Below are positions 1 through 64,000 of a stretch of 64,000 bases of DNA, one piece after another. Numbering within the stretch: position 1 is the first letter of the stretch; every line of letters starts with the position of its first letter. The notes under the pieces were generated by a model. It saw only the letters and a program-made list of their open reading frames with translations. It did no database searches and was not told the origin of the DNA. The stretch spans positions 1-64,000 of the forward strand of contig JAHHHZ010000029.1 of NCBI GenBank assembly GCA_019359095.1, read 5' to 3'. A program made the translations under genes and the position numbers. Source of the stretch: Pleurocapsa minor HA4230-MV1. GTDB lineage: Bacteria; Cyanobacteriota; Cyanobacteriia; Cyanobacteriales; Xenococcaceae.

Positions 1-169
1 TTTCCTTACCGAATAATCGTCTTGGTGTATTGGCAGCGTATGGAAATTCAACGACTGCATCTTCAGCACACAGATCGAGTAAGGCTCGAACATCTTGGCT
101 CATCAGTGATAAAAAAGTGGAAAATATTTGAGAGATTGTTTGTTGTTCTACATTTGGTATTGGCTGCAT
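1..169 (-). CDS. SnoaL-like / NTF2-fold protein, N-terminal part (runs off the window)
   Basis: The minus-strand frame starts at an ATG at 169 preceded by a strong AAGGAGA ribosome site. It reads 56 residues before leaving the window. The visible sequence (an early helix, then VRALLDLCAEDAVVEFPYA) is typical of the first helix and strand of SnoaL-like or nuclear-transport-factor-2-fold proteins, a family of small cone-shaped enzymes or ligand binders. The C-terminal half is missing, so no active site can be judged. The gene is preceded by one copy of a tandem operator at 221-260, shared with the SDR and metallo-hydrolase genes downstream, which suggests common control. Confidence 0.6.
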   Translation of the reverse strand, partial: MQPIPNVEQQTISQIFSTFLSLMSQDVRALLDLCAEDAVVEFPYAANTPRRLFGKE

Positions 170-220
170 TGGATTCTCCTTGTCTGATTTAACTTCAGTG
201 TAATGAGTTCCCACACTCGA

Positions 221-260
221 TTTCTTTCAGATTCTTACGATGATTTATCAGATTCTTATG
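221..260 (-). promoter_or_regulatory. AraC-type tandem operator, copy 1
   Basis: Two identical 11-bp half-sites TCAGATTCTTA lie at 227-237 and 248-258, exactly 21 bp apart (two helical turns). This is the usual layout for a dimeric AraC-family regulator. The site is about 58 bp upstream of the SnoaL-like start at 169. The stop codon of a decayed AraC gene end lies inside the distal half-site. Copies 2 and 3 are at 3826-3857 and 4983-5014. Confidence 0.6.
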
Positions 261-372
261 GTGAAGGGCGAACCTGCTTTAGTGTCATTCCCGTAAATCG
301 CTTAAACTGTTGCGTCAGGTGACTTTGACTGGAAAAACCGACTTTTAAAACAATATCTGCGATAAGCGAAGC
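256..372 (-). pseudogene. AraC-family regulator, C-terminal remnant
   Basis: In the minus frame ending at TAA (256-258) the sequence encodes a clear AraC-type second helix-turn-helix: a stretch reading IADIVLKVGFSSQSHL, then QQFKRFTGMTLKQVRPSP. Only this C-terminal part survives. Just upstream, at about 361-390, a short dispersed repeat containing CCTTTAGG interrupts the gene and brings stop codons. No full-length AraC gene is present in the window, so an intact regulator would have to be encoded elsewhere. The stop codon overlaps the tandem operator, suggesting regulator and operator once moved as one module. Confidence 0.6.
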
Positions 373-390
373 TTAACGCCTTTAGGCGTA
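361..390. repeat. Short dispersed repeat inside the AraC remnant
   Basis: The sequence around 365-388 contains GCGAAGCTTAACGCCTTTAG and belongs to the same family as the repeats at 11.8 kb, 12.7 kb, 14346 and 59768. All combine CCTAAAGG or CCTTTAGG with AAGCTTCGC or a close variant. Confidence 0.5.
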
Positions 391-465
391 TTGCTGAGAC
401 TTGTGAATTCTCCTACAGTCAAACAACGAGTCATTGCAGCGGGTTAAGGCTTCACTTTACGGTCG

Positions 466-1062
466 CTATCTATAGGAAGCATGTGGATCGGTGATACCAG
501 AGGCAATGCGAAGTGCAAGTTGCTCTTCATCCAGCATTTCCAAATCTAAAAGGGCATTATAGGGATTTCCAGCAAGATTAAAGTATTTTGCAAATGCAGG
601 TTCTGTTTTGAATCCTGCTTGCTTGAGATTCCGAATAGCCTGAAATGTTGCATTATCCCCAATTTTGAGTAAGCGATGTTCAACCAGAAGATGACGATAA
701 GCATGTTGTTGAAAAACAGGTTGTGGTTGCCCAAAAATTTCAAGGGAAAAATTAGTTGTCTGATAGTTGATGATGATAGATTCAATATTATTAATCAAAT
801 ACTGATTTATGGATGGAGTATGTGGCTGTAGTTTATCAATACATTGAACTCTCTGAAGAAAACTTGGAAAGTCGTACACTTCGCAAATAACATCGATATC
901 GCTGTCCTGTATATTAATACCAAGTGGAATGCTTCCTACCAGAACAGGCGAAAATGCTTTAAGGTGCTCGAAGAGTTGTAATTTTTGCAAGATTTGAAAT
1001 GTGACTTTTTGAGATTCATTTCCGCCACATAGGTATGCGATATCGAACCAATTAAAATTCAT
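466..1062 (-). CDS. DUF4269 nucleotidyltransferase-fold protein
   Basis: This 198-residue protein matches the DUF4269 pattern. It has a helical start (QKVTFQILQKLQLFEHLKAF), then PVLVGSIPLGINIQDSDIDVICEV. The G-S-x(9)-D-x-D arrangement is the metal-binding strand of the nucleotidyltransferase fold. A later region HAYRHLLVEHRLLKIG is also typical of the family. The substrate of DUF4269 proteins is not known. Length is normal for the family and the frame is intact. It reads alone, with the azoreductase gene about 80 bp further upstream in the same direction. The terminal residues are less family-like. Confidence 0.7.
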   Translation of the reverse strand: MNFNWFDIAYLCGGNESQKVTFQILQKLQLFEHLKAFSPVLVGSIPLGINIQDSDIDVICEVYDFPSFLQRVQCIDKLQPHTPSINQYLINNIESIIINYQTTNFSLEIFGQPQPVFQQHAYRHLLVEHRLLKIGDNATFQAIRNLKQAGFKTEPAFAKYFNLAGNPYNALLDLEMLDEEQLALRIASGITDPHASYR

Positions 1063-1140
1063 ATAAGAAAGGCAAAAACAGCCATTGAAAGGTATTCCTA
1101 TTCATTCCACCAAAATCTCTCAACTACCCGCTTCATGGCG

Positions 1141-1761
1141 TTACCAACCGCCTACTAATGCTTGAATTTTAGATTCTGCTTCGTCTAGCCCTCGTTTCCG
1201 TGCCTCGTCTCCCATGTCTAAACCATTGGCATGAATGAACTGAATATCAGTCACACCCATGAATTGAAAAGCATAACGGAGTGCAGGTTCTTGACAATCC
1301 CATCCTTCGTAAGGAGAACCTGCTCCATACTCAACGCCTCGTGATGTGATGAACAAAACCTTTTTACCGTTCGCCAGTCCTTTGACTTGACCATCTTCCT
1401 CCGTGAATGTGCGACCCACACGAACAATCTGGTCGATGTAGGCTTTGAAGTTGGACGGAATGCTGAAGTTGTACATTGGCACACTGAAAACATACCGCTC
1501 GGCTGCCAGAAACTCATCCACTAACTCATCAGAAAACTTCAGCACTTCAGCCATTTCTGGAGTCAGTGCTTCTGGAGGCGTAAAAACAGCTGCAATCCAG
1601 TCTTCGGTGACGTGAGGAACTGGCGTTTGTCTTAGATCGCGATAGGCGATCGCGTCATCAGGATGTAAGTCTTGCCAGGCAACTATAAACTTTTTTGCCA
1701 ATTGGCGAGATTTAGAGCGATCGCCCCGTGGACTTGAATCAATATGCAATAGATGTGCCAT
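1141..1761 (-). CDS. azoR: FMN-dependent NADH:azoreductase
   Basis: The 206-residue protein belongs to the AzoR flavodoxin-fold quinone/azo reductases. The N-terminal SSPRGDRSKSRQLAKKF is the FMN phosphate loop. The central VPMYNFSIPSNFKAYID is the family hallmark that contacts the flavin. It is followed by GRTFTEEDG and the ITSRG loop. Such enzymes reduce quinones and azo compounds by two electrons using NADH and protect against quinone stress. Length is normal and the start is a clear ATG. It sits between the DUF4269 gene and a methyltransferase gene, all read leftward, in a block that looks devoted to detoxification. Confidence 0.9.
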   Translation of the reverse strand: MAHLLHIDSSPRGDRSKSRQLAKKFIVAWQDLHPDDAIAYRDLRQTPVPHVTEDWIAAVFTPPEALTPEMAEVLKFSDELVDEFLAAERYVFSVPMYNFSIPSNFKAYIDQIVRVGRTFTEEDGQVKGLANGKKVLFITSRGVEYGAGSPYEGWDCQEPALRYAFQFMGVTDIQFIHANGLDMGDEARKRGLDEAESKIQALVGGW

Positions 1762-1918
1762 CGCTATGAATTTCCTGCTGAGGTAAAAACATTAAGGGTT
1801 TAGTGATATTATAATGAGGTGGTGATGGTGCAATCTCCCGCAGAAGTTTGGAATATTCAGGAATTTTGGAGACATGTAGATTTTTGAGTGCAGCGTCTCG
1901 GCTGTCAGGGACTTCTCA

Positions 1919-2620
1919 TCAGAGAGTTCGCTTAGCGTACCAAGCATGAATGAGAAAGGTCTGGAAAAACAATACAGGTGTATCGAATCCGCTTGATGCA
2001 ATGATAGACTCAACTTCCTGGGTTGGTAGTATGGCAACATCCTGCCCGTATGCGCCGATGATCTTTTCAATTTCTTCAGCAGGCATCTCAGAGTATTGAA
2101 ACATCCGCCGAGTGACTGCCAAAAGGCTTTGGTAAGTGTGAGTAGACATATCGGAAACCAGATCGGAACTCACTAAATATCCATTCGGGCGGAGTCGTGC
2201 GCCGATCTGACGGAAAAAGTTGCGTCGCTCTTCTGGCTGCGTTATGAAATGAGAAACCCAAATACAGGTTGCTGCATCGAAAGCGTCGGATAAGGGAAGG
2301 GAATCGAGATAACCTTCGTGGAACGTGCAACGTGATGCAATCCCATACTCCTCGGCTTTCTGACGGCAAATATCTAGCATCGGTGTTGCAGGCTCTACCG
2401 CAGTAAACTGCCACTGCGAAAAATGTTGAGCCAGGTAAATCAATTCCCTGCCTGTTCCCACACCGACACAGAGAATTCGTGCGTCGTCAGGAAGTTCAGA
2501 AAGCACCATGCAGATCGACAGATCGAGTCCATTGCGCATCGGAGCCAATTTAGCGAATTGCTTGTCATGTTTAGAAGCGCGTTCTTGGTCAAAAACAATA
2601 GTTGATTCTTGGTTTTTCAT
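1919..2620 (-). CDS. Class I SAM-dependent methyltransferase
   Basis: This 233-residue protein has the Rossmann methyltransferase core. Motif I is ILCVGVGTGRELIYLAQHF at about residues 49-67, followed by an acidic post-I strand end in TAVEPATPML. Motif IV is around AATCIWVSHFI. The substrate cannot be read from sequence. The gene lies downstream of a second AraC-end remnant at about 2660. It is read in the same direction as azoR, with a spacer of about 150 bp that holds an open but unrecognised 40-codon fragment. Confidence 0.75.
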   Translation of the reverse strand: MKNQESTIVFDQERASKHDKQFAKLAPMRNGLDLSICMVLSELPDDARILCVGVGTGRELIYLAQHFSQWQFTAVEPATPMLDICRQKAEEYGIASRCTFHEGYLDSLPLSDAFDAATCIWVSHFITQPEERRNFFRQIGARLRPNGYLVSSDLVSDMSTHTYQSLLAVTRRMFQYSEMPAEEIEKIIGAYGQDVAILPTQEVESIIASSGFDTPVLFFQTFLIHAWYAKRTL

Positions 2621-2659
2621 AAAGCAAAAAATGAGTTAATGAAATAGGCGATCAATTTC

Positions 2660-2721
2660 TCATGGAGAAGGGCGAACTTGTTTCGGTGTAAGGTTATACT
2701 GCCTCCACTGAAAACCTTCGT
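2660..2721 (-). pseudogene. Second AraC-family C-terminal remnant
   Basis: The minus frame ending at TGA (2660-2662) reads WRQYNLTPKQVRPSP. This ends exactly like the AraC remnant at 256-372. The bases after the stop resemble a decayed first operator half-site (TGAGAAATTGA). This is probably a third-generation copy of the regulator-end-plus-promoter module, placed about 40 bp upstream of the methyltransferase start. Only about 18 codons are recognisable. Confidence 0.4.
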
Positions 2722-2999
2722 TATAACCTCTTCGGTAGTAAAGAAAAATACTGAGCAACCAGTGTTGAAGAGGTGGAAGGTGCTTCAGAGAGCCATTTCT
2801 CCAGCCTATAAAGTAGAGCTTGTACAAGAAGCCCATTCGTTTAATATACATTGCATAACTCCAATAATTAATTTCTAAGTGCGTGTTGTCATTTAGCGGA
2901 ATACATTACTTTTTTAGCTTTCAACTATTAGCTATTAGCCCTTCGGGTACTCTTCCTTAAAAGAATTTGATGATCGACGGCAAAAAAGGCGATCGCTCA

Positions 3000-3755
3000 T
3001 TAGCTTGTTGTGTATCCACCATCAATAACCAAAGGTTGTCCAGTGATGTAGCTGGCAGCATCAGAACAAAGAAACACAACGGTTTGAGCGACTTCTTCTG
3101 CCTGAGCAATGCGCTCCATCGGAATCATAGCTGTAACATCATCAGCCGTAATGCTCATTTTCTTAAAGACACGATCTAGCCCCTCAGTCGCAATATTTCC
3201 AGGATTCACCGCATTAATCCGAATGCCTTGCTTGGCATAGTCAAGGGCAGCCGATCTCGTTAGCCCCATAACGGCATGTTTACTCGCGCTGTAAGGAGAA
3301 CCTCTTGAAAATCCAACCAAACCCGCAATTGAGGAGTTATTAACGATTGCGCCAGATCCTTGAGATAACATCTGCTGGATTTCATATTTCATGCACAGAA
3401 ACAGTCCGCGCACATTAATCGCCATCAGTTTGTCAAACTCTTCGCTCGATTGAGAGTGTAAAGGTTTAATGACTCCCTCATTACCTACATTATTGAAAGC
3501 ACAGTCGAGTCGTCCATAGGTTTCGACTGTCTTTTGCACTAACGCTTTAATTTCTTCCTCATTAGAGGCATCTGAAGGGACATATAAGCATTCAGCACCC
3601 GTTTCGCGAATCAATTTGGCAGTTTTTTCTCCTTCTGCATCGCATCTACCTGAGAACACCACTTTTGCCCCAGCAACACCGAGCGCAAGTGCCGTGGCTT
3701 TGCCAATTCCTGAAGTTCCTCCAGTCACTAAAGCAACTTTATTTTTAAGCATCAT
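3000..3755 (-). CDS. SDR family NAD(P)-dependent oxidoreductase
   Basis: The 251-residue classical short-chain dehydrogenase has all core motifs. The cofactor loop TGGTSGIG is at about 11-18. The adenine-pocket strand is NNVGNEG, with V in place of the usual A of NNAG. The catalytic Ser is in NNSSIAG, the Tyr-Lys pair is in YSASKHAVMG, and the C-terminal end is ITGQPLVIDGGYT. It is a cytosolic oxidoreductase of unknown substrate, close to the glucose-1-dehydrogenase/3-ketoacyl reductase type. Two possible ATG starts are adjacent. Copy 2 of the tandem operator lies 71 bp upstream, suggesting co-regulation with the SnoaL-like and metallo-hydrolase genes. Confidence 0.88.
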   Translation of the reverse strand: MMLKNKVALVTGGTSGIGKATALALGVAGAKVVFSGRCDAEGEKTAKLIRETGAECLYVPSDASNEEEIKALVQKTVETYGRLDCAFNNVGNEGVIKPLHSQSSEEFDKLMAINVRGLFLCMKYEIQQMLSQGSGAIVNNSSIAGLVGFSRGSPYSASKHAVMGLTRSAALDYAKQGIRINAVNPGNIATEGLDRVFKKMSITADDVTAMIPMERIAQAEEVAQTVVFLCSDAASYITGQPLVIDGGYTTS

Positions 3756-3825
3756 TGTATTTACCTTATTTTGTGAAAATAGTTGTATTGATTTGAGTGT
3801 AATAATTAATAACTCTCAACTTCTT

Positions 3826-3857
3826 TCAGATTCTTATCACGATTTATTAGATTCTTA
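3826..3857 (-). promoter_or_regulatory. AraC-type tandem operator, copy 2
   Basis: Half-sites TCAGATTCTTA (3826-3836) and TTAGATTCTTA (3847-3857) are 21 bp apart, as in copies 1 and 3. The site is about 71 bp upstream of the SDR start at 3755. The codons just beyond the distal half-site still end in HSP-stop, like the RPSP-stop of the AraC remnants. Confidence 0.6.
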
Positions 3858-3896
3858 TGGTGAATGCGGTGGCTCAATCAGGCAGCACTCCGCTCG

Positions 3897-4859
3897 TTAA
3901 TCGCGCCAGCGATAATCTACAGGCACCCAGGTATAACTTCGATCTTCTGCACGGATATGCCCTACTCCTGGAAAAGGCAAATGTGCAGTTGCGATTAAGC
4001 GACGTGATTTTTCTAGACGGGCAAACTGTTTCGTCCGTTGTTCTGCTGCTGCCTTGGCATCGACATCGTAGACAACTGCGATCTCAGGATTGGCAAATTG
4101 AAGCGAACCGAAGTGAATAAGATCACCGCAAAACTCAATGCTCTCGTCTCCGCTTTCCACAAGATAGAAACTGTGTCCTGGCGTATGTCCTGGGGTGGGG
4201 TAGGCGGTAATTCCTGGTAAAATGGCTGTCTCACCAGAAAATGATTTCAGCTTACCTGCATCGAGATACGGCTTAACCGTCTTGACTGCTTCATTGAAAT
4301 ATCTGCGCTCGAGATTCAATCGCTCTGCATTCGTGGGATCGAGCCATAGATCAAGATCGGGCTTGCCAACGTAAACTGTAGCAGTCGGAAACATCAGTTG
4401 TCCATTTTCGACTAGACCACCGCTATGATCGGCATGGATATGGGTCAGAAGGATCGTGTCAATCTCATCTGGTGCATATCCTGCTGCCTTTATCGACAGT
4501 TGCAGCTTGCCAGCTAGCCCAGGGCCAAACAATTGTCCTGTCCCAGTATCTACTAACACTTGTCGATCTTTGGTATCGACCAAAAAGGCATTGACTGAAG
4601 TTTCAACAGGATTCGTCAGAAAGTTGTGATGGAGGAGTTGGTCAACCTCTGTCGAGTTGGCATTAGTTAGTACCCGATCAAGATCTTGTGGTACTGTACC
4701 ATCGCTAAGTGCCGTAATCGTGAATTCGCCTAACCTAAAAGAGTAGACACCTGGTACTTGAGCTTTGGCAGTTTGATCGGTAGCCATCCCCGCAGAAATA
4801 GACGAGGTTGTAATAATTAGCACTGTGGTTATCACAGCTAAAATTGCTTTAAAGAACAT
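3897..4859 (-). CDS. Exported MBL-fold metallo-hydrolase
   Basis: This 320-residue protein has an N-terminal signal peptide or anchor (about residues 5-24, ending near SAGMA). It then has a metallo-beta-lactamase fold. The zinc-binding LLTHIHADHSGGL (HxHxDH) lies near residues 138-150. Further ligands are the H of TPGHTPGHSFYLV, the D of FCGDLIHFG, and a C-terminal H in ATAHLPFPG. The architecture is that of periplasmic MBL hydrolases related to lactonases and alkylsulfatase-like enzymes. The substrate is unknown. It is preceded by copy 3 of the tandem operator about 124 bp upstream. The frame is intact and of normal length. Confidence 0.82.
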   Translation of the reverse strand: MFFKAILAVITTVLIITTSSISAGMATDQTAKAQVPGVYSFRLGEFTITALSDGTVPQDLDRVLTNANSTEVDQLLHHNFLTNPVETSVNAFLVDTKDRQVLVDTGTGQLFGPGLAGKLQLSIKAAGYAPDEIDTILLTHIHADHSGGLVENGQLMFPTATVYVGKPDLDLWLDPTNAERLNLERRYFNEAVKTVKPYLDAGKLKSFSGETAILPGITAYPTPGHTPGHSFYLVESGDESIEFCGDLIHFGSLQFANPEIAVVYDVDAKAAAEQRTKQFARLEKSRRLIATAHLPFPGVGHIRAEDRSYTWVPVDYRWRD

Positions 4860-4982
4860 GATGTATCCTCGAATTCGAGCGAAATTACAGAAAGGGCAAG
4901 GAAGCTACAATGGTTTATGCTTAAAGTTGCTAACCATGTCCTATTTATTTCAAGGGTAATGAGTTTCAGTACTCAATTTCTT

Positions 4983-5014
4983 TCAGATTCTTACCACGAT
5001 TTATCAGATTCTTA
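4983..5014 (-). promoter_or_regulatory. AraC-type tandem operator, copy 3
   Basis: Two TCAGATTCTTA half-sites at 4983-4993 and 5004-5014 are again 21 bp apart. On the minus strand the following bases include a conserved AACTCATTAC also present in copy 1, probably part of the promoter. The metallo-hydrolase start is at 4859. Confidence 0.6.
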
Positions 5015-5017
5015 TGA

Positions 5018-5123
5018 ACGCAGTATGTATTTAAACGATTATCTACTCAAATGCGCGATCGCCAAAGGCGTGGCTTCGCCAATTGCGACGCGAAAGACGC
5101 GACTTATGAGTTAACCCTACTAC
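5018..5123. other. Spacer with HIP1 site and palindromic repeat
   Basis: This spacer between the detoxification block and the plasmid backbone has no supported gene. It holds a HIP1 octamer near 5056 followed by a short GGCGTGGCTTCGCC-type palindromic repeat at about 5064-5085. Confidence 0.4.
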
Positions 5124-5310
5124 CTATTGATGATAGCGTTTACACTGCCGATGGGAGCAACGCCTGACCTTCAAAGTTATTCGGACTACTCCTGACAAAG
5201 TTCTGATGGTTCTAAAGTTGTCGTAGTCACTCCACATCTTCTGACCGCAACTGGGACAGTTTTGATGGATATACTCAAGGATAACTTCCTGATTGGCTGT
5301 AGAAATTGTT
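5124..5310 (-). pseudogene. Transposase N-terminal zinc-finger fragment
   Basis: The minus frame ending at TAG (5124-5126) reads NCPSCGQKMWSDYDNFRTIR, then a basic stretch ending CSHRQCKRYH. A CxxC plus CxxxxC zinc finger before a short strand is typical of the N-terminus of several IS transposases. There is no plausible start codon and no catalytic part, so it is an IS relic. The exact IS family is uncertain. Confidence 0.45.
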
Positions 5311-5315
5311 TTATT

Positions 5316-6506
5316 TTAGATTTTTATGCCAGACAAATCTACAAATTCTCCCCAAGCATCAGCCAAGCGGACTGGTAAGTACTGCTCGATGAATTTTTTA
5401 CTAGAGGTTGGAGTCAGCTCTAGTTTCTCAAGCATTTTAATACTCATAGCATTGGTATTCATAAGTTTACCCTGCCAATCCTTAAAAAAATCATTGATTG
5501 GGGCTTCAATAAAGGAAGTAGAACCGCCGCAGTAGATTACCTGGTCTAATTGATTTAGGGGAGGTAGTTTTTCAATTAACCATCTACTCAATAGCTGCCA
5601 ATATTCGGTGTCGGCTCGCTCGATTGCGGCTGAAATAGAGGTACGTTCCCGTTCTCTGTGTTGGGGATTGCTGCTACGAATTAAATCTTCAATACGAATA
5701 CGACTGGTGAAGTCCTTGATAATCTGTTGAGATTGACCATTAACACCGTAGACAGCCTCAGTCACGATCGCCCTTTGGATATCATCTCGATAAAGACCAC
5801 TACTGTATTTAACGACTAAATCTAGGTAGTTGTAGAATCCCAAATCGGTTGAGTGGGAATGACTATAATTAAACTTGTCATTTTCAATCAAGAGTAGACT
5901 AGTATTGCGATAGCCAAACATCAAGTAGGCACTCTTTTGATGATTTTTTTTGTCCTGAGAAAGAGAACGGGATAAATAAGTGTAAACTCCATTTCCTTCT
6001 GGTTTGAATTTGACTCCGCAGATGTCTACTTGATAAGACTGTCCGCTATACTCAAAATTAGACAAAGCCTCGGTTAGCTCTGATTTGATGAAGTCTCGAT
6101 CGTTCATCTCCGACATCGGCAACAGCAATGTCGTATCCAGCTTAAATTGATTAGATAATGATTCATTTTTAGCTATTTGACCAATAACTCCTAAGACCTT
6201 GGGAATTAATGATTCGGACTTAAGCTGTTTGATACTGGTTTGGACTTTGGCTTGAACGGCAGAATCTCCTACTAAATAAAAATTTTCGTCTTTGGTCAGT
6301 TTAATATAGGATTCTGCTGCACTAGGCTCAATGTTGGTAGGACAAATTACCGAACTGCTGACTAAATGTTTAGGCTTGCCTCGTCTACCTTTAAAGTAAA
6401 TAGTTTTGATGCAGCTTGTACCAGCGTCTAACACTAAAGTTAAAGTAGGGACTTTAATCGGAGTACTAGAAATAAAATCGGGTTTTATGGCTTGTCTAGT
6501 AGTCAT
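5316..6506 (-). CDS. ParM/StbA-like actin-family plasmid partition ATPase
   Basis: The 396-residue protein has actin-fold signatures. The phosphate-1 loop is LTLVLDAGTSCIKTIYF near residues 21-37. A central phosphate-2-like region is present, and the adenosine motif YCGGSTSFIEAPI is near 325-337. It lacks the chaperone domain of Hsp70. Together with the plasmid context this points to a filament-forming segregation ATPase. Its start codon directly abuts the stop of the upstream gene at 6507, so the two are translationally linked. The upstream partner is a plausible ParR-like adaptor, though it does not resemble ParR in sequence. Confidence 0.75.
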   Translation of the reverse strand: MTTRQAIKPDFISSTPIKVPTLTLVLDAGTSCIKTIYFKGRRGKPKHLVSSSVICPTNIEPSAAESYIKLTKDENFYLVGDSAVQAKVQTSIKQLKSESLIPKVLGVIGQIAKNESLSNQFKLDTTLLLPMSEMNDRDFIKSELTEALSNFEYSGQSYQVDICGVKFKPEGNGVYTYLSRSLSQDKKNHQKSAYLMFGYRNTSLLLIENDKFNYSHSHSTDLGFYNYLDLVVKYSSGLYRDDIQRAIVTEAVYGVNGQSQQIIKDFTSRIRIEDLIRSSNPQHRERERTSISAAIERADTEYWQLLSRWLIEKLPPLNQLDQVIYCGGSTSFIEAPINDFFKDWQGKLMNTNAMSIKMLEKLELTPTSSKKFIEQYLPVRLADAWGEFVDLSGIKI

Positions 6507-7151
6507 TTATTTAAAATTTTGCTGAGGATCGTATGTTGTTTCGTATCTTGCATTAGTTAGCTGCTTACGAAATTCCTCATACATATCCCACATTGTTTCT
6601 GTCCAATCATCTTCATTGTCTGGCTGCATTTCAATTAAGGAATTTAGGATACTCAGAGTGTCAGCACCGCTTTTCCATTGTTGAGAGAACTCGTTTATAG
6701 CAGCTTCTAATTCTTCCAATGGAGTTAGTTTGGGTAGCTCTGATTCGGTGGGAGCAGATTCTACAGCTTCTTGGATAGATGAAGTAAAGACAGGAACTGG
6801 TTGAGGTGCTGGTTGGGCAACAGGAGAATAAGTAGCACTGGGTAGATAGATTGGACTGGACTGAACACTACTTATATTAGTCGATCTAAAGCTCATACCC
6901 GAACGATTTTCCAGTATACCTATTGCTGCATAATGATTAGTCATAGCTTCCCAAACTATTTGATTAAAGTATTTATGGTCTTTGGGAATTGCTAAACCCA
7001 GATACTGATTGGAAATAGCTTGCGTTATTTTTTGCTGGGTACTTACATGAGGCTTATATTCCTGCATATATGTAATCAAAGATTCTACATCAGGAGATCC
7101 TTCAGAACAAAGCTTATAGTGAATTGATTTATAATTTTTCTTTGAGTTCAC
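6507..7151 (-). CDS. Unknown protein, candidate partition adaptor
   Basis: I do not recognise this 214-residue protein. The first 90 residues are helical and could form a DNA-binding domain (NYKSIHYKLCSEGSPDVESL, then a VSTQQKITQAISNQYLGLAI region). A Pro/Ser-rich linker follows at about 105-150 (PAPQPVPVF). The C-terminal part is acidic and helical, with several Trp (WKSGAD, DDWTETMWDMYEEF). A basic N-terminal domain, flexible linker and acidic tail suit an adaptor linking centromere DNA to the ParM-like filament. That is inference from position: it is the first gene of a two-gene unit with zero spacing. Confidence 0.5.
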   Translation of the reverse strand: MNSKKNYKSIHYKLCSEGSPDVESLITYMQEYKPHVSTQQKITQAISNQYLGLAIPKDHKYFNQIVWEAMTNHYAAIGILENRSGMSFRSTNISSVQSSPIYLPSATYSPVAQPAPQPVPVFTSSIQEAVESAPTESELPKLTPLEELEAAINEFSQQWKSGADTLSILNSLIEMQPDNEDDWTETMWDMYEEFRKQLTNARYETTYDPQQNFK

Positions 7152-7331
7152 AGCTATTTTACGTTTATTTATATTTGTCGATTTTTAAAACTATTAACAA
7201 GTAAATTTCCCACATTTTATCCGATTAATAATGTTTGCGCTCTGGTGCTATATCTTTAAGAGCCTTGACACGGTCAATAGATAAGCAAATAATCAAATAA
7301 CAATATGATCGATAGGCGTGGCAAGGTGTTG

Positions 7332-7356
7332 ACTTCTACTCGTCACTGGTAGAAGT
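7332..7356. terminator. Hairpin between divergent genes
   Basis: ACTTCTAC (7332-7339) and GTAGAAGT (7349-7356) form a perfect 8-bp stem with a 9-base loop. A T-rich stretch TATTTCTTTTCT follows. It could be a terminator or an operator between the partition unit and the macrodomain gene. Confidence 0.35.
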
Positions 7357-7414
7357 TATTTCTTTTCTATAAGCGATCTCTCTGGAGTAGGCAAAATTGA
7401 TCTGCAAATTGTTT

Positions 7415-7873
7415 ATGCTCGAAATTACTGGCAACATTTTCGACCGCCAATCCTGGTCTTGCCAGCCCTTTACTCAAGAAGTTGCACTGTGCATTACCAC
7501 TAACGGCAACGTCAGAGCTAACGGCATGGCTGTAATGGGCGCAGGAGTAGCAAAGGCTTGTCGCGATAGGTTTCCTCAAACTCCTGTAATCTTAGGTCAG
7601 AAACTTGCGCTTATTGGCAATCAAGTACATTACCTATTGACTCATGATAAAACTCATCTTTTGTCCTTTCCCACCAAGCATGACTGGAGGCATCCCTCGG
7701 ATATGAATTTGATCGTTGCTTCTGCTCGGACTCTAGCTGAATTAGCTAGCTTTCGACCTGACTGCACCTTTGTTCTAACTCGTCCTGGCTGCGGTTGTGG
7801 CGGTTTGTCCTGGTTGTCAGTCAAAAATACAATTTCATTCCTGCCAGATAACTGCTGGATCATAGAGCTGTAA
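7415..7873 (+). CDS. Stand-alone macrodomain protein (ADP-ribose binding type)
   Basis: The protein (152 residues from ATG 7415; a TTG at 7397 would add six) resembles macrodomains found in phages and plasmids. Features are an early MLEITGNIF strand, ITTNGNVRANGMAVMGAGVA with the Asn/Gly-rich nucleotide loop, LLSFPTKHDWR, and the C-terminal RPGCGCGGLSW loop that holds the phosphate. Such proteins bind or hydrolyse ADP-ribose derivatives. Related macrodomains act as DarG-type antitoxins, but no DarT-like ADP-ribosyltransferase is adjacent. I prefer ATG 7415 because the conserved domain begins there. A GGAG precedes the TTG alternative. Confidence 0.72.
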   Translation: MLEITGNIFDRQSWSCQPFTQEVALCITTNGNVRANGMAVMGAGVAKACRDRFPQTPVILGQKLALIGNQVHYLLTHDKTHLLSFPTKHDWRHPSDMNLIVASARTLAELASFRPDCTFVLTRPGCGCGGLSWLSVKNTISFLPDNCWIIEL

Positions 7874-7904
7874 GTTTATCTAACCTTTAATTTTTGTATT
7901 GAGC

Positions 7905-8090
7905 TTAAAAATTAATCGACGCTATTTGACGCTACCTAGCCGAATTCTACGCTACTTAAGGTCGATTTGCGTAAAACTAGAGTCGCAATATCAGTCTGTA
8001 CCTGTCCTTAAATGGTTAAAAAAAGCATCATCAGCTGGTTGAAGAGGCGAGCAAAATTGCGTAGATTTGCGCTAACTAGCGTAAATTTGA
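7905..8090. repeat. Cluster of GCGTA/TACGC-type short repeats
   Basis: Within 190 bp the motifs GACGCTA (twice), TACGCTA, TTGCGTA (twice), TTGCGCTA and TAGCGTAAAT recur on both strands, including a palindrome CGCTAACTAGCG near 8067. Spacing is irregular. This could be an iteron-like or centromere-like region, or decayed repeats. No gene is visible. Confidence 0.3.
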
Positions 8091-8132
8091 GTCAAAAAGT
8101 TACTACTAATTTCTCTTTAGAATATTCCAATT

Positions 8133-9424
8133 AAAAAATGATCCAGAAATTAATCAGAGCCACTAAAGATTTCAACAAACCACTTCTTCAAATTTGGTAA
8201 ACGTTGAATTTGTGTTTCAACTTGTGCCATTGCCTGTGTGGTTAATTTGACTCCTGTAGAATAAACTCGATCAACCAAAGTAACCAGAGGATTTTTACCT
8301 TTAAAAGTTAGGGTTGAAGCAAATTTAAGTACAGTATCAACACTATCTAATAAACTACCGCTCCAATGTTGTTCAAGCCATCCAAATGCTCGTTCAATGG
8401 GGTTGTATTTGCTGTGGTAGGGTGGATAATAAGCTAATTGGACTGTCAGTTGAAACTTCTGGGCAAATTCCAAAATACGAAACATAAATTGAGTTCGCCG
8501 AGAATTATTTTCTGGCCCATTGTCTTGGTTGATAACTATTTTGCGGATGCCAGCAAAACGGTCTTTGACAAGCAACCACCAATCTTCAAGTAGGTCAACG
8601 ATACAATCAGCAGTCAGTTTGGACTGAACGAAGAATAAAAATAGCTCCCCTCCTTCAGGGAGAAAAATACCGTAAGGAGTTAAAGTCAGGCAATCTGAAA
8701 AATCATGGTCTAAAGCGACAGTAGGGACACGAGTTTTTCCGCCTCTGTCAAATTCCCCAACTTTTATTCCGACCTTTGCATCCATAGAAATTCTGAGTGT
8801 TGTGGGGTCATCATCCGCTTGCCGATTGAGGCGATTAACTTCTTTAAAGATAGCTCCAGTTTCTGGTATCTCTTTGAGCGGTTTGGTTTTAGCAACTCGC
8901 TTTAAGCTATAGCCCAATTGGTTTAATCGTTGTCGAATTACCTCCTGTGAAGGTAGTTCTTCATCAAGATAATCTTTGAGTTCGATCAACTGGCGACGAA
9001 CCTCTGCTGCCGAGAGGCGAGTATATAACTTCCTACTCTTGAAACTGGGGTCTGTTTGGCTGTGTGGCTCTACAATTGACACGATGTCCGTCAATAACGA
9101 AGGTAAGTTTTCTTCAATGCGCTTACGTCCCCTTAGCTTAAATGAATCAGCAATCGACATTCCATGTTTTAATTCTTGCATTCCTTTACGAATAGTACGT
9201 CTATTCCAGCCCAATTCCCTTTCTGCGGTTATTTGTCCTCCTCTTCCTAAACTTTTAACTACTTCTGCCATAAATTGTCGTCGATCACTTCCTGTTAATT
9301 TTTGAGCTGTTTTGATATAAAGGGATTTAAGGCTGTCGCTTAGTTGGATGAAGGATTCTGAAAACATTGAATAGACTGCACAGTAATTGTTTATTTAGTA
9401 TCCCACCATTGTGGATCATTTATT
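8133..9424 (-). mobile_element. ISAzo13-type insertion sequence
   Basis: The transposase gene is flanked by an inverted match AAATGATCCA (8136-8145) and TGGATCATTT (9412-9421), with A/T-rich extensions outside. The outer limits and target duplication could not be fixed, so the ends are approximate. The element separates the macrodomain gene from the mobilization region. Confidence 0.6.
8150..9367 (-). CDS. ISAzo13 family transposase
   Basis: This intact 405-residue transposase has an N-terminal helical DNA-binding part (GRGGQITAERELGWNRRTIRKG). A DDE core follows: SMDAKVGIKVGEFDRGG (first Asp), INQDNGPENNSRRTQF (second Asp), and YYPPYHSKYNPIERAFGWLE (Glu). The last segment is characteristic of the ISAzo13 group. 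Length agrees with the family. No frameshift was seen, so the element may still be active. Confidence 0.85.
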   Translation of the reverse strand: MFSESFIQLSDSLKSLYIKTAQKLTGSDRRQFMAEVVKSLGRGGQITAERELGWNRRTIRKGMQELKHGMSIADSFKLRGRKRIEENLPSLLTDIVSIVEPHSQTDPSFKSRKLYTRLSAAEVRRQLIELKDYLDEELPSQEVIRQRLNQLGYSLKRVAKTKPLKEIPETGAIFKEVNRLNRQADDDPTTLRISMDAKVGIKVGEFDRGGKTRVPTVALDHDFSDCLTLTPYGIFLPEGGELFLFFVQSKLTADCIVDLLEDWWLLVKDRFAGIRKIVINQDNGPENNSRRTQFMFRILEFAQKFQLTVQLAYYPPYHSKYNPIERAFGWLEQHWSGSLLDSVDTVLKFASTLTFKGKNPLVTLVDRVYSTGVKLTTQAMAQVETQIQRLPNLKKWFVEIFSGSD

Positions 9425-9730
9425 TCTTGCAATACTCTTAGTTGATAACCGACTCGAATTAAGACTGCAATGGGGCTGTGAATGCTTGGAGAGCAAGCAG
9501 TGCAAGTAGATATATTCTTGGTACTTTAGTACCACAAAAAGAATACTTGCCGCTTGACGGAAATTTAACCCAAATTAAGTAGTTAAGACTATAGCTTGAA
9601 TATAAGTGGTTATTTTAGATTAAATCATGAAACTTACACAATTCTGCACAGAAATACTTATTTTAATCGGTTCAAATCACAGTCATTTCTTTAAGCGTAA
9701 AGGAAAATAAAAAATTAAGTTTTTCCAAAA
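9425..9730. other. Gene-free region with candidate oriT
   Basis: There is no coding frame of note between the IS end and mobC. The left part holds a long interrupted inverted repeat at 9502-9550. The rest is A/T-rich and should carry the mobC promoter. A weak AAAGGA lies about 30 bp before the mobC start. Confidence 0.45.
9502..9550. other. Candidate origin of transfer (interrupted inverted repeat)
   Basis: Nested arms GCAAGTA/TACTTGC, TATTCTT/AAGAATA and GGTAC/GTACC surround the centre TTTA at about 9525-9528. A long imperfect inverted repeat about 180 bp upstream of mobC-mobA is the expected form and place for a relaxase recognition site. The nick site itself cannot be read from sequence. 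Confidence 0.5.
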
Positions 9731-10147
9731 ATGATCATGGCTCATTATCCTAACCAGAAAGGTGAATATAAAACTAAACAAACTTTAATTAAGTGGTATC
9801 CTTCAGACTTAGTTAAGATCGATCGCCAAGCCAAAGAGTTTAATTTGACTAGAACCGAATACATAGCCAGATGTGTCTTGGATAGTCCTATTGAGAAAAA
9901 TCATATATTTAAGGTTAACTGGCAGACCTATCGAGTTATGGGTCAGGTTTCAAGAGAACTAAATCAAATCGGCAATAACATTAACCAAATAGCCAAAGCT
10001 TTGCATATAAAACGTCTAGAAGGTGGTGCTGTTCCTGCTCACTATCCTTTACCAAAAGAATTAAGCGCCATTAGCACCTATATCAGCAATGTCAATAAAG
10101 AGTTGAATATGCTTCGATTGTTAATGGTAGATAAGGACAAAAAATGA
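9731..10147 (+). CDS. mobC: MobC-like plasmid mobilization accessory protein
   Basis: This 138-residue protein has a short N-terminal strand and helix pair (KTKQTLIKWYPSDLVKIDRQA, then LTRTEYIARCVLD) typical of ribbon-helix-helix relaxosome proteins. The MobC/MbeB-type segment ELNQIGNNINQIAKAL is at about 77-92. MobC proteins bind oriT and help the relaxase open it. The last codons overlap the mobA start by 4 bp, so the pair is one operon. A second ATG two codons in (9737) is an alternative start. Confidence 0.82.
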   Translation: MIMAHYPNQKGEYKTKQTLIKWYPSDLVKIDRQAKEFNLTRTEYIARCVLDSPIEKNHIFKVNWQTYRVMGQVSRELNQIGNNINQIAKALHIKRLEGGAVPAHYPLPKELSAISTYISNVNKELNMLRLLMVDKDKK

Positions 10148-11214
10148 TAGGCAACATTACTACAGGTAGAGATTTTTGGGGTATAGTTGACTATCTCCTC
10201 GATCCAACAAAGACTCCAATACTTATCGATACTAATTTAGCTGGATTCGACCGCTGCGAGATGATTGCCGAACTCAAGCTTTGTGCCGAACAGAATTATA
10301 GATGCCAAAAACCAGTCAAACATATTTCAGTTGCTTTTGCTCCTGAAGATGGAGAACAGGATTATTGGACGGTAAAAGATGTAGCTGACAAGATTAGAGA
10401 AGAACTTGGTTACGGTGATAATCAGTTTATGGTAGTACGTCACGATCGCATTGACCCAGGACACGATCGCACTCATAATCACGATCATTTTCATATTTTG
10501 ATTAATATGATTGATTTTGAAGGTCGCAGAGTTAGGGATAGTTTTGAGCGAAAAAAGCTAGAAAAGATTTTAAGAGAAAAAGAGATCGATCATAATTTGA
10601 CCCTTGTACCTTCTTCAGACCAACGAGAATATAAGGCAGTCTCTACAGGACAAGTACAGCGGATGATGCGAGAGATTGAAGAATACCAAAAACAAGAAAG
10701 AGAAGAAAGACCAAAAGTGCCTTACACGATCAAAATTCAATCAGGTATTGACTTAGCTAGCCATGATAACCCTAGCTTGTCAATATTCATAGCTCGTTTG
10801 CAAAGGTTACAGATTGACCCCAAGTTTCGGATTGAAAATAACGTAGTCAAAGGAATTAGCTATAAGCTGCAAAATTTTCAAGTGAGGGGATGTAAACTGC
10901 ATAATGCAAGTCTACCTAAGCTTCTGTCACACAGGGTAAGTTTCGATCCCGAACGGGATTCCGATGCAATTTCGATGGCTAATCGTGATGAAATAGTTGA
11001 ATTAGAGCCAAAGCTAGATGTTAGTTGGAATATGATCAATATACGAAATTATATTCCGAAGAAGATGAAGCAAATGCTAGACCAAACCTTTGGCGAGCGG
11101 GAATCACATATAGCAAAAGAAGCTCAATCAGAAACAAGAACAACTATTCACACCAAGCCCGAACCTAACTCCGAACAGACTAAGCCAAAAGAGCAAGAAT
11201 GGGAAATAGGTTGA
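10144..11214 (+). CDS. mobA: MobA/VirD2-type relaxase
   Basis: The 356-residue protein begins with a relaxase domain of the MOBP/VirD2 type. A Tyr is near the start (VDYLLDP, Tyr17). KHISVAFAPED forms a strand at 59-69. The metal-binding histidines are in HNHDHFHILIN (His111, 113, 115 and 117). It would nick oriT and pilot the strand during conjugal mobilization. A charged linker and tail follow (about 180-356). It overlaps mobC by 4 bp and is followed at once by a resolvase-like gene. No type IV secretion genes are present, so the plasmid would be mobilizable rather than self-transferable on this evidence. Confidence 0.85.
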   Translation: MIGNITTGRDFWGIVDYLLDPTKTPILIDTNLAGFDRCEMIAELKLCAEQNYRCQKPVKHISVAFAPEDGEQDYWTVKDVADKIREELGYGDNQFMVVRHDRIDPGHDRTHNHDHFHILINMIDFEGRRVRDSFERKKLEKILREKEIDHNLTLVPSSDQREYKAVSTGQVQRMMREIEEYQKQEREERPKVPYTIKIQSGIDLASHDNPSLSIFIARLQRLQIDPKFRIENNVVKGISYKLQNFQVRGCKLHNASLPKLLSHRVSFDPERDSDAISMANRDEIVELEPKLDVSWNMINIRNYIPKKMKQMLDQTFGERESHIAKEAQSETRTTIHTKPEPNSEQTKPKEQEWEIG

Positions 11215-11249
11215 TTTATTTAATTTTATGTAGTTCTAAGAGCAAAACG

Positions 11250-11789
11250 ATGGAAAGAGGACTTTATTTAAGGGGAGTAATGGATTTACTTGGTTTGTCG
11301 GAATCAGCCGTAAACAAGCTAGTTAACGATGGACATATCAGTTTTAATCGAATTGGAACTAATGGCAAAAGAGTATTTAATAAAAATACTGTCCAAGAAT
11401 TTAAGTCTTCTCCAGTCTATCGCTCTTTAAAAAAACAGTCGATCTTTGTCTATTTGCGCTGCACCACTAAAGAACAAGAAGAAACTGTACGCCGTAAGGT
11501 TGAGCAATACTGCAAACAGAATAATTTTAAAGCCAACATCATATCTCAGTTAGATCGGGGTAGACAGGAAATAACTCAAGAAAGCTATAGAAAGGCTATT
11601 AATTATATATTTGATTCTTCAGGAATTTCAGGACTGATATATTTTGGGGATACAAATGATGTCCTCGAACTAAAAAAAATATTCCAATTAAGAGAAGGAA
11701 CATTTGTTTATGGCGCTCAAGAAATAGAAATACAAACTTCATCATTAGTGAATGAAGATCTTGAAAAGCTGACTTTTGAGTATGCTTAA
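11250..11789 (+). CDS. IS607-like serine-recombinase relative with altered active site
   Basis: From ATG 11250 the protein has about 179 residues (an in-frame ATG at 11199, overlapping mobA, would give 196). An N-terminal MerR-like winged helix (LYLRGVMDLLGLSESAVNKLVNDG) is followed by a resolvase-type strand and helix. The latter reads FVYLRCTTKEQEETVRRKVEQYC, aligned with the usual YxRVSSxxQ of serine recombinases. The nucleophile position is Thr, not Ser, and the catalytic part is short. It is therefore probably not a normal recombinase. Its position straight after mobA suggests a role in relaxosome or plasmid control, which is inference. Confidence 0.55.
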   Translation: MERGLYLRGVMDLLGLSESAVNKLVNDGHISFNRIGTNGKRVFNKNTVQEFKSSPVYRSLKKQSIFVYLRCTTKEQEETVRRKVEQYCKQNNFKANIISQLDRGRQEITQESYRKAINYIFDSSGISGLIYFGDTNDVLELKKIFQLREGTFVYGAQEIEIQTSSLVNEDLEKLTFEYA

Positions 11790-11803
11790 TGCTGGGTATC
11801 CAG

Positions 11804-11985
11804 TCGCGATCGCGACGCGGAGCTAGTCCTAAAGGATAAGCTTCGCAAATGCTAAAGCACATTGTCCTAAAGGATACACCTTCGGATATACCCTTGTCCT
11901 AAAGGATACACCTTCGTGACCGTAGGGAATCCTTTAGGGCAAATGGTATACCGCTTCGCGACACGAAGTTAATCCTTTAGGGCTT
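11804..11985. repeat. Cluster of short dispersed repeats (CCTAAAGG family)
   Basis: A HIP1-containing CGCGATCGCG is followed by at least five units. Three have TCCTAAAGGATA with a CTTCG or AAGCTTCGC tail (near 11823, 11863 and 11894). Two are inverted, with AATCCTTTAGGG (near 11928 and 11967). The rest of the 11790-12193 gap is A/T-rich with a small AGCCT/AGGCT hairpin near 12150 and no convincing gene. Confidence 0.6.
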
Positions 11986-12193
11986 TCCTATCAAACAAAA
12001 TCATCTGTTAGAGAAAATCTATTTTATGTTCCCAATCGGAGACTAGATACCAGTTGCTCTTGTAAAATACTTGCTTACCAAATTTCATACTTGAGTCTTT
12101 CGGTCAGACTTCTTAAGGCGGAGCCTGTTCTGATTTAGCGTGATTGTAGCCTTGTCAGGCTGGAGTGAATGAAATTTTACCAAATTTGAGTTA

Positions 12194-12679
12194 ATGATTT
12201 TAGGTTTTACAGGACATAGACCTGCTTCCTTGCCAGGTAATTATTCGCAACATACCGATCGAGCTTTGCTAAGTACTGCTGATTTTATTTTGACTAAGTA
12301 TAAACCTGAAAAAGTTATATCAGGTATGGCTTTGGGTTGGGATATCGCTGTAGCTCAGTGTGCCATAAATCGCGGTGTCGGTTTGATTGCAGCAATTCCA
12401 TTTGAGTCTCAAGCCTCTAGGTGGTCTCAGACTAGTCAAACTAGATATCGAAGGCTATTAAATAAAGCCGCTCAAATCGAAGTTATCTCTCCTGGTGACT
12501 ACAGCCCAGAAGCAATGCAGCTAAGGAATCAATGGATTGTCAATCATTGCGATCGACTAATGGCGTTGTGGCATTCAGAAAAAGGTGGAACTAAAAATTG
12601 TGTAGATTATGCTCTAGCGATAAACAGACCCACTTTTAACTGTTGGGCTACATTTAGGTACTTTTATCATCAGCTTTAA
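12194..12679 (+). CDS. SLOG-family (DUF1273/YpsA-like) nucleotide-binding protein
   Basis: This 161-residue protein starts with ILGFTGHRPASLPGNYS and continues with KVISGMALGWDIAVAQCAI. These are the two diagnostic segments of the DUF1273/YpsA branch of the SLOG Rossmann-like superfamily. The later EAMQLRNQWIVNHCDRLMALW and GGTKNCVDYA segments complete the pocket. SLOG proteins bind nucleotide-derived ligands and many occur in mobile or conflict systems. No effector gene is fused or adjacent here. The gene is isolated between two repeat-rich spacers. Confidence 0.75.
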   Translation: MILGFTGHRPASLPGNYSQHTDRALLSTADFILTKYKPEKVISGMALGWDIAVAQCAINRGVGLIAAIPFESQASRWSQTSQTRYRRLLNKAAQIEVISPGDYSPEAMQLRNQWIVNHCDRLMALWHSEKGGTKNCVDYALAINRPTFNCWATFRYFYHQL

Positions 12680-12714
12680 CAAAAGGCAATAGCTTTAAGC
12701 CTGGTCAACGACTG

Positions 12715-12930
12715 CATATGCCCTAAAGGATTCCCTACGGTCTCGGAGCGGTATACCACGGCACTAGCTTCGCGTCGTCCTTTAGGACGGCGGGCAGCTT
12801 GAATTGAATTCAAGCTTCCGCGCAGTTTAATTCCCCCACGAATTTAAGTGGGATAAGACTACTTTGGGGGTTAAATCCCCTACCATGTAAGCCCCGTGCT
12901 TATGGCTTATGGCTTATAGCTTATAGCCAG
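12715..12930. repeat. Dispersed repeats, hairpins and 7-bp tandem repeat
   Basis: CCCTAAAGGATT near 12720 and CGTCGTCCTTTAGGACGGCG near 12772 are further members of the CCTAAAGG family. A hairpin CCCAC/GTGGG lies around 12835-12852. Four 7-bp units GCTTATG or GCTTATA lie at about 12898-12928. TAAGCCCCGTG near 12888 recurs near 18845 and may be an IS200/IS605 end relic. Confidence 0.5.
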
Positions 12931-12960
12931 GAGCATAGCTCCTTTAATCAACACAATATT

Positions 12961-13557
12961 TCAGATTGCCAATTTTACTTCGATCGCAAATCCCTCATAA
13001 AAATCCCCTGACTGTACGAGTTCAAAATCACCGAACAGTAGTGAAATAAATACTTGAGCTATAGACAAATTAGTTGCTTTGGCGATCTGAGGTAGAGTAC
13101 TGATTTTTACATTACTTTCAAGACATTTTGTTACTCGCCGGGTCCAAGCATTGATATCTTCGTCACTCGCTATAGATATAACTTCAGATTTGATTAGATC
13201 GAGGTCGAATAAACTTACTGCTTCAGACGAGGTTAAAGATTGAATTTTATGAAATGTTTCTCGCTCGTACTTGACTCTACTGTGAGGTTTCAAATATTTT
13301 TGGAGAAAAGTAGTGCTAATACTTTGTTGAGTCAGAGAAGCTAAAAATTGACAAAAGCTATTGTCTATAAGAGTATCCGTTAGATCTACATTATCTTGTT
13401 GGGCATTTTCTAAAGCTGCTTCTGCTTGCGCCAGAAGAGTCACACTTCCCTGATAAAACAGTTCACCCGACCGTCGCAATTTGATTTCATCTCTTAAGTG
13501 TGATGAATCAATCAAATTGACTTGCTTAATTATATTGTTGAAAGAATAATCCATCAT
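12961..13557 (-). CDS. Unknown protein (198 residues)
   Basis: I do not recognise this mostly helical protein. Residues 34-60 (LFYQGSVTLLAQAEAALENAQQ) could form a coiled segment. Around 155-175 (LPQIAKATNLSIAQVFISLLFGD) there is a plausible helix-turn-helix. It overlaps the end of the upstream zinc-ribbon gene by 4 bp (ATGA), so the two are probably co-translated. The coding character, codon use and operon overlap make it a real gene. Function is not inferred. Confidence 0.5.
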   Translation of the reverse strand: MMDYSFNNIIKQVNLIDSSHLRDEIKLRRSGELFYQGSVTLLAQAEAALENAQQDNVDLTDTLIDNSFCQFLASLTQQSISTTFLQKYLKPHSRVKYERETFHKIQSLTSSEAVSLFDLDLIKSEVISIASDEDINAWTRRVTKCLESNVKISTLPQIAKATNLSIAQVFISLLFGDFELVQSGDFYEGFAIEVKLAI

Positions 13558-14051
13558 GCTTTGTTCGCGGTCTTGTTGCTAGGCACATTGATCTTGCATT
13601 CGGGGCAATCAGCAGGACTTAGCCAATAGATCAGTCCATAACAATCAACCCCATACTCAGTCTCTAGATAATTTAGAAGCTTTTTAATATATTCTTCCAG
13701 CTCTAGCTGCCTCAATCCTTGAGTGTGCTGCGGTAACATCTGATGGGATAGCTTGTTGCCTTGATAAATTTTTAGGCTAATCGCGTGAACAAACTGATTC
13801 TGCTTGCCATAAATCTCAAGTTCGGCTCGATATGCTTCGGGCAATATCGGCTCTATAGTAGTAATACCTTTTTTCCTAGCATTGTTTTGGCGACGTTTAG
13901 CATTAACCTTTCCAGGATTTCTTAAACGACCTCGCTTGATTCGACAGTTATGACCGACATAGCATTCAGGATGTTTTTCTTTAGCTTCTGCCTCTGTACG
14001 GTAATTCTTGGCGCAGTAAAGACAAGTTGGGTTAGGTTTTTTGCCCATCAC
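13554..14051 (-). CDS. Unknown protein with N-terminal zinc-binding cysteines
   Basis: The 165-residue protein has CLYCAKNY at residues 10-17, then CYVGHNCRIKRGRLR and a very basic stretch to about residue 60. This suggests a small zinc finger followed by a nucleic-acid-binding arm. The C-terminal part has helices and a second cysteine pair (DCPECKIN near 148-155). I cannot assign a family. It starts 20 bp after the end of the MazF gene and overlaps the next gene by 4 bp, so it may be read with the toxin module. Confidence 0.5.
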   Translation of the reverse strand: MMGKKPNPTCLYCAKNYRTEAEAKEKHPECYVGHNCRIKRGRLRNPGKVNAKRRQNNARKKGITTIEPILPEAYRAELEIYGKQNQFVHAISLKIYQGNKLSHQMLPQHTQGLRQLELEEYIKKLLNYLETEYGVDCYGLIYWLSPADCPECKINVPSNKTANKA

Positions 14052-14073
14052 TCAGATTCAGGATCGATATCAT

Positions 14074-14442
14074 TCACTTTAAAGACAAAACTATTTTTAG
14101 AGCAGCATCTACCTTTGCTAAATCCTCTTCACTCAAACTACCCCATTTGCGTGACAGACGAGATTTAGCGAGCGCTCTAATTTGTTCGCACTTGATCATA
14201 CTGTCTTGAGTCAAACCGTTACCATCCGTTGCTTTGACTAAATGGTGGCTAGGATAAATCTTTTTTTCTGGGGTAAATTTAGTAATTGGTACAACTACTA
14301 CAACAGGAGAGCTGCGGTTAATTACATCTCGACTAACTATTACTATATGCGAAGCGGTATCCTTTAGGACAGGTCGCCTACCAGCTTGCTCTGAATCTTG
14401 AGTTGGATCTAAATCTGCCTGATAAATATCTCCTCTAATCAT
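14074..14442 (-). CDS. PemK/MazF-family toxin with an in-frame repeat insertion
   Basis: The 122-residue protein shows the MazF/PemK RNase pattern: MIRGDIYQADLDPTQDSEQAGRRPV at the N-terminus, VVVVVPITKF, and the later DGNGLTQDSMIKCEQIRAL. Such toxins cut mRNA. Between GRRPV and VIVSRDVIN there are eight extra residues (LKDTASHI). They are encoded by a 24-bp unit identical in type to the CCTAAAGG dispersed repeats at 11.8 kb. The reading frame is kept. The insertion lies before a core strand, so activity is uncertain. It overlaps the antitoxin gene by 8 bp. Confidence 0.85.
   Translation of the reverse strand: MIRGDIYQADLDPTQDSEQAGRRPVLKDTASHIVIVSRDVINRSSPVVVVVPITKFTPEKKIYPSHHLVKATDGNGLTQDSMIKCEQIRALAKSRLSRKWGSLSEEDLAKVDAALKIVLSLK
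14346..14369. repeat. 24-bp dispersed repeat inserted in the mazF-like gene
   Basis: GCGAAGCGGTATCCTTTAGG, with its flanks, matches the repeat units at 11823-11970. Removing 24 bp would restore the normal family sequence GRRPVVIVSRD. The length and the maintenance of frame fit the very small dispersed repeats known from heterocystous cyanobacteria. Confidence 0.6.
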
Positions 14443-14689
14443 CGTTGGAGGCCGCTACTTCCAGGTCGCTTCGGGTAAACTCTGATTCAATCGCCAACGT
14501 CTCGGCTATATAATCTGAATCGCTTGCCATCATTGTAAACTCATTATCGATTAATTCTTCCTTTCTCAGTTCAACCCAATTTTGCAGAGCCTCAATTATA
14601 AGCTGATTACGGGTAGCAATTCCTCCGCTACCAACTAGAGCGTCAGCTTCAGCCACTAGAGCATCTGGAATAGTAATAGTAGTACGCAT
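14435..14689 (-). CDS. Ribbon-helix-helix antitoxin of the MazF-like toxin
   Basis: The 84-residue protein starts RTTITIPDALVAEADALVG, a ribbon-helix-helix strand and helix, followed by TRNQLIIEALQNWVELRKEE as the second helix. The acidic C-terminal tail is suited to toxin neutralization. It precedes and overlaps the MazF/PemK gene by 8 bp, the usual antitoxin-first order. It would also bind its own promoter; I did not identify the operator. Confidence 0.8.
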   Translation of the reverse strand: MRTTITIPDALVAEADALVGSGGIATRNQLIIEALQNWVELRKEELIDNEFTMMASDSDYIAETLAIESEFTRSDLEVAASNDD

Positions 14690-14892
14690 TGATGTTTAAA
14701 ATGATGTATTTTTTGATATCAATAATTATAGCAAAATAGCAATGATTAAATCAATATACGCTTAAACCCTGTAAATTAATTGATTTCGGCTACTAGCTCT
14801 TTGTCTTGTGCGGTGCAATGAAAGAACATGCTAGTTGTTTTTGCGATACACTTCGAGCTACTGGATTATTTATTTAGTAAAGAGAAAACTGT

Positions 14893-15096
14893 ATGAGTAC
14901 GGGTACTGTAAAGTTCTTCAATGAGGAAAAAGGCTTTGGTTTTATACTTCAAGATGACGGAGGCAAAGATCTTTTTGTTCATGCTTCGGAAATTCAAGGC
15001 GATCGCGATACTACTCTCAATGAGGGACAGAAAGTAGAATACGAGGTCGGACAAGGCAAGAAAGGGCCCTGTGCGGTAAACGTTATTCCAAATTGA
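14893..15096 (+). CDS. Cold-shock-domain protein
   Basis: This 67-residue single cold-shock domain contains both RNA-binding motifs. They are RNP1 as KGFGFIL at about 14-20 and RNP2 as DLFVHASEI at about 26-34. It also has the N-terminal [15 protein letters not shown] stretch. It is an RNA chaperone of the CspA type, similar to those in many cyanobacteria and plasmids. The gene stands alone and is followed by a strong hairpin. About 200 bp of A/T-rich leader separates it from the toxin module. Confidence 0.9.
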
Positions 15097-15121
15097 TCTT
15101 GCTTCCAAATTTAATATTTCG

Positions 15122-15155
15122 AGCCTGTTTGATTGAAACTAACATCAAACAGGCT
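15122..15155 (+). terminator. Terminator-like hairpin after the cold-shock gene
   Basis: A 12-bp perfect stem (15122-15133 with 15144-15155) encloses a 10-base loop, 26 bp after the stop codon. The following T-tract is weak (TATTTTG), so it may act as a stabilising 3' hairpin rather than a strong intrinsic terminator. Confidence 0.6.
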
Positions 15156-15291
15156 TGACTATTTTGAATTAAACGTTGACTAACCAGGGTAAGGGCAAAA
15201 AACAAAAGAGCAAAATATGCTAGTTAACTTGAAAACGTACATGAAAGGAAAAATTATCACGAGTCAACCAACACTACACTCAAGCTTTGAC

Positions 15292-15681
15292 TCAAGCTTT
15301 GACGATAAATTTTTCAATCCAACTGGCAAGATCTAATTCTGTTAAATCTCCAGTAGCCAAAGCCAGCATTGTATTTACTGCTTCTGTTGGCTCTACTTTT
15401 AATAAGAAACCATTAATCGCCAAAAACATACCAATAGCCAAAAAAGCGACACGTTTATTACCATCATTAAAAGGATGATTTCTGGCAAGACCATAAGCAT
15501 ATGCCGCAGCTAACCTAGAAGTGTTTGTCACCTCCTCATAAGCAAAAAGATTTTGCGGACGAGCTAAAGCAGACAAAAACAAACCCTCATCTCTCATGCC
15601 TGAAAGCCCACCGAATTCGGCAAGACTTTCTCCATGTAGCAAACGCAAAGCATTCGCATCGATCCAAATAGGCCCACTCAC
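15292..15681 (-). CDS. doc: Doc-type (death-on-curing, Fic-fold) toxin
   Basis: The 129-residue protein has the Fic active-site motif as NHPFNDGNKRVAFLA, close to the HPFxxGNKR form of Doc kinases. It starts WIDANALRLLHGESLAEFGG, as in death-on-curing proteins. Doc phosphorylates EF-Tu and stops translation. The upstream AbrB-type antitoxin gene overlaps it by 4 bp. The length is typical and the catalytic His, Asn, Lys and Arg are present, so it should be functional. Confidence 0.9.
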   Translation of the reverse strand: MSGPIWIDANALRLLHGESLAEFGGLSGMRDEGLFLSALARPQNLFAYEEVTNTSRLAAAYAYGLARNHPFNDGNKRVAFLAIGMFLAINGFLLKVEPTEAVNTMLALATGDLTELDLASWIEKFIVKA

Positions 15682-15902
15682 TCAGCTAAAGCTTTGAAAA
15701 CTTCTCGATTCTGCTTGATGAAGGCACGACCCTGTTTTATCTGATTCTCTACGAATGGATTATATGGACTTACTATGTATCCTTCAGGTGTCTCAACTGC
15801 ATACAAAGAATCCCCTTTCTCTAATTTCATACTTTTAAGCATTTCTACTGGAATTACTACCCCTGTTGAGGAGCCTATCGTTGTTAACTTAAGCGTATAC
15901 AT
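15678..15902 (-). CDS. AbrB/MazE-type antitoxin
   Basis: The 74-residue protein has the swapped-hairpin AbrB fold signature: LKLTTIGSSTGVVIPVEMLKSMKLEKGDSLY over residues 4-34. A C-terminal helix (NPFVENQIKQGRAFIKQNREVF) probably wraps the Doc partner. It is first in a two-gene unit with the Doc toxin, 4 bp overlapping. It should repress its own promoter as well as neutralise the toxin. Confidence 0.85.
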   Translation of the reverse strand: MYTLKLTTIGSSTGVVIPVEMLKSMKLEKGDSLYAVETPEGYIVSPYNPFVENQIKQGRAFIKQNREVFKALAE

Positions 15903-16161
15903 AAATTTATTGAATTATAACAATCATTATAATAACATAGTCTCATCTTATAAGAATCTCAATAATAGCGTATCAATTGCATATCAATTTACTCTTGTCT
16001 AAAATAAAAATCTCTCAAAACACTGTAAGTTTTGAGATACATAGCACTACCGTTTTATTTTACTTCTTATTAGTGAAATAATCGGAGGTAAAGTTAAATG
16101 TACGTATTTCTTCCGTGTCTATGATAAACTGTATTAGCAAAGACTTATAAATAGTTCAGTT

Positions 16162-16446
16162 ATGAGTGAAACACCAATAGCCAAGGATAGCCGTATCGAT
16201 CTAAGAGTTACAGGAGAACAAAAAGCACTGCTAGAACAGGCCGCTTCAATTAAAGGAGTTTCATTAAGTGCCTATACTCTTCTTCATTTGTTACCTCTTG
16301 CCCAACAAGATATTAAAAATCAAGAGAAATTGACGCTTTCTAATCGCGATCGCGACTTATTTCTTTCTGCTTTGGAAAACCCACCAAAACTAAAAGGAAA
16401 GTTGAAGTCAGCTATAGCTAATTACAAAGAGAAGTATGGAGACTAG
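16162..16446 (+). CDS. DUF1778 ribbon-helix-helix antitoxin (TacA-like)
   Basis: The 94-residue protein reads DSRIDLRVTGEQKALLEQAASIKGVSLSAY, the DUF1778 ribbon-helix-helix pattern. An extended C-terminal tail (LALENPPKLKGKL-like) binds GNAT toxins in this family. It overlaps the start of the GNAT toxin gene by 11 bp, the canonical antitoxin-toxin order. It would bind DNA as a dimer and block the acetyltransferase. Confidence 0.87.
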   Translation: MSETPIAKDSRIDLRVTGEQKALLEQAASIKGVSLSAYTLLHLLPLAQQDIKNQEKLTLSNRDRDLFLSALENPPKLKGKLKSAIANYKEKYGD

Positions 16447-16957
16447 TCGCTGGGACTTCGTACCAATCCAAAAAAAGCATAAGCGATCTGAATTTGACTG
16501 TGGCAACGATGAACTGAATCAATATTTGAGTAGGTATGCGCGACAAAACGATGCTAAGGGAATTAACAAAGCTTTTGTTGCTACTCAACCAGATAAGCCT
16601 CTTATAATTGATGGCTACTATACTATAAGCTCTAGCGTCATAGATTTCTTATCATTACCTGGAGATGTAGCCCACGCTCAAAAGTTGCCAGCCTATCCAG
16701 TCCCAGCAGCATTAATAGGCAGACTAGCTGTAGATGTTTCCTGTCAGGGAGAGGGATTGGGAACTGAGTTATTGGTCGATGCTTTGCTTCGGATAGTTAG
16801 AGCCTCATCAGAAATCGGGATTTATGCTGTCAGGGTAGATGCGATCGATGAGAACGCAAAGCGATTCTATCTCAAGCATGAATTCATCCCTTTTGAAAAT
16901 AGTCCCCTATCCCTGTTTCTACCATTGAAAACTATTAAACGAGAATTTAAGTTGTGA
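16436..16957 (+). CDS. GNAT-family toxin (TacT/AtaT-like acetyltransferase)
   Basis: The 173-residue protein matches tRNA-acetylating GNAT toxins. It has FDCGNDELNQYLSRYARQND near 20-39, a YYTISSSVIDF strand, and the acetyl-CoA loop as LAVDVSCQGEGLGTELLVDAL at about 97-117. A C-terminal YAVRVDAIDENAKRFYLKHEFIPF segment carries the conserved Tyr. Such toxins acetylate aminoacyl-tRNA and stop translation. The antitoxin gene overlaps upstream. Its TGA overlaps a GTG that begins the N-terminal fragment of a tyrosine recombinase. Confidence 0.87.
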   Translation: METSRWDFVPIQKKHKRSEFDCGNDELNQYLSRYARQNDAKGINKAFVATQPDKPLIIDGYYTISSSVIDFLSLPGDVAHAQKLPAYPVPAALIGRLAVDVSCQGEGLGTELLVDALLRIVRASSEIGIYAVRVDAIDENAKRFYLKHEFIPFENSPLSLFLPLKTIKREFKL

Positions 16958-17010
16958 AAATAGAAATTGTTCCCGTGGCAGAATCGATTTCATCTCCAAT
17001 CGTAGTCGAG
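16954..17010 (+). pseudogene. N-terminal fragment of the interrupted tyrosine recombinase
   Basis: From GTG 16954 the frame reads KIEIVPVAESISSPIVVEQ and then enters a repeat-rich insertion encoding unnatural sequence. The composition resembles the start of plasmid recombinases, and the matching body resumes at about 17519. This assignment is inference from position and frame. Confidence 0.4.
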
Positions 17011-17518
17011 CAAGCGGAGCGAGGCGGTCTTGGGGGTTTCCCCGCAGCGCGTAGCGTAGATCTAGATCGTCGTCTTACGACGGGCGCAAGCCGAGATCAA
17101 TGTAAAATAGTGCAAGATAGACCTCTATCCCATGCTATACATAGCTTTCAGAATTAGTTATGCAAAAAGGTCATATCTTGACCTTTCAAACATTGCCTAA
17201 AACACATCCTTCTCGGCAAAGTCTTAACCTCAGAAGCAGGATTTATCAATGGTTTTAGCTTTGAAGAATCAACCTACTCAACGTTCTTTTTCGGCAATGT
17301 TTTTTGAAGTAGACAAATATAACAAATTATCTGTTGCCAATATTGAAGCCTGAAAAGCCCATTATTTCGTTGTTAAAGATCGCCAAAATCAAAAAAATAT
17401 CTTAATTGCTGAAACCACTGCTGTATATAGCTTTATCACCCATCTTGCACTATTTTACATTGATCTCGGCTCTTCCCCACGACGACTAGCGGGCATTCGC
17501 CCGCGCAGCCATCGCTTC
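17011..17518. mobile_element. Repeat-flanked insertion with 30-bp perfect inverted repeats
   Basis: A perfect 30-bp inverted repeat lies at 17089-17118 and 17442-17471. It is bordered outside by GTCGTC-containing matches and GC-rich palindromic repeats (GGGGGTTTCCCC near 17031, GCGGGCATTCGCCCGCGC near 17490). The interior has a short frame from ATG 17250 (LKNQPTQRSFSAMFFEVD) with one internal TGA. No transposase is encoded, so it looks like a non-autonomous (MITE-like) element or a composite of repeats. Confidence 0.5.
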
Positions 17519-17655
17519 AAGAAGCGGTTGAAGTTGTCCAGCCAGAAGTAGTTACTCTAGAAGATATATTTGCCAAGTTTCTTCAACTGGAAGTAGGAGA
17601 TGGTGCAGCGTCCTCTGATACCATACGTTCGTATCTATCCGTAACCAAACAGTAT

Positions 17656-18516
17656 TTGGAATGGTGCCGAGATAATTTACTCTCACCTGTGGAGGCAGAA
17701 CCAGAGGATATCAAGCTCTACCGTCAACATCTGGTAGAGTCGGGATATGCTAACTCGACAATTGCCACTAAGCTTAATATCGTCAGAATTTTCTATAAAG
17801 CAGCACAGGCTTATGGATTAATTACCAGTAATCCCGCAGCCAAAGTTAAAGCACCTAAAGATAGGAAAGACCCTGCTGCCAGAATTACCTTTATGGAGGC
17901 AGAGGAATTAAAGTTTTTACTTGACTATATTCAATCTCAACTGAACGAAGCCAAAACTAATAAACAAAAATTGGTATTGCTGCGCGATCGCGTCTTGGTT
18001 GGCATTATGAGTTTAGAAGGATGCAGGACGGTAGAGATGCACCAGCTTAAAGTGTCAGATATTGTTAGGCAAGGCATTAAAACTGGACTACAGGTATCAG
18101 CGAAAAGAGCCAGTAGAATCGTGCCATTAACCGATAACCTAGCCCTTTGGCTGGATGAATATCTTCAAATGAGAAGGAAAGTTTTGAGACGAAAGATAAA
18201 ACCTGAAGATTTTGTCTTCGTCTCTCTAAGCAATAACAGCAAGAACCAGCAGCTATCGAGACGCAGCATTAGAGCGATAATCGATCGCTATTTAGTTGAA
18301 TGTAATTTGAAGCATACAGATGGACGGACTCTCTCGGCTCATAGCCTCAGACATACTGCTGGTACGTTGGCGTTGAGAACTGGTTCGGACTTGAGACAGG
18401 TGCAGGATTTGCTGGGTCATGCCGATCCCAGGACTACTTCCATCTATGCTCACGTCGGCGATCGCTGGGAACATAATCCAGGCGCAGCGGTAGAAGAAAA
18501 GCTCGATCTGTCTTAA
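17656..18516 (+). pseudogene. Tyrosine recombinase lacking its normal N-terminus
   Basis: The frame is open from about 17463, but the first possible start codon is TTG 17656. It encodes 286 residues. The body has a SAM-like core-binding domain (EPEDIKLYRQHLVESGYANSTI) and a catalytic domain. Arg I is around LEGCRTVEMHQL, the HxxR box is [16 protein letters not shown], the His of LLGHADPRTTS is present, and Tyr is in SIYAHVGD. Upstream codons (LEDIFAKFLQLEVGDGAASS) match the N-terminus of the intact paralogue at 59581-60645. So about 55 residues of natural protein lie before the first usable start, severed by the insertion. It is probably inactive or poorly expressed. Confidence 0.65.
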
Positions 18517-19067
18517 TTTACTTTTTTCGTCTAATTTTAGTCAAACACTGATAATGGTAATTATCTTTGATAAAAGTTACTAGGTAATCTGTACCACTTG
18601 ATTTTTCTCTGAAATTGCTTAGAATTAGAAATCAATCAAACAATCGCTATTCTTGCATGTGGCGTTGACGAATCAAAGTCTGATTTCTTAATTTTAAGAT
18701 GTTTAGTGAAATTAAAAAAGCTTAAAGGCACGAACAGAAACATTTTGTAAGTCATACATAAAATCACCAAAGCCAAATAATTTCAGGTAAAAAGTGTCGG
18801 CATTTGAAGAGGAACTGTCGCCTGGGGTTGCCCCAGGCGTTCATAAGCCCCGTGGTTTCCCCCATAAGTGACTGCTTTAAGATGCGTCCGCACCCTGTAA
18901 GTCCTGTAGGTTGTTTTGAATTTATCAAACAGTCACAACACACAGTAATTAAAAATTACTACATTTTTGCTTCAAGTTTTTGCAACACTACCCTTTATTT
19001 AGAGGTAAGTCGCTTTGCTTTTAAATACCAGTAATTAGCTCGGTCGATCGCCGAATTCCTAGACTAA
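18517..19067. other. Gene-free spacer with GC-rich hairpin
   Basis: No supported gene. A perfect 9-bp stem CGCCTGGGG-TTG-CCCCAGGCG lies near 18820-18841. It is followed by TAAGCCCCGTGGTT, shared with the 12.9-kb spacer. This resembles relics of IS200/IS605-type ends. The sequence TACCAGTAATTA near 19026 is repeated in inverted form at 20210-20222, just across the IS630 element. Confidence 0.4.
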
Positions 19068-20209
19068 TACCAATTTTCAAAAGTAGCTAGAGAGATAAGG
19101 CATCAGTAAAACATTTCCAGTTAGCTAAAGAAACAACCACTTCTAGGTCTAAAGACTTCAAGATGTTAGCCACTTTTTCCTTAACATCATCTAGATTAAT
19201 AAACCAGAGCGATCGCAAACGATATTTAATATATTGCCACACTCTTTCAATTGGATTTACCTCTGGAGAATAGGGAGGCTGAAATAATAAAATAACATTA
19301 TCTGGTACGTTTAATTTTTTGGCTGTATGAATCGGTGCATTGTCCAATTGAATAATATGTATCTTCTCTTGATTTTCTTGTTGAAACTTTTCTAGAAATA
19401 TTTCCATGCAATCTGAATTAAAATGAGAAAACTCGTAGAAAAAACTTCTGCCGCTAATTGGCTCAATTAGTCCATAAACATAATAATAGTCGTAATGCCA
19501 TTGAAGAGTTTGCTGCGGTTTTACTCCCTTCAAAGTAATTTTCTTACCCGATTCAGTTCTAAAACCGATTCTCGTTTCGTCTTGACACCAATAGGCTATT
19601 TCTCGTCGCTCAAGCCATGTATCTCTAATATCTCTAACTATCCCTTCAATTCTTTTAGGTAAAAACTGTTTAAATGCTTCGACGACTCCAAAAGCTTGTT
19701 TCTCATGAGTCGGACGTGGTAGTTTTAACTTGCTCTGCAATTCGTATCTGACGATTCTATGTATTGTAGAATAACTTATTTCTAGATCTTGACAAGCTAA
19801 AAGCCACAATTGTATCTCTTGATAACTAATAAATCCTTCGGGTTCAGATAGCTCTTGTTGAATTTTAGCTACAGTTTCGATATTTAGTTTTTTAGGTCTT
19901 CCTGTTTTTGGCGGTTCTTCTAAAAGTGAATCTAATCCTCCCTGCTTGTATAATTGTAGCCAGCGATGAATAGTTGATTCTCCTCGACCTATTATTACTG
20001 CTAAATAGTTGATATTTTCTACTAATTTAATCTTTAAAAGATAGAGACTTTGTACTTTGGCATACCCTAAACTAGTTTTTTGCTGCTTCATCAGTAATTT
20101 TAGTTCTTCTACTGATTCTATTATTTCTATCTTAGGTACTCCAGACATAGAGAAACATTTTGTATTTTAGTTATTTTACCAAGTCTCTCATTACTTTTGG
20201 AAATTGGTA
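19068..20209 (-). mobile_element. IS630-family insertion sequence
   Basis: Terminal inverted repeats begin TACCAATTTTCAAAAGTA at 19068 and end with the complement of TACCAATTTCCAAAAGTA at 20209. Flanking TA dinucleotides fit the TA target of the family. The element has entered what looks like an inverted repeat (CCAGTAATTA/TAATTACTGG), perhaps the terminator of the methyltransferase pseudogene. Confidence 0.8.
19087..20148 (-). CDS. IS630 family transposase
   Basis: The single-frame 353-residue transposase has an N-terminal helix-turn-helix pair (VENINYLAVIIGRGESTIHRWLQLY, then PKTGRPKKLN). The DDE core reads YWCQDETRIGF (first Asp), IIQLDNAPIHTAK (second Asp) and LLFQPPYSPEVNPIERVWQYIK (Glu). 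These are the classic IS630/Tc1 motifs. Unlike many cyanobacterial copies, it needs no frameshift. It appears intact and possibly active. Confidence 0.9.
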   Translation of the reverse strand: MSGVPKIEIIESVEELKLLMKQQKTSLGYAKVQSLYLLKIKLVENINYLAVIIGRGESTIHRWLQLYKQGGLDSLLEEPPKTGRPKKLNIETVAKIQQELSEPEGFISYQEIQLWLLACQDLEISYSTIHRIVRYELQSKLKLPRPTHEKQAFGVVEAFKQFLPKRIEGIVRDIRDTWLERREIAYWCQDETRIGFRTESGKKITLKGVKPQQTLQWHYDYYYVYGLIEPISGRSFFYEFSHFNSDCMEIFLEKFQQENQEKIHIIQLDNAPIHTAKKLNVPDNVILLFQPPYSPEVNPIERVWQYIKYRLRSLWFINLDDVKEKVANILKSLDLEVVVSLANWKCFTDALSL

Positions 20210-20225
20210 TAATTACTGGTTAGTG

Positions 20226-21263
20226 TTACATCCGCATACCTTCAATAATGCTGACGTTGGAGCGAGTAGGAATAATTTTATTCAAGCTAAAGCCAGCAGC
20301 TTCAAATAACGATTGATATTCTGCTGCGGTACGCTCACGGCCACCCAACGTTACTAGCATATGTAGATCGATTAACTTGCCTGAAAATGGCTCGTTACCA
20401 GGGGGAATGACCTGTTCTACAATTAATAGCCTGCCGTCTTCTGACATGGCACGATGACAGTTATGGAGAATAGCGATCGCCTCTTGGTCATCCCAATTAT
20501 GCAGCACGTATTTTAAAAAGTAAGCATCTGCACCACTAGGCACGGACTCGAAGAAATTACCCCCAATTATCTCCGTGCGATCGCTTACCCCATCAGCCTC
20601 TAATACTGATTTAGCAGTGGCGATCGCACTAGGTTGATCGAATAGGATACCCTGAAGTTGGGGATTAGCTTTCAAGATTGCGGCAATTAGACTGCCGTTA
20701 CCACCACCAACATCGACTAACTTGGTAATTCCCGAAAAATCATAGCCGTTAACAATTGCAGGTTTAATTGCTCCAGAAATATTTTTCATGGCGCGATCAA
20801 ATACTTCACCCGATTCGGCATTCTGACCATAGTAGTCAAAAACAGGCATTCCATATTCTTGCTCAAATCCGTTCTCACCAGTTTCCAGGCTATGAAGTAA
20901 GTTCCCCCAAGCTTGATAATATTCCCCTCCTCCCAGCAAAATCGAGTCCCTCATTGAGCCAGGAATATCGCTACGGAGTCCTTGAGCGATGGGAGTTAAA
21001 CTAAAGTCTCCAGATTCTGATTCGGCGAAAACTCCCACACTAGCTAGGGCGCGCATCAATCGATATAGGGCGCGGGCATCAGTGTTGGTAAGATTGGCTA
21101 AGCGATCGCAATTTTGCGCACCATCTTTGAGTAAATCGGCAATCCCTAATTTAGCAGCAGCGTAAAGCTACTGCGTAATCCAGTAACCGCTGGACATTTG
21201 CAGTAATGCCATTCTTGCTTTGATATCTACGTTAGGCTGTCCATTTTTTTGCTGTAGCTGCAT
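20226..21263 (-). pseudogene. Small-molecule O-methyltransferase gene with a nonsense codon
   Basis: From ATG at 21263 the frame encodes 345 residues with a single in-frame TAG at codon 32 (21168-21170), in the sequence GYWITQ-stop-LYAAAKLGIADLL. The rest is a complete acetylserotonin/hydroxyneurosporene-type methyltransferase. It has a dimerization domain, KLVDVGGGNGSLIAAILKANP as the SAM motif, FLKYVLHNWDDQEAIAIL with the catalytic His, and GRLLIVEQVIPPG. A 277-residue product could start downstream (21059) but would lack the dimerization helices. It is therefore called a pseudogene. Confidence 0.8.
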
Positions 21264-21399
21264 AGAAAACCTTCCAATAGGGTTGTTTTTTAATATTTAT
21301 CACTTATGAATAGGGGTATGGGTGCGAATAGAGTAGAAGATAGCAAGATCTTTTGTCTTAATTGTGTTTAATAATTTTGCTAAGCAGATATTACGCCAC

Positions 21400-22758
21400 T
21401 TATTTCTGAAAGTTACACGCTACAGCTAGAGGAAGTTGAAAAATGAAGGTACTGCCTTGACCCAGTTCGCTGCGGACACTTAACTCAAAGGAATGCGCTC
21501 GCGCTATGGATTGTGCGAGCGCCAACCCCAACCCCGAACCACCAGTGTTACGAGAGCGATCGCTCTGTATCCGATAGAAGCGATCGAAAATCTTTTTTTG
21601 ATGTTCTGGGGCAATACCAATTCCCGTATCTTTAACTTTAATTAGAGCATCAGAGGCATCGCGCTCTAAAATAACCGTAACTCGACCATCGGAAGGGGTG
21701 TGTTGAATAGCATTGACGATCAAATTATAAACTAGGCGATATAACTGGTCGCAGTCACCACTTACGTTTAAAGATTTTTTCACCCTAAATTCATTCGTCA
21801 GCGTTATTTGATTAGCGATCGCCAATGGTTCTAATTCCTCTACTAAATCACTAACCAAATCGTTTAAACAAAAAAGTTGACGGCGTAAAGGAATTGCTTT
21901 TCTGTCCATCCGAGCTAACATTAGCAGATCTCCAACCAGTTGAATCAATCTTTTATTTTCTCGCTCGATCGTAGTTAAAATGTCTTTAGTTTCTTGTGGA
22001 TCTAAATCGACTAACAGTGCTGATTCTACCGTTGCTTGCGTGGCGGCTAAAGGGGTTCTCAGTTCATGTGCAGCATCTGCTGTAAACTGTTCAATCTGTT
22101 GATAAGAGCGGTAAATTGGTTGCATTGCTAAACCAGCTAGCCACCAGCTAGCAATAGCTACGAGAATTAATGAAGTTGGTAATCCTAATAGCAGAACTAA
22201 TTTTACTTGATCGAGATAATCTTCAAAATCTTTCAAGCTGCGTCCAACTTGAAAATATCCCCAATCTTCTCTTATTTGAGTATGTAGCGAGAGAGAAATT
22301 TGGTGATAAATATTATTGGTGCGATCGCTAAGAGTTTGCCAGGATTCTGTGTTTAACGATTGGGGCAAACCTTCTGGATAATCTCCAGCAATAGCGATTA
22401 AGCGTCCTGACGTATCGTACAAGCGAGCATAGTAATTACCTCGATCAACAGCAGAAAGAATATGACGTTGCGAGTTAAAACGATCGGTTATACAACTAGT
22501 TCCCACTATACAAAGATTGGGTAAAAGTTCTTTGATAATTGGTTCGATTTGTCCTGGCTGCTTCAATTTTAGCTCCAGACTATCGTGCAGAGTTCCCGCT
22601 ACAGATTCTAATTCGTTGTCGAGGGCTACCCAATGAGCGTGAGAGATAGCTTTGTAAACTCCCATTCCCAGCAGACTCAAAATCAATCCCATTACTCCTG
22701 CATACCAGAGAGCTAGAGAAGTACGAGTATTATTAAACAGCTTATTTTGTCTCATCAT
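21400..22758 (-). CDS. rppB: Two-component sensor histidine kinase (RppB/NrsS-like)
   Basis: This 452-residue membrane kinase has TM1 at about 13-36, a periplasmic sensor domain of about 155 residues containing LCIVGTSC, and TM2 near 190-212. The phospho-acceptor box is FTADAAHELRTPLAATQ, the N box is NLIVNAIQHTP, and the G boxes are VKDTGIGIAPEHQ and GGSGLGLAL. The paired cysteines in the periplasmic part could bind copper or sense redox, which is inference. The start overlaps the response regulator stop by 4 bp. The relatives known in cyanobacteria as RppB/NrsS and CopS respond to redox state, nickel or copper. Confidence 0.8.
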   Translation of the reverse strand: MMRQNKLFNNTRTSLALWYAGVMGLILSLLGMGVYKAISHAHWVALDNELESVAGTLHDSLELKLKQPGQIEPIIKELLPNLCIVGTSCITDRFNSQRHILSAVDRGNYYARLYDTSGRLIAIAGDYPEGLPQSLNTESWQTLSDRTNNIYHQISLSLHTQIREDWGYFQVGRSLKDFEDYLDQVKLVLLLGLPTSLILVAIASWWLAGLAMQPIYRSYQQIEQFTADAAHELRTPLAATQATVESALLVDLDPQETKDILTTIERENKRLIQLVGDLLMLARMDRKAIPLRRQLFCLNDLVSDLVEELEPLAIANQITLTNEFRVKKSLNVSGDCDQLYRLVYNLIVNAIQHTPSDGRVTVILERDASDALIKVKDTGIGIAPEHQKKIFDRFYRIQSDRSRNTGGSGLGLALAQSIARAHSFELSVRSELGQGSTFIFQLPLAVACNFQK

Positions 22759-23450
22759 TTGTCTAGGTTAAACCTGTATCCCAAACCGCGTAAAGTTTCA
22801 ATTAAATTGGAGCAAGAGACTGCTTCTAACTTACGTCTAAGTAAGCGCACTTGAGCGGCTACAACATTGCTAAAAGATTCTGCATCCATTGACCACAGTT
22901 GATTACGAATCTGGTCGCTAGTGACAATTTGATTCGGACGTTTCATGAAATACTCTAGTAATTGAAACTCCTTATTGGTTAACAAAACCTTTTCTTTATC
23001 GCCTTTTGGTGTCAAATGATAAACAGTCTGGCTGCCATAATCTAGGCTCAATTTTCCTAATTCTAAGTGTTGAGGCTGAATTTGGGGCGATCGCCTCTGT
23101 AATGCTCGCAAACGTGCCAATAATTCTGCCATACCAAAAGGTTTGATTAGATAATCGTCTGCACCCGCATCTAATCCAGTCACCTTATCCTCCATGCGAT
23201 CTCTAGCGGTGAGCATTAAGACTGGTAAGGGATTATTTTTAGCACGCAACTTTTTAAGCAGTTCGATTCCCGACAAACCTGGCACCAACCAATCGAAAAT
23301 CGCTAAGGTGTATTGCGTCCAATTACTTTCTAGGTAACTCCAAGCGTCATTACCATTTTTTACCCAATCGACTATGTATTTATGATGTTTTAAAGTGCGT
23401 TCGATGGCAGCACCTAAGTTTGGTTCGTCTTCAACTAGTAAAATTCTCAT
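22755..23450 (-). CDS. rppA: OmpR-family response regulator (RppA/NrsR-like)
   Basis: The 231-residue protein has a receiver domain with phospho-Asp53 in LAIFDWLVPG, the acidic pair at 8-9 and Lys in YLIKPF. A winged-helix DNA-binding domain follows, with the recognition region around SDQIRNQLWSMDAESFSNVVAAQVRLLRRKL. OmpR-class regulators bind direct repeats spaced by about one helical turn. The 11-bp-spaced ATTTCAT repeats found upstream of ten units in this window are the likely targets. It lies 19 bp downstream of the TolC gene and overlaps the kinase gene, so tolC-rppA-rppB form one operon with such a box in front. Confidence 0.82.
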   Translation of the reverse strand: MRILLVEDEPNLGAAIERTLKHHKYIVDWVKNGNDAWSYLESNWTQYTLAIFDWLVPGLSGIELLKKLRAKNNPLPVLMLTARDRMEDKVTGLDAGADDYLIKPFGMAELLARLRALQRRSPQIQPQHLELGKLSLDYGSQTVYHLTPKGDKEKVLLTNKEFQLLEYFMKRPNQIVTSDQIRNQLWSMDAESFSNVVAAQVRLLRRKLEAVSCSNLIETLRGLGYRFNLDK

Positions 23451-23469
23451 CTTATTACGGTAAATTCGG

Positions 23470-24864
23470 CTATAAATCGTTAATTGCTCTTTTTAGCGAG
23501 GTCAAAGAGCGATTGTAGTTCAAAATTGCTTTTACTCTATTGCCAGCAGCGTTGGTCAATTCATTTTGTGCTGTGTTTACTTCTAATTGAGTAGTTGCAC
23601 CTCGACGATAGCCAAAGCTAATTAACTCCAGTGCTTCTTGTGCTTGTTCTAGAGCAGCAGTTGCCGTTTCAATATTCTTAGCATTCGCCATCAGATTTTT
23701 GTAAGCTTGTTCGATTTCCCAACGAATTTGGCTACGGGTATCGGCAAAGAGAGTTTCGGCAATCCTAACGTTAGCATCTTCCTGTTTTGCTGCTGCTGAT
23801 GCCGTTCCACCATCAAAGAAATTCCAGGCGACTCTAGCCCCTGCTGCATAGCCATCTGCATCTTTATTACTTAGTTCGCTTAATGCTTGATAATTGGCAA
23901 ATAAACTCACAGTTGGTCTGACCTCAGCTAAAGCTATTTGTCGTTGTTGAGAGCTAATATTGCGCTGTATTGACTGCTGTTTTAATTCTGCTCGATTTTG
24001 AAAAGCTAGAATAATACTTTCTTCTAAAGAGCGATTCCATTGACCTGCTGTTTGTACTGGCTCGGCAGCAGCAACATCAATTGTTTCAGGCAAACCTAAA
24101 ATTCTGGTTAGCTTATCGGTGGCTAAATCTCGATCGGTTTGAGCTTGAGTTAAGTCTTGTTCGGCATTTTTCAACTGCACTGAAGCCCTAATCGTATCTA
24201 GTTTACTTCCCGTTCCTCCTTCTTCTAACAATTGGGCATCACGCAGACCGATTCGAGCGTTTTCCACAGCAGCTTGGTTGATTTTTACTTGTTCGTCGGC
24301 TTCCTGCAAATCGTAATAGGCGTTGGCAACGTCTAGTCTAGTTTGTTGGCGAATTCTTGTTAATTCTAACTGCTCGAATTTTACTTGTTCCTGAGCAGCA
24401 TTAATTTGTGCCGATCGCTTGCCCAAAGTAAACAGGTTGTAATTAGCTTCTACTGTACCGCTCAAAAAAGTAGGGGAAGCAGATTCTGGCTCGAAAATTA
24501 TGTCTCCAGGTCTTTCTTGGTCGCCAACCTGTCTGAGTTCTCCGTTTACTCCGAAAGTTGGCAGTAAAGCTGCTTGAGCTTGTTGTAGAGCCGAACGCGA
24601 TCGCTCCAAGGTTAAGGCAGCAATCTGTAAATCTCGATTATTTTGTGCTGCTAGTTCTAGTGCTTGTTTGAGACTAAGCGATCGCACTTGTTGAATTTTT
24701 ACCTGATTAGGGGAAGTCGGAAGTTGTAGAGAATTATTTTTCTGCTGCTGTTCTTGAGAGTCAGCTTCCGAAGGAGATTTGCTTTGAGCAAAAACTGATT
24801 CTAATTGACTAAAACTAATTCCTACACCAACACCTATAATAATTAACTTTCGAGACAAAGACAT
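23470..24864 (-). CDS. TolC-family outer-membrane efflux channel
   Basis: The 464-residue protein has a signal peptide at about 1-26. It then has two outer-membrane efflux repeats: a LSLKQALELAAQNNRDLQIAAL start and long coiled helices (EQVKFEQLELTRIRQQTRLDVANAYYDL). The second half mirrors the first (ESIILAFQNRAELKQQSIQRN). It should form the trimeric outer-membrane exit duct for the RND pump at 27146-30271 and adaptor at 35722-37425. It heads the operon with the two-component genes. A regulatory box lies at 24962-24979. Confidence 0.88.
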   Translation of the reverse strand: MSLSRKLIIIGVGVGISFSQLESVFAQSKSPSEADSQEQQQKNNSLQLPTSPNQVKIQQVRSLSLKQALELAAQNNRDLQIAALTLERSRSALQQAQAALLPTFGVNGELRQVGDQERPGDIIFEPESASPTFLSGTVEANYNLFTLGKRSAQINAAQEQVKFEQLELTRIRQQTRLDVANAYYDLQEADEQVKINQAAVENARIGLRDAQLLEEGGTGSKLDTIRASVQLKNAEQDLTQAQTDRDLATDKLTRILGLPETIDVAAAEPVQTAGQWNRSLEESIILAFQNRAELKQQSIQRNISSQQRQIALAEVRPTVSLFANYQALSELSNKDADGYAAGARVAWNFFDGGTASAAAKQEDANVRIAETLFADTRSQIRWEIEQAYKNLMANAKNIETATAALEQAQEALELISFGYRRGATTQLEVNTAQNELTNAAGNRVKAILNYNRSLTSLKRAINDL

Positions 24865-24961
24865 AAACTTTCGAGCGACTATTGAAATGAAATTTTTTTA
24901 AGTTAAGGAAAGTAATTAAGTGCTTAAATTCCCCTCTAATTAGACAGATTGACATAATTAG

Positions 24962-24979
24962 ATGAAATCGAGATGAAAT
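24962..24979 (-). promoter_or_regulatory. RppA-type box upstream of tolC-rppA-rppB
   Basis: ATGAAAT-CGAG-ATGAAAT on the plus strand (ATTTCAT-N4-ATTTCAT towards the gene). Both half-sites are perfect, and the tolC start is 98 bp away. This implies autoregulation of the two-component genes. Confidence 0.6.
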
Positions 24980-25068
24980 TTCCACAAAATTAGACCCTAA
25001 CTACAAGTTAGAGTCTGAAAACAATAATCGATAAGGATAATTTACTTTACTTTTTTCATAAGTAAATT

Positions 25069-25548
25069 TTAATTTGATGAGTAAGTACGAACTTCAGCCG
25101 TTCCGAGTGGAATTTCTGCTGTCAACCCTACTGGTTTGCTATAAACTCTATACAGCAAACTTTGATCGAAACCTGTAGTTCTAACACCACGTAAATTAAC
25201 TTTTAGAACCGTATCAGGAGCAACTGCTTGAGTAAAAGCGATAGTTGCTTTTCCGCTATTAATAGAAGCTTGAGCATCAATTTTTTGACCAGTTACATCT
25301 GTTACTTCAATATCTTTAGAAAGACTTACTTTTTCTGGTAAATAGATCGAAAGCTCCGAAATAGGGGTTTTTTGAACATGAACTTTAAAGTTATGAGTAG
25401 CGTTTTGAATACGAGCATTACTGGGAATTGCTGCACTATCAAAAAGATGGTTAGCATCAGGATAATCTGACTTTCCGCTTGCCCAAGCTGTAGCTGGTAA
25501 AGATATGGCAATTAAGGTAAATGCAACAGTAGAAATTAGCTTTTTCAT
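25069..25548 (-). CDS. DUF2808 secreted protein, copy 1
   Basis: The 159-residue protein has a signal peptide ending at ATAWA-SG (about residue 24). The DUF2808 domain follows, a beta-rich fold found almost only in cyanobacteria (IQNATHNFKVHVQKTPISELSIYLPE, later LRGVRTTGFDQSLLYRVYSKPVG). The function is unknown. It pairs with a second DUF2808 gene 100 bp upstream. The proteins share only the domain, so they are old paralogues. Each has its own regulatory box, here at 25609-25626, linking them to the metal regulon. Confidence 0.75.
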   Translation of the reverse strand: MKKLISTVAFTLIAISLPATAWASGKSDYPDANHLFDSAAIPSNARIQNATHNFKVHVQKTPISELSIYLPEKVSLSKDIEVTDVTGQKIDAQASINSGKATIAFTQAVAPDTVLKVNLRGVRTTGFDQSLLYRVYSKPVGLTAEIPLGTAEVRTYSSN

Positions 25549-25608
25549 GATTTATTCCTTGAAATAATTAACTTTATTGGTTCTTATTTATTAGTTTGAC
25601 AAAGCTAA

Positions 25609-25626
25609 ATGAAATCGAAGTGAAAT
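25609..25626 (-). promoter_or_regulatory. RppA-type box upstream of DUF2808 copy 1
   Basis: ATGAAAT-CGAA-GTGAAAT on the plus strand, with one mismatch in the second half-site, 61 bp before the start at 25548. Confidence 0.55.
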
Positions 25627-25646
25627 TTCAGTTTTTTGTATGTTTT

Positions 25647-26132
25647 TTAGCGTTGAAAATTACGAATTTGGGTAACGCCAAGATCTAATTCTGTTTCGGT
25701 ATCGGCAAGCTTTGTTTTGATTCGATAGCTCCAAGAGTTGCGATGAAGTCTTGAAAGAATTACTTTATTCATGTCAATTTCAATCTCGTTTGTTGACTTA
25801 AGTGGTTCAGTAAAATTAATAATTACTGCATCATCACCAACATTAGAGTTAGTTGCTATCTCTTTCCCAGATCGATCATGTACTGTAATATCGTTTTTGA
25901 CAGTAACTCCTGGAGATAAAATAACTTTTACTTGAGAAACAGCAGAACTAGTTTCAGGAATTTGAATTCTAAAGGTATGTCTCACATTTGACCATCTTGT
26001 TTGAGGAGATTGAGTAGAGCCTACAAGATAAGGAACGGTTGATTTTTCTCTAGTTGAATAGGCAAAAGTAGCAGAGCTTAAAACTGTAAAAGCAACAGTT
26101 GTAGCTATAGTAAAAATAAGTTGTTTTTTCAT
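25647..26132 (-). CDS. DUF2808 secreted protein, copy 2
   Basis: The 161-residue protein has a signal peptide (about 1-24, SSATFA) and a DUF2808 domain. Within it, RWSNVRHTFRIQIPETSSAVSQVKVIL opens the domain and IEIDMNKVILSRLHRNSWSYRIKTKLAD closes it. It should be periplasmic or surface-exposed. The domain is of unknown function. Its own box lies 86 bp upstream, so each DUF2808 gene can be switched on independently by the same regulator. Confidence 0.75.
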   Translation of the reverse strand: MKKQLIFTIATTVAFTVLSSATFAYSTREKSTVPYLVGSTQSPQTRWSNVRHTFRIQIPETSSAVSQVKVILSPGVTVKNDITVHDRSGKEIATNSNVGDDAVIINFTEPLKSTNEIEIDMNKVILSRLHRNSWSYRIKTKLADTETELDLGVTQIRNFQR

Positions 26133-26217
26133 CTTGAGTCTTAAGAAGTAAAGATTTTTTACTTTAGATTCACGTTTATTTCATGAATCTTTAGATCTAC
26201 TAAATTGACTGATGAAA

Positions 26218-26235
26218 ATGAAATCAAGATGAAAT
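26218..26235 (-). promoter_or_regulatory. RppA-type box upstream of DUF2808 copy 2
   Basis: ATGAAAT-CAAG-ATGAAAT on the plus strand. Both half-sites are perfect, 86 bp before the start at 26132. Confidence 0.6.
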
Positions 26236-26311
26236 TTAGATTTTTTACCTAAAGATTTAATTTTTCTCTTAAGACTTACTTATTTGAAAATAGGGTTTTT
26301 ACTAAAAAGAA

Positions 26312-26345
26312 AACCCCGTTTTAATCTCATTATTAAAAACGGGTT
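26312..26345 (-). terminator. Intrinsic terminator downstream of the FixH/YtkA-like gene
   Basis: On the minus strand AACCCGTTTTTAAT pairs with ATTAAAACGGGGTT around a short loop and is followed by TTTTCTTTTT. This is a textbook rho-independent terminator. The surrounding spacer (26133-26505) otherwise holds only the DUF2808 copy 2 promoter and A/T-rich sequence. Confidence 0.75.
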
Positions 26346-26505
26346 CGTTACAAAGGTGTAAAAAATACCAACTTAGCTATTAATTAAACTATTAGTTTTA
26401 AATATATATTAGCTTTCATGGAAAGTTAATTCAAAAAGTATCAATTATAACTCTGGCATTGCCATTGAATTATCTTGAGCGCTGACATTTTCAGCTAAGA
26501 AAATA

Positions 26506-26982
26506 TCATTGCTGAAAACTAAAACGACCGTTTACGTTTTCTCCACTAGCATCTGCGGTTATTTTAACTTGATATTGACCAATTGTCGTACCAGGAAATA
26601 AAACCGTGTAATGTTTTTCTTCAGCATCATAAGTGAGATTTAGACTTTGTTGTTTGCCATCAGGTGACTGAACTAGAGCCGTTACTTTCGCATTAGGAAT
26701 AGCTTCGTGAGTATCACCTTTTTGTAAGTACAAGTCTAAGTGAGTTCCATTTGACTCTTTCTCAGGTACAAATTCTAAATGATAAGGACCTGATTCGACT
26801 ACTTGTCCTCCAAGAGATTCACCACTATCATCTTTATTACTATTGGCAATAATTGAAGTATCAACTTGGGATAAAGAATTTGTAGAAGAGTTATTTAAAT
26901 CTTTACCTTGAGCGACGTTACTATAGACTAATGAAATTCCGAAAATACTTAAACTAATTAAAATTAATCTAGATAATTTCAA
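26506..26982 (-). CDS. Secreted FixH/YtkA-like beta-domain protein
   Basis: The 158-residue protein has a signal peptide (about 1-26, ending VAQG) and a 35-residue Ser/Asn-rich linker. A beta-sandwich follows (YHLEFVPEKESNGTHLDLYL, VTALVQSPDGKQQSLNLTYD, HYTVLFPGTTIGQYQVKI), the layout of FixH/YtkA-like domains. Such domains often accompany copper transport systems, but no Cys or Met-rich copper site is evident here. It has its own box and terminator, so it is a single-gene unit beside the RND pump gene. Confidence 0.6.
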   Translation of the reverse strand: MKLSRLILISLSIFGISLVYSNVAQGKDLNNSSTNSLSQVDTSIIANSNKDDSGESLGGQVVESGPYHLEFVPEKESNGTHLDLYLQKGDTHEAIPNAKVTALVQSPDGKQQSLNLTYDAEEKHYTVLFPGTTIGQYQVKITADASGENVNGRFSFQQ

Positions 26983-27046
26983 GTTACTTCCTCCTTATTT
27001 AGAAAATTGAATTTACAACAGATTCTACTTAGAATGACATTCCAAA

Positions 27047-27064
27047 ATGAAATGAAGATGAAAT
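27047..27064 (-). promoter_or_regulatory. RppA-type box upstream of the FixH/YtkA-like gene
   Basis: ATGAAAT-GAAG-ATGAAAT on the plus strand, 65 bp before the start at 26982. About 45 bp around it (27024-27068) are nearly identical to the promoter of the RND pump at 30295-30339. Confidence 0.62.
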
Positions 27065-27145
27065 TTTAGCAGAAGTTTTATCATTTGCGCGAAGATATGC
27101 AATTGCGTTAGCGAAGCTTCTACGTTATTAATGAAACCAGAATTT

Positions 27146-30100
27146 TTAGATTTTAATTACCTCCGAAATTACCTTACCATCCTCAACGACCGACGTATTC
27201 GGCTTGGGTATCAAGAACTTGCCAAACTTAGCGTACAAGGCGGGTAAGACTAACAAAGTTAATGCAGTAGAAGTAACCAACCCTCCCAGTACCACGACAG
27301 CTAGAGGTCGCAAAATTTCTTTTCCCGCACCCGTGCCGATAACCAACGGAATCATTCCCAAAGCAGAAGTCAACGCTGTCATCAAAATAGCTACTAAACG
27401 TTCCATAGAACCCTCAAAAATGACCTGCCGTAAAGGCATTCCCCCTGCTAGTTTATTGTTATAGTTATCCACCAGCAGCAATCCGTTGCGTGTTGCCACT
27501 CCGAATAAAGTAATAAATCCCACTAGCGAGGCTACAGATATTATTCCTCCTCCTATGGCAATAGAAAATATCCCTCCTACTAATGCCAGAGGCAGGTTAA
27601 TCATAATCATCAGCATAGCTCCCAAAGATTTTACAGCGAAATACATTAAAACTGCGATTACGATAAGTGCTAGTCCCCCATAGATTAATAAATTCTGACT
27701 TGCTCGTTGTTCCGATTCAAATTGACCGCCGTATTGAATAAAATAGCCTGTAGGCAACTGCACCGACTGACCTACACGCTCTTGAATTTCGTCTACGACT
27801 GAACCTAAGTCTCGACCCGATACATTGGCAGAAACAACGATTAAACGAGAAACATTTTCTCGATTAATTGTGTTAGGTCCCGTTCCATAATCAATGTTGG
27901 CAACTTGAGCGAGGGGAATTTTTTGACCTGTAGGTGTATCGATTAATAAATTACGGATTACGTCTAAGTTGTTGCGAGCTTCTTCACGCAACCAAACCAC
28001 CAAGTCAAACAATTGCTGTTCTTGGAGAACTTGAGAGACGACTGTTCCATTGAGTGCTGTTTCCACCATCTCAGCTAGATTACCGACGCTTAATCCGTAG
28101 CGTGCAGCTGCTTCTCGGTTAAATTGAATTTGTACCTGTTTGATAGGTACTTGGGGTTCAAGTTGTAAATCTACCAGCCCCTCAATATCTTGTACAGTTT
28201 CTTCTACCTCAGAACCCAAACGACGTAATTCTTTCAAATCAGGACCAAAAACTTTAATTGCGATCGCACTTCTGACTCCAGACAATACTTCATCCATGCG
28301 GTGGGAAATAAATCCGCCAATGTTAGGAGCGACTCCAGGAATTCTCGCAAATTCCTCTCGTAACTTGTCAATACTCCCTTCTCTATCTTTCAATCCCTCT
28401 TCGCTCAATTCTACATCTAAATGACCCAGGTTGACTCCGCCTGCATCAGCATCCCCTGAGGCGCGTCCAGCCCTTAGCTGTACAGTTTTGAATCGCTTAT
28501 CTTCTTTGAGGGCATCCTGCATTACTATTCCAGCCTGATTTGTCGCTTCCAAAGAACTTCCTGGATAAAGCAGCATCGTATTCACCAATGATGGTTCTTC
28601 AAATTCTGGTAAAAATACCCGTCCTAAACTTGGCAGAATTGCCAAAGAAGCGACTAAAGAAGCTCCTGCTACTACTAAAATAATGTTGGGGGAACGGGTA
28701 GCAAAATTAAGCAGAGGTCGATAAATTCGTTGCGATAAAGCACTAACCCAAGTATCATCCGATGGCAAAGGTCGCTTGGTTAGCAAAATCGCGCACAGTG
28801 CTGGAGATAGGGTCATTGCCACCAGGGTAGAAGCAAAAATTGATACTAAGTAAGCAACACCCATCGGCGCAAAAATGCGACCTTCTACTCCCGTCAGCGA
28901 AAAAATAGGTGCAAAGACAACCGCAATAATGACTGTGGAAAAAATAACGCTGACTCGTACTTCTACTGAGGTGTCGTAAACCACTTGAAAAGGATGCACG
29001 GGATTTTCTGCCAACTGATTCTTTCGCAAACCTCGATAAGCATTTTCCATATCGACAATCGAGTCATCTACTACCGAACCAATTGCCACTGCTAAACCAC
29101 CTAAAGTCATAGTATTAATTCCCTGACCGAACCAGCTTAAAATCAGCATTCCAATCAAAACCGATAAAGGAATTGCGCTGAGGGTAATAATGGCAGTGCG
29201 CCAGTTCATCAAAAATAATAATAGGATAATCGAAACAATAATAATTCCGTCACGCAGAGAACCAGTAACGTTTTCGATTGCAAATTCAATAAAATTTTCC
29301 TGACGAAAAGTTTCCGTTACTGTTACATCTTTGGGTAGTCCAGCTTTGACCTCTTCTATCGCCATTTCAATCTCTCTGGTAACGGTAGGAGTATCGTATT
29401 GAGGTTGTTTATTAATCATCACAACAATAGCTGACTGACCATTTAAACTGCCATCCCCACGCTTCAAAGCAGCTCCAATTTTCACGTCTGCTATATCTTT
29501 AAGTAACACGGGTGTGCCATTACGAGCGGTTATCGCCGAATTTACCAATTGCTCGATTGACTCAATGCGTCCCATGCCACGAATAATAATTTCTTGGTCG
29601 GGATTAATCAAAAAACCGCCTGCTGCATTAACATTAGCTCCTCTAGCTGCTGTGGTTACTTCATCTAAGGTAATATTAAAAGCTTTTAACTTAGCTGGAT
29701 CGACCAATACCTGATATTGGCGCACATCTCCCCCATAGGCAATGATTTGAGAAATCCCTGGTATAGCTAGCAATCGATTAGTTACATCGCGATCAATTAA
29801 GCGTCGCACCTCCATGAGTGGAGTCGTTTGAGCCGTGAAGGCGTACTGAACGACTGTACCAATCGGAGAAGAAATAGGGGAAATTTGCGGATTTTCAACG
29901 CCTTCTGGTAATTTTTGCACTATCTGTTGCAATCGCTCCGTTACCAACTGACGTGCTTGATAAATATTTGTCCCCCACTTGAAGATTACTTTGACCACGG
30001 AGATGCCCACCGCAGAAGAAGAACGCACTGTTTCTACGCCAGGCGTACCATTGACCGTACTTTCAATCGGCAGAGTAATTAGCGATTCAACCTCTTCAGG

Positions 30101-30271
30101 AGCGAGTCCTGGGGCTTCTGTTTGGATTTCTACCTGTGGAGGGGCAAAGTCAGGAAAGACATCTAAAGGCATTTTGGTGAGATTATACGAACTCCAGATT
30201 GTGACGACAATGGCTCCTATAACTACCAGCCAGCGTTGGATTATCGACCATTTGAGAATAGAGTTGAGCAT
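27146..30271 (-). CDS. Heavy-metal efflux RND permease (CusA/CzcA family)
   Basis: The 1041-residue pump has the RND plan: TM1 near 14-32, a large periplasmic porter domain, and a cluster of TM segments around 340-500. A second periplasmic domain and the last TM segments follow. FPDFAPPQVEIQTEAPGLAPEEVE is the HME-RND start. The TM4 motif VDDSIVDMEN carries the acidic proton-relay residues. It should export monovalent or divalent metal ions from the periplasm, with the adaptor at 35722-37425 and TolC at 23470. No Met-triad of CusA could be placed with certainty, so the metal is left open; copper is favoured by context. Confidence 0.88.
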   Translation of the reverse strand: MLNSILKWSIIQRWLVVIGAIVVTIWSSYNLTKMPLDVFPDFAPPQVEIQTEAPGLAPEEVESLITLPIESTVNGTPGVETVRSSSAVGISVVKVIFKWGTNIYQARQLVTERLQQIVQKLPEGVENPQISPISSPIGTVVQYAFTAQTTPLMEVRRLIDRDVTNRLLAIPGISQIIAYGGDVRQYQVLVDPAKLKAFNITLDEVTTAARGANVNAAGGFLINPDQEIIIRGMGRIESIEQLVNSAITARNGTPVLLKDIADVKIGAALKRGDGSLNGQSAIVVMINKQPQYDTPTVTREIEMAIEEVKAGLPKDVTVTETFRQENFIEFAIENVTGSLRDGIIIVSIILLLFLMNWRTAIITLSAIPLSVLIGMLILSWFGQGINTMTLGGLAVAIGSVVDDSIVDMENAYRGLRKNQLAENPVHPFQVVYDTSVEVRVSVIFSTVIIAVVFAPIFSLTGVEGRIFAPMGVAYLVSIFASTLVAMTLSPALCAILLTKRPLPSDDTWVSALSQRIYRPLLNFATRSPNIILVVAGASLVASLAILPSLGRVFLPEFEEPSLVNTMLLYPGSSLEATNQAGIVMQDALKEDKRFKTVQLRAGRASGDADAGGVNLGHLDVELSEEGLKDREGSIDKLREEFARIPGVAPNIGGFISHRMDEVLSGVRSAIAIKVFGPDLKELRRLGSEVEETVQDIEGLVDLQLEPQVPIKQVQIQFNREAAARYGLSVGNLAEMVETALNGTVVSQVLQEQQLFDLVVWLREEARNNLDVIRNLLIDTPTGQKIPLAQVANIDYGTGPNTINRENVSRLIVVSANVSGRDLGSVVDEIQERVGQSVQLPTGYFIQYGGQFESEQRASQNLLIYGGLALIVIAVLMYFAVKSLGAMLMIMINLPLALVGGIFSIAIGGGIISVASLVGFITLFGVATRNGLLLVDNYNNKLAGGMPLRQVIFEGSMERLVAILMTALTSALGMIPLVIGTGAGKEILRPLAVVVLGGLVTSTALTLLVLPALYAKFGKFLIPKPNTSVVEDGKVISEVIKI

Positions 30272-30317
30272 GAAAAATTTAATTTACGACTGACTCTACT
30301 TAGAATGACATTCCAAG

Positions 30318-30335
30318 ATGAAATGAAGATGAAAT
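30318..30335 (-). promoter_or_regulatory. RppA-type box upstream of the RND pump gene
   Basis: ATGAAAT-GAAG-ATGAAAT on the plus strand, 47 bp before the start at 30271. Flanks match the promoter at 27024-27068, indicating a duplicated promoter segment. Confidence 0.62.
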
Positions 30336-30517
30336 TCTAACTGAAGTTTGATTGTTGGCACGAAAATACTTAATCTTGTTTAAAATTCGCTCTTGTTTCT
30401 GCACAAAATTTTATAAGAAAATTTGTTCGCGAAAAAGTTTAACATCCGCTAGCTTTACAGTTATTAAGAGATTTAATTAATTTAATTTATCAAATTTAGA
30501 TTTAAAAACGGCACGAA

Positions 30518-30535
30518 ATTTCATTTTGATTTTAT
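30518..30535 (+). promoter_or_regulatory. RppA-type box upstream of a secreted-protein pseudogene
   Basis: ATTTCAT-TTTG-ATTTTAT, the same orientation relative to the gene as the others but pointing right, 56 bp before the pseudogene start at 30591. One mismatch is present. The rest of the 30272-30590 spacer is A/T-rich and gene-free. Confidence 0.5.
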
Positions 30536-30590
30536 CGGCGATTGAAACAATAAGAATTTAGATATAGTCAAATACAATCCAGTCGATCTG

Positions 30591-31352
30591 ATGTTTATGA
30601 GAATAATTAAAACTAGCAAGTTTTTATTTTTTGTAATTATTATAAATCTTTTCAGCATTGATGTATTAGCAGCACAAAACATTACTTTTGAATATAGAAA
30701 TTTTGTATTAGAGAAGACTGCAATTTTAGCAAAAAATCATTCGTCTCAAACAAATACTAAATTTACCTTCGAAAATTATTTAATTAGACATCAAGGAATT
30801 AATATCTTAGACATCAGTATTCAATATAGTTCTTTTTTAGAAAAAACTAGTTTAATTTCTTATAAAAAAGTATATTTAAACAAGTACAATCTCTACTGCA
30901 AAATTATCCTAGTGAAACTGATTATTGGGAAATAGTCAACTACTATTTAACTCAAAAAATTATCCAACAAAATACTGAATTGTCTTCAGTAACTATTACT
31001 TTGGCAGTTTATCCCAATCAAGAATACTCTTATCATCGCTCAACCACTGTAACTCAAACTTACAGTAGTTGAGAAAAAGAATCTTGGCATTTTAATTTTC
31101 CTGCAAATTTTATACAAAAAAGTCAAGATTCGCTAATGCAAATTGATGTGTATTATACTTATAAAAATAATTTTTCTTCCATTAATTATCCCGACTTTAT
31201 TCCGATTTACTAGCAAATTAAAAACTTTATCGAGACTAGCGTTATTACTAAGGAAGAATCTTGGACAAATATAGAGCAGTAGTTAAAAACAACCTTACTT
31301 CAGCAAAATCCAATGTTTTCCTCTTTATCTCTTGAATTAAAAAAAACAAATT
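30591..31352 (+). pseudogene. Decayed secreted-protein gene
   Basis: The frame opens with a signal peptide (KFLFFVIIINLFSIDVLAA). It shifts frame near 30880 and continues as QVQSLLQNYPSETDYWEIVN, then LSSVTITLAVYPNQEYSYHR. In-frame stops occur near 31071 (TGA), 31212 (TAG) and 31280 (TAG). I do not recognise the family. The remnant suggests an exported protein of about 250 residues. Its promoter box is still present, so the gene was once part of the same regulon. Confidence 0.6.
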
Positions 31353-31552
31353 AAATATTTAGAAAAATTAGTAAGCAGACAAACATAATTAAACTGAATC
31401 ATGTTTAAATTAATTACAATTTTCTAACTTCTAATTCTCAAAATTAGCTTTATTCACTTTAGCTACTTAAACACATCAAGATTAAAGCAATAATCGATGA
31501 TTAAAAATGGCTACAAATACCATAGTTTAGGCAAAATAAGCGAAAAAAACAA

Positions 31553-31771
31553 ATGCTTGCTCTTTCATTAGTAACTTTATTAGTCGCAGCGATCGCTTTA
31601 TACATTAGTTATAAAATCCAAGATGATGTATTTAGGGCTGCAACACGATTTACGTCGTTAACGTTTTCTGTGGTGACGTTATTTTGCGCTCCTTGGATCT
31701 TAAAATTATGTTTGGTGATTATTCCTTTAGTAATTGCTAGCATCGTTTCTTGGTCAACTGAAAATGTTTAA
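31553..31771 (+). CDS. Small membrane protein of unknown function
   Basis: The 72-residue product has two predicted TM segments (about 2-20 and 36-66) joined by a short polar loop (KIQDDVFRAATRFTS). I do not recognise it. It lies 70 bp before the Spy-like gene and may be transcribed with it. Support is composition and position only. The 200 bp before it hold nothing recognisable. Confidence 0.4.
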   Translation: MLALSLVTLLVAAIALYISYKIQDDVFRAATRFTSLTFSVVTLFCAPWILKLCLVIIPLVIASIVSWSTENV

Positions 31772-31783
31772 ACTTTAATTAAA

Positions 31784-31815
31784 TTCGTTAATAAAAGCTA
31801 GTAAATAAAACAATT
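31784..31815 (+). repeat. Promoter-proximal 31-bp repeat, copy 1
   Basis: TTCGTTAATAAAAGCTAGTA and the following bases nearly match 33727-33757 (about three mismatches in 31). Each copy lies just before a secreted metal-linked gene (31841 and 33756), so it may be a shared leader or promoter element. Confidence 0.5.
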
Positions 31816-31840
31816 AACAAATTAGGAGTATAGGCTGTTC

Positions 31841-32428
31841 ATGTTCAAAAAAATACTGTTTTTCCTGGGATTTTTCTCCTTAGTTGCGTCGCTCGTTGTT
31901 CTTAGTTCGCGTTTTGGCTATACTCAACCTCAACAATCAAATCTTTCGCCTTATGCAACGCAACTCGATAGTCCAATTCGCGGATTAACTACTCTTGAAG
32001 TCAACGATCTACTTAACGGACGAGGTGCGGGTTACGCACGTATGGCAGAATTGAATGGTTATCCAGGCCCTCGTCATATCCTCGATCTAAATCGAGAACT
32101 AAAGCTATCTTCTAATCAGATTCTCCAAATCGAGACTGTGTTTAAGCAAATGCAAACGGATGCTAAAGGAGTTGGACAACAAATTGTTAATCTCGAAAAA
32201 CAACTTAGTACTGCTTTTGCCAGTGATAAGATTAATGAAACCGAGATGCAAACAAATATAGAAGAGTTAGGCAAGCTGTATAGTCAGTTTCGTGCGATTC
32301 ATTTGATGGCTCATCTTCAAATTAAGCCTCTGCTTAAGCCAGAACAAATTGATGACTACAATAAGCTTAGAGGTTACAGTAGTACTTCGGAACAGTCAAA
32401 ACCAATTCATCAGCAACGTCATCACTAA
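31841..32428 (+). CDS. Periplasmic Spy/CpxP-like protein
   Basis: The 195-residue protein has an N-terminal signal peptide (about 1-28). A helical domain follows (DLNRELKLSSNQILQIETVFKQMQ, then later HLMAHLQIKPLLKPEQIDDYNKL), which repeats the LTxxQ-like pattern of Spy/CpxP/ZraP family periplasmic chaperones and metal binders. The C-terminal HQQRHH could bind metal. These proteins protect envelope proteins under metal stress. It sits among copper-related genes, in agreement with this role. Confidence 0.6.
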   Translation: MFKKILFFLGFFSLVASLVVLSSRFGYTQPQQSNLSPYATQLDSPIRGLTTLEVNDLLNGRGAGYARMAELNGYPGPRHILDLNRELKLSSNQILQIETVFKQMQTDAKGVGQQIVNLEKQLSTAFASDKINETEMQTNIEELGKLYSQFRAIHLMAHLQIKPLLKPEQIDDYNKLRGYSSTSEQSKPIHQQRHH

Positions 32429-32509
32429 TTTTAGTTACAGAATAACTATTAAAAACAATGCTATTTTCGTAGCTCGATCAATATTAATAAAATCGCTTAG
32501 CACGCCTAA

Positions 32510-32527
32510 ATGAAATTGAGATGAAAT
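32510..32527 (+). promoter_or_regulatory. RppA-type box (reverse orientation) before the copper-storage gene
   Basis: ATGAAAT-TGAG-ATGAAAT, both half-sites perfect, with a third ATGAAAT at 32545-32551. The orientation relative to the downstream gene (32671) is opposite to that in the other promoters. Confidence 0.5.
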
Positions 32528-32670
32528 GCTTGTATGGCAAAGGAATGAAATCTAGATTAAGCCAGAAGAGAGAGGGATCGATACTGCTATTTGATTAGTG
32601 TAAACACAGACAACATGAAAACTGAATCATGTGTGTTTATTACTTTACTTTAATTAATAGGAGTTAAATC

Positions 32671-33018
32671 ATGACAGCAACTCATCAATCCCAACTTGAA
32701 ACTTGTATTCAAGCTTGTTTTGATTGCCTGCGCGCTTGTGAAAATTGTGCCACTGCCTGTTTAGACAGCGATATGGTACAAATGATGGCTCAATGTATCA
32801 AACTGTGTCGGGACTGTGCTGATACTTGCGACATCTGCGCTCGCTTTATGTCTCGTAATTCCGACCTTCACGCCCAATTGTGCGGAGTTTGTGCAGAAGC
32901 TTGCACGCGCTGTGCTGCTGAATGTGAGAAACACGACCACGAACACTGTAAACGTTGTGCTACATCTTGCCGTCGTTGTGCCGAGTCTTGCCGACAAATG
33001 GCAGCAGCAATGGCATAA
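32671..33018 (+). CDS. Four-helix-bundle copper-storage protein (Csp-type)
   Basis: The 115-residue protein contains 21 cysteines, mostly as CxxxC pairs one helical turn apart (CIQACFDCLRACENCATAC and onwards). This is the hallmark of Csp proteins, in which Cys lining the core of a four-helix bundle store many Cu(I) ions. No signal peptide is present, so it is a cytosolic Csp3-type store. It lies amid the efflux and oxidase genes with a good ribosome site (AGGAG). Its likely task is to buffer cytosolic copper not yet exported by CopA. Confidence 0.9.
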   Translation: MTATHQSQLETCIQACFDCLRACENCATACLDSDMVQMMAQCIKLCRDCADTCDICARFMSRNSDLHAQLCGVCAEACTRCAAECEKHDHEHCKRCATSCRRCAESCRQMAAAMA

Positions 33019-33165
33019 TCCTCGTTTTTATGTCTTTGAGCGAGTAAAAATAATTGAGTCGGAGCGTCATGCTAATTACTTTGATATTGGCTTTATTCAT
33101 TCTGGCGTTCCGACTTTATCCTCTTTGATTAACAAGCTACTTATAAATTATAAATAGGAGAAAAA

Positions 33166-33678
33166 ATGGCTAAAGTTGGTTTATTTTACGGTACTCAAAC
33201 TAGTAACACTCAAACCGAAGCTGAGACAATCCAAAAAGAATTTGGTGGCGATAGTGTTGTAGATTTAATCGATATTTCTAGAGCAGAGGCAAGTGATTTT
33301 AACACATACGACTACATAATTATTGGTTGTCCAACTTGGAATGTTGGCGAACTGCAAGATGACTGGGATAACTATTACGAGGAGTTAGATAACATTGATT
33401 TAACTGGTAAAAAAGTGGCTTATTTTGGTGCAGGAGACCAGGTAGGCTATCCCGATACTTTTCAGGATGCAATAGGTATTTTAGAAGAGAAAATTTCAGA
33501 ACTCGGTGGCGAAACTGTTGGTTATTGGTCTACAGAGGGTTATGAGTTTAGTGATTCTAAAGCCCTCCACGATGGCAAATTTATCGGTCTGGCTCTGGAT
33601 GAAGACAATCAATCCGATTTAACCGAAAAACGAATCAAAGCCTGGGTTGCCCAACTAAAGCAAGAATTTAGTGGCTAG
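33166..33678 (+). CDS. fldA: Flavodoxin
   Basis: The 170-residue long-chain flavodoxin has the FMN phosphate loop FYGTQTSNTQTEAE at 6-19. It has the Trp loop around CPTWNVGELQDDWDN, and the Tyr loop around FGAGDQVGYPDTF. It can replace ferredoxin as an electron carrier, as IsiB does under iron limitation in cyanobacteria. Copper and other metals damage Fe-S clusters, so a plasmid-borne flavodoxin in a metal island is sensible. That link is inference. A clear ribosome site (GGAG) precedes the ATG. Confidence 0.93.
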   Translation: MAKVGLFYGTQTSNTQTEAETIQKEFGGDSVVDLIDISRAEASDFNTYDYIIIGCPTWNVGELQDDWDNYYEELDNIDLTGKKVAYFGAGDQVGYPDTFQDAIGILEEKISELGGETVGYWSTEGYEFSDSKALHDGKFIGLALDEDNQSDLTEKRIKAWVAQLKQEFSG

Positions 33679-33726
33679 AATATTGAGCTTGTTTGGTTTT
33701 TGGTAATGCCGTCTATTTTTAACAAC

Positions 33727-33757
33727 TTCGTTAATAAAAACTAGCAAATAAAACAAT
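33727..33757 (+). repeat. Promoter-proximal 31-bp repeat, copy 2
   Basis: TTCGTTAATAAAAACTAGCA and following bases match 31784-31815 with about three differences and run directly into the start codon of the DUF305 gene at 33756. Confidence 0.5.
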
Positions 33758-34364
33758 GAAAAAATTAGCAATTTATGCTCTTCTAATGTTGATAACAAAC
33801 AGCGTACTCAACAGTGCCAAAGCAGAAGAACAAAAGCTAACGCAAACTCCACCTTCAGAAAACACAAGTCCCATGGATCGTAATATGGGAATGAATGCTG
33901 AAGTAGATAAAACATTTATTGAGATGATGATTCCCCATCATCGAGGAGCTATGGAAATGGCTCAGATGGCGTTAAACAAAGCCAAAAATCCTGAAATCAA
34001 AAAGTTGGCTGAATCAATCGTCAAAAACCAAAATCGCGAAATCGAACAGATGCAAGCATGGTATAGACAGTGGTATGGAACTTCAGTTCCCGATCGCAAT
34101 ATGGGGCAGGGAATGATGATGTCTATGCAGAAGCGAGATATGATGAATGCAGATATGATAAATGCACTAAGAAATGCATCAGATTTCGATCGAGAATTTT
34201 TGCGTCAGATGACACGTCACCATCAAGCAGCGACAATGATGGCTGGGATGGTTGTTAATAGTGCAAAACGACCTGAAATTCGTCAACTAGCTCAAAATAT
34301 TATTAAGAGTCAAAGTGAAGAAATTGCTCAGATGCAAAGGCTGCTAAATGTAGCTAGCAATTAA
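33756..34364 (+). CDS. DUF305 periplasmic protein (CopM-like), copy 1
   Basis: The 202-residue protein has a signal peptide (about 1-23) and two ferritin-like helical repeats of the DUF305 type. These are FIEMMIPHHRGAMEMAQMAL with EIEQMQAWYRQWYG, and FLRQMTRHHQAATMMAGMVV with EIAQMQRLL. The HH and Met-rich faces are the presumed copper sites. DUF305 proteins such as CopM of Synechocystis bind copper in the periplasm. No ribosome site is obvious before the ATG. A second DUF305 gene lies at 37901-38620. Confidence 0.85.
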   Translation: MKKLAIYALLMLITNSVLNSAKAEEQKLTQTPPSENTSPMDRNMGMNAEVDKTFIEMMIPHHRGAMEMAQMALNKAKNPEIKKLAESIVKNQNREIEQMQAWYRQWYGTSVPDRNMGQGMMMSMQKRDMMNADMINALRNASDFDREFLRQMTRHHQAATMMAGMVVNSAKRPEIRQLAQNIIKSQSEEIAQMQRLLNVASN

Positions 34365-34481
34365 TAGTTTTTTCATCTCTTTATTGTCATTCTAAGCTTC
34401 AACCTTAATTTTTTGTGGACTGAAGCTTATATCATCATACAAACATTAAACAAATCCACCTTATGTGGCGATCAATTCTAG

Positions 34482-35087
34482 TTAATTGTTTGCTATCTGT
34501 TTGATAAAATCTGACTCGATAGTTAAAGGACTTTCGGTAAACCCTCGATTCACAAAAGATTCCAAAGTATCAGCAGCTAAGTTGGGCAAAGAGATACTAG
34601 TAGATATCTCTGTATAACCATTAGTGTTTAATTGATAGAAAACAATTTTGTTATCTTGCCAAAACCATACTTCTTTAATGCCAATAGATTGATACTTTTT
34701 AAGATCGTCAATCCCACCGCTAGAAAAAATGACTTCGATCGCTAAATCTGGAAGCTCTTTATCTGTACCGAAAGCAAAGCTAACATCTGGCTCTTTTCCC
34801 GCGTCAGGTTTATTGCTCAACCTGGTCGATCTCATGGGAAAATAAAGCAAGTTTAATTTTCTACAATAAGCGATGATGAGAATAGAAATTGTGGCAGCAA
34901 TTCTTTCGTGATTTTTGCTGGGAGACACTAAAGTAATTACTCCGTTAAAATAGGAAACTCGATAACCTAAGTATTCTTCTGAATCAAATTTCTCATACTC
35001 AGCCCAAGTCATTCCCGCCCAACTCAGCGTTTGATCTTGACCGTGGAGAATTTCTGCATTTATGGGTAATTGAATATTGATTAACAA
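34482..35087 (-). CDS. Uma2-family nuclease-fold protein
   Basis: The 201-residue protein belongs to the Uma2 (DUF820) family, very abundant in cyanobacteria and placed in the PD-(D/E)xK superfamily. Characteristic parts are WAEYEKFDSEEYLGYRVSYFNGVITLVSPS. Later come AGKEPDVSFAFG with the acidic metal site, PDLAIEVIFSSGGIDDLKKYQSIGIKEVWFWQ, and the closing strand. The biological role is unresolved. It lies in the metal island without an evident functional link and is read against its neighbours. Confidence 0.85.
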   Translation of the reverse strand: MLINIQLPINAEILHGQDQTLSWAGMTWAEYEKFDSEEYLGYRVSYFNGVITLVSPSKNHERIAATISILIIAYCRKLNLLYFPMRSTRLSNKPDAGKEPDVSFAFGTDKELPDLAIEVIFSSGGIDDLKKYQSIGIKEVWFWQDNKIVFYQLNTNGYTEISTSISLPNLAADTLESFVNRGFTESPLTIESDFIKQIANN

Positions 35088-35385
35088 AGTGCTGATTTTT
35101 CTGTAAGTTAATCCATATAGAAATTTATTCTAGCATTAACCTGACTGCTTTACCCTGAAGAAACTACATTTGTTTGGCTAATTCGCCTATTTTGATTAAT
35201 TGTTCTTGTAAAGCTTTAACTTCGGTTTGTGTCATATTTTTTACCAAAATATGAATAATAGTCTTGACTCTATAGTTAGCTGTAGACCCTACACTGAATA
35301 CAGTTCTTTAGGCGATGTTTAGGCTCGATTCGCTCGTTCCATGCAAATTTTCGCCACTTTAATTAAATAAATAGGAGATTTAATC
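35088..35385. other. Spacer before the small Cys-rich gene
   Basis: No supported gene. A 23-codon minus-strand frame at 35164-35235 (TEVKALQEQLIKIGELAKQM) has a plausible start but may be a relic. The ribosome site of the next gene (TAGGAG) is near 35372. Confidence 0.3.
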
Positions 35386-35562
35386 ATGTTTCAAAAATTA
35401 TCTGCTCAACCCGCTTTAAAAGCTGCTAGTGTAGCTGTTGCGGTTCTCATGCTAACTGCTGGTGCTAGTTTGGCTCAAGATCGACAGCCCGATCGCAATA
35501 CCGACCAAAACAGCCCATGTGGTTGTTGTAAACAGATGAACCAAATGCAGCACTCTAGCTGA
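35386..35562 (+). CDS. Small secreted Cys/Met-rich peptide (58 residues)
   Basis: The gene starts at ATG 35386 after a good AGGAG site. The product has a clear signal peptide (about 1-29, with cleavage after GASLA). The mature part, only about 29 residues long, ends CGCCKQMNQMQHSS. The CxCC, two Met and His form a likely metal-binding tail. No homologous family comes to mind. It lies between the DUF305/Uma2 genes and the RND adaptor and probably binds copper or another soft metal in the periplasm; this is inference from residues and context. Confidence 0.6.
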   Translation: MFQKLSAQPALKAASVAVAVLMLTAGASLAQDRQPDRNTDQNSPCGCCKQMNQMQHSS

Positions 35563-35721
35563 ATGGTAGTTAGTAGAAAATTATCGATTAAAAACTAAAC
35601 ATAATAGAGATCGCTTTTTTTCTAAAAAACTCGCTCGAGGCGATCGCTTTCGAGCGATAATAACTAACCGGCGATTATCCACTTGGCAATATTATTAATC
35701 AATTAAGAGCTAGAAAAACTC

Positions 35722-37425
35722 TTAGTTTGGTTTTTGGAACTCTTCGTGTTCTTCGGCAGAATCAATCGAGGAAGATAAAGTTGAAGTTTGATGATGATTG
35801 TTTAGATAGATTTCTGTTTCATAGGACGTTGCTTTATCTTCTTTGCGCGATCGATGGCGGCGACTAGTAAAATAACCACCTGCTAAGAAAGCACTCACAC
35901 CAATTACGCCTCCTCCTGTTGCGCCTAACAACCATAAAGGGAGTTGCTCTTCTAAAGTAGTGCTGCTAGATTGACTTTCTTGAGATTTTTTCGCTTCGTC
36001 AGCCCCTCCCTCTGGCTTGGTTGCTGTTTCTTCTTTACTGCCTCCTCGTAGAGATTGAGCGTAAAGCTGCGGCGCACGCTGAGTAACTACTAAATCTCCT
36101 TCAAAAAGACCGCTTTTGACTTCTACCAAATCTCCAGAAGTTTGACCGAGATTGACTTCGACAGATTGAAAAGAGTCGCCGTTCTGCAAATAAACTAGTT
36201 TTTTACCTTCTGCATCAACTATTGCCGAACTGGGAATGACTGTAGCTGTTGTATCTGCTTTAGTAGTCATTACTTCTAATTCGGCAAACATTCCTGGTTT
36301 GAGAGTACCGTTATTATTGCTTAATTGGGCTTTAACTGGGACAACGCGAGTTTCTCCTTCGACTATCGAACCAATTACCGCAATCTTGCCGATAAAAGCG
36401 CGATCGCTCAAGGAAGCTACTTTGGCTCTGACTTGTTGACCCTGTTTAACTTTATCTAAATCTTGTTCGTAAATATTAGCCGTGGCAAATACGGTGGTGT
36501 CATCGATAATTGTCATCAGCTGGCCTCCTGCATCTTGAAAGGCTTGACCTAAAGTAACTTCGCGATCGCTAACTCGACCAGAAATAGGTGCTGTTATTAT
36601 CGCCAGTCCTCGATCGTTTGCTTCTGTACCTAGTTGTTGCAGTCGAGCTTGATAAGTAGTATTGCTCAGCTGTAGAAGAGAATTAGCTGCTTCAAGAGAC
36701 GACTGAGAGCGTTTGAGTTGGTTTTGAGCCGCCAAAACTTCTCTTTGACTCGAAGCTGTGGTAAGTTGGGCTTTGGTTTCTGCTAGCTTGGCTTGAGATT
36801 CGAGCATTTGCCGACGGGGAATAACTCCTTTGTTTGCTAGTTCTCGATCGCGATCGTATTGTTCTTGTGCTACTGCTACTTGGGTTTGCGCTTGTTGTAA
36901 TTCGGCTTTGGCAATTTCAACTTGACGTTGATAGTTTTGTTGGGCTAAATCTAAATCGGCTTGTGTTTGTTGTAATTCGGCTTTGGCTTGAGCTTGTTTT
37001 TCTTGGGAACTGACGCGCAACTCAATCAAGTCAGGACTGGCAATTACCGCTACAGGCTGTCCTGCTTTTACGTATGCCCCAGGTTCTACTAATAACTCGT
37101 TTACTTTTCCAGGAATTGGCGATGTAACTTCTACTTGTTGGCTGGGTAGAGCTTCAATTTGTCCAGTCGTTTTAATGCTAATGTCAAGACGTTGACTGGT
37201 AACTGGTTCGACTTTTATTCCCAAACTTTTGGCGGTTTGATCGTCAACTTGGATCGAATCTGAAGCTTCTTGTTGAGAATCTCCGCCTTGAAATTCGTTC
37301 CCATGTCCGGCGTGAGCCAGAACAGAAGTAGGAGCGGTTATTAAAATTAAACTCAAGATTACTCCAGTACTACGGGTGAGGGAATTAGGCAAGCGAAACA
37401 GATAACGAGTAATGGTCATAGTCAA
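35722..37425 (-). CDS. RND efflux periplasmic adaptor (CusB/CzcB family) with extra C-terminal TM
   Basis: The 567-residue protein has a signal peptide (about 1-38) and a His-containing start (HAGHGNEFQGGDS). The split lipoyl motif is at 97-130 (PGKVNELLVEPGAYVKAGQPVAVIASP). A long coiled-coil hairpin follows (about 140-260), then lipoyl/beta-barrel parts and a membrane-proximal domain. Unusually, after a charged linker there is a further TM segment (WLLGATGGGVIGVSAFLAGGYF) and a basic 50-residue tail. It should connect the RND pump to TolC. Its gene is separate from both, with a box at 37585-37602. Confidence 0.85.
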   Translation of the reverse strand: MTMTITRYLFRLPNSLTRSTGVILSLILITAPTSVLAHAGHGNEFQGGDSQQEASDSIQVDDQTAKSLGIKVEPVTSQRLDISIKTTGQIEALPSQQVEVTSPIPGKVNELLVEPGAYVKAGQPVAVIASPDLIELRVSSQEKQAQAKAELQQTQADLDLAQQNYQRQVEIAKAELQQAQTQVAVAQEQYDRDRELANKGVIPRRQMLESQAKLAETKAQLTTASSQREVLAAQNQLKRSQSSLEAANSLLQLSNTTYQARLQQLGTEANDRGLAIITAPISGRVSDREVTLGQAFQDAGGQLMTIIDDTTVFATANIYEQDLDKVKQGQQVRAKVASLSDRAFIGKIAVIGSIVEGETRVVPVKAQLSNNNGTLKPGMFAELEVMTTKADTTATVIPSSAIVDAEGKKLVYLQNGDSFQSVEVNLGQTSGDLVEVKSGLFEGDLVVTQRAPQLYAQSLRGGSKEETATKPEGGADEAKKSQESQSSSTTLEEQLPLWLLGATGGGVIGVSAFLAGGYFTSRRHRSRKEDKATSYETEIYLNNHHQTSTLSSSIDSAEEHEEFQKPN

Positions 37426-37584
37426 GATCCTTAAGTGATGAGCGAACGGGTTAACATTGGCGAGCGCAAAAATATTTGTATTATATGTATTGAGTTTTTT
37501 GTAGTTTAGATATATGGTAATTACTAAAAAAAGTTTTTAACTAGCCAAAAAACACTGCTTTATTGACTAGTTTTTCACAGCTAT

Positions 37585-37602
37585 ATGAAATAAAGATGAA
37601 AT
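37585..37602 (-). promoter_or_regulatory. RppA-type box upstream of the RND adaptor gene
   Basis: ATGAAAT-AAAG-ATGAAAT on the plus strand. Both half-sites are perfect, 160 bp before the start at 37425, the greatest distance in the set. Confidence 0.58.
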
Positions 37603-37674
37603 TTGAATAAGGAATTTTAGAAATTATCTGTAAGATGTATTGGTACATTAGCGATAGGCAGCTAGAATTGAGTT

Positions 37675-37860
37675 GTGAAACTCCTGCCGTCAAAATTTGT
37701 GACCAAAACCAAACCAAGTGATATTTGTCAAGTTACATGTTTCAACATAGAGTTAGTCACTCAGGTTAATGAAGCATTGCCAGAGAATGACCTCTTAGAA
37801 AACGCTCAGATTCTTTCTAACGTTGGTTTGAGTGTAGATTCTTTTCTGATAATATTCTAA
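37675..37860 (+). pseudogene. ArsR/SmtB-type regulator, N-terminal remnant
   Basis: The 61-codon frame from GTG 37675 reads SDICQVTCFNIELVTQVNEALPENDLLENAQIL. This resembles the N-terminal arm and first helix of cyanobacterial SmtB-like metal sensors, where the Cys pair contributes to metal binding. The frame then leaves the family pattern and stops before any helix-turn-helix. It is probably the relic of a metal sensor. Confidence 0.45.
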
Positions 37861-37900
37861 TTATCTGTATCTCTTTTATTTCAAAAGCGATCGCCAGCTT

Positions 37901-38620
37901 TTATTGTTTGTACCAATCCTTACGCCATTGTTTCATCTGCTCGATTTCTTGCTGTTGAGAACTTAAAATATCTTGAGCTAGTTTCTCGATCTCAGGACGC
38001 TTGGTTTTACTCAAAGCATCTTCCGCCATCATCAGCGCACCTTCATGATGAGGAATCATGGCATCAATAAAACGCAGATCAAAATCAGCATCGGCTTCCC
38101 CTAAATCCATGCTCATCATCATACTTTGCTCCATATCTTCAGACATTGCCATCATGTGACCCATCTCTGCACTCCAAGCCATAGGAGTTTGATCGGCATT
38201 AGGATACCAACTTGTACGCCACTGTTTCATTTGCGCTATTTCTTGTTTCTGAGCAGCAATGATATCTTGGGCTAATTTTTTCATTTCAGGACGCTGCGAT
38301 TTTTGCAGTGCTTCTTCAGCCATATTCATAGCCCCTTGATGGTGCATAACCATGCTGTCGATGAAACGTAAATCGTAGTCCGCATCAGCAGGCCCTATGT
38401 CCATCGACATATCGTGCTGCATCCCACCATCACCTTGCATCATATCGTGCGACATTCCACCGTCATTCTGTTTCATGTCTTGCTTGTTACTAGCTTCGGT
38501 GGCATTAGTATTTAAGGCTGGGGTTTGGTTAGAAATGGCTGGAGAACAGGCAACCGTTAGGGTAGTTGCACCGATAAATGTTAAGGCTATTAATCTAGTT
38601 TTAGTCAAAATTGCTTGCAT
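37901..38620 (-). CDS. DUF305 periplasmic protein (CopM-like), copy 2, two repeats
   Basis: The 239-residue protein has a signal peptide/lipobox-like start (LTVACSPA, Cys25). It has a Met/His/Asp-rich linker (MKQNDGGMSHDMMQ and similar) and two tandem DUF305 units of about 75 residues each. These are RFIDSMVMHHQGAMNMAEEAL and RFIDAMIPHHEGALMMAEDAL. Both carry the HH/Met copper motif and the EIxQMKQW helix. It is likely a periplasmic or membrane-anchored copper binder related to CopM. The box at 38672 puts it in the proposed regulon. Confidence 0.87.
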   Translation of the reverse strand: MQAILTKTRLIALTFIGATTLTVACSPAISNQTPALNTNATEASNKQDMKQNDGGMSHDMMQGDGGMQHDMSMDIGPADADYDLRFIDSMVMHHQGAMNMAEEALQKSQRPEMKKLAQDIIAAQKQEIAQMKQWRTSWYPNADQTPMAWSAEMGHMMAMSEDMEQSMMMSMDLGEADADFDLRFIDAMIPHHEGALMMAEDALSKTKRPEIEKLAQDILSSQQQEIEQMKQWRKDWYKQ

Positions 38621-38671
38621 AGATATTAGAATCGAATATGATTACTCAATAGTTCAGAATTACATACGAAT

Positions 38672-38689
38672 ATGAAATCGAGATGAAAT
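38672..38689 (-). promoter_or_regulatory. RppA-type box upstream of DUF305 copy 2
   Basis: ATGAAAT-CGAG-ATGAAAT on the plus strand. Both half-sites are perfect, 52 bp before the start at 38620. Confidence 0.62.
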
Positions 38690-38703
38690 ATATAGCTTTT
38701 AGG

Positions 38704-40179
38704 TTAACCTTTCATCTCAACAATTCCCATCATGCCGAGATCTTCATGGTCTAAAATGTGACAGTGGTAAACAGCTTTGCCAGCAAAATCGCGGAACCGA
38801 ATGCGAATGCGGACAGTTTCATTCCCTTTGACTAACACCGTATCTTTCCAAGCGCGGTAGGGTTCTGGCTTCCCATTACGAGATACCACTTGAAAGGGAT
38901 TGACGTGCAGATGAAAAGGGTGAGCCATACCATCTGGATCAACGTTGACTAATTCCCAGTCTTCAACTGTATTGAGTTGAACTTGAGTATCTACTCGATT
39001 GGGATCGAAAGCTTCTCCGTTAAAGGTAAAAGTCATACCCATACCTGGAGTCATTTCTTCTTCCATTGATAATTCAATATGCCTTACTGTCTTTGGTTTT
39101 GGTAGTTCCTCCACAGAAATGAGTTGTTGGGGCAAAGGAAGAGGAGAAACAGAACCTTGATATGTGAGTGTTGCCAAAACTTGAGGCTTTGTTTGGGTAT
39201 TTTCCTGCATCATGCCCATACCACCACCCATCATTTCCATCATTTCCATTCCCCCTCGATCATAGAATAAATTCATGAGGCGATACTGTCCTGATTCTCT
39301 ATCTCCTCGTACCAAAACTTCTGCCCTTTCTCCAGGTGAAAGCAGTAGTTCTTTGAGTTCTATAGGTGTGCCTATTGCTCCTCCGTCTGTGGCAATTAAG
39401 TAAAAAGGATGATTTTCCAAAGCGAGTCGGTAGAAGCGAGAGGGAGAAGCATTGAGGATTCGTAGACGTAGCAAACCACCACGGGCGATCGCTAATTGGG
39501 GATTGACTTGACCGTTAACTGTCATTAGCTGCCCTTCGCGCCCCCTCATCATGTCCATGTGATTGGGAGCTTGAATCCGTCCGCTACCATCTAAAGCAAA
39601 ATCTTGTAAAACCAAAAATTTTTCTTTGGCAGCTTTTAGTTCGGGAATTTCATCCAAGTCACCGCGAATTATAAATAAACCCGCTAAACCACCGAATACT
39701 TGCTCGGCAACAAATTTATGACGATGGGGATGATACCAGAATGTTCCAGATGGGTGATTTTTGGGAAGAGTAAATTCATAAGTTAAACTCTCTCCTGACG
39801 GAATATCCAGAAAAGCGTTGTCTGCATTGCCAGTGGGAGTAACGTGTAGCCCGTGATAGTGTAAGTTAGTAGGCTGAGAAAGATTGTTGGTGAAGCGAAT
39901 GCGAACGGTATCGCCTGCTTTTGCTTCCAAGCGAGGTGCGGGGATTTGTCCGTTGTAGGTTAACAGATAGGCTGGCTTGCCTCCTAGATCGATGCGGGTC
40001 GAACTCGCTGTAAGATTAAATTCTAGCAAACCGTTAGAACTCTTGTAAAGTTTAGCAGGCAAGGTTTTGGTTTGATTCGGAGTTATTTTGTTTTTCCCAA
40101 TTGCCCAGCTAGTAGCTGATGTGGCGATTGCACCAGCAGCAGTGAGGATGAGAAACTGGCGACGGTTAATTTTTGACAT
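38704..40179 (-). CDS. Three-domain multicopper oxidase (CueO/CopA-type)
   Basis: The 491-residue protein has a Tat signal (NRRQFLILTAAGAIATSA). All four copper-binding clusters are present: LHYHGLH near 104, FWYHPHRH near 149, HPFHLHVNPF near 426, and YHCHILDHEDLGMM near 474, which holds the type-1 Cys-His-Met. A Met-rich loop (GGMEMMEMMGGGMGMMQ) near 315 resembles that of CueO and suggests Cu(I) oxidation. It is periplasmic and detoxifies Cu(I). A second oxidase of the same type at 51754-54929 is broken. A box lies 54 bp upstream. Confidence 0.9.
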   Translation of the reverse strand: MSKINRRQFLILTAAGAIATSATSWAIGKNKITPNQTKTLPAKLYKSSNGLLEFNLTASSTRIDLGGKPAYLLTYNGQIPAPRLEAKAGDTVRIRFTNNLSQPTNLHYHGLHVTPTGNADNAFLDIPSGESLTYEFTLPKNHPSGTFWYHPHRHKFVAEQVFGGLAGLFIIRGDLDEIPELKAAKEKFLVLQDFALDGSGRIQAPNHMDMMRGREGQLMTVNGQVNPQLAIARGGLLRLRILNASPSRFYRLALENHPFYLIATDGGAIGTPIELKELLLSPGERAEVLVRGDRESGQYRLMNLFYDRGGMEMMEMMGGGMGMMQENTQTKPQVLATLTYQGSVSPLPLPQQLISVEELPKPKTVRHIELSMEEEMTPGMGMTFTFNGEAFDPNRVDTQVQLNTVEDWELVNVDPDGMAHPFHLHVNPFQVVSRNGKPEPYRAWKDTVLVKGNETVRIRIRFRDFAGKAVYHCHILDHEDLGMMGIVEMKG

Positions 40180-40232
40180 GGTTGGTTAGAAAGTGCATCT
40201 CATACACTACACACTAAGTTTTTCACACCAAA

Positions 40233-40250
40233 ATGAAATCGGTATGAAAT
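40233..40250 (-). promoter_or_regulatory. RppA-type box upstream of the multicopper oxidase
   Basis: ATGAAAT-CGGT-ATGAAAT on the plus strand. Both half-sites are perfect, 54 bp before the start at 40179. Confidence 0.62.
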
Positions 40251-40281
40251 CTTGAGTTGAGTTCTCTTTTTCTTTTGTTAT

Positions 40282-40704
40282 TCAAACAATTTTTGATCGC
40301 TCAATAATTGGACAAATTGTTTCTTCAGGCTGTTCGGGAATCTTTTTCCAGCCAGATAAAAGTCCCTTCAGCTCTTGCTTGAGAATTTTTAGTTGTTGAA
40401 TGTGCTGCTCGATCACCTCAAGCTTTTCTTCCAGCTTTACTTTAATCTGGTCGCAAGGTAAGTTTCCTCGATCGTGTACTGACAAAAATTCTTTAATTTC
40501 CGACAAACTCAATCCTAAATTTTGTGCGCGTTTGATGAATTTCAAACGAACAAATACATCCGAGTCAAATATGCGATATCCGCCTTCGGTTCTACCATTA
40601 GTCTTGAGTAAACCCAGATCATTGTAATAGCGAATGGTTCTAATGGGAATACCACTTTCAGATGCGATCGCACCGATTAGTTTTGGTTTTTCTTGAGTTA
40701 ACAT
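40282..40704 (-). CDS. MerR-family metal-responsive regulator (copper operon)
   Basis: The 140-residue protein has the MerR helix-turn-helix (IGAIASESGIPIRTIRYYNDLGLL) and wing, and a dimerization helix from about 85. Potential metal cysteines are Cys84 (LPCDQIK) and Cys131 (TICPIIE). This is the pattern of the general heavy-metal-responsive MerR group rather than true CueR. It follows the cupredoxin gene by 17 bp and ends the copZ-copA operon. It probably binds the 19-bp-spacer operators at 43967 and 51098. Confidence 0.8.
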   Translation of the reverse strand: MLTQEKPKLIGAIASESGIPIRTIRYYNDLGLLKTNGRTEGGYRIFDSDVFVRLKFIKRAQNLGLSLSEIKEFLSVHDRGNLPCDQIKVKLEEKLEVIEQHIQQLKILKQELKGLLSGWKKIPEQPEETICPIIERSKIV

Positions 40705-40721
40705 CTTAAATCTCCTAATGA

Positions 40722-41285
40722 TTATAAAACCTCAACGACTCCCCGAAACATATTCATACCGCAGGTAAACTCGTATCTACCAGGGGTTTTGGGTGTAAAC
40801 TCAATTGGTGTAACTCGATCGAGAGGTAATGTTTGAGCGATATGAAAGTCAGGAAAACGAACTTCCTCAAGACAACTACTGGCATCTTGGCGATCGAAGT
40901 TTAACCTAACTTTTTGACCCGCTCGAACTACAATCTGACTGGGTTCATATCCACCATCAACGGTGACAGTAATCTCTTGAATGTCCCCTTGGGTAGTTGC
41001 TTTTGCCAATTTGGGTTTACTCAATAAGAACCACCACAGTTCTAAACCAATTAATCCCAATCCACCAACCGTAACGATAATTTTATTGCTTAACGGTTGT
41101 TCTATGGGTTGAAACTGTCCCGTTTGCTCCCTTTGAGATGGTTGCATTTCATTCATATTGTGAGGCATTTGGGCGACTGCCTTACCCGAAGCAATGCCCA
41201 ACACCATTCCTAAACCTACGATCCCGCTTGCGATTGCTTCGCGTACTTGATTTCGTGCGATCGCTTTTCTATTCACCATTGTCAA
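40722..41285 (-). CDS. Membrane-anchored cupredoxin-domain protein
   Basis: The 187-residue protein has an N-terminal segment (VGLGMVLGIASGKAVA), a Met/His stretch (MPHNMNEMQ), and one TM (IIVTVGGLGLIGLELWWFLL). A C-terminal cupredoxin domain has GYEPSQIVVRAGQKVRLNF and the ligand loop YEFTCGMNMFRG. Cys and Met ligands are visible. The His ligand is likely in DFHIAQTL. Such proteins pass copper between periplasmic carriers. It lies between a 25-residue peptide gene and the MerR gene, in the copA operon. Confidence 0.78.
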   Translation of the reverse strand: MTMVNRKAIARNQVREAIASGIVGLGMVLGIASGKAVAQMPHNMNEMQPSQREQTGQFQPIEQPLSNKIIVTVGGLGLIGLELWWFLLSKPKLAKATTQGDIQEITVTVDGGYEPSQIVVRAGQKVRLNFDRQDASSCLEEVRFPDFHIAQTLPLDRVTPIEFTPKTPGRYEFTCGMNMFRGVVEVL

Positions 41286-41290
41286 ACCTC

Positions 41291-41368
41291 CTATACAATT
41301 GCCCCAGAAATTACTCCAATCAGAAATCCAAATCCTGCTAGTGTTCCAAAAAAGATGATTGTCTTCAT
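41291..41368 (-). CDS. 25-residue hydrophobic peptide in the copper operon
   Basis: ATG at 41368 opens a frame encoding a single membrane segment rich in Gly and Ile (TIIFFGTLAGFGFLIGVISG). It starts 12 bp after copA and stops at 41291. The stop codon overlaps the AGGAGG ribosome site of the cupredoxin gene, so the two would be translationally coupled. A weak AGAAGA precedes the start. It could be a small membrane subunit or regulator of CopA, or simply a coupling leader. No family is recognised. Confidence 0.4.
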   Translation of the reverse strand: MKTIIFFGTLAGFGFLIGVISGAIV

Positions 41369-41380
41369 ATCGATATTCTT

Positions 41381-43684
41381 CTAACCGAGTGTTTTTGGCT
41401 TAAAATTTCGCAAACGCAGCGCATTTGTCACCACCGAAACAGAACTAAACGCCATCGCCGCACCAGCAATAATGGGACTGAGCAACCAACCAAAGAAGGG
41501 ATAGAGAATTCCCGCCGCAATGGGAATACCAGCGACGTTATAAATAAAAGCGAAGAAAAGATTTTGACGAATATTACGAATGGTAGCGCGACTAAGTTGA
41601 ATCGCTGTTACAATTCCCTGTAAGTCTCCTGAAATCAAGGTAATATCGCTAGCAGCGATCGCCACATCCGTTCCCGTGCCAATTGCTATTCCTACGTCGG
41701 CTTGTGCTAGAGCGGGTGCATCATTGATGCCATCCCCTACCATTGCTACTATTTTACGGGGCGTATAAAGGTCGGAGGAGACCTCCGACCACAGCCCCTC
41801 ACCTTCCGACTGAATTGTCTCAACTGTAGCGGCTTTCTGTTCGGGACGTACTTCAGCAAAAATGCGCTCGATTCCTACTTCACGAGCAATAACTTCGGCA
41901 GTACGGCGATTGTCTCCAGTTAACATCACTACTTCTAAACCCATTTTCTGTAAGGCTCGAATGGCATTAACAGAAGAAGGTTTTACCGCATCGGCAATGC
42001 CCATAATGGCTTCTATTTTCCGATCTACGGCAATCCAAATAACGGTTTTACCAAGATATTCCAATCGCTCCCAATCTTTTTGTAGGTCGCTAGTATCTAT
42101 ATTTAATTCATTTATCCAACGATGAGTTCCGATTTGTACCCATCGATTTAAAACATAGCCTTGTACGCCACTACCTGCGATCGCTTCAAATTCCTTGGCA
42201 TCATCTAACTTTACCCCTTGCGACTGGGCATATTGGACTACAGCTTCGGCTAAAGGATGTTCTGAATTTCGTTCTACTGAAGCAGCGAGATGCAATAAAT
42301 TTAGCTCGTTGCTGTTGGCAATACCATTGACAGTTACAAAGTCAGTCACAGTCGGTTCACCTTGGGTAATCGTTCCCGTTTTATCGAGTACGATCACCCT
42401 TAATTTATGCGCCATTTCTAAACTTTCTGCACCTTTGATGAGAATGCCATTTTCTGCCCCTTTACCCGTTCCCACCATAATTGAAGTCGGGGTTGCTAAA
42501 CCAAGCGCACAGGGACAAGCAATAATCAACACGCCAACTGTGGTAATCAACGCCATCGTTACATTCCCCATGATGTTGTACCAGAGGATAAAAGTAGCGA
42601 TCGCAATGGCAATCACAGCAGGTACAAACCATCCCGTAACTTGGTCAGCTAGCTTTTGAATTGGAGCTTTCGACCCTTGTGCTTGCTGCACTAGTTTGAC
42701 AATCTGCGCTAAAAAAGTATCTTTACCGACTCTCGTTGCTTTGAATTTAAAGCTACCAGTTTTATTAATCGTCGCGCCAATAACTTCATCACCAGGATAT
42801 TTTTTTACAGGAAGGCTTTCACCCGTAACCATCGCTTCATCGATAGTAGAAGCACCTTCAACGATCTCGCCATCGACGGGAATCTTCTCCCCTGGGCGTA
42901 CTAAAATGATATCTCCCTGAACTACTTCAGCAATGGGTATATCCACCTCGCTATCGTTCCGAATCACCCTTGCTGTTTTCGCACCTAAACCCATCAGCTT
43001 GCGAATCGCTTCTGAAGTTTGTCCCTTGGCTCGATTTTCTAGCAATCTCCCCAGCAAAATTAAGGCAATAATTACTGATGCCGCTTCAAAATATACGTCG
43101 GGTGTAAGTCCCTGTGCGATAAACCACTGCGGAAAAAAGGTGGGAAATAGGGAATAAATATAAGCCGTACCAGTGCCGATCGCCACTAGGGTATCCATAG
43201 TTGCTGTATGGCGTTTGAGGGCTTTCCCAGCATTAATAAAGAAGGACGATCCGCACCAAAATAGTACGGGTGCAGTCAGTACTAATTGCAGCCAGGAATT
43301 GTGCATCCATGCAGGAATAAAAGGAATGGGCAATCCTGTCATCATCGGCAGCGAACCAATAACCAGAATGGCACTAACAATCCCGCTAACCCATACCTTG
43401 CGAGTCAGTTGGCGATTTTCGACTTGCCGTTCTCGTCTTTCGGTATCATCTTCTGGAGCAAGTACATCGTCTTGCATAGGTACGGCAGAGTATCCAGCTG
43501 CATCGACGGCATCCTGAATCGCTGCTACATCAGTTATCCTAGAGTCATAAGTAACGGTGGCTTGTTCGGCACCAAAATTGACGTTACATTCGTTTACGCC
43601 TGGAACCGAGCGAATTGAATCTTCAATATTCCTGGCACAAGAAGCACAACTCATGCCTCGTAATTTTAAACTGGTATTTTCCAC
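41381..43684 (-). CDS. copA: Cu(I)-exporting P1B-type ATPase
   Basis: The 767-residue pump has an N-terminal heavy-metal-associated domain with CASC (Cys13, Cys16) and TM helices from about 90. The TGES actuator loop is present. The copper-type CPC motif is [14 protein letters not shown], the phosphorylation site is [15 protein letters not shown], the HP locus is SEHPLAEAV, and the hinge is [25 protein letters not shown] with the C-terminal TM residues N and M/S identifies the Cu(I) subgroup. It exports cytosolic copper. It follows the CopZ-like gene by 42 bp and shares its MerR-type promoter. Confidence 0.94.
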
Positions 43685-43726
43685 TTCATACCTCCTGACT
43701 TGATTTTAAATAATGCCAAGCATTGT

Positions 43727-43927
43727 TCAGGCAACGGTATAACCTGCTTCTGTAATCGCTTGTGCGATCGCAGCTTCTGATGCTTGTGTGTCAACTTCGA
43801 CAAGCTTAGTCTTGGAATCGGTATCGGTTTGTACGGTTGCGGCTGGATCGATTGCTTTAATTGCTTTAGTAATGGTATCTCCACAAGCCGAACAAGCCAT
43901 GTTGGGAACTTTAAATTGTAATGTCAT
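43727..43927 (-). CDS. copZ: CopZ-like copper chaperone (heavy-metal-associated domain)
   Basis: The 66-residue protein is a single HMA domain: TLQFKVPNMACSACGDTITKAI carries the MxCxxC site (Cys11, Cys14) and the ferredoxin-like strands follow. I chose ATG 43927, which has an AGGAGAG ribosome site, over an upstream ATG at 43990 that lies inside the promoter. It would deliver Cu(I) to CopA, whose own HMA domain is similar. It is first in the operon copZ-copA-peptide-cupredoxin-merR. Confidence 0.88.
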   Translation of the reverse strand: MTLQFKVPNMACSACGDTITKAIKAIDPAATVQTDTDSKTKLVEVDTQASEAAIAQAITEAGYTVA

Positions 43928-43966
43928 AATTTCTCTCCTTCTGCAATCAATTACTTTTATTGTGAT

Positions 43967-43990
43967 CTCTCTAGTCAACTGGAGAGTCAA
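43967..43990 (-). promoter_or_regulatory. MerR-type operator/promoter of copZ-copA
   Basis: The near-perfect dyad CTCTCTAGTCAACTGGAGAG (43967-43986) lies between a TTGACT -35 element (complement of 43985-43990) and a TCACAAT-like -10, with a 19-bp spacer. The long spacer with a central dyad is the signature of MerR activators. A second copy precedes the DUF411 gene at 51098-51117. Confidence 0.7.
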
Positions 43991-44128
43991 GAGGGTAGAA
44001 AAGAAAAATTTAAATATCTATCGAAATGAGTGCCAACAGAGTAATTAGTCTCTATCGAAGGTAGTAGTAGCCTTAATATCTAGTTTGATAGCATTGAGGC
44101 AAGTCGTTACGGAGGCGAACGATAACTG

Positions 44129-44707
44129 ATGAGCATCGTAGATAGCCTTTTTCTGCATATGTTCGGTCGTCCGAAAGGAATGCTGGGCAGGTTCGGTGGT
44201 ATCATTATGGCGCGTATGAATAAAGAGTTCACCTATTCAGTGATCGATTTGCTCGACATTGAGCCGAACGATCGAGTGCTAGAAATTGGATTCGGCTCTG
44301 GAGTAAGCATTCAGCGTCTGGCTGATTTGGCATCAAAAGGATATATTGCAGGTATCGATTACTCTAAAGAAATGGTCGAGCAAGCTACAGCTAGGAATTT
44401 GAAAAAGATTGAGGCTGGTTTGGTCGATTTGCGGCAAGACTCGGTGGAAAGCTTGCCCTTTGAAGACAACACCTTCGATAAGGCACTGGCGGTTAACTCC
44501 ATGCAAGTCTGGTCAGATGCCGCGATCGCTTTACAGGAAATACGGCGAGTCCTTAAGAAGGTTGAGGGCAAGATTGCGCTTGGTTTTACTCCCTATTCGG
44601 GGCAGTCGAGTCATGGATTGACTGAAATGCTTACAACTGCTGGCTTTACTGAGGTGCAGTTAATAAATCTAGATGGTGGTTTTTGCATACTGGCGATCGC
44701 ATCATAA
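44129..44707 (+). CDS. Class I SAM-dependent methyltransferase
   Basis: The 192-residue protein has the core DRVLEIGFGSGVSIQRLADLA (motif I), IAGIDYSKEMVEQATARN (motif II), and LPFEDNTFDKALAVNSMQVW (motif IV). It is a small-molecule or arsenic/metal-type methyltransferase by general resemblance, but no conserved arsenite-binding Cys trio (as in ArsM) is present. It lies between the copper and zinc blocks with its own orientation. Function is unassigned. Confidence 0.75.
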   Translation: MSIVDSLFLHMFGRPKGMLGRFGGIIMARMNKEFTYSVIDLLDIEPNDRVLEIGFGSGVSIQRLADLASKGYIAGIDYSKEMVEQATARNLKKIEAGLVDLRQDSVESLPFEDNTFDKALAVNSMQVWSDAAIALQEIRRVLKKVEGKIALGFTPYSGQSSHGLTEMLTTAGFTEVQLINLDGGFCILAIAS

Positions 44708-44769
44708 CCAGAGTAGCGATCGAGAGATTGAATCAATTTTTTAGCTGTTAAAGATCGTATTTGTTCATC

Positions 44770-44806
44770 TGAATAGACATTCAAGCTTAAAATGAGTATC
44801 ATTATC
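44770..44806 (+). promoter_or_regulatory. Upstream sites of the ArsR/SmtB gene (SmtB-like dyad and Fur/Zur-like box)
   Basis: TGAATAGACATTCA (44770-44783) is a SmtB-like inverted repeat. AAAATGAGTATCATTATC (44789-44806) resembles a Fur/Zur box, matching most of the classical 19-bp consensus on the opposite strand. Both lie about 75-110 bp before the ATG at 44882. They are predictions from pattern only. Confidence 0.4.
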
Positions 44807-44881
44807 AAAGAAGTAAACTCACAACTCTATTAACCCAGGATTGTCTAAGCAACTAAACTGATAGGGTTTAAAGTATAAACA

Positions 44882-45277
44882 ATGAACAAAGTTGACAAAT
44901 CAAAAAAAACAGTTTCTCCAGAAGGTGATGCACCTACTTGTGATTCTTCTTTGGTTCATCTAGAACAAGTGCGTCAAGTACAATCTGAAATCGTTACAAC
45001 GGAAAAAGCACAACAAATGGCGCAGTTTTTCGGTGCAATGGCAGACCCTCATCGGCTTAAACTTCTTTCTGCGTTAGTCAAAGCTGAACTTTGCGTCTGT
45101 GATTTAGCCGCAGTAGTTAAAATGAGTGAATCTGCTGTATCCCACCAGTTACGTCTGCTACGAAATCTACGTCTGGTTAAGCATCGTCGTGAAGGTCGTA
45201 ACGTCTATTACAGCTTAGCAGACGCGCATATTGCCAATCTATATCGGGAAGTAGCCGAGCATTTAGACGAAGTTTAA
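44882..45277 (+). CDS. ArsR/SmtB-family metal sensor (ZiaR-like)
   Basis: The 131-residue repressor has winged-helix DNA binding (LAAVVKMSESAVSHQLRLLRNLRLV). Two potential metal sites are present. The alpha-3N site has Cys20, Cys71 and Cys73 (ELCVCD). The alpha-5 site has Asp114, His116 and His127 (DAHIANLYREVAEH). Carrying both is typical of ZiaR-type zinc sensors. It should release DNA on zinc or cadmium binding and control the adjacent P-type ATPase, whose promoter holds a SmtB-like operator at 45325. Confidence 0.88.
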   Translation: MNKVDKSKKTVSPEGDAPTCDSSLVHLEQVRQVQSEIVTTEKAQQMAQFFGAMADPHRLKLLSALVKAELCVCDLAAVVKMSESAVSHQLRLLRNLRLVKHRREGRNVYYSLADAHIANLYREVAEHLDEV

Positions 45278-45324
45278 TTCTTGCTTTCTATTCATTGTCA
45301 GATTACTTTTTTTGGGATATTATC

Positions 45325-45346
45325 TGAACAACTATTCAATTGTTCA
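45325..45346 (+). promoter_or_regulatory. SmtB/ZiaR-type operator before the zinc ATPase gene
   Basis: TGAACA-AC-TATTCA (45325-45338) is the classical SmtB/ZiaR half-site arrangement, followed by ATTGTTCA, an overlapping inverted repeat of the first half. It lies 30-50 bp before the ATG at 45376. Confidence 0.65.
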
Positions 45347-45375
45347 ATTAAAATAATTTTAAAATTGTTGGGATA

Positions 45376-47304
45376 ATGTCAGGTAAACATTCTTCTGGTT
45401 GCTGCTCTCATCATGAAAGCCATGACCACAGCCACGAACACGGGGGGTTCGATTTACGACGAGAACTTATACCCTTAAGTATTGCGGTCGCTTTATTTCT
45501 CATTGGATTAATTTTCAACCAACCCTTGCACGATACACCTGGAGCGATCGCGGAGTATGTAGTTTTAATTCCTGCTTATTTAATCAGTGGCTGGACTGTT
45601 TTAACTAGTGCGGGGCGTAATATTCTGCGGGGTAAAATCTTTGATGAAAACTTCTTAATGACCATTGCTACCTTGGGTGCGATCGCGATTCACGAATTGC
45701 CCGAAGGTGTAGCGGTAATGCTGTTTTTCCAGATCGGAGAATTGTTTCAAGGTTTTGCGGTTGGGCGATCGCGTCGTTCGATTAAGTCATTGTTAGAAGT
45801 ACGTCCAGATAAAGCAAATTTAGTTATTGATGGGGTAATTAGAGAAGTTGCGCCAGAGAAAGTAGAAGTCGGAAATACTATCATTATCAAACCAGGAGAG
45901 AAAGTACCTTTAGATGGGGAGATTTTATCGGGAAGTTCTCAAGTAGATACTTCCGCACTTACAGGGGAATCTGTACCCCGCACGGTAAGAGAAGGAGAGA
46001 CAATTTTAGCAGGTGCGATTAACCAAACGGGTAGTTTAACTGTCAAAGTTACCAAGCTGTTCGCCGAATCCTCCATCGCTAAAATTTTAGATTTGGTAGA
46101 AAACGCCAGTAGTAAAAAAGCCCCGACAGAAAAATTTATTACTCGCTTTGCCCGTTATTACACCCCTATAGTAGTTTTCCTCTCTCTAGCAGTTGCTATC
46201 TTACCGCCCTTATTCATTCCTGGTGCAACCAGCGAACAGTGGGTTTATCGAGCATTAGTATTATTAGTTATTTCTTGTCCCTGCGGATTAGTGATTAGTA
46301 TTCCCCTGGGTTACTTTGGTGGCGTTGGCGGTGCAGCTAAAAGAGGTATTTTGGTTAAAGGTTCGACTTTTTTAGATGCTTTAACCGATGTTAAAACGGT
46401 TATTTTTGATAAAACTGGAACTTTAACTGAAGGGGTCTTTCAAGTTACTCAAATATCCCCTTATAACGGCTATAGCAAAACAGAAATACTTACTGTTGCT
46501 GCGATCGCCGAATCTCAATCCAATCACCCCGTAGCGCGATCGATTATGGAGGCTTACGATGGTGCGATCGCCGAATCTGATGTCACTGATTATGAAGAAA
46601 TACCAGGACACGGTATTAGTGCCAAAGTCAGAGAGATGTCAGTTTTAGCAGGAAACGATCGCCTCTTGCATCGAGCCAATATCGAGCATGACACCTGCAA
46701 TGTGTCAGGTACAGTAGTTCATTTGGCAATAGACGGTAAATATGCAGGATATATCTTAATTGCCGACAGAATTAAGGAAGATGCTCAAGAAGCGATCGCC
46801 CAATTAAAACAAGTAGGGGTAACTCAAACTGTAATGCTGACGGGAGATAACCGAGTTGTGGCTCAAAATGTTGCCGATAAACTCGGTTTGGATACCTATA
46901 AAGCCGAATTACTACCAGAAGAAAAGGTAGAAGCGATCGAGCAGTATCTTCGTAAGTCAGATAAAAAAAGTAAAGTGGCTTTTGTCGGAGACGGGATTAA
47001 TGACGCACCCGTAATTGCTAGAGCCGATGTGGGAATAGCGATGGGTGCTTTAGGTTCGGATGCAGCGATTGAAACTGCTGACGTAGTACTAATGACTGAT
47101 GCCCCGTCAAAAGTAACAGAAGCAATAGGTGTTGCTCGTAAAACTCACTCGATTGTCTGGCAGAATATCATTCTGGCAATGGTAGTCAAAGCCCTGTTTA
47201 TCTTACTAGGAGCAGTTGGCATAGCAACTCTTTGGGAAGCGGTGTTTGCCGATGTGGGAGTAGCACTGTTAGCGATTCTTAATGCCAGTCGGGTTTTGAA
47301 ATAG
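45376..47304 (+). CDS. Zn/Cd-type P1B ATPase with His-rich N-terminus
   Basis: The 642-residue pump has a short N-terminal tail with CC and many His (SGCCSHHESHDHSHEHGG) instead of a folded HMA domain. The membrane CPC is ISCPCGLVISIPLG, the phosphorylation site is VIFDKTGTLTEG, the HP locus is SNHPVARS, and the hinge is [22 protein letters not shown]. These features, the ISIPLG sequence after CPC and the ArsR neighbour identify the Zn/Cd/Co-type export ATPase (ZiaA/ZntA class). It follows the sensor by about 100 bp, with the operator in between. Confidence 0.9.
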   Translation: MSGKHSSGCCSHHESHDHSHEHGGFDLRRELIPLSIAVALFLIGLIFNQPLHDTPGAIAEYVVLIPAYLISGWTVLTSAGRNILRGKIFDENFLMTIATLGAIAIHELPEGVAVMLFFQIGELFQGFAVGRSRRSIKSLLEVRPDKANLVIDGVIREVAPEKVEVGNTIIIKPGEKVPLDGEILSGSSQVDTSALTGESVPRTVREGETILAGAINQTGSLTVKVTKLFAESSIAKILDLVENASSKKAPTEKFITRFARYYTPIVVFLSLAVAILPPLFIPGATSEQWVYRALVLLVISCPCGLVISIPLGYFGGVGGAAKRGILVKGSTFLDALTDVKTVIFDKTGTLTEGVFQVTQISPYNGYSKTEILTVAAIAESQSNHPVARSIMEAYDGAIAESDVTDYEEIPGHGISAKVREMSVLAGNDRLLHRANIEHDTCNVSGTVVHLAIDGKYAGYILIADRIKEDAQEAIAQLKQVGVTQTVMLTGDNRVVAQNVADKLGLDTYKAELLPEEKVEAIEQYLRKSDKKSKVAFVGDGINDAPVIARADVGIAMGALGSDAAIETADVVLMTDAPSKVTEAIGVARKTHSIVWQNIILAMVVKALFILLGAVGIATLWEAVFADVGVALLAILNASRVLK

Positions 47305-47373
47305 TTTTTCTAGCAACTATCATCTTAAAACTCGCTCAAATTTAATCAATTCACTATCTAGAGGTTTTTCAAT

Positions 47374-48300
47374 ATGATACGTCGTCATCAGCGTTCTATT
47401 CCTTGGATTTATCGCTATTATCGTCCAATTATGGCAGGAATAGCTACTATTGGTGCGGTAGGAACAGGTTATTTAACAGTAGTTAAACTAACCGAAGGAG
47501 CAGCAGCTTGTCCTACAGGAGGTTGCGATGTCGTGCTATCGAGTCCTTATGCCACTGTTTTTGGTTTACCCTTGACTCTATTTGGTTTTTTAGGCTATTT
47601 GAGCATGATTATCTTTGCCATTGCGCCTTTGTTGCTCACTTCTCCAGAGAAAAAGCAACTACGCGCCAGTTTGAAGCGGTGGACGAGTTGGTTTCTGTTT
47701 CTGGGTGGAACGGCAATGGTAGTGTTTAGTAGTTATTTAATGTATTTACTTGCCTTTGTCATCAAAGCTCTTTGTATTTACTGTATTGCTTCGGCTTTGT
47801 TTTCAGCTTGTCTGTTTATTTTGTCCATTATTGGTCGCGATTGGGAAGATCTCGGACAACTTTTGTTTACGGGAGTTATGGTAACGATCTTAGTTTTGGT
47901 AGGAACACTAGGCGTTTATGCCAATGTCAATAATCCTCGTGTTGAAACTACCAACGGCTATGCTATTTCTACTACTTCTGGTGCTGCGGAACTCGATCTA
48001 GCACAACATTTAAAGCAAATTGATGCAAAAATGTATGGGGCTTTTACCTGTCCTCATTGTCAGAATCAAAAACAGTTATTTGGTAAAGATGCAGCAGCCC
48101 AATTGAATTATATTGAGTGCCATCCCCAGGGAGAAAATTCCCAAACTGACCTTTGTATGAAAGCGAATATTCAAGGTTTTCCTACCTGGGAAATTAAAGG
48201 AAAAATGTATCAAGGAGAAAAAACTTTAGCAGAGTTAGCAGATTTATCTGGCTATCAGGGCGAGCGCCATTTTAAAAATAGTTCCGAAGAGGGACATTAG
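47374..48300 (+). CDS. VKOR-thioredoxin fusion (disulfide-forming oxidoreductase)
   Basis: This 308-residue membrane protein has a VKOR domain of about five TM helices. A loop cysteine pair lies in AACPTGGCDVVLSSPY and the active CxxC is in CIYCIASALFSACLF. A C-terminal periplasmic thioredoxin-like domain (about 205-308) has FTCPHCQNQKQLFG. This is the usual cyanobacterial/plant LTO1-type fusion that makes disulfides in the periplasm and passes electrons to quinone. It follows the zinc ATPase in the same direction by 69 bp. Metal stress damages thiols, so a link is plausible. Confidence 0.92.
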   Translation: MIRRHQRSIPWIYRYYRPIMAGIATIGAVGTGYLTVVKLTEGAAACPTGGCDVVLSSPYATVFGLPLTLFGFLGYLSMIIFAIAPLLLTSPEKKQLRASLKRWTSWFLFLGGTAMVVFSSYLMYLLAFVIKALCIYCIASALFSACLFILSIIGRDWEDLGQLLFTGVMVTILVLVGTLGVYANVNNPRVETTNGYAISTTSGAAELDLAQHLKQIDAKMYGAFTCPHCQNQKQLFGKDAAAQLNYIECHPQGENSQTDLCMKANIQGFPTWEIKGKMYQGEKTLAELADLSGYQGERHFKNSSEEGH

Positions 48301-48318
48301 ATTGTTGATAAACTTTCG

Positions 48319-48642
48319 TTAGTTTCTGGGAGCATACATCATGACTAACACTCCTAGTAATATAATCCAACCACCCAGCAGATCGAATTTATCAGGTCTA
48401 ATCCGATCGATCAGCCAGCCCCATGAGATAGACAGCACAATAAAAACACCACCATATGCTGCATAGGCACGTCCAAAGTTAGTGGGTTGTAGTGTTGGAA
48501 CTGCGCCATATAAACCCAGGATCGCAACTCCGATTAGGGCTAGCCAAATACTCTTTCCCTCTCGCAACCATAGCCAGACCAAATAACCCCCACCAATTTC
48601 GCAGAGTCCAGCTATGACGAAAAATAACATTGATTGAATCAC
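48319..48642 (-). CDS. YnfA-family small membrane protein
   Basis: The 107-residue protein has four TM helices. It shows the family sequence [25 protein letters not shown] near the start and [24 protein letters not shown] later. The YnfA family belongs to the drug/metabolite (SMR-like) group. Its substrate is unknown. It is read against its neighbours, and its start region overlaps the leader of the downstream TPR gene by a few bases. Confidence 0.88.
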
Positions 48643-48701
48643 TTATGCATCCTCTTTTACCTTTACCTCTAAAATTATCCCTCGTTAATCGAAAACAACT
48701 A

Positions 48702-49796
48702 ATGCAGGTGAAACTACTAATATTTAAGCTCGTTCTCTTAAATGGAATAGTCGGGGTAATTTTACCTGTTAATGCTCATTCACCTAATGAGACATTAGAA
48801 CAATGGCAAGCAGATCGAGAATTTAATCAACTTTTAAGTCAAGGCAAAGGATTACTAGATCGGGGTAAACTGGCTGAGGCATTGAGTGCTTACCAACACG
48901 CAGCTAGTTTAGAACGAGAAAATCCACGGGTCTTTTCGGCAATCGGTTATTTACAAGCGGTTCGAGGTAAATTTCCCGCAGCAGCAAGTGCTTTCCAAAA
49001 AGCGATCGCTCTAGAAAGTGACAATGCTTATTTTTATTACGGACTGGCTTATAGCCTCGCTAGTTCTCAAGCTCATGCTGAAGCTGCCAATGCTTACAAT
49101 CAAACCATCAAACTCAATCCGAATCTGGTAAATGCTCATTTAGGTTTGGCAGTGGTGCTGCTACGCCAACAAAACTACGATGATGCATTGGATGCTTTTG
49201 TAAGAGTAACTACCCTCGCACCAGATAATACCCTCGTCTATCGCACAATGGGAACAATTCTACTCCAGAAAGGACAGTTTACTAAGGCGATCGAAGTTTT
49301 ACAGCGAGCAGCCGAACTTGCTCCCTCTAACAGTGCAATTCAACTTGAATTGGGAATTGCTTGGTTGAATCTAAACAATATCCCTAAAGCCATAGCAGCT
49401 TTTGAACGGGCTGCCGAGTTTAATCCTGAAGATGGCAAGATTCATTTTCAGATTGGCAGAATTCTTCAGCTAGAAGGCAATACAGAATCCGCGTTAGCCG
49501 AGTATCGTAAAACAGCAAGCCGAGAACCCGATCTTGTTGCAGCCAGAAAAGCGATCGCCGATATTCTTTTAGAACAGCAAGATTACCTAATGGCGATCGT
49601 CGAACATCGTCAGGTGATTTCCCTCGCCCCAAAGGATGCTAAGTCTTATTATCACCTCGGACTGGCATTAAAAGAAAGAAAACGTAATCAAGAAGCCATT
49701 ACCGCCTTCCAACAAGCTTTAAACCTCTATAAACAGCAGGGTAATACCAAGCAAGTAGAAGAGATAAAAATTATTTTAGATGACTTACGAAAATAG
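48702..49796 (+). CDS. Secreted tetratricopeptide-repeat protein
   Basis: From ATG 48702 the protein has 364 residues with a signal peptide (about 1-22, ending VNAHS). It then has about nine TPR units of 34 residues, such as AEALSAYQHAASLERENPRVFSAIG and later DDALDAFVRVTTLAPDNTLV. It is a periplasmic or outer-membrane scaffold for protein partners, with no enzyme motif. The frame opens further upstream (48630), but ATG 48702 matches the signal peptide. It lies between the VKOR and CDF genes with a 3-bp gap to the latter, so it may act with the transporter. Confidence 0.75.
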   Translation: MQVKLLIFKLVLLNGIVGVILPVNAHSPNETLEQWQADREFNQLLSQGKGLLDRGKLAEALSAYQHAASLERENPRVFSAIGYLQAVRGKFPAAASAFQKAIALESDNAYFYYGLAYSLASSQAHAEAANAYNQTIKLNPNLVNAHLGLAVVLLRQQNYDDALDAFVRVTTLAPDNTLVYRTMGTILLQKGQFTKAIEVLQRAAELAPSNSAIQLELGIAWLNLNNIPKAIAAFERAAEFNPEDGKIHFQIGRILQLEGNTESALAEYRKTASREPDLVAARKAIADILLEQQDYLMAIVEHRQVISLAPKDAKSYYHLGLALKERKRNQEAITAFQQALNLYKQQGNTKQVEEIKIILDDLRK

Positions 49797-49799
49797 CTA

Positions 49800-50450
49800 A
49801 TGATACCAATCAAGAGCGATCGCTATAAGAAAATACCTTTAGAAGAATCTAAAACTCAAACGCTGAAATTATTATGGATTGTTTTATGTCTGCGAAGCGG
49901 ATTATTTTTAGCTGAGTTAATTACGGGATTTCGAGTACATAGTTTATCCCTAATCGCTTTATCTGGTCATCTTTTTGTCGATTTAATTGCGATCGCTATT
50001 GCTCTAGTTGCTGCTTGGTTAGTTGAAGATTCTACTCAAACTAAGTTACTACTAAAACCTCAGCAAATTGAAGCTGTAGCTGCCTGCGTTAATAGCTTTA
50101 TTCTCTTAGCAGTGGCAGGATCGATTCTTTGGGGAATTACGCATAATTTCCAAGCTTCTGCCTCTGAAGCTGGTTTACCGATGTTGGCAATAGGAGCATT
50201 AGGACTGACCGTTAAAGTAATAAATGCCAGTTTACTTTACGAAGAAAGCCACCATAACTTGAACGTGCGGGGCGTATTTTTTCATGCGATCGCCGATGGT
50301 GTAAGTTCGTTTAGTTTGTTAATAGCAGCGTTAGCTATTTTTTATTTAAATTGTCTTTGGGCAGATACGGCAGCTAGTTTATTAGTAGTTGTTTTTATGC
50401 TGGTTAGTGCCTTTTCCCTACTTAAAGATAGTCTGCAAGCTCTCGAGTGA
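49800..50450 (+). CDS. CDF-family cation efflux protein without C-terminal domain
   Basis: The 216-residue protein has six TM segments. Both CDF metal-binding HxxxD pairs are present: SGHLFVDLIAI (His57, Asp61) in TM2 and FFHAIADGVSS in TM5. The cytosolic C-terminal domain that most CDF proteins carry is absent. It should move Zn(II) or a similar divalent ion out of the cytosol using protons. It begins 3 bp after the TPR gene, which suggests one transcript with that periplasmic protein. Confidence 0.75.
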   Translation: MIPIKSDRYKKIPLEESKTQTLKLLWIVLCLRSGLFLAELITGFRVHSLSLIALSGHLFVDLIAIAIALVAAWLVEDSTQTKLLLKPQQIEAVAACVNSFILLAVAGSILWGITHNFQASASEAGLPMLAIGALGLTVKVINASLLYEESHHNLNVRGVFFHAIADGVSSFSLLIAALAIFYLNCLWADTAASLLVVVFMLVSAFSLLKDSLQALE

Positions 50451-50605
50451 AGGGTTGTAGACTATCTTTAAAATTGAACTCATACCCTATCTTAGCTGTA
50501 AGTAGCTGCACAAAATTAATTTCACGGTTGAGGTAGGGGAAAGGGAAAAGGGAAAAGGAACATCAAATGTGTAATTATTTGTGTTTAGGTACTTACTGCA
50601 TTTGG

Positions 50606-50956
50606 CTATTTAGCTGGCATTGGCGAATTGTTTGGCATTGGCATCTCATCCTCTCCAGAATTCATCATTTGTTCGTGATTCATCTCTGTATTAGAGTTAT
50701 CGTCACACTGTTGCATTGACATTTGGTGTTCTTCTGAACTCATCTGTTCGTGATTCATCTCTACATTCGAGTTGTTGGAACATTCCTGCATGGGTTTTGA
50801 TTTCCCATCAGAATTTATCATTTGTTCGTGGTTCATTTGGGATTCACCATTATTTTGGTTTGTTGATTCTGCTGAAGCTATTCCATTACCAATGCCTACA
50901 GCTACAGACGTTAACATCGCCATTGCTATTAGTTTTATCTTTGAATTAATATGCAT
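50606..50956 (-). CDS. Secreted Met/His-repeat protein (MNHEQM repeats)
   Basis: The 116-residue protein has a signal peptide (about 1-29, ending ASAES). Three MNHEQM repeats (about 41-46, 67-72 and 92-97) are separated by Ser/Asn/Gln-rich linkers with single Cys residues (QECSNN, QQCDDN). The tail has repeated MPMP. The pattern is a low-complexity metal-binding protein, probably for copper. A regulatory box lies 58 bp upstream. No named family is recognised. Confidence 0.7.
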   Translation of the reverse strand: MHINSKIKLIAMAMLTSVAVGIGNGIASAESTNQNNGESQMNHEQMINSDGKSKPMQECSNNSNVEMNHEQMSSEEHQMSMQQCDDNSNTEMNHEQMMNSGEDEMPMPNNSPMPAK

Positions 50957-51013
50957 ATATTTAACCTGTGAAAAGCTAAGAAGTTTTTATACTTACCAAT
51001 TATTGATAATAAA

Positions 51014-51031
51014 AATGAAATCAGCATGAAA
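51014..51031 (-). promoter_or_regulatory. RppA-type box upstream of the MNHEQM-repeat gene
   Basis: ATGAAAT-CAGC-ATGAAAT on the plus strand. Both half-sites are perfect, 58 bp before the start at 50956. Confidence 0.6.
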
Positions 51032-51093
51032 TTGGTTTTATTTGAGAGAATGGTTCTTGAAATTGGGCTAGTCGTTCTTTTTCATAAATTTAC

Positions 51094-51125
51094 TGGACTC
51101 TCCAGCTGAATGGAGAGTTTACAAT
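51094..51125 (+). promoter_or_regulatory. MerR-type operator/promoter of the DUF411 gene
   Basis: The dyad CTCTCCAGCTGAATGGAGAG (51098-51117) overlaps a TGGACT -35 element at 51094-51099, with TTACAAT as -10 after a 19-20 bp spacer. It matches the copZ-copA operator at 43967 and points to the same MerR regulator. Confidence 0.68.
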
Positions 51126-51164
51126 TGAAATCTAATACACGATTGCTTATCAGCTTAATTCATC

Positions 51165-51731
51165 ATGTCAAAACTCTTATCTAAACTAAGTATCACTTCA
51201 ATTGCCATTGCCTCTATGGTTGGAGGAGCAATTTATTTAACTTCGACTCAAGATAAAAGTGTCAGTAACAATAGTGCGATCGCTCAAGATACCAATACAG
51301 CTACTCTCACTAGCGTTTGGGACAAAGAAACCGAACCAGCTTATTCAGAAACGACAGAAATGACCGTGTATCGCAGTCCCTCTTGTGGCTGTTGTGGAGG
51401 ATGGATCGAACACGCGAAACAGCATGGTTTTAAAGTTAAAGATATTAAAACTGAGGATATGGAAGCTTTAAAGCAAAAATACAAGCTTCCAACCGAAATA
51501 GCCTCCTGTCATACAACCATTATTGATGGGTATGTTATGGAAGGACATATTCCCGTCGATGACATTAAACGTTTTCTCACTCAAAAACCCGAATTAGCTG
51601 GTTTAGCCGTACCTGGAATGCCTATAGGAACACCAGGAATGGAATCACAAAATATCAAGCAACCATTTCAAGTCTTGGCGTTTAACGACAAGGGAGAAGT
51701 CGAAATATTTAAGGAATATCAATCTTACTAA
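51165..51731 (+). CDS. DUF411 periplasmic copper-binding protein
   Basis: The 188-residue protein has a signal peptide (about 1-26) and a DUF411 domain: VYRSPSCGCCGGWIEHAKQHGFKV with CGCC near 77-80, a CHTTIIDGYVMEGHIPVDDIKRFL segment, and GLAVPGMPIGTPGME. DUF411 proteins occur in copper and silver resistance operons and carry Cys/Met copper sites. It is the first gene after the second MerR-type promoter and is followed by the interrupted oxidase. Confidence 0.87.
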   Translation: MSKLLSKLSITSIAIASMVGGAIYLTSTQDKSVSNNSAIAQDTNTATLTSVWDKETEPAYSETTEMTVYRSPSCGCCGGWIEHAKQHGFKVKDIKTEDMEALKQKYKLPTEIASCHTTIIDGYVMEGHIPVDDIKRFLTQKPELAGLAVPGMPIGTPGMESQNIKQPFQVLAFNDKGEVEIFKEYQSY

Positions 51732-51753
51732 GACAAAGTAGTTTAAATTAATC

Positions 51754-51929
51754 ATGGTTAAAATTAACCGTCGCCAGTTTATTGCATTAGGTGCTGCTGG
51801 TGTAGGGACAGCTTTAGTAGGTAATTGGTTGCGTCAAGATATTTCTAGTCAACCTTTAGCCTCTTCATCTGTTAATGTATTCGGTGTTTATCAAAGTAGT
51901 GATGGATTATTAGAATTAGACTTAGAAGC
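51754..51929 (+). pseudogene. Multicopper oxidase, N-terminal fragment (before IS1182)
   Basis: ATG 51754 begins a Tat signal (NRRQFIALGAAGVGTALVG) and a mature start (SSDGLLELDLEA) that matches the oxidase at 38704-40179. The reading frame then runs into the IS1182 terminal repeat and stops. About 52 codons that follow in the homologue, including the first copper motif HYHG, are missing at the junction. Confidence 0.75.
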
Positions 51930-53810
51930 GGGGTTTGAGTAGCAACTGATACTGCTGACGAACTTAACATAAGACCATTAGAGCGATCGCCAAATTGAAG
52001 AATTTTATGTCGCAAAATGACTTAAATTAAGCTTACAGGTAAAAATAAAAGTTCTGGGAGGTCATAGAGAGTATGGTTCTACATTCGCATGGCATAAAAA
52101 CTATTCCGCCCCTGACCAAAGAAATAGCCCACAAAGCCTTCCCCAAAGGGAATCTTTACATGACCCTCAGAGATGAATTGGGGACATTTTATGACGATAA
52201 TGACTTTGCCGAACTTTATTCATCTGAAGGTCAACCTGCACTGCATCCTGGGCGTTTAGCTTTGATCTGTGTCATGCAGTATATAGCTAATTTATCCGAC
52301 AGAGAAGCAGTAGAAGCTGTCGCTGCTCGTATTGATTGGAAATATGCTTTGGGAATGGATTTAACAGAACCTGGCTTTGATTCTTCTGTGCTGACCTTAT
52401 TTCGTTCTCGATTGCTTAATGGGGGCCTAGAAAAACTGATATTGGACAAACTCCTAGAACGTTGTCAGCAACTTCAACTGATAAAAGCTAAAGGAAAAGC
52501 TCGAACTGATTCGACTCATATCTTGGCTGCGATTCGTAATCTCAATCGTCTCGAATATGTTGGTGAAACATTACGTTGTGCTTTAAATGCTTTAACCATA
52601 GCCTATTCAGATTGGTTATCAAATTTAGTTACTCCTGACTGGTTCGACCGTTACAGCAAACCTGTTGAAGAATCTCGATTACCTAGAGGTACAGAAGCTC
52701 GTAATGAATATGCCCAAATAATCGGACGAGATGGCATGAAAATTTTAGAGGCTATTTACGATCAGCCAACTACACCTCAATGGCTAAGAGCAATTCCAGC
52801 CATTGAAACCTTGAGAATTGCCTGGGTACATCAATACTGGATTAATGAGAATGGTCAACTTAATTGGCGCAGTCACAAAGATTTACCACCAGCAGGAATC
52901 AGAAGTAATTCCCCTTACGATACGGAAGCTCGTTACGGTAACAAACGACATACCACTTGGCTGGGTTACAAGATACATCTGACAGAAACTTGTGACAAAA
53001 ACCGCGTTCATCTGATTACTAATGTTAAGACTACAGAGGCTCATATAGCTGATGTAGACCAAACTGAATCGATTCATCAATCTTTGGCTGACAAAGAATT
53101 ATTACCCACAAAACATCTAGTCGATGCGGGTTATGTTGATGGCACTTTATTGGTAGAGAGTCTACAAAACCACAAGATCGAACTCATCGGAGCAATTCGT
53201 GAAAACGTTAGTTGGCAATCTCAAAACCCCGAAGCTTATGATTTAAGTAAATTCAAAATCAACTGGAAAACCCAGCAGGTAACTTGTCCAGAAGGTAAAA
53301 AGAGTAATCGGAAATGGTCTCCTCGTCTTGATGCTTGGGGGAACAAAGTTTTTAATATTAAATTTCCCAAAGCTGCTTGTCTTAACTGTTCCCACCGTTC
53401 TTTGTGTACTAGCTCACTTACTGAACCAAGAAAACTGACGATACGTCCTAAAGAGGAGCATCTTGCTATAGTTAAAAGACGAAAACAACAACAAACAAAA
53501 ACGTGGTTGAAACAATACAATCAACGTGCAGGAATTGAAGGCACAATTTCTCAAGGTGTTCGTGGTTTTGATTTACGTAAATGTCGTTATCTTGGTTTGA
53601 ACAAGACTCATTTACAACATATACTGACAGCAACGGCAATGAATGTGATTCGCCTTTTTGCCTGGTTTGAAGGCGTACCTTTGGCTAAAACTCGTGTTTC
53701 TTCCTTTGCTCAATTAGCTCCTGATTAACTTCGATTATTTGTTACTTGCAGCGATCGCTCTACTGGTATTTGTTAAGTTAGTCAGCAGTATCAGTTGCTA
53801 CTCAAACCCC
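51930..53810 (+). mobile_element. IS1182-family insertion sequence
   Basis: The element is bounded by 40-bp terminal inverted repeats (51930-51969 and 53771-53810) with one mismatch. It is 1881 bp long with a single transposase gene. It interrupts a multicopper oxidase. No target duplication was seen, because oxidase sequence is deleted at the insertion point. Confidence 0.85.
52073..53728 (+). CDS. IS1182 family transposase
   Basis: The 551-residue transposase has the N-terminal DUF772-type domain (MTLRDELGTFYDDNDFAELYSSEG, then LHPGRLALICVMQY). The DDE core starts at KARTDSTHILAAIRNL (first Asp) and includes KHLVDAGYVDGTLLVES (second Asp). The C-terminal RAGIEGTISQGVRGFDLRKCRYLG provides the Glu. 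A zinc-like CxxC pair (CLNCSHRSLC) is present before the last part, as in the family. The frame is complete and the element may be active. Confidence 0.9.
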   Translation: MVLHSHGIKTIPPLTKEIAHKAFPKGNLYMTLRDELGTFYDDNDFAELYSSEGQPALHPGRLALICVMQYIANLSDREAVEAVAARIDWKYALGMDLTEPGFDSSVLTLFRSRLLNGGLEKLILDKLLERCQQLQLIKAKGKARTDSTHILAAIRNLNRLEYVGETLRCALNALTIAYSDWLSNLVTPDWFDRYSKPVEESRLPRGTEARNEYAQIIGRDGMKILEAIYDQPTTPQWLRAIPAIETLRIAWVHQYWINENGQLNWRSHKDLPPAGIRSNSPYDTEARYGNKRHTTWLGYKIHLTETCDKNRVHLITNVKTTEAHIADVDQTESIHQSLADKELLPTKHLVDAGYVDGTLLVESLQNHKIELIGAIRENVSWQSQNPEAYDLSKFKINWKTQQVTCPEGKKSNRKWSPRLDAWGNKVFNIKFPKAACLNCSHRSLCTSSLTEPRKLTIRPKEEHLAIVKRRKQQQTKTWLKQYNQRAGIEGTISQGVRGFDLRKCRYLGLNKTHLQHILTATAMNVIRLFAWFEGVPLAKTRVSSFAQLAPD

Positions 53811-54929
53811 TTGCACATTCCCATTACGGGTAATGCAGATAATGTTTTTCTTCATATCCAACCAGGAGAAAAACTAACTTACGAATTTCAGATACCATCA
53901 AATCATCCAGCAGGAATATTTTGGTATCATCCCCATTTGCATGGTTTAGTTGCCGAACAATTGTTTGGGGGTTTGGCAGGGTTGTTTATCGTGCGCGGTG
54001 AGTTAGACGAAATTCCCGAAATCAAAGCAGCCAAAGAAGAGTTTTTGGTACTGCAAGACTTTGCTGTAGATAATAATGGCAGACTAATCAATTCAGCCCA
54101 TATGTCGCTGATGATGGGAAGAGAAGGAGACATAATTACAGCCAACGGACAAGTAAATCCTGGTCTTTCTTTGCCCGAACAAGGATTACTGCGCTTGCGG
54201 ATTCTCAATGCGTCTACTTCCCGTTTTTATCGACTGGCTTTAGAAGATCATTCCTTTTATCAAATTGCTACTGACGGAGGTGCGTTAAACGAACCTATAG
54301 AAGTTAACGAATTGCTACTGACACCAGGACAACGAGCCGAAGTTTTGGTAAAAGGCGACAAAGAACCTAGACAATACCGCTTACTAAATTTACCTTACGA
54401 TCGCGTTGGTATGGGAATGATGGGGGGTGGAATGATGGGCAGAAATAACCGCGATGAACCCATAGTTTTATCAACGATTAACTACGAAGCCCCAGGACAG
54501 TCTCTTTCAATTCCCACCCAGCTTGCTTCAATTACGGCATTGCCAGAACCTCAAACAGTAAGAAGCTTTGAACTCAATCATGGCATGAATCCCGCCGTGG
54601 GCATGGCTTTTCTAATCAATGGTGAAGCTTATAATCACGATCGCCTCGATACTCAAGTACAACTAGATACAGTAGAAGATTGGGAAATAACCAATACAGG
54701 AATGATGGATCATCCCTTCCACGTTCACAATAATGCTTTTCAGGTTATTAGTCGCAATGATCGACCAGAATCATTACTGGCTTGGCGAGATACGGTGCTA
54801 GTGCCTAGAGGTGAAACTGTTTGCATTCGCATCCCTTTCCGCGATTTTACAGGTAAAACTGTCTATCACTGTCACGTTTTAGATCACGAGGATTTGGGCA
54901 TGATGGGTAGTTTGATGATTAATGTTTAG
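53811..54929 (+). pseudogene. Multicopper oxidase, C-terminal fragment (after IS1182)
   Basis: The coding sequence resumes at LHIPITGNADNVFLHI directly after the right repeat. It retains FWYHPHLHG, HPFHVHNNAF and YHCHVLDHEDLGMM. The frame is open from 53739 inside the IS, which could give a truncated cytosolic product. The first domain strand set and HYHG motif are lost, so the trinuclear centre cannot form. A Met-rich loop (GMGMMGGGMMG) resembles that of the intact paralogue. Confidence 0.78.
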
Positions 54930-54953
54930 TAGTGCGATCGCGAATGTCAAAAA

Positions 54954-55592
54954 TCAGCTAATTTTAGATGATAAAACCGTAACAGCCATCAGTCCCCAAA
55001 TAACTCCAAAACGAACTTTAGTAGCACGGTGAATTTTAAATTCAGCAGATATCAATAACTTATGTAATTCCTCTTGTGTATAGCATTGTTGATGGGCGGG
55101 ATCGAAAATTTGTAAGAGCCAGTCGCAGATTCTACATACTGGATAATCTTTATTCCAGTCGAGAATAATTACCTTGCCATTGGGTTTTAGCACTCTTTTC
55201 ATTTCTGCTAATGCTACTTGAGGTCGATCAAAATAATGAAAAGCATTAGCTGATACCACCACATCAAAAGATTGACTAGAAAAGGGCAGTGAATGAACTG
55301 AAGCTTGATGAAATTTAACACTAGGATAAGCCCGATATTTTTCCCTGGCTATATTCAACATCTTCTCTGATATATCAATTCCTGTAATTTTCTGTGTCGG
55401 ATTTTGATTGAGCAAAAGTCGTTCAAATTCACCTGTACCACAAGCAACATCTAGAATTGTAGACTGTGGTTCAATCTCCTCCCAATTATGCAGGAAGGTA
55501 AGTGTGTTGACGATGTAGTTGCGCCAGCGTAAATCGTAAATATCAGCAAGGCGATCGTATTGAGTTTTGACTTTAACTTCATTAATGTTCAT
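54954..55592 (-). CDS. Class I SAM-dependent methyltransferase (UbiE-like)
   Basis: The 212-residue protein has ILDVACGTGEFERLLL (motif I), GIDISEKMLNIAREKY, LPFSSQSFDVVVSANAFHYF (motif IV), and KRVLKPNGKVIILDW. It is a UbiE/MenG-like small-molecule methyltransferase. No metalloid Cys motif is seen. It is the last gene of the mer-like operon (thioredoxin-like, merR, merF, metallochaperone-like). Its product could act on a metal or metalloid, but that is not supported by sequence alone. Confidence 0.75.
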   Translation of the reverse strand: MNINEVKVKTQYDRLADIYDLRWRNYIVNTLTFLHNWEEIEPQSTILDVACGTGEFERLLLNQNPTQKITGIDISEKMLNIAREKYRAYPSVKFHQASVHSLPFSSQSFDVVVSANAFHYFDRPQVALAEMKRVLKPNGKVIILDWNKDYPVCRICDWLLQIFDPAHQQCYTQEELHKLLISAEFKIHRATKVRFGVIWGLMAVTVLSSKIS

Positions 55593-55615
55593 AGTTTTGC
55601 GCTAGTTGTCGAACA

Positions 55616-55759
55616 TTATGGATTGAGGTTTTCTAAAGCTGAAGGGATGAGCAAACTTTTTAAGGTAATAGTTTGAACCCTCTTTCCCTTCATTCCATTT
55701 CTAGGACAAGTTTTATCCCAGGAAGTTTGCTGGGGAGGGCAACAACAAGTTTCAGTCAT
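55616..55759 (-). CDS. 47-residue Cys-rich metallochaperone-like peptide
   Basis: ATG 55759 starts 7 bp after the MerF stop, with AGGA upstream. The product begins TETCCCPPQ and has a second Cys at DKTCPRNGMKGKRVQTITLK. This matches the N-terminal domain of proteins annotated as iron-sulfur-cluster-binding metallochaperones of MerR operons, which are normally much longer. Here a TAA ends the protein after LENLNP. It may be a free-standing zinc or mercury-binding domain, or a truncated gene. Confidence 0.6.
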   Translation of the reverse strand: MTETCCCPPQQTSWDKTCPRNGMKGKRVQTITLKSLLIPSALENLNP

Positions 55760-55765
55760 GATGAA

Positions 55766-55987
55766 TTATTCCTGACGCTCATAGCAACGACGATAACGAC
55801 TATAGGAAAGAACAGTTAAGGCAAGCATGATCAACAAGGCTGGCAATAAAACGTAGTCAAGATAACCTACTAGCGCACTCAAATCAATTGCTCCTAAAAG
55901 AATAACTGGAATCGGAGTAAAGCAGCAAAGAGCCACCAGAATTGTGCCACTTATACTAACGATGAGAGCGGTTTTAGGGTTCATCAT
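55766..55987 (-). CDS. merF: MerF-like mercury transport protein
   Basis: About 73 residues from ATG 55987 (a GTG at 56002 overlaps merR). The start PKTALIVSISGTILVALCCFTPIPVILLG and the second TM segment GYLDYVLLPALLIMLALTVL match MerF, a two-TM mercuric ion importer. The first Cys pair (CCFTP) is present. The second, cytosolic CC of classical MerF is reduced to a single Cys near the end (RRCYERQE). The Cys-rich peptide encoded next may supply the missing acceptor; that is inference. Confidence 0.75.
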   Translation of the reverse strand: MMNPKTALIVSISGTILVALCCFTPIPVILLGAIDLSALVGYLDYVLLPALLIMLALTVLSYSRYRRCYERQE

Positions 55988-55998
55988 TTTTAGCTGAA

Positions 55999-56439
55999 TC
56001 ACTCAATAGATTCGATTAGCCCGCAGATTTTACCCTGACAGATTTCTTCAGTCGGGAGAGTAGACGCATTGGGTAATAATTTACTAATTTCCTCGTACCG
56101 ACTGGCTAATTCTTGACGTAAAGACATCATTTCCTCAATTTGGCGGTTTAAATCGTCTAAGCGTTGCTTAACCATTGTTTTGAGGCTAGCACAAGGAGGT
56201 GTTCCTTGAGTTCTAATAGCAATTAGTTGTTTTATTTCATTTAGGGAAAGTCCAAATCTCTTGGCTTTTTGAATGAAGCGCAAGCGTTCTTCATTTTCTT
56301 GACCATAGATGCGATATTGTGATTCGGTGCGTCTGGGAGGTTCAAGTAATCCCAAGCGTTCATAATAACGGATGGTATGAGCCGATATCCCTACGAGATC
56401 GCTCAATTCGCCAATCAACCAGCCTTCTTTACCTGCCAT
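55999..56439 (-). CDS. merR: MerR-family regulator of the mer-like operon
   Basis: The 146-residue protein has the MerR helix-turn-helix (IGELSDLVGISAHTIRYYERLGLL) and dimer helix. Metal cysteines are Cys83 (TPPCASL) and Cys134 and Cys139 (EICQGKICG). Three cysteines in these positions resemble Hg(II)-sensing MerR, although the last two are only four residues apart. It is the second gene in the operon, 6 bp after the thioredoxin-like gene. It should regulate the promoter at 56751-56781. Confidence 0.8.
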   Translation of the reverse strand: MAGKEGWLIGELSDLVGISAHTIRYYERLGLLEPPRRTESQYRIYGQENEERLRFIQKAKRFGLSLNEIKQLIAIRTQGTPPCASLKTMVKQRLDDLNRQIEEMMSLRQELASRYEEISKLLPNASTLPTEEICQGKICGLIESIE

Positions 56440-56445
56440 TTTGCC

Positions 56446-56715
56446 TTAACCTTGACCAATACCAGCAGCTACAAGCATCTCGCGAAATACAGGCTGTTGA
56501 GAGGAACAGCACTCTGCTAGTTTGCCATTTACTACTACCGCAGGAACGCGATAAATTCCATATTGTGTCCTTTTTTCTTTTTCTGCTGCACTCTCTTGGT
56601 GCAGATCGTAGATTTTTACCTCGCAATTGGAACAGGTCAATTCTCGCACCAGCTTGACGGTTTCATCGCATAAAGGACAGCCAGCTATAAACACTTCTAC
56701 TAATCGTTTTGTCAT
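56446..56715 (-). CDS. Thioredoxin/glutaredoxin-like protein of the mer-like operon
   Basis: From ATG 56715 (GGAAAAAGAG ribosome region) the protein has 89 residues. A thioredoxin-like fold is seen: VEVFIAGCPLCDETVKLV with CPLC near 13-16, a second Cys pair in ELTCSNCEVKIYDL, the cis-Pro segment YRVPAVVVNGKL, and CC near 69-70. Such small proteins occur in metal operons and may reduce disulfides or bind Hg(II). It heads the mer-like operon. An upstream ATG at 56829 lies in the promoter and was rejected. Confidence 0.78.
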   Translation of the reverse strand: MTKRLVEVFIAGCPLCDETVKLVRELTCSNCEVKIYDLHQESAAEKEKRTQYGIYRVPAVVVNGKLAECCSSQQPVFREMLVAAGIGQG

Positions 56716-56750
56716 CTCTTTTTCCTCTTTAAATTGGAGTTCTAGATTTA

Positions 56751-56781
56751 GCTTAAACCTTAGAGTTAACTCTAAAGTCAA
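56751..56781 (-). promoter_or_regulatory. MerR-type operator/promoter of the mer-like operon
   Basis: A perfect palindrome TTAGAGTTAACTCTAA (56760-56775) lies between a TTGACT -35 (complement of 56776-56781) and a TTAAGC -10 (complement of 56751-56756), with a 19-bp spacer. It starts the operon on the minus strand about 35 bp before the ATG at 56715. Confidence 0.72.
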
Positions 56782-56861
56782 GAAGAAATTTGTCCAATCC
56801 AAGTTTTCTAAATAACAATGATGACTCAAATAACTTATATTTACTAGCTTCTGCTAAGATT

Positions 56862-56879
56862 ATGAGAAGAATATGAAAA
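56862..56879 (+). promoter_or_regulatory. Degenerate RppA-type box before the two-domain oxidase
   Basis: ATGAGAA-GAAT-ATGAAAA has the same 11-bp spacing as the other boxes but several mismatches and reversed orientation. It lies 10-27 bp before the start at 56889. Weak candidate. Confidence 0.3.
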
Positions 56880-56888
56880 GTAGCAAAA

Positions 56889-57968
56889 ATGACATTTGAT
56901 GTTTCCAGGCGCTCGCTGTTGGGAATGGGATTGCTCGGAGGGGGAAATATCCTAGGCAAATTTTTACCCAGTAAGGCATTAGCTCAAAACCCCAAACAGC
57001 ACGACAACCACTTTACTAGCAGCGCGGTTCACGGTGGCAGCACTACGGTAGGTGATGTGGACAATGACCGTAATGGTTTTAGTCCCCGCGACATTTTAAC
57101 CGATTGGGACGGGGGAAAAGTCTCTCAATTACCTAACGGTCAGACTTGGCGAGAATATGATATTGCTGTTGAAGAACGAGAAATTGAAATCGCCCCTGGA
57201 GTGTTTTATCCCGCCTGGACGTATAACGGTCGAGTTCCTGGTTCTACCATTAGAGTAACCGAAGGCGATCGCGTTAAGATTAATTTCCGCAATAAAAGCC
57301 GACATCCCCACACCATTCACTTTCACGGTATTCATTCTGCCAGACAAGATGGCGTTCCTGGGACGCTAGAAGCCATGCCAGGAGAAGAAGTAGTGTACGA
57401 ATTTGATGCTAAACCTTTTGGCTGTCATCTCTATCACTGTCATTCTGCCCCTTTTAAGCGACACCTACACAAAGGACTTTACGGCGCATTTATTATCGAT
57501 CCTGACCCCAAACGCCATCCTGAAGCAGAGCAACAAGCGCGATCGCGATTGTTGGGCAGTTCTGAAAATAAACAGTGGCAAGAATTTTTAATGGTAATGA
57601 ATGCTTTTGATACCAACTTTGATGAAGAAAACGAATTCTATGCCGTCAATACAATTCCCCACGAATTTATGAAACGCCCCCTCCGTATCGAACGAGATCG
57701 CCCCGTGCGAGTTTATTTAATTAACGTGACGGAGTTTGACCCAGTTAACTCTTTTCATCTTCACGGTAATTTCTTTGACTATTACGATAGTGGAACGACC
57801 CTAACGCCTACTCTTCGCACCATCGATACCGTGATGCAGTGTCAGGGACAGCGAGGTATTTTAGAATTTTCCTTTCAAGAACACGCACCAGGGCAGTATA
57901 TGTTCCATGCCCATCAGTCAGAATTCCTCGAACTCGGTTGGATGAGTGCCTTCGAGGTGGTGACATGA
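56889..57968 (+). CDS. Two-domain multicopper oxidase
   Basis: The 359-residue protein has a Tat-like signal (SRRSLLGMGLLGGGNILG) and two cupredoxin domains. Copper motifs are HTIHFHGIHSARQDG near 137-151, CHLYHCHSAPFKRHLHKG near 178-195 (type-1 Cys), NSFHLHGNFF, and QYMFHAHQSEF near the C-terminus. A two-domain layout is shared by small laccases and nitrite-reductase-like oxidases. Its stop overlaps the start of the ZIP-family transporter gene (ATGA), so the two are co-translated. This suggests oxidation linked to metal handling. Confidence 0.85.
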   Translation: MTFDVSRRSLLGMGLLGGGNILGKFLPSKALAQNPKQHDNHFTSSAVHGGSTTVGDVDNDRNGFSPRDILTDWDGGKVSQLPNGQTWREYDIAVEEREIEIAPGVFYPAWTYNGRVPGSTIRVTEGDRVKINFRNKSRHPHTIHFHGIHSARQDGVPGTLEAMPGEEVVYEFDAKPFGCHLYHCHSAPFKRHLHKGLYGAFIIDPDPKRHPEAEQQARSRLLGSSENKQWQEFLMVMNAFDTNFDEENEFYAVNTIPHEFMKRPLRIERDRPVRVYLINVTEFDPVNSFHLHGNFFDYYDSGTTLTPTLRTIDTVMQCQGQRGILEFSFQEHAPGQYMFHAHQSEFLELGWMSAFEVVT

Positions 57969-59119
57969 AAAAAACTTGGTTATGGGCAATCTTACCCTTG
58001 GTGGCTCTAATAACTTCGATTGGTATCTTTATCTCTACTAATCCACTCAGTCCTTTGGGTGTTTCTGCTCCCCCATTAGAAAATCTGACTATAGAGCGAA
58101 CTGTCTTAGGCGATCGCGGTATTTCCTTGTTAGTTAGGGCGGAAGGTTCAGAACCAATGCAGATTGCCCAAGTGCAGGTAGATGGGTCTTACTGGACGTT
58201 TACCCAAAAGCCCCCAGGAGCTATACCCAGACTATCAACCGCCTGGATCGATCTGCCCTATCCTTGGGTAGAAAACGAAACCCATCATCTTAACTTGATT
58301 ACCAATACGGGAATTAGTTTTGAACATACTATCGATGTAGCTGTAGCTACGCCTCAATTCACCCTCAGCCGTCTTTGGGGTTTTACTTTACTCGGATTAT
58401 ACGTTGGGGTCGTACCTGTAGGGCTGGGAATGCTGTTTTATCCATCCCTCAAAACTTTAGGTGGGGAAGGAATGAAGTTTATTCTCGCTTTAACCTTGGG
58501 AATGCTGGCTTTTCTTTTGGTAGATACCCTGGAAGAGGGATTAGAACTAGCTAACAGTGCAGCTAATGCTTTTGCGGGCAGCATTTTAGTTTGGGCGATC
58601 GCAGCTATCTCTTTTTTGACAATTTTAACTATTGGTCGCAGTCGAGGTAAAGCTCCTGAAGGACAAAGCCTATCTACTTACCTATCTTTCAGTATCGGCA
58701 TTCATAATTTAGGAGAAGGACTAGCAATCGGTACGGCTTTTGCTGTCGGAGAAGCTGCCCTCGGTTCGCTTTTGGTAGTTGGTTTTACTTTGCACAACTT
58801 AACAGAAGGAATTGGTATTGCTGCACCTTTGGTTAAATCTAAACCGACCTTCATTACTTTTTTAGGCTTGACTGCTTTAGCGGGACTACCTGCGGTATTA
58901 GGAACTTGGCTGGGCGTTTTTGCCTTTTCTCCTCACTGGGCGGCAATATTTATGGGCATTGGTGTAGGGGCAATTTTACAAGTAATTGTAGAAGTTGGTT
59001 CGTATTTGGCACGTACCGCTAGTAAAATTGGTGGTACTTGGTTATCTAAGATTAGTTTGGCAGGATTTAGTGCGGGATTGATAGTAATGTACGGTACGGC
59101 ATTGCTTGTTAACTTCTAA
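57965..59119 (+). CDS. ZIP-family metal transporter with N-terminal periplasmic domain
   Basis: From ATG 57965 (overlapping the oxidase stop) the protein has 384 residues. After a signal anchor (WLWAILPLVALITSIGIFIS) comes a beta-rich periplasmic domain of about 110 residues. A C-terminal ZIP domain with eight TM helices follows. The ZIP binuclear motifs are HNLGEGLAIGTA and HNLTEGIGIAAP. ZIP proteins import or, less often, export divalent ions. The extra periplasmic domain is uncommon and may dock with the coupled two-domain oxidase. Confidence 0.83.
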   Translation: MKKTWLWAILPLVALITSIGIFISTNPLSPLGVSAPPLENLTIERTVLGDRGISLLVRAEGSEPMQIAQVQVDGSYWTFTQKPPGAIPRLSTAWIDLPYPWVENETHHLNLITNTGISFEHTIDVAVATPQFTLSRLWGFTLLGLYVGVVPVGLGMLFYPSLKTLGGEGMKFILALTLGMLAFLLVDTLEEGLELANSAANAFAGSILVWAIAAISFLTILTIGRSRGKAPEGQSLSTYLSFSIGIHNLGEGLAIGTAFAVGEAALGSLLVVGFTLHNLTEGIGIAAPLVKSKPTFITFLGLTALAGLPAVLGTWLGVFAFSPHWAAIFMGIGVGAILQVIVEVGSYLARTASKIGGTWLSKISLAGFSAGLIVMYGTALLVNF

Positions 59120-59168
59120 AGCGTAAAAGAAGTCTGATGTCAGATTAATTCTGTGTTCTGTTACTAGA

Positions 59169-59561
59169 ATGGTATTGAGAGGTAATTTTCTTGTTCTAAG
59201 TTACAGCAAGAACAATCCAGCTATGAAATCGATGAAGACATCAGGCATTATCTTGGGGAGGACACGTGGGGCGAATCGAATTCGCGAGACTGAGATGTCC
59301 GTGATGACATTAACTTTTGGAGGATTGTCGGTTTTTGTCAGACCAGCTTTAGCCATTTCTCCTACTCAGTAGCAATCGGCAATTTTTGCCGTTCGCATGA
59401 ATGCTGAAAACTTGTTCGCTCGCGGTACAGAGAAAATTGCTCGCGGTGATTACCAAGGGGCAATTGCTGACTTCGAGCGCGTTATCGCACTCAATCCGAA
59501 TTACATTGAAGCTTATTGTAATCGAGGAATGGCGTACTTTGGCTTAGGAAATTTAGTCTGA
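59169..59561 (+). pseudogene. TPR-protein remnant with internal stop
   Basis: The frame from ATG 59169 encodes a signal-like stretch (GGLSVFVRPALAISPTQ). It meets TAG at 59370-59372 and continues in frame as NAENLFARGTEKIARGDYQG. It then reads AIADFERVIALNPNYIEAYC, a typical TPR unit, before a TGA at 59559-59561. A normal TPR protein would be longer, so it is truncated as well as interrupted. Confidence 0.6.
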
Positions 59562-59580
59562 CCAGGAATGATTAATGTAT

Positions 59581-60645
59581 TTAAAAATCAATGTCAATCT
59601 TGGAAGCTGGATTGTTCTCCTGAGAATTGAGAACATGAGTATAGACGGCAGTAGTTTTAGGATCGCTGTGTCCTAAAAAATCCTGAACTTCCCGTAAAGA
59701 AGAACCACTTTGAAGACTCAAAGTACCTGCTGTGTGACGCAGGCTATGAGGAGAAAGATTTCTTTCTCCTAAAGGACTAGCTTCGCGTCGTAAATCGGTA
59801 TGTTTCAAGCCACATTTTTCTAGATAGCCATCAACAACAAAACCAATTCCTCTCCTGGATAGTCTTTGACCATAACGACGATTCGATAAGGAAATAAATA
59901 AGGGAGAAGTTGGAGTTAACTTTTCTTTGGCCTTCATGCGAGCTTGACGATACTGAGCTATTTCCGATCCCAAGTCAGGGCGTAAAATAACGGTTCGGAT
60001 ACTGTTTTTGCCATCTAGCTTGAAATAATACTGACCGCCCGATTCGCTAATATCTCCCAAATTAGCCCGATACATTTCGATGCTACGACAGCCCTGGAGT
60101 GCCATACAACCCAAGAGAATGCGATCGCGTAATACTTGTACTTTGGTGATATCCTTCCCACGAATCTTATAGATAGGTAAAATACTGTCTATTAACTGTT
60201 GTAGCTCCTCTAGAGCTAAATAATTAATTGTGCTACCAACCTCCCGCTTTTCCCTTGGTGCTTTCACTCCCACAACCGGATTTTCCTTGACCAATTTATC
60301 TGCCAAACAAGCAGTATAAAAATGCTTGATAGCAAGTAAAGATAAACGAATCGTGGTCGATGTTTTCGACTCATCAACTAAGTGTTTGCGATATTCAATA
60401 ATATTTTTCTGGGTAATTAGCGCAGGATAAAGTTCTTGCTCTTTACACCAGTCAAGAAACTGAGCGGTGCGACTCTTATAGGTTTTAATCGTATCCACAC
60501 TGGCATTGCCATCAGCAATAGTTAGGTTAAGATATTGCTCAAAACAGTCTCTCATTGCTCTGACCGTAGGCAAAGTTGAGACAGTACCCACAGAACTAGC
60601 TCTCTTGTCAAATCTGAGATCGTCTTTTGAGCGTCGAATTGCCAT
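59581..60645 (-). CDS. Tyrosine recombinase with an in-frame repeat insertion
   Basis: The 354-residue protein has an N-terminal SAM-like domain ([23 protein letters not shown]) and the catalytic domain. Arg I is in [13 protein letters not shown], the HxxR box is [16 protein letters not shown], His is in [10 protein letters not shown], and Tyr is in [10 protein letters not shown]. Close to HxxR it carries about nine extra residues ([10 protein letters not shown]) compared with the paralogue at 17656. These are encoded by a CCTAAAGG dispersed repeat at 59768-59795. It is probably a plasmid dimer-resolving or integration enzyme. Confidence 0.85.
59768..59795. repeat. 27-bp dispersed repeat inserted in the recombinase gene
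   Basis: TCCTAAAGGACTAGCTTCGC with flanks matches the repeat family at 12766 and 11812. The paralogous recombinase lacks it. The frame is kept. Confidence 0.6.
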
Positions 60646-60713
60646 AGGTTGAGGTGAAACACTTGTCTAAAATATTACAGCAAAACGGGTTCTTCGATAA
60701 TGGAGCGGAGGCA

Positions 60714-60754
60714 ATACATCATTATGATGATAAACACTAATCATAATGATGTAT
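60714..60754 (+). promoter_or_regulatory. Operator of the RES toxin-antitoxin operon
   Basis: A perfect 15-bp inverted repeat (60714-60728 with 60740-60754, ATACATCATTATGAT and its complement) has an 11-base centre. It ends 29 bp before the antitoxin start. It is the likely site of autorepression. Confidence 0.65.
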
Positions 60755-60783
60755 AATTGAAGTAATAAATAAATAAGCTCAAA

Positions 60784-61203
60784 ATGAACATTGCATTACT
60801 GCTAGAAGATTCAGATCTGAGTCCCACGCTGCTCGAAGATCGTGGTGCCTATATTCAGGCTGTTCGCCAAGGAGTTCCTGGAAAAATTGTCGAGCAAGCA
60901 GTTAAAGCTTTAGGAGAGCGAGACTTGTTTGTCCGTTTGTTGAGTACTAGTTCGGGCAACTTAAATCGTTTATACCATGCCAAACTACTGACAAAAGTTC
61001 AAAGTGAGGGAGTTTTAGATACCCTGAAGGTATTTAATGAAGCTATCAATGTTTTTGGCAATGAGGATATAGCAAAAGAATGGTTACACGCTAGTATTCC
61101 CGCAATTGGTGGAGAATTACCGATCGATCTATGCGACACTTTTGAAGGGAGAAGATTAGTTAGAGAATCTTTAGGCGCGATCGAGTATGGTGAGTTTACG
61201 TAA
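60784..61203 (+). CDS. Xre/MbcA/ParS-type antitoxin
   Basis: The 139-residue protein matches antitoxins of RES-domain toxins. An N-terminal Xre-like helical domain (GVPGKIVEQAVKALGERDLFVRLL) is followed by the MbcA/ParS/Xre toxin-binding domain (ALKVFNEAINVFGNEDIAKEWL-like, then LPIDLCDTFEGRRLVRESLGAIEYGEF). The C-terminal segment enters the toxin active site. The stop directly abuts the toxin start. Confidence 0.88.
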   Translation: MNIALLLEDSDLSPTLLEDRGAYIQAVRQGVPGKIVEQAVKALGERDLFVRLLSTSSGNLNRLYHAKLLTKVQSEGVLDTLKVFNEAINVFGNEDIAKEWLHASIPAIGGELPIDLCDTFEGRRLVRESLGAIEYGEFT

Positions 61204-61686
61204 GTGAAGCTGTTTAGAATTACCCGAAGCAAATATTTAGAAAACTTTACTGGTAAAGGAGGTTCTTTTCTTAATGGAGCGCGATGGAACACCTCGGGAA
61301 TACCAGTACTTTATTTCGCTTCAACTCCTAGTGTAGCTCTTTTGGAAATGGCAAATTATCTACCAAATCCCAGACTCATCCCAAGTGATTATAGATTAGG
61401 AATTTACGATTTACCCGATACCGTATCGAGTCAAACCCTAACGGTTGAAAATTTGCCTCAAGATTGGAGTTGCTATCCCTATCCATTAAGTACTCAAAAA
61501 ATAGGTAGCCAATGGCTAAATGAAGGTAATAGTTTAATTTTGCTTGTACCCAGCGTAGCTGTACCTGCTGGTCTAGAAACTATTGCGGTAATAAATCCCA
61601 GACATTTAGAAATAAATCAGCTAAAATTATCGTCTGTCGAATCAGCTTTATATAACGATCGCGCTTTCAAAGGATCGACTGAATAA
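61204..61686 (+). CDS. RES-domain toxin (NAD-degrading)
   Basis: The 160-residue protein starts at GTG 61204 with LFRITRSKYLENFTGKGGSF. It shows the RES pattern: the Arg of the first strand, GARWNTSGIPVLYFASTPSVALLE (the conserved Tyr and Glu), and later AVPAGLETIAVINPRHLEIN. RES toxins degrade NAD+ in target cells. Its antitoxin is encoded immediately upstream. The conserved residues are all present, so it should be active when free. Confidence 0.9.
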   Translation: MKLFRITRSKYLENFTGKGGSFLNGARWNTSGIPVLYFASTPSVALLEMANYLPNPRLIPSDYRLGIYDLPDTVSSQTLTVENLPQDWSCYPYPLSTQKIGSQWLNEGNSLILLVPSVAVPAGLETIAVINPRHLEINQLKLSSVESALYNDRAFKGSTE

Positions 61687-61769
61687 AGTTTACTACGTAG
61701 AATACCTGTTATTTGCACTAAAAGTTGTAAAATCGATCGAGAATTAATTGATTTTAAGGATAAAACGGA

Positions 61770-62555
61770 TTGTATGTCTTATCACCACAAGAATTATCAT
61801 TAAGGGATAAATTAGAGCAACAGGTACTCACTGGGTTTGTGTTACGTGGTCAGGCTTTAAGGACTATTAAACGGTTAAAACTGTATCGCGATAACTATGA
61901 TAGTTTTGCCGAATATTGTGATGCTGTTTTCGGCTTTACCATGCTTTATATAGAACGATGTATGAGTGCTGCAGAAACTTATTATCAAATAGTTGAGTAT
62001 TTAAAGACCCAAGGTCTAAATGAGCCTTATCCCAATAAACAAAAGCAGTTAAGACCAATTTTCCAAGCTCATTTAAGTCCAATTGAAGCTGGTGAAGTTT
62101 GGGTGATGGCAGTGGGGATTGCCTTGGGTCAAGTGCCTTCCTATTCAATGGTAAAAACAGCAGTCAAAACTTACCTACATCAAAAATATCCGACTATTAA
62201 TCCTTTTGCTGAGGGTCAAATATGTCGCATAACTTCGGGAGTGTCAGGGAAGCTCAATTGTTGGTGTGTAATATCAGAAGTTAGAAAAGATAAATGTATA
62301 GTGGATACTTGGGACAGTCAATATGTAGTTTCAGTAGACGACTTATCACCCATGAAGTTTACCCGTGACCAAGAGGAACAAATGCTCTTATTGGGGGAAA
62401 GAATGACTGCTCTATCAGAAGTAGGGGAATTGGATGAAGCAGCAAAATGGGTCTTAAAGGGACTAGAAAAACTAAATCGTTCCCAACTTAATTCAATTGA
62501 GGAGAAGTTACTACAGGTACTAGAAGATTTCTATATATTCCACGATGTAGAATAA
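61770..62555 (+). CDS. Unknown plasmid protein (261 residues)
   Basis: The likely start is TTG 61770, with AAGGA about 13 bp upstream. The N-terminal part (LRGQALRTIKRLKLYRDNYDSFAEYCDAVFGF) resembles a helical segment found in many cyanobacterial plasmid and phage proteins, with an E-Y-C motif. The central part (about 140-190) looks like a small beta-barrel (GQICRITSGVSGKLNCWCVISEV). I cannot assign a function. Proximity to DnaB suggests a replication or control role, but this is weak. Confidence 0.55.
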   Translation: MYVLSPQELSLRDKLEQQVLTGFVLRGQALRTIKRLKLYRDNYDSFAEYCDAVFGFTMLYIERCMSAAETYYQIVEYLKTQGLNEPYPNKQKQLRPIFQAHLSPIEAGEVWVMAVGIALGQVPSYSMVKTAVKTYLHQKYPTINPFAEGQICRITSGVSGKLNCWCVISEVRKDKCIVDTWDSQYVVSVDDLSPMKFTRDQEEQMLLLGERMTALSEVGELDEAAKWVLKGLEKLNRSQLNSIEEKLLQVLEDFYIFHDVE

Positions 62556-62661
62556 CTACTAAATGAAGATTTAATTTATAAACTTCTACAAAGTAAATCG
62601 CTATTAGTGCTGTTTATTCTTTCTTAATATTTGACTATCGATTAAAAGAGAAACTATTTTT

Positions 62662-63978
62662 TCATACACATTGAAGTGACACAAATTTACCGATACTAGG
62701 ATCGAACTGAATATAACAATTGCCTGTTGACCCATTTCTGTTTTTCCCGACAATAATTTCCATAATGCCTGATTCTGTTGTGTCTGGGTTGTAATATTCA
62801 TCCCGATAAAGCATTAGCCCCAAGTCCATGTCTTGCTCGATATCACCACTATCTTTAATATCGGACATCAAAGGACGTTTATTAGCCATAGACTCAACAC
62901 CTCGGTTAATTTGAGCCAAGGCAACAAAGGGAACATCAAACTCCTTGGCAATATCTTTAAATGCACCAGAAAACTTACCTACTGTCTGCGCTCTATTACG
63001 GCACGCTCTGTCTCCAAGCTTTTGAATATAATCCAGTACTACCAAACCCAATTTGCCATTCTCGGAACGGATTCTACGAAGGACAGAACGAACTCTGGAG
63101 GGTGTTAGTTGAATGGCAGGAGTATCATCAATAATGATTGGTAATTCTGCTAGTTTAGTTAATCCACTGACCAAAACATCATATTCATCCTCGTAAATCT
63201 CGTTGTGCATCAGTCGGTAAGAATTAATACCAGAGTGCATCGAGAGAAATCGCTTAGTCAACTGTTCCTTGGACATTTCAGCCGAGAAGAAAACTACAGG
63301 TTTCTGTTGCTCGGTGGCAATCTGATTAGCTAGATGGCAAGCTAGCCAAGTTTTACCCATGCTCGCTCTGGCAGCAATAACGATTAAATCCTGTTTGATT
63401 AATCCACCAATAAGAGCGTCTAAATCTTTTAGTCCCGTGGGATAGGCAGGAGATGAACCCTGCTCTATTTTCTCAAATACAGAGGCTAGACAATCACCGA
63501 TCGGTAGAGGCTTGAATTTGTCTTGTTTGTTGGTAGTGAGATTAAATATTTTTTCTTCTGAAGTATTAAAGACTGTTTTTATTTCAATGGCATTGTCGTA
63601 TGCTAAGTCTTGGAGATCGTTAGCTACTACTATCAGTTGACGGCGTTGGTATTTTTCTAGAATTAAAGCAATGTAGCGGTCGATATTGGTAGCAGAAATA
63701 GTTTGGTTAAGTAGTTTGGCTAGTTTAGCTGTGCCTCCTGCTTTGGTTAATGATTTGTGGTCTTTTAACCAAGTAGACACGCTTAGAAGATCTGTTAGTT
63801 TATCTTGCCCATGTAGTTCTAATGCTGCCTTGTAAATCTGTTGGTGAGCAGCAACGTAAAATGCTTCAATGGGAAGAGTAGAAGCAGTAATGCTAATTGC
63901 ACTACTGTCGAATAGAATACTGCCTATTATAGCTTCTTCAGCTTCTATGTTGGTCGGGGAAAGATTATTACTGCTCAT
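62662..63978 (-). CDS. dnaB: Replicative DNA helicase DnaB (plasmid type)
   Basis: The 438-residue protein has the DnaB N-terminal domain (EAEEAIIGSILFDSSAI) and a RecA-like motor. Walker A is ARASMGKTWLACHLA. The H1a region is VVFFSAEMSKEQLTKRF, Walker B is LGLVVLDYIQKLG, the DnaB loop is ALAQINRGVESMANKRPLMSDIKDSGDIEQD, and the end is EIIVGKNRNGSTG. Length is normal and no intein is present, unlike many cyanobacterial DnaB proteins. It would unwind plasmid DNA. No initiator (Rep) gene is visible in the window. It reads towards the unknown gene at 61770. Confidence 0.93.
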   Translation of the reverse strand: MSSNNLSPTNIEAEEAIIGSILFDSSAISITASTLPIEAFYVAAHQQIYKAALELHGQDKLTDLLSVSTWLKDHKSLTKAGGTAKLAKLLNQTISATNIDRYIALILEKYQRRQLIVVANDLQDLAYDNAIEIKTVFNTSEEKIFNLTTNKQDKFKPLPIGDCLASVFEKIEQGSSPAYPTGLKDLDALIGGLIKQDLIVIAARASMGKTWLACHLANQIATEQQKPVVFFSAEMSKEQLTKRFLSMHSGINSYRLMHNEIYEDEYDVLVSGLTKLAELPIIIDDTPAIQLTPSRVRSVLRRIRSENGKLGLVVLDYIQKLGDRACRNRAQTVGKFSGAFKDIAKEFDVPFVALAQINRGVESMANKRPLMSDIKDSGDIEQDMDLGLMLYRDEYYNPDTTESGIMEIIVGKNRNGSTGNCYIQFDPSIGKFVSLQCV

Positions 63979-64000
63979 CTTTGTTGTTCAACAAATTACT

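Follow-up and report, generated by a model that had tools for sequence, protein, structure and literature searches.

A probable CopR-type copper regulon spread over single promoters in a plasmid-like island of Pleurocapsa minor

The first 64,000 nucleotides of contig JAHHHZ010000029.1 (C29) of Pleurocapsa minor HA4230-MV1, here called the window, raise the question of which regulator acts on a direct repeat, ATTTCAT-N4-ATTTCAT, that recurs upstream of metal-related genes in a plasmid-like island, and for which metal. A sequence-only reading had listed ten such sites as a probable RppA-type regulon. All ten were found, eight with two exact half-sites and two with one mismatch, and they end 47–160 bp before the called gene starts, in agreement with the 45–160 bp given earlier. 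The list was not complete, however, as an exact site on the minus strand at 32510 had been overlooked, and the last site begins at 51015 rather than 51014. The island carries eleven CopR-type boxes, nine exact and two with one mismatch (Table 1), and they have the form of an OmpR/PhoB-class operator, with two direct half-sites spaced by one helical turn beside, or replacing, the −35 element.

Table 1. Genes and CopR-type boxes of the island, in order of position; the last column gives the distance from the end of the box to the gene start.
Feature	Position (strand)	Evidence	Distance (bp)
Sensor histidine kinase, RppB/CopS family	21400..22758 (-)	NF041735, 685.5 bits (cut-off 400)	
Response regulator, RppA/CopR family	22755..23450 (-)	NCBIfam NF041734 'RppA', 399 bits (cut-off 250)	
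TolC-type outer-membrane channel, first in regulator operon	23470..24864 (-)	TIGR01844, E 3e-33, below model cut-off	
Box, tolC-rppA-rppB promoter	24962..24979 (-)	exact 14/14; TG..A...T in register	98 (tolC)
Exported DUF2808 protein	25069..25548 (-)	PF10989, 25.2 bits, barely under cut-off 25.3	
Box, promoter of DUF2808 gene 25069-25548	25609..25626 (-)	13/14; full −10	61
Exported DUF2808-like protein	25647..26132 (-)	PF10989, 23.4 bits, below cut-off	
Box, promoter of DUF2808-like gene 25647-26132	26218..26235 (-)	exact; one of four −10 bases off	86
CopC homologue (third gene of pSYSX copBAC)	26506..26982 (-)	52.8% identity over 108 aa	
Box, promoter of copC-like gene 26506-26982	27047..27064 (-)	exact; full −10	65
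Heavy-metal RND pump, CopA of copBAC	27146..30271 (-)	TIGR00914 above cut-off; 73.6% to pSYSX copA	
Box, promoter of RND pump gene 27146-30271	30318..30335 (-)	exact; full −10	47
Box, promoter of ORF 30591-30935	30518..30535 (+)	13/14; full −10	56
First part of broken gene	30591..30935 (+)	counterpart of 256-aa Chondrocystis protein, two frames here	
Box overlooked earlier	32510..32527 (-)	exact; last T of −10 absent	
RND adaptor, CopB of copBAC	35722..37425 (-)	TIGR01730 above cut-off; 46.9% to pSYSX copB	
Box, promoter of RND adaptor gene 35722-37425	37585..37602 (-)	exact; full −10	160
CopM (DUF305)	37901..38620 (-)	NF049983 above cut-off, two stretches; 45.9% to pSYSX CopM	
Box, promoter of copM 37901-38620	38672..38689 (-)	exact; full −10	52
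Multicopper oxidase, CueO-like	38704..40179 (-)	top NCBIfam match CueO, E 8e-76, below model cut-off	
Box, promoter of multicopper oxidase gene 38704-40179	40233..40250 (-)	exact; full −10	54
Met/His-rich exported peptide	50606..50956 (-)	translation; export judged by eye	
Box, promoter of Met/His-rich peptide gene 50606-50956	51015..51032 (-)	exact; −10 A and T present, TG absent	59

The genome scan that had been proposed bore the repeat out, since exact matches are confined to the island (nine in the 5.64-Mb genome, all on C29 at 24962–51032, about 26 kb) and their frequency is far above chance as judged by shuffles and a reversed-pattern control. About 0.24 exact boxes are expected genome-wide from the base composition of the window, and none appeared in 100 shuffles of it. 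Therefore, chance or an AT-rich background is ruled out as the source of the boxes. When up to one mismatch is allowed, the island accounts for 11 of the 17 matches in the genome; the reversed pattern gives 10, and the six matches outside the island are therefore no excess over chance. The one-mismatch sites on C10, C20, C21 and C24 and at C13:164475 were dismissed as chance, none of them reaching the extended pattern at three mismatches. Behind the site at C13:310960, which retains most of the −10, lies a copM paralogue; this one chromosomal paralogue probably belongs to the regulon. The 300 bp before each of 14 other gene starts (the Spy-like, four-helix, flavodoxin, second DUF305, MerR, cupredoxin, copper ATPase, HMA, zinc ATPase and DUF411 genes, rppA, rppB and two further oxidases) were searched as well; the best same-strand match has 5 mismatches in 18. 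The MerR-type regulator gene of the island lies at 40282.

The boxes stand in a fixed relation to the promoter. The two key −10 bases lie at the same distance from the box in all ten sites listed earlier, and among 96 boxes with a downstream ORF, 68 have the full −10 in register, compared with 0–7 at 12 other offsets tested. The start predicted in this way for Synechocystis copM is, by our own arithmetic, 2 nt from the start implied by the published 26-nt leader. At the island promoters, TG follows the box after 7 bp, as at copper loci, whereas at NrsR-like (nickel-type) loci it follows after 8 bp, a spacing found at none of the island sites. The extended pattern has 102 matches in 292 cyanobacterial genomes, 87 with 7 bp and 10 with 8 bp; all of the latter are at nrsBA-type loci, and none of the former has a regulator that we assigned to the NrsR-like clade within 6 kb. 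We tentatively raise the possibility, leaning somewhat against it, that CopR-type and NrsR-type cyanobacterial regulators share an operator and recognition segment, and that promoters are told apart by 7 bp (copper) versus 8 bp (nickel). If true, a one-base shift would insulate two paralogous metal responses, and metal specificity may be readable from promoter spacing; the 1-bp difference itself appears new. The overlooked box at 32510 points away from the four-helix copper-binding protein gene at 32671-33018, and no ORF of at least 60 aa starts within 260 bp on its strand. Its place and orientation are nevertheless kept in Chondrocystis, at L039:583 (exact) and L038:7129 (one mismatch).

The sequence-only reading had also pointed to a similar repeat for CopR of Synechocystis, and the promoters of copM and copB on plasmid pSYSX do carry the same repeat, with the 11-bp period and the TG..A...T phase (positions read by eye). 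Both promoters are bound by CopR, according to one report (PMC4284471), and two direct repeats in the copM promoter are described in another (PMC4890671). An RppA match of at least 300 bits occurs in 63 of the 292 genomes, which together hold 128 exact boxes and 7 reversed controls, the exact box being absent from 16 of the 63; the other 229 genomes hold 33 exact boxes and 33 reversed controls. Further, 78 of the 150 boxes listed across the 292 genomes sit within 20 kb of an RppA gene of at least 300 bits. As an out-of-sample set, 15 plasmid copM genes were picked without regard to the repeat, and 13 have an exact box upstream while 2 have none. Copper induction of copM homologues in Anabaena PCC 7120 is described in PMC4335983. 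A further search for regulators returned mostly non-cyanobacterial matches and no Synechocystis chromosome; six loci were scanned for boxes, and of the four closer RppA loci among them, L145 and L146 gave none at up to two mismatches. Another locus from this search, L147, was used in an alignment and in one structure prediction.

The genes behind the boxes include counterparts of copper-defence genes on pSYSX. The gene at 26506-26982, earlier taken as FixH-like, proves to be a homologue of pSYSX CopC, and its product is predicted to resemble the copper-binding FetP/P19, CrdA and CopC in structure. The DUF2808-like protein is 24% identical to its DUF2808 neighbor. The predicted DUF2808 structure is weak (pLDDT 68.7, two sequences), with unrelated beta-sandwiches as best fold matches: a toxin takes ranks 1–4 (TM 0.44–0.50) and the copper-binding YcnI rank 8. 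No Pfam family matched the Met/His-rich peptide at E 0.001. Transposase-like genes were seen by eye in the window.

It is predicted from these data that the island's own response regulator binds the boxes. The name RppA stands in the NCBIfam sense; however, the pSYSX CopR gene is likewise named RppA, and the family match therefore does not discriminate a nickel regulon. The regulator is 66.7% identical to pSYSX CopR versus 59.4% to the NrsR-like protein of L105, and the kinase is 53.0% identical to pSYSX CopS. In both trees, the regulator is separate from the clade whose members sit next to nrsBA-type genes, the NrsR-like members forming a clade of their own without the window's clade (100/100 in one tree and 99/100 in the other). 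It also falls outside the sub-clade of pSYSX CopR in both trees, and we therefore call it CopR-type rather than a CopR orthologue. One tree has an unstarred group (93/91) in which the window's clade joins the NrsR-like clade and from which pSYSX CopR is absent, and descent does not tell copper from nickel for this regulator. The SNVVAAQxRLxRRK segment, which we take to be the recognition helix from general knowledge of OmpR-class proteins, is identical in eight aligned family members; since it is common to all RppA/CopR clades, the partner of the box cannot be fixed by sequence alone.

It is unlikely, given these results, that the regulator acts like RppA/NrsR and that the island responds as a regulon to nickel or to a broad range of metals. 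The family name, the unstarred group, the common recognition segment and the highly similar repeat upstream of nrsB-type genes at NrsR-like loci would fit such a role, but the separate NrsR-like clade, the closer identity to pSYSX CopR, the spacing and the targets (CopM, CopBAC and the multicopper oxidase) argue against it. The published RppA motif, AAMAWCTCYYWCCCC, has 4 matches in the window at up to two mismatches against 2.2 expected, and at least 4 are reached in 17 of 100 shuffles, so that its enrichment is not clear. We reject the nickel-type reading on the trees, the spacing and the published motif, with descent remaining as a reservation. 'CopR-type regulon' is the better name because of the copper gene targets and the 7-bp promoter spacing, and there is strong support for the wider claim that these promoters make up one OmpR-class regulon. 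Another regulator, e.g., a different one of the OmpR class, is very unlikely to bind the repeats while the neighboring pair controls something else: although the genome holds 19 further matches to the island regulator, including L020 with a partly similar recognition segment, the best of them are only 45–46% identical, the boxes track RppA-family genes across genomes, and, save one likely site, they are confined to the island encoding the regulator. That the repeats are copies without a regulatory role, left by a recent promoter duplication or mobile element, is scarcely credible. The transposase-like genes would suit this origin, and boxes 27047 and 30318 are alike over most of the next 30 bases, but the flanks beyond the box and −10 differ between most sites while the box-to−10 spacing is constant, and the pattern precedes unrelated genes in distant genera.

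Taken together, we consider it very probable that the boxes are sites of a CopR-type regulator of the same island that steers its copper-defence genes jointly. Eleven boxes of the copper-gene type lie in one island, and its copper-defence genes are therefore probably switched on together. We infer regulator binding, activation and copper as the signal, and the observed basis consists of the box positions, the −10 phase, the confinement to the island, the promoter identity with pSYSX and the co-occurrence with the regulator family. In the proposed mechanism, the kinase would sense a metal, most likely periplasmic copper, and phosphorylate the island regulator, a head-to-tail dimer of which would occupy the two half-sites at about −40 to −23, in place of a −35 element, and recruit RNA polymerase to the TGnnAnnnT sequence 7 bp downstream, a weak extended −10. 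The RND pump, adaptor, CopC-like protein, TolC channel, CopM and multicopper oxidase would then be switched on together with the DUF2808 proteins, the Met/His-rich peptide, the regulator itself and probably one chromosomal copM paralogue, providing outward and periplasmic copper defence. This gives a precise operator-plus-promoter rule for cyanobacterial copper defence that is open to testing and that can place DUF2808 genes and small Met/His-rich peptides in copper stress.

Among known systems, E. coli CusRS/CueR is similar in that a two-component system serves periplasmic copper defence and a MerR-type regulator gene is nearby, whereas its genes and its operator are different ones. NrsRS (RppAB) with nrsBACD has the regulator family and recognition segment in common with the island, but it differs in its separate regulator clade, a first half-site that often reads ATTTCAC, 8 rather than 7 bp to TG, and its targets, which are nrsBA-type efflux genes, unlike the copper genes of the island. 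The CopRS regulon of Synechocystis sp. PCC 6803 (copMRS, copBAC) offers the fuller comparison: the island has homologues of CopM, CopR, CopS, CopB, CopA and CopC, the direct repeat is at the copM and RND-gene promoters in both systems, and the regulator operon of the island has a box of its own, by which tolC-rppA-rppB is predicted to be autoregulated. The Synechocystis genes form two operons, whereas the island has them split into separate units that are all preceded by a box, and adds TolC, DUF2808 proteins, the multicopper oxidase and the Met/His-rich peptide. This kind of regulon is already known; its scatter over single promoters, a copper regulon carried as a single-promoter set on mobile-looking DNA, appears to be new.

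The boxes of the island, direct repeats of the form ATTTCAT-N4-ATTTCAT with an 11-bp period, probably define a CopR-type copper regulon; regulons of this kind are known, and this one is unusually dispersed. The window contains nine exact boxes, compared to none in 100 shuffles of it, and scanning the whole genome (5,636,891 bases, 36 contigs) revealed no tenth: every exact box lies at 24962-51032 of the window's contig (C29), rather than being equally frequent elsewhere in the genome. All ten sites of the sequence-only reading are present, eight as exact boxes and two (25609 and 30518) with one mismatch each, and they do lie upstream of genes, 47-160 bp from called starts, but the ninth exact box, on the minus strand, had been missed. 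This box possibly belongs to an antisense or small RNA. Allowing up to one mismatch yielded 17 genome matches, 11 of them inside the island, and 10 matches for the reversed pattern. Some boxes are preceded by a third and a fourth half-site that keep the 11-bp phase, an arrangement that might accommodate several dimers.

Alignment of the boxes reveals shared bases beyond the repeat: with position 0 assigned to the first box base, TG occupies 25-26, A 29 and T 33, which can be read as an extended -10 (TGn) together with the two best-conserved bases of a -10 element. Of the ten window sites with a gene, 8 have T25, 9 have G26, and all ten have both A29 and T33. Among 114 boxes (at most one mismatch) from 47 loci, which were selected for regulator or boxes and are not a random sample, 96 have an ORF start on the same strand within 260 bp, and 68 of these 96 carry all four -10 bases at offset 0, vs. 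0-7 at each of the twelve remaining offsets between -6 and +6. This places the box at approximately -40 to -23. By this rule, copM on the Synechocystis plasmid pSYSX (L040) starts at L040:11376, while the 26-nt leader given in the available text of PMC4890671 places the start at 11378, provided that paper and annotation share the start codon. Searching for box and -10 together gave ten genome matches with at most one mismatch, all in the island, and two with two mismatches, namely the 51015 site and one on C13 that lies 53 bp ahead of a copM paralogue of the chromosome. The product of this paralogue is 70.7% identical to the island CopM, and the gene is likely a regulon member outside the island's contig. 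At three mismatches, weaker sites are not claimed because the reversed control is high (19 vs. 26 matches).

The island encodes one RppA-family regulator, with 66.7% identity to pSYSX CopR. Boxes precede both copM (ATTTCATCCTGATTTCAT) and copB (ATTTCATCTTGGTTTCAT) on pSYSX; both promoters are bound by CopR according to the available text of PMC4284471, and that of PMC4890671, citing Giner-Lamia 2012, mentions two direct repeats in the copM promoter. An RppA match of at least 300 bits (our own threshold) is present in 63 of 292 cyanobacterial genomes, and these contain 128 exact boxes vs. 7 reversed controls (47/63 with a box); the remaining 229 genomes contain 33 vs. 33 (29/229 with a box). 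Seventy-eight of 150 listed boxes (161 counted in all) lie within 20 kb of such an RppA gene, or 65 of 132 when this genome and its congener are excluded. From 34 cyanobacterial plasmid rows listed for CopM (70 records matched), 15 loci were fetched, picked for genus variety before their DNA was seen. In thirteen, an exact box lies no more than 260 bp upstream of copM, with the full -10 in ten of these, and in reversed or opposite-strand controls the best match always had at least 5/18 mismatches; no exact box was found in this interval in Brasilonema (L233) and one Calothrix (L238). Similar copper islands occur within one strain, on plasmids 3 (L038) and 1 (L039) of Chondrocystis sp. NIES-4102, with regulators 97.8% and 86.8% identical to that of the window.

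The NCBIfam RppA model takes in CopR and NrsR-like members alike, the latter label resting on neighbour genes, and the segment SNVVAAQxRLxRRK is common to eight aligned family members. Regulators adjacent to nrsBA-type genes form a clade without the window regulator in both midpoint-rooted trees (100/100 in the first; 99/100 in the second, which omits outgroups, the very long branch L110_8702 and the fragment L135_10033, and in which the long branch L128_6250 joins this clade doubtfully). Neither tree groups the window regulator with pSYSX CopR, and in the first an unstarred group (93/91) unites the window's ten-row clade with the NrsR-like clade, excluding pSYSX CopR; the argument for copper hence draws on genes and spacing instead of descent.

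The box is near-identical at copper and NrsR-like loci, whereas TG follows it after 8 bp at the latter vs. 7 bp. The 8-bp spacing was found at the nrsB-type promoter of all ten NrsR-like loci examined, with TA for TG in L121, three box mismatches in L126 and two in each of L105 and L132. A search allowing spacers of 4-11 bp gave 102 matches vs. 1 reversed control, of which 87 had 7 bp, 10 had 8, 3 had 5, and one each had 6 and 9. For eight of the ten 8-bp matches, an NrsR-like regulator is encoded within 6 kb; the remaining two stand at an nrsBA-type locus of one genome (G199) that showed no intact regulator. None of the 87 7-bp matches lies within 6 kb of a regulator placed in the NrsR-like clade, a placement covering regulators of at least 300 bits. 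When the remaining 18 of 77 such matches were compared with the placed ones, 13 were clearly closer to non-NrsR rows, four (one family, small genomes) were about equidistant from both groups and slightly closer to NrsR-like rows, and one (G241) had no callable ORF. The full -10 is absent from many boxes in these 18 stretches; those with the full TG..A...T (at most two mismatches in the box) all have 7 bp, save two at 8 bp from the four doubtful regulators. Keyword searches of the open-licence literature found no mention of box-to-TG spacing. The different spacing of copper- and nickel-type promoters is the most novel finding; it forms a clean sequence pattern in this sample and may have a function.

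Positions of individual features (window coordinates, or position in contig C13 or a fetched locus, L)
Feature	Position	Observation
Minus-strand box	32510-32527 (-)	Exact; faces away from four-helix copper-binding protein gene; place conserved in two Chondrocystis plasmids; no ORF on box strand
Extra half-sites	24973-24990; L039:7835-7874	
Box with -10 of chromosomal copM paralogue	C13:310944-310977 (L012)	13/14 box
Boxes in small-genome cyanobacteria	L263:3429; L264:3685	13/14 box, 8-bp spacing, beside copA/copB-like genes; RppA regulator divergent, doubtful between clades
His- or Met/His-rich peptides behind box	50606-50956; L114:10870; L117:7010; L119:6751; L126:12446; L133:7685	Small; leader-like start (by eye)
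Cysteine-synthase-like gene	L142:4128-5222; L143:5582-6676	After exact box, two genomes (by eye, translation)
Broken gene	30591-31500	Split into two frames
Counterpart of broken gene	L039:2233-3003	Chondrocystis plasmid 1; uninterrupted, 256 aa

Adaptors, pumps, CopM, DUF2808 proteins, oxidases and the regulator itself recur behind boxes in other loci; for 21 of the 96 boxes, the chosen ORF had no match to reference proteins, a spurious nearer ORF having been taken in some. No box precedes the island genes for the copper ATPase, the MerR protein and the cupredoxin, suggesting that the cytosolic arm is controlled separately. The structure model of the CopC-like protein (mean pLDDT 74; >90 where folded) is similar, with modest scores, to the copper-binding proteins FetP/P19, CrdA and CopC. 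Compared with their Synechocystis counterparts, the window proteins show identities of 73.6% (pump), 46.9% (adaptor), 52.8% (CopC-like) and 45.9% (CopM). Synechocystis groups these genes in copMRS and copBAC; in the window single genes stand behind separate boxes, and the set is enlarged by TolC, a pair of DUF2808-type proteins, a multicopper oxidase and a Met/His-rich peptide.
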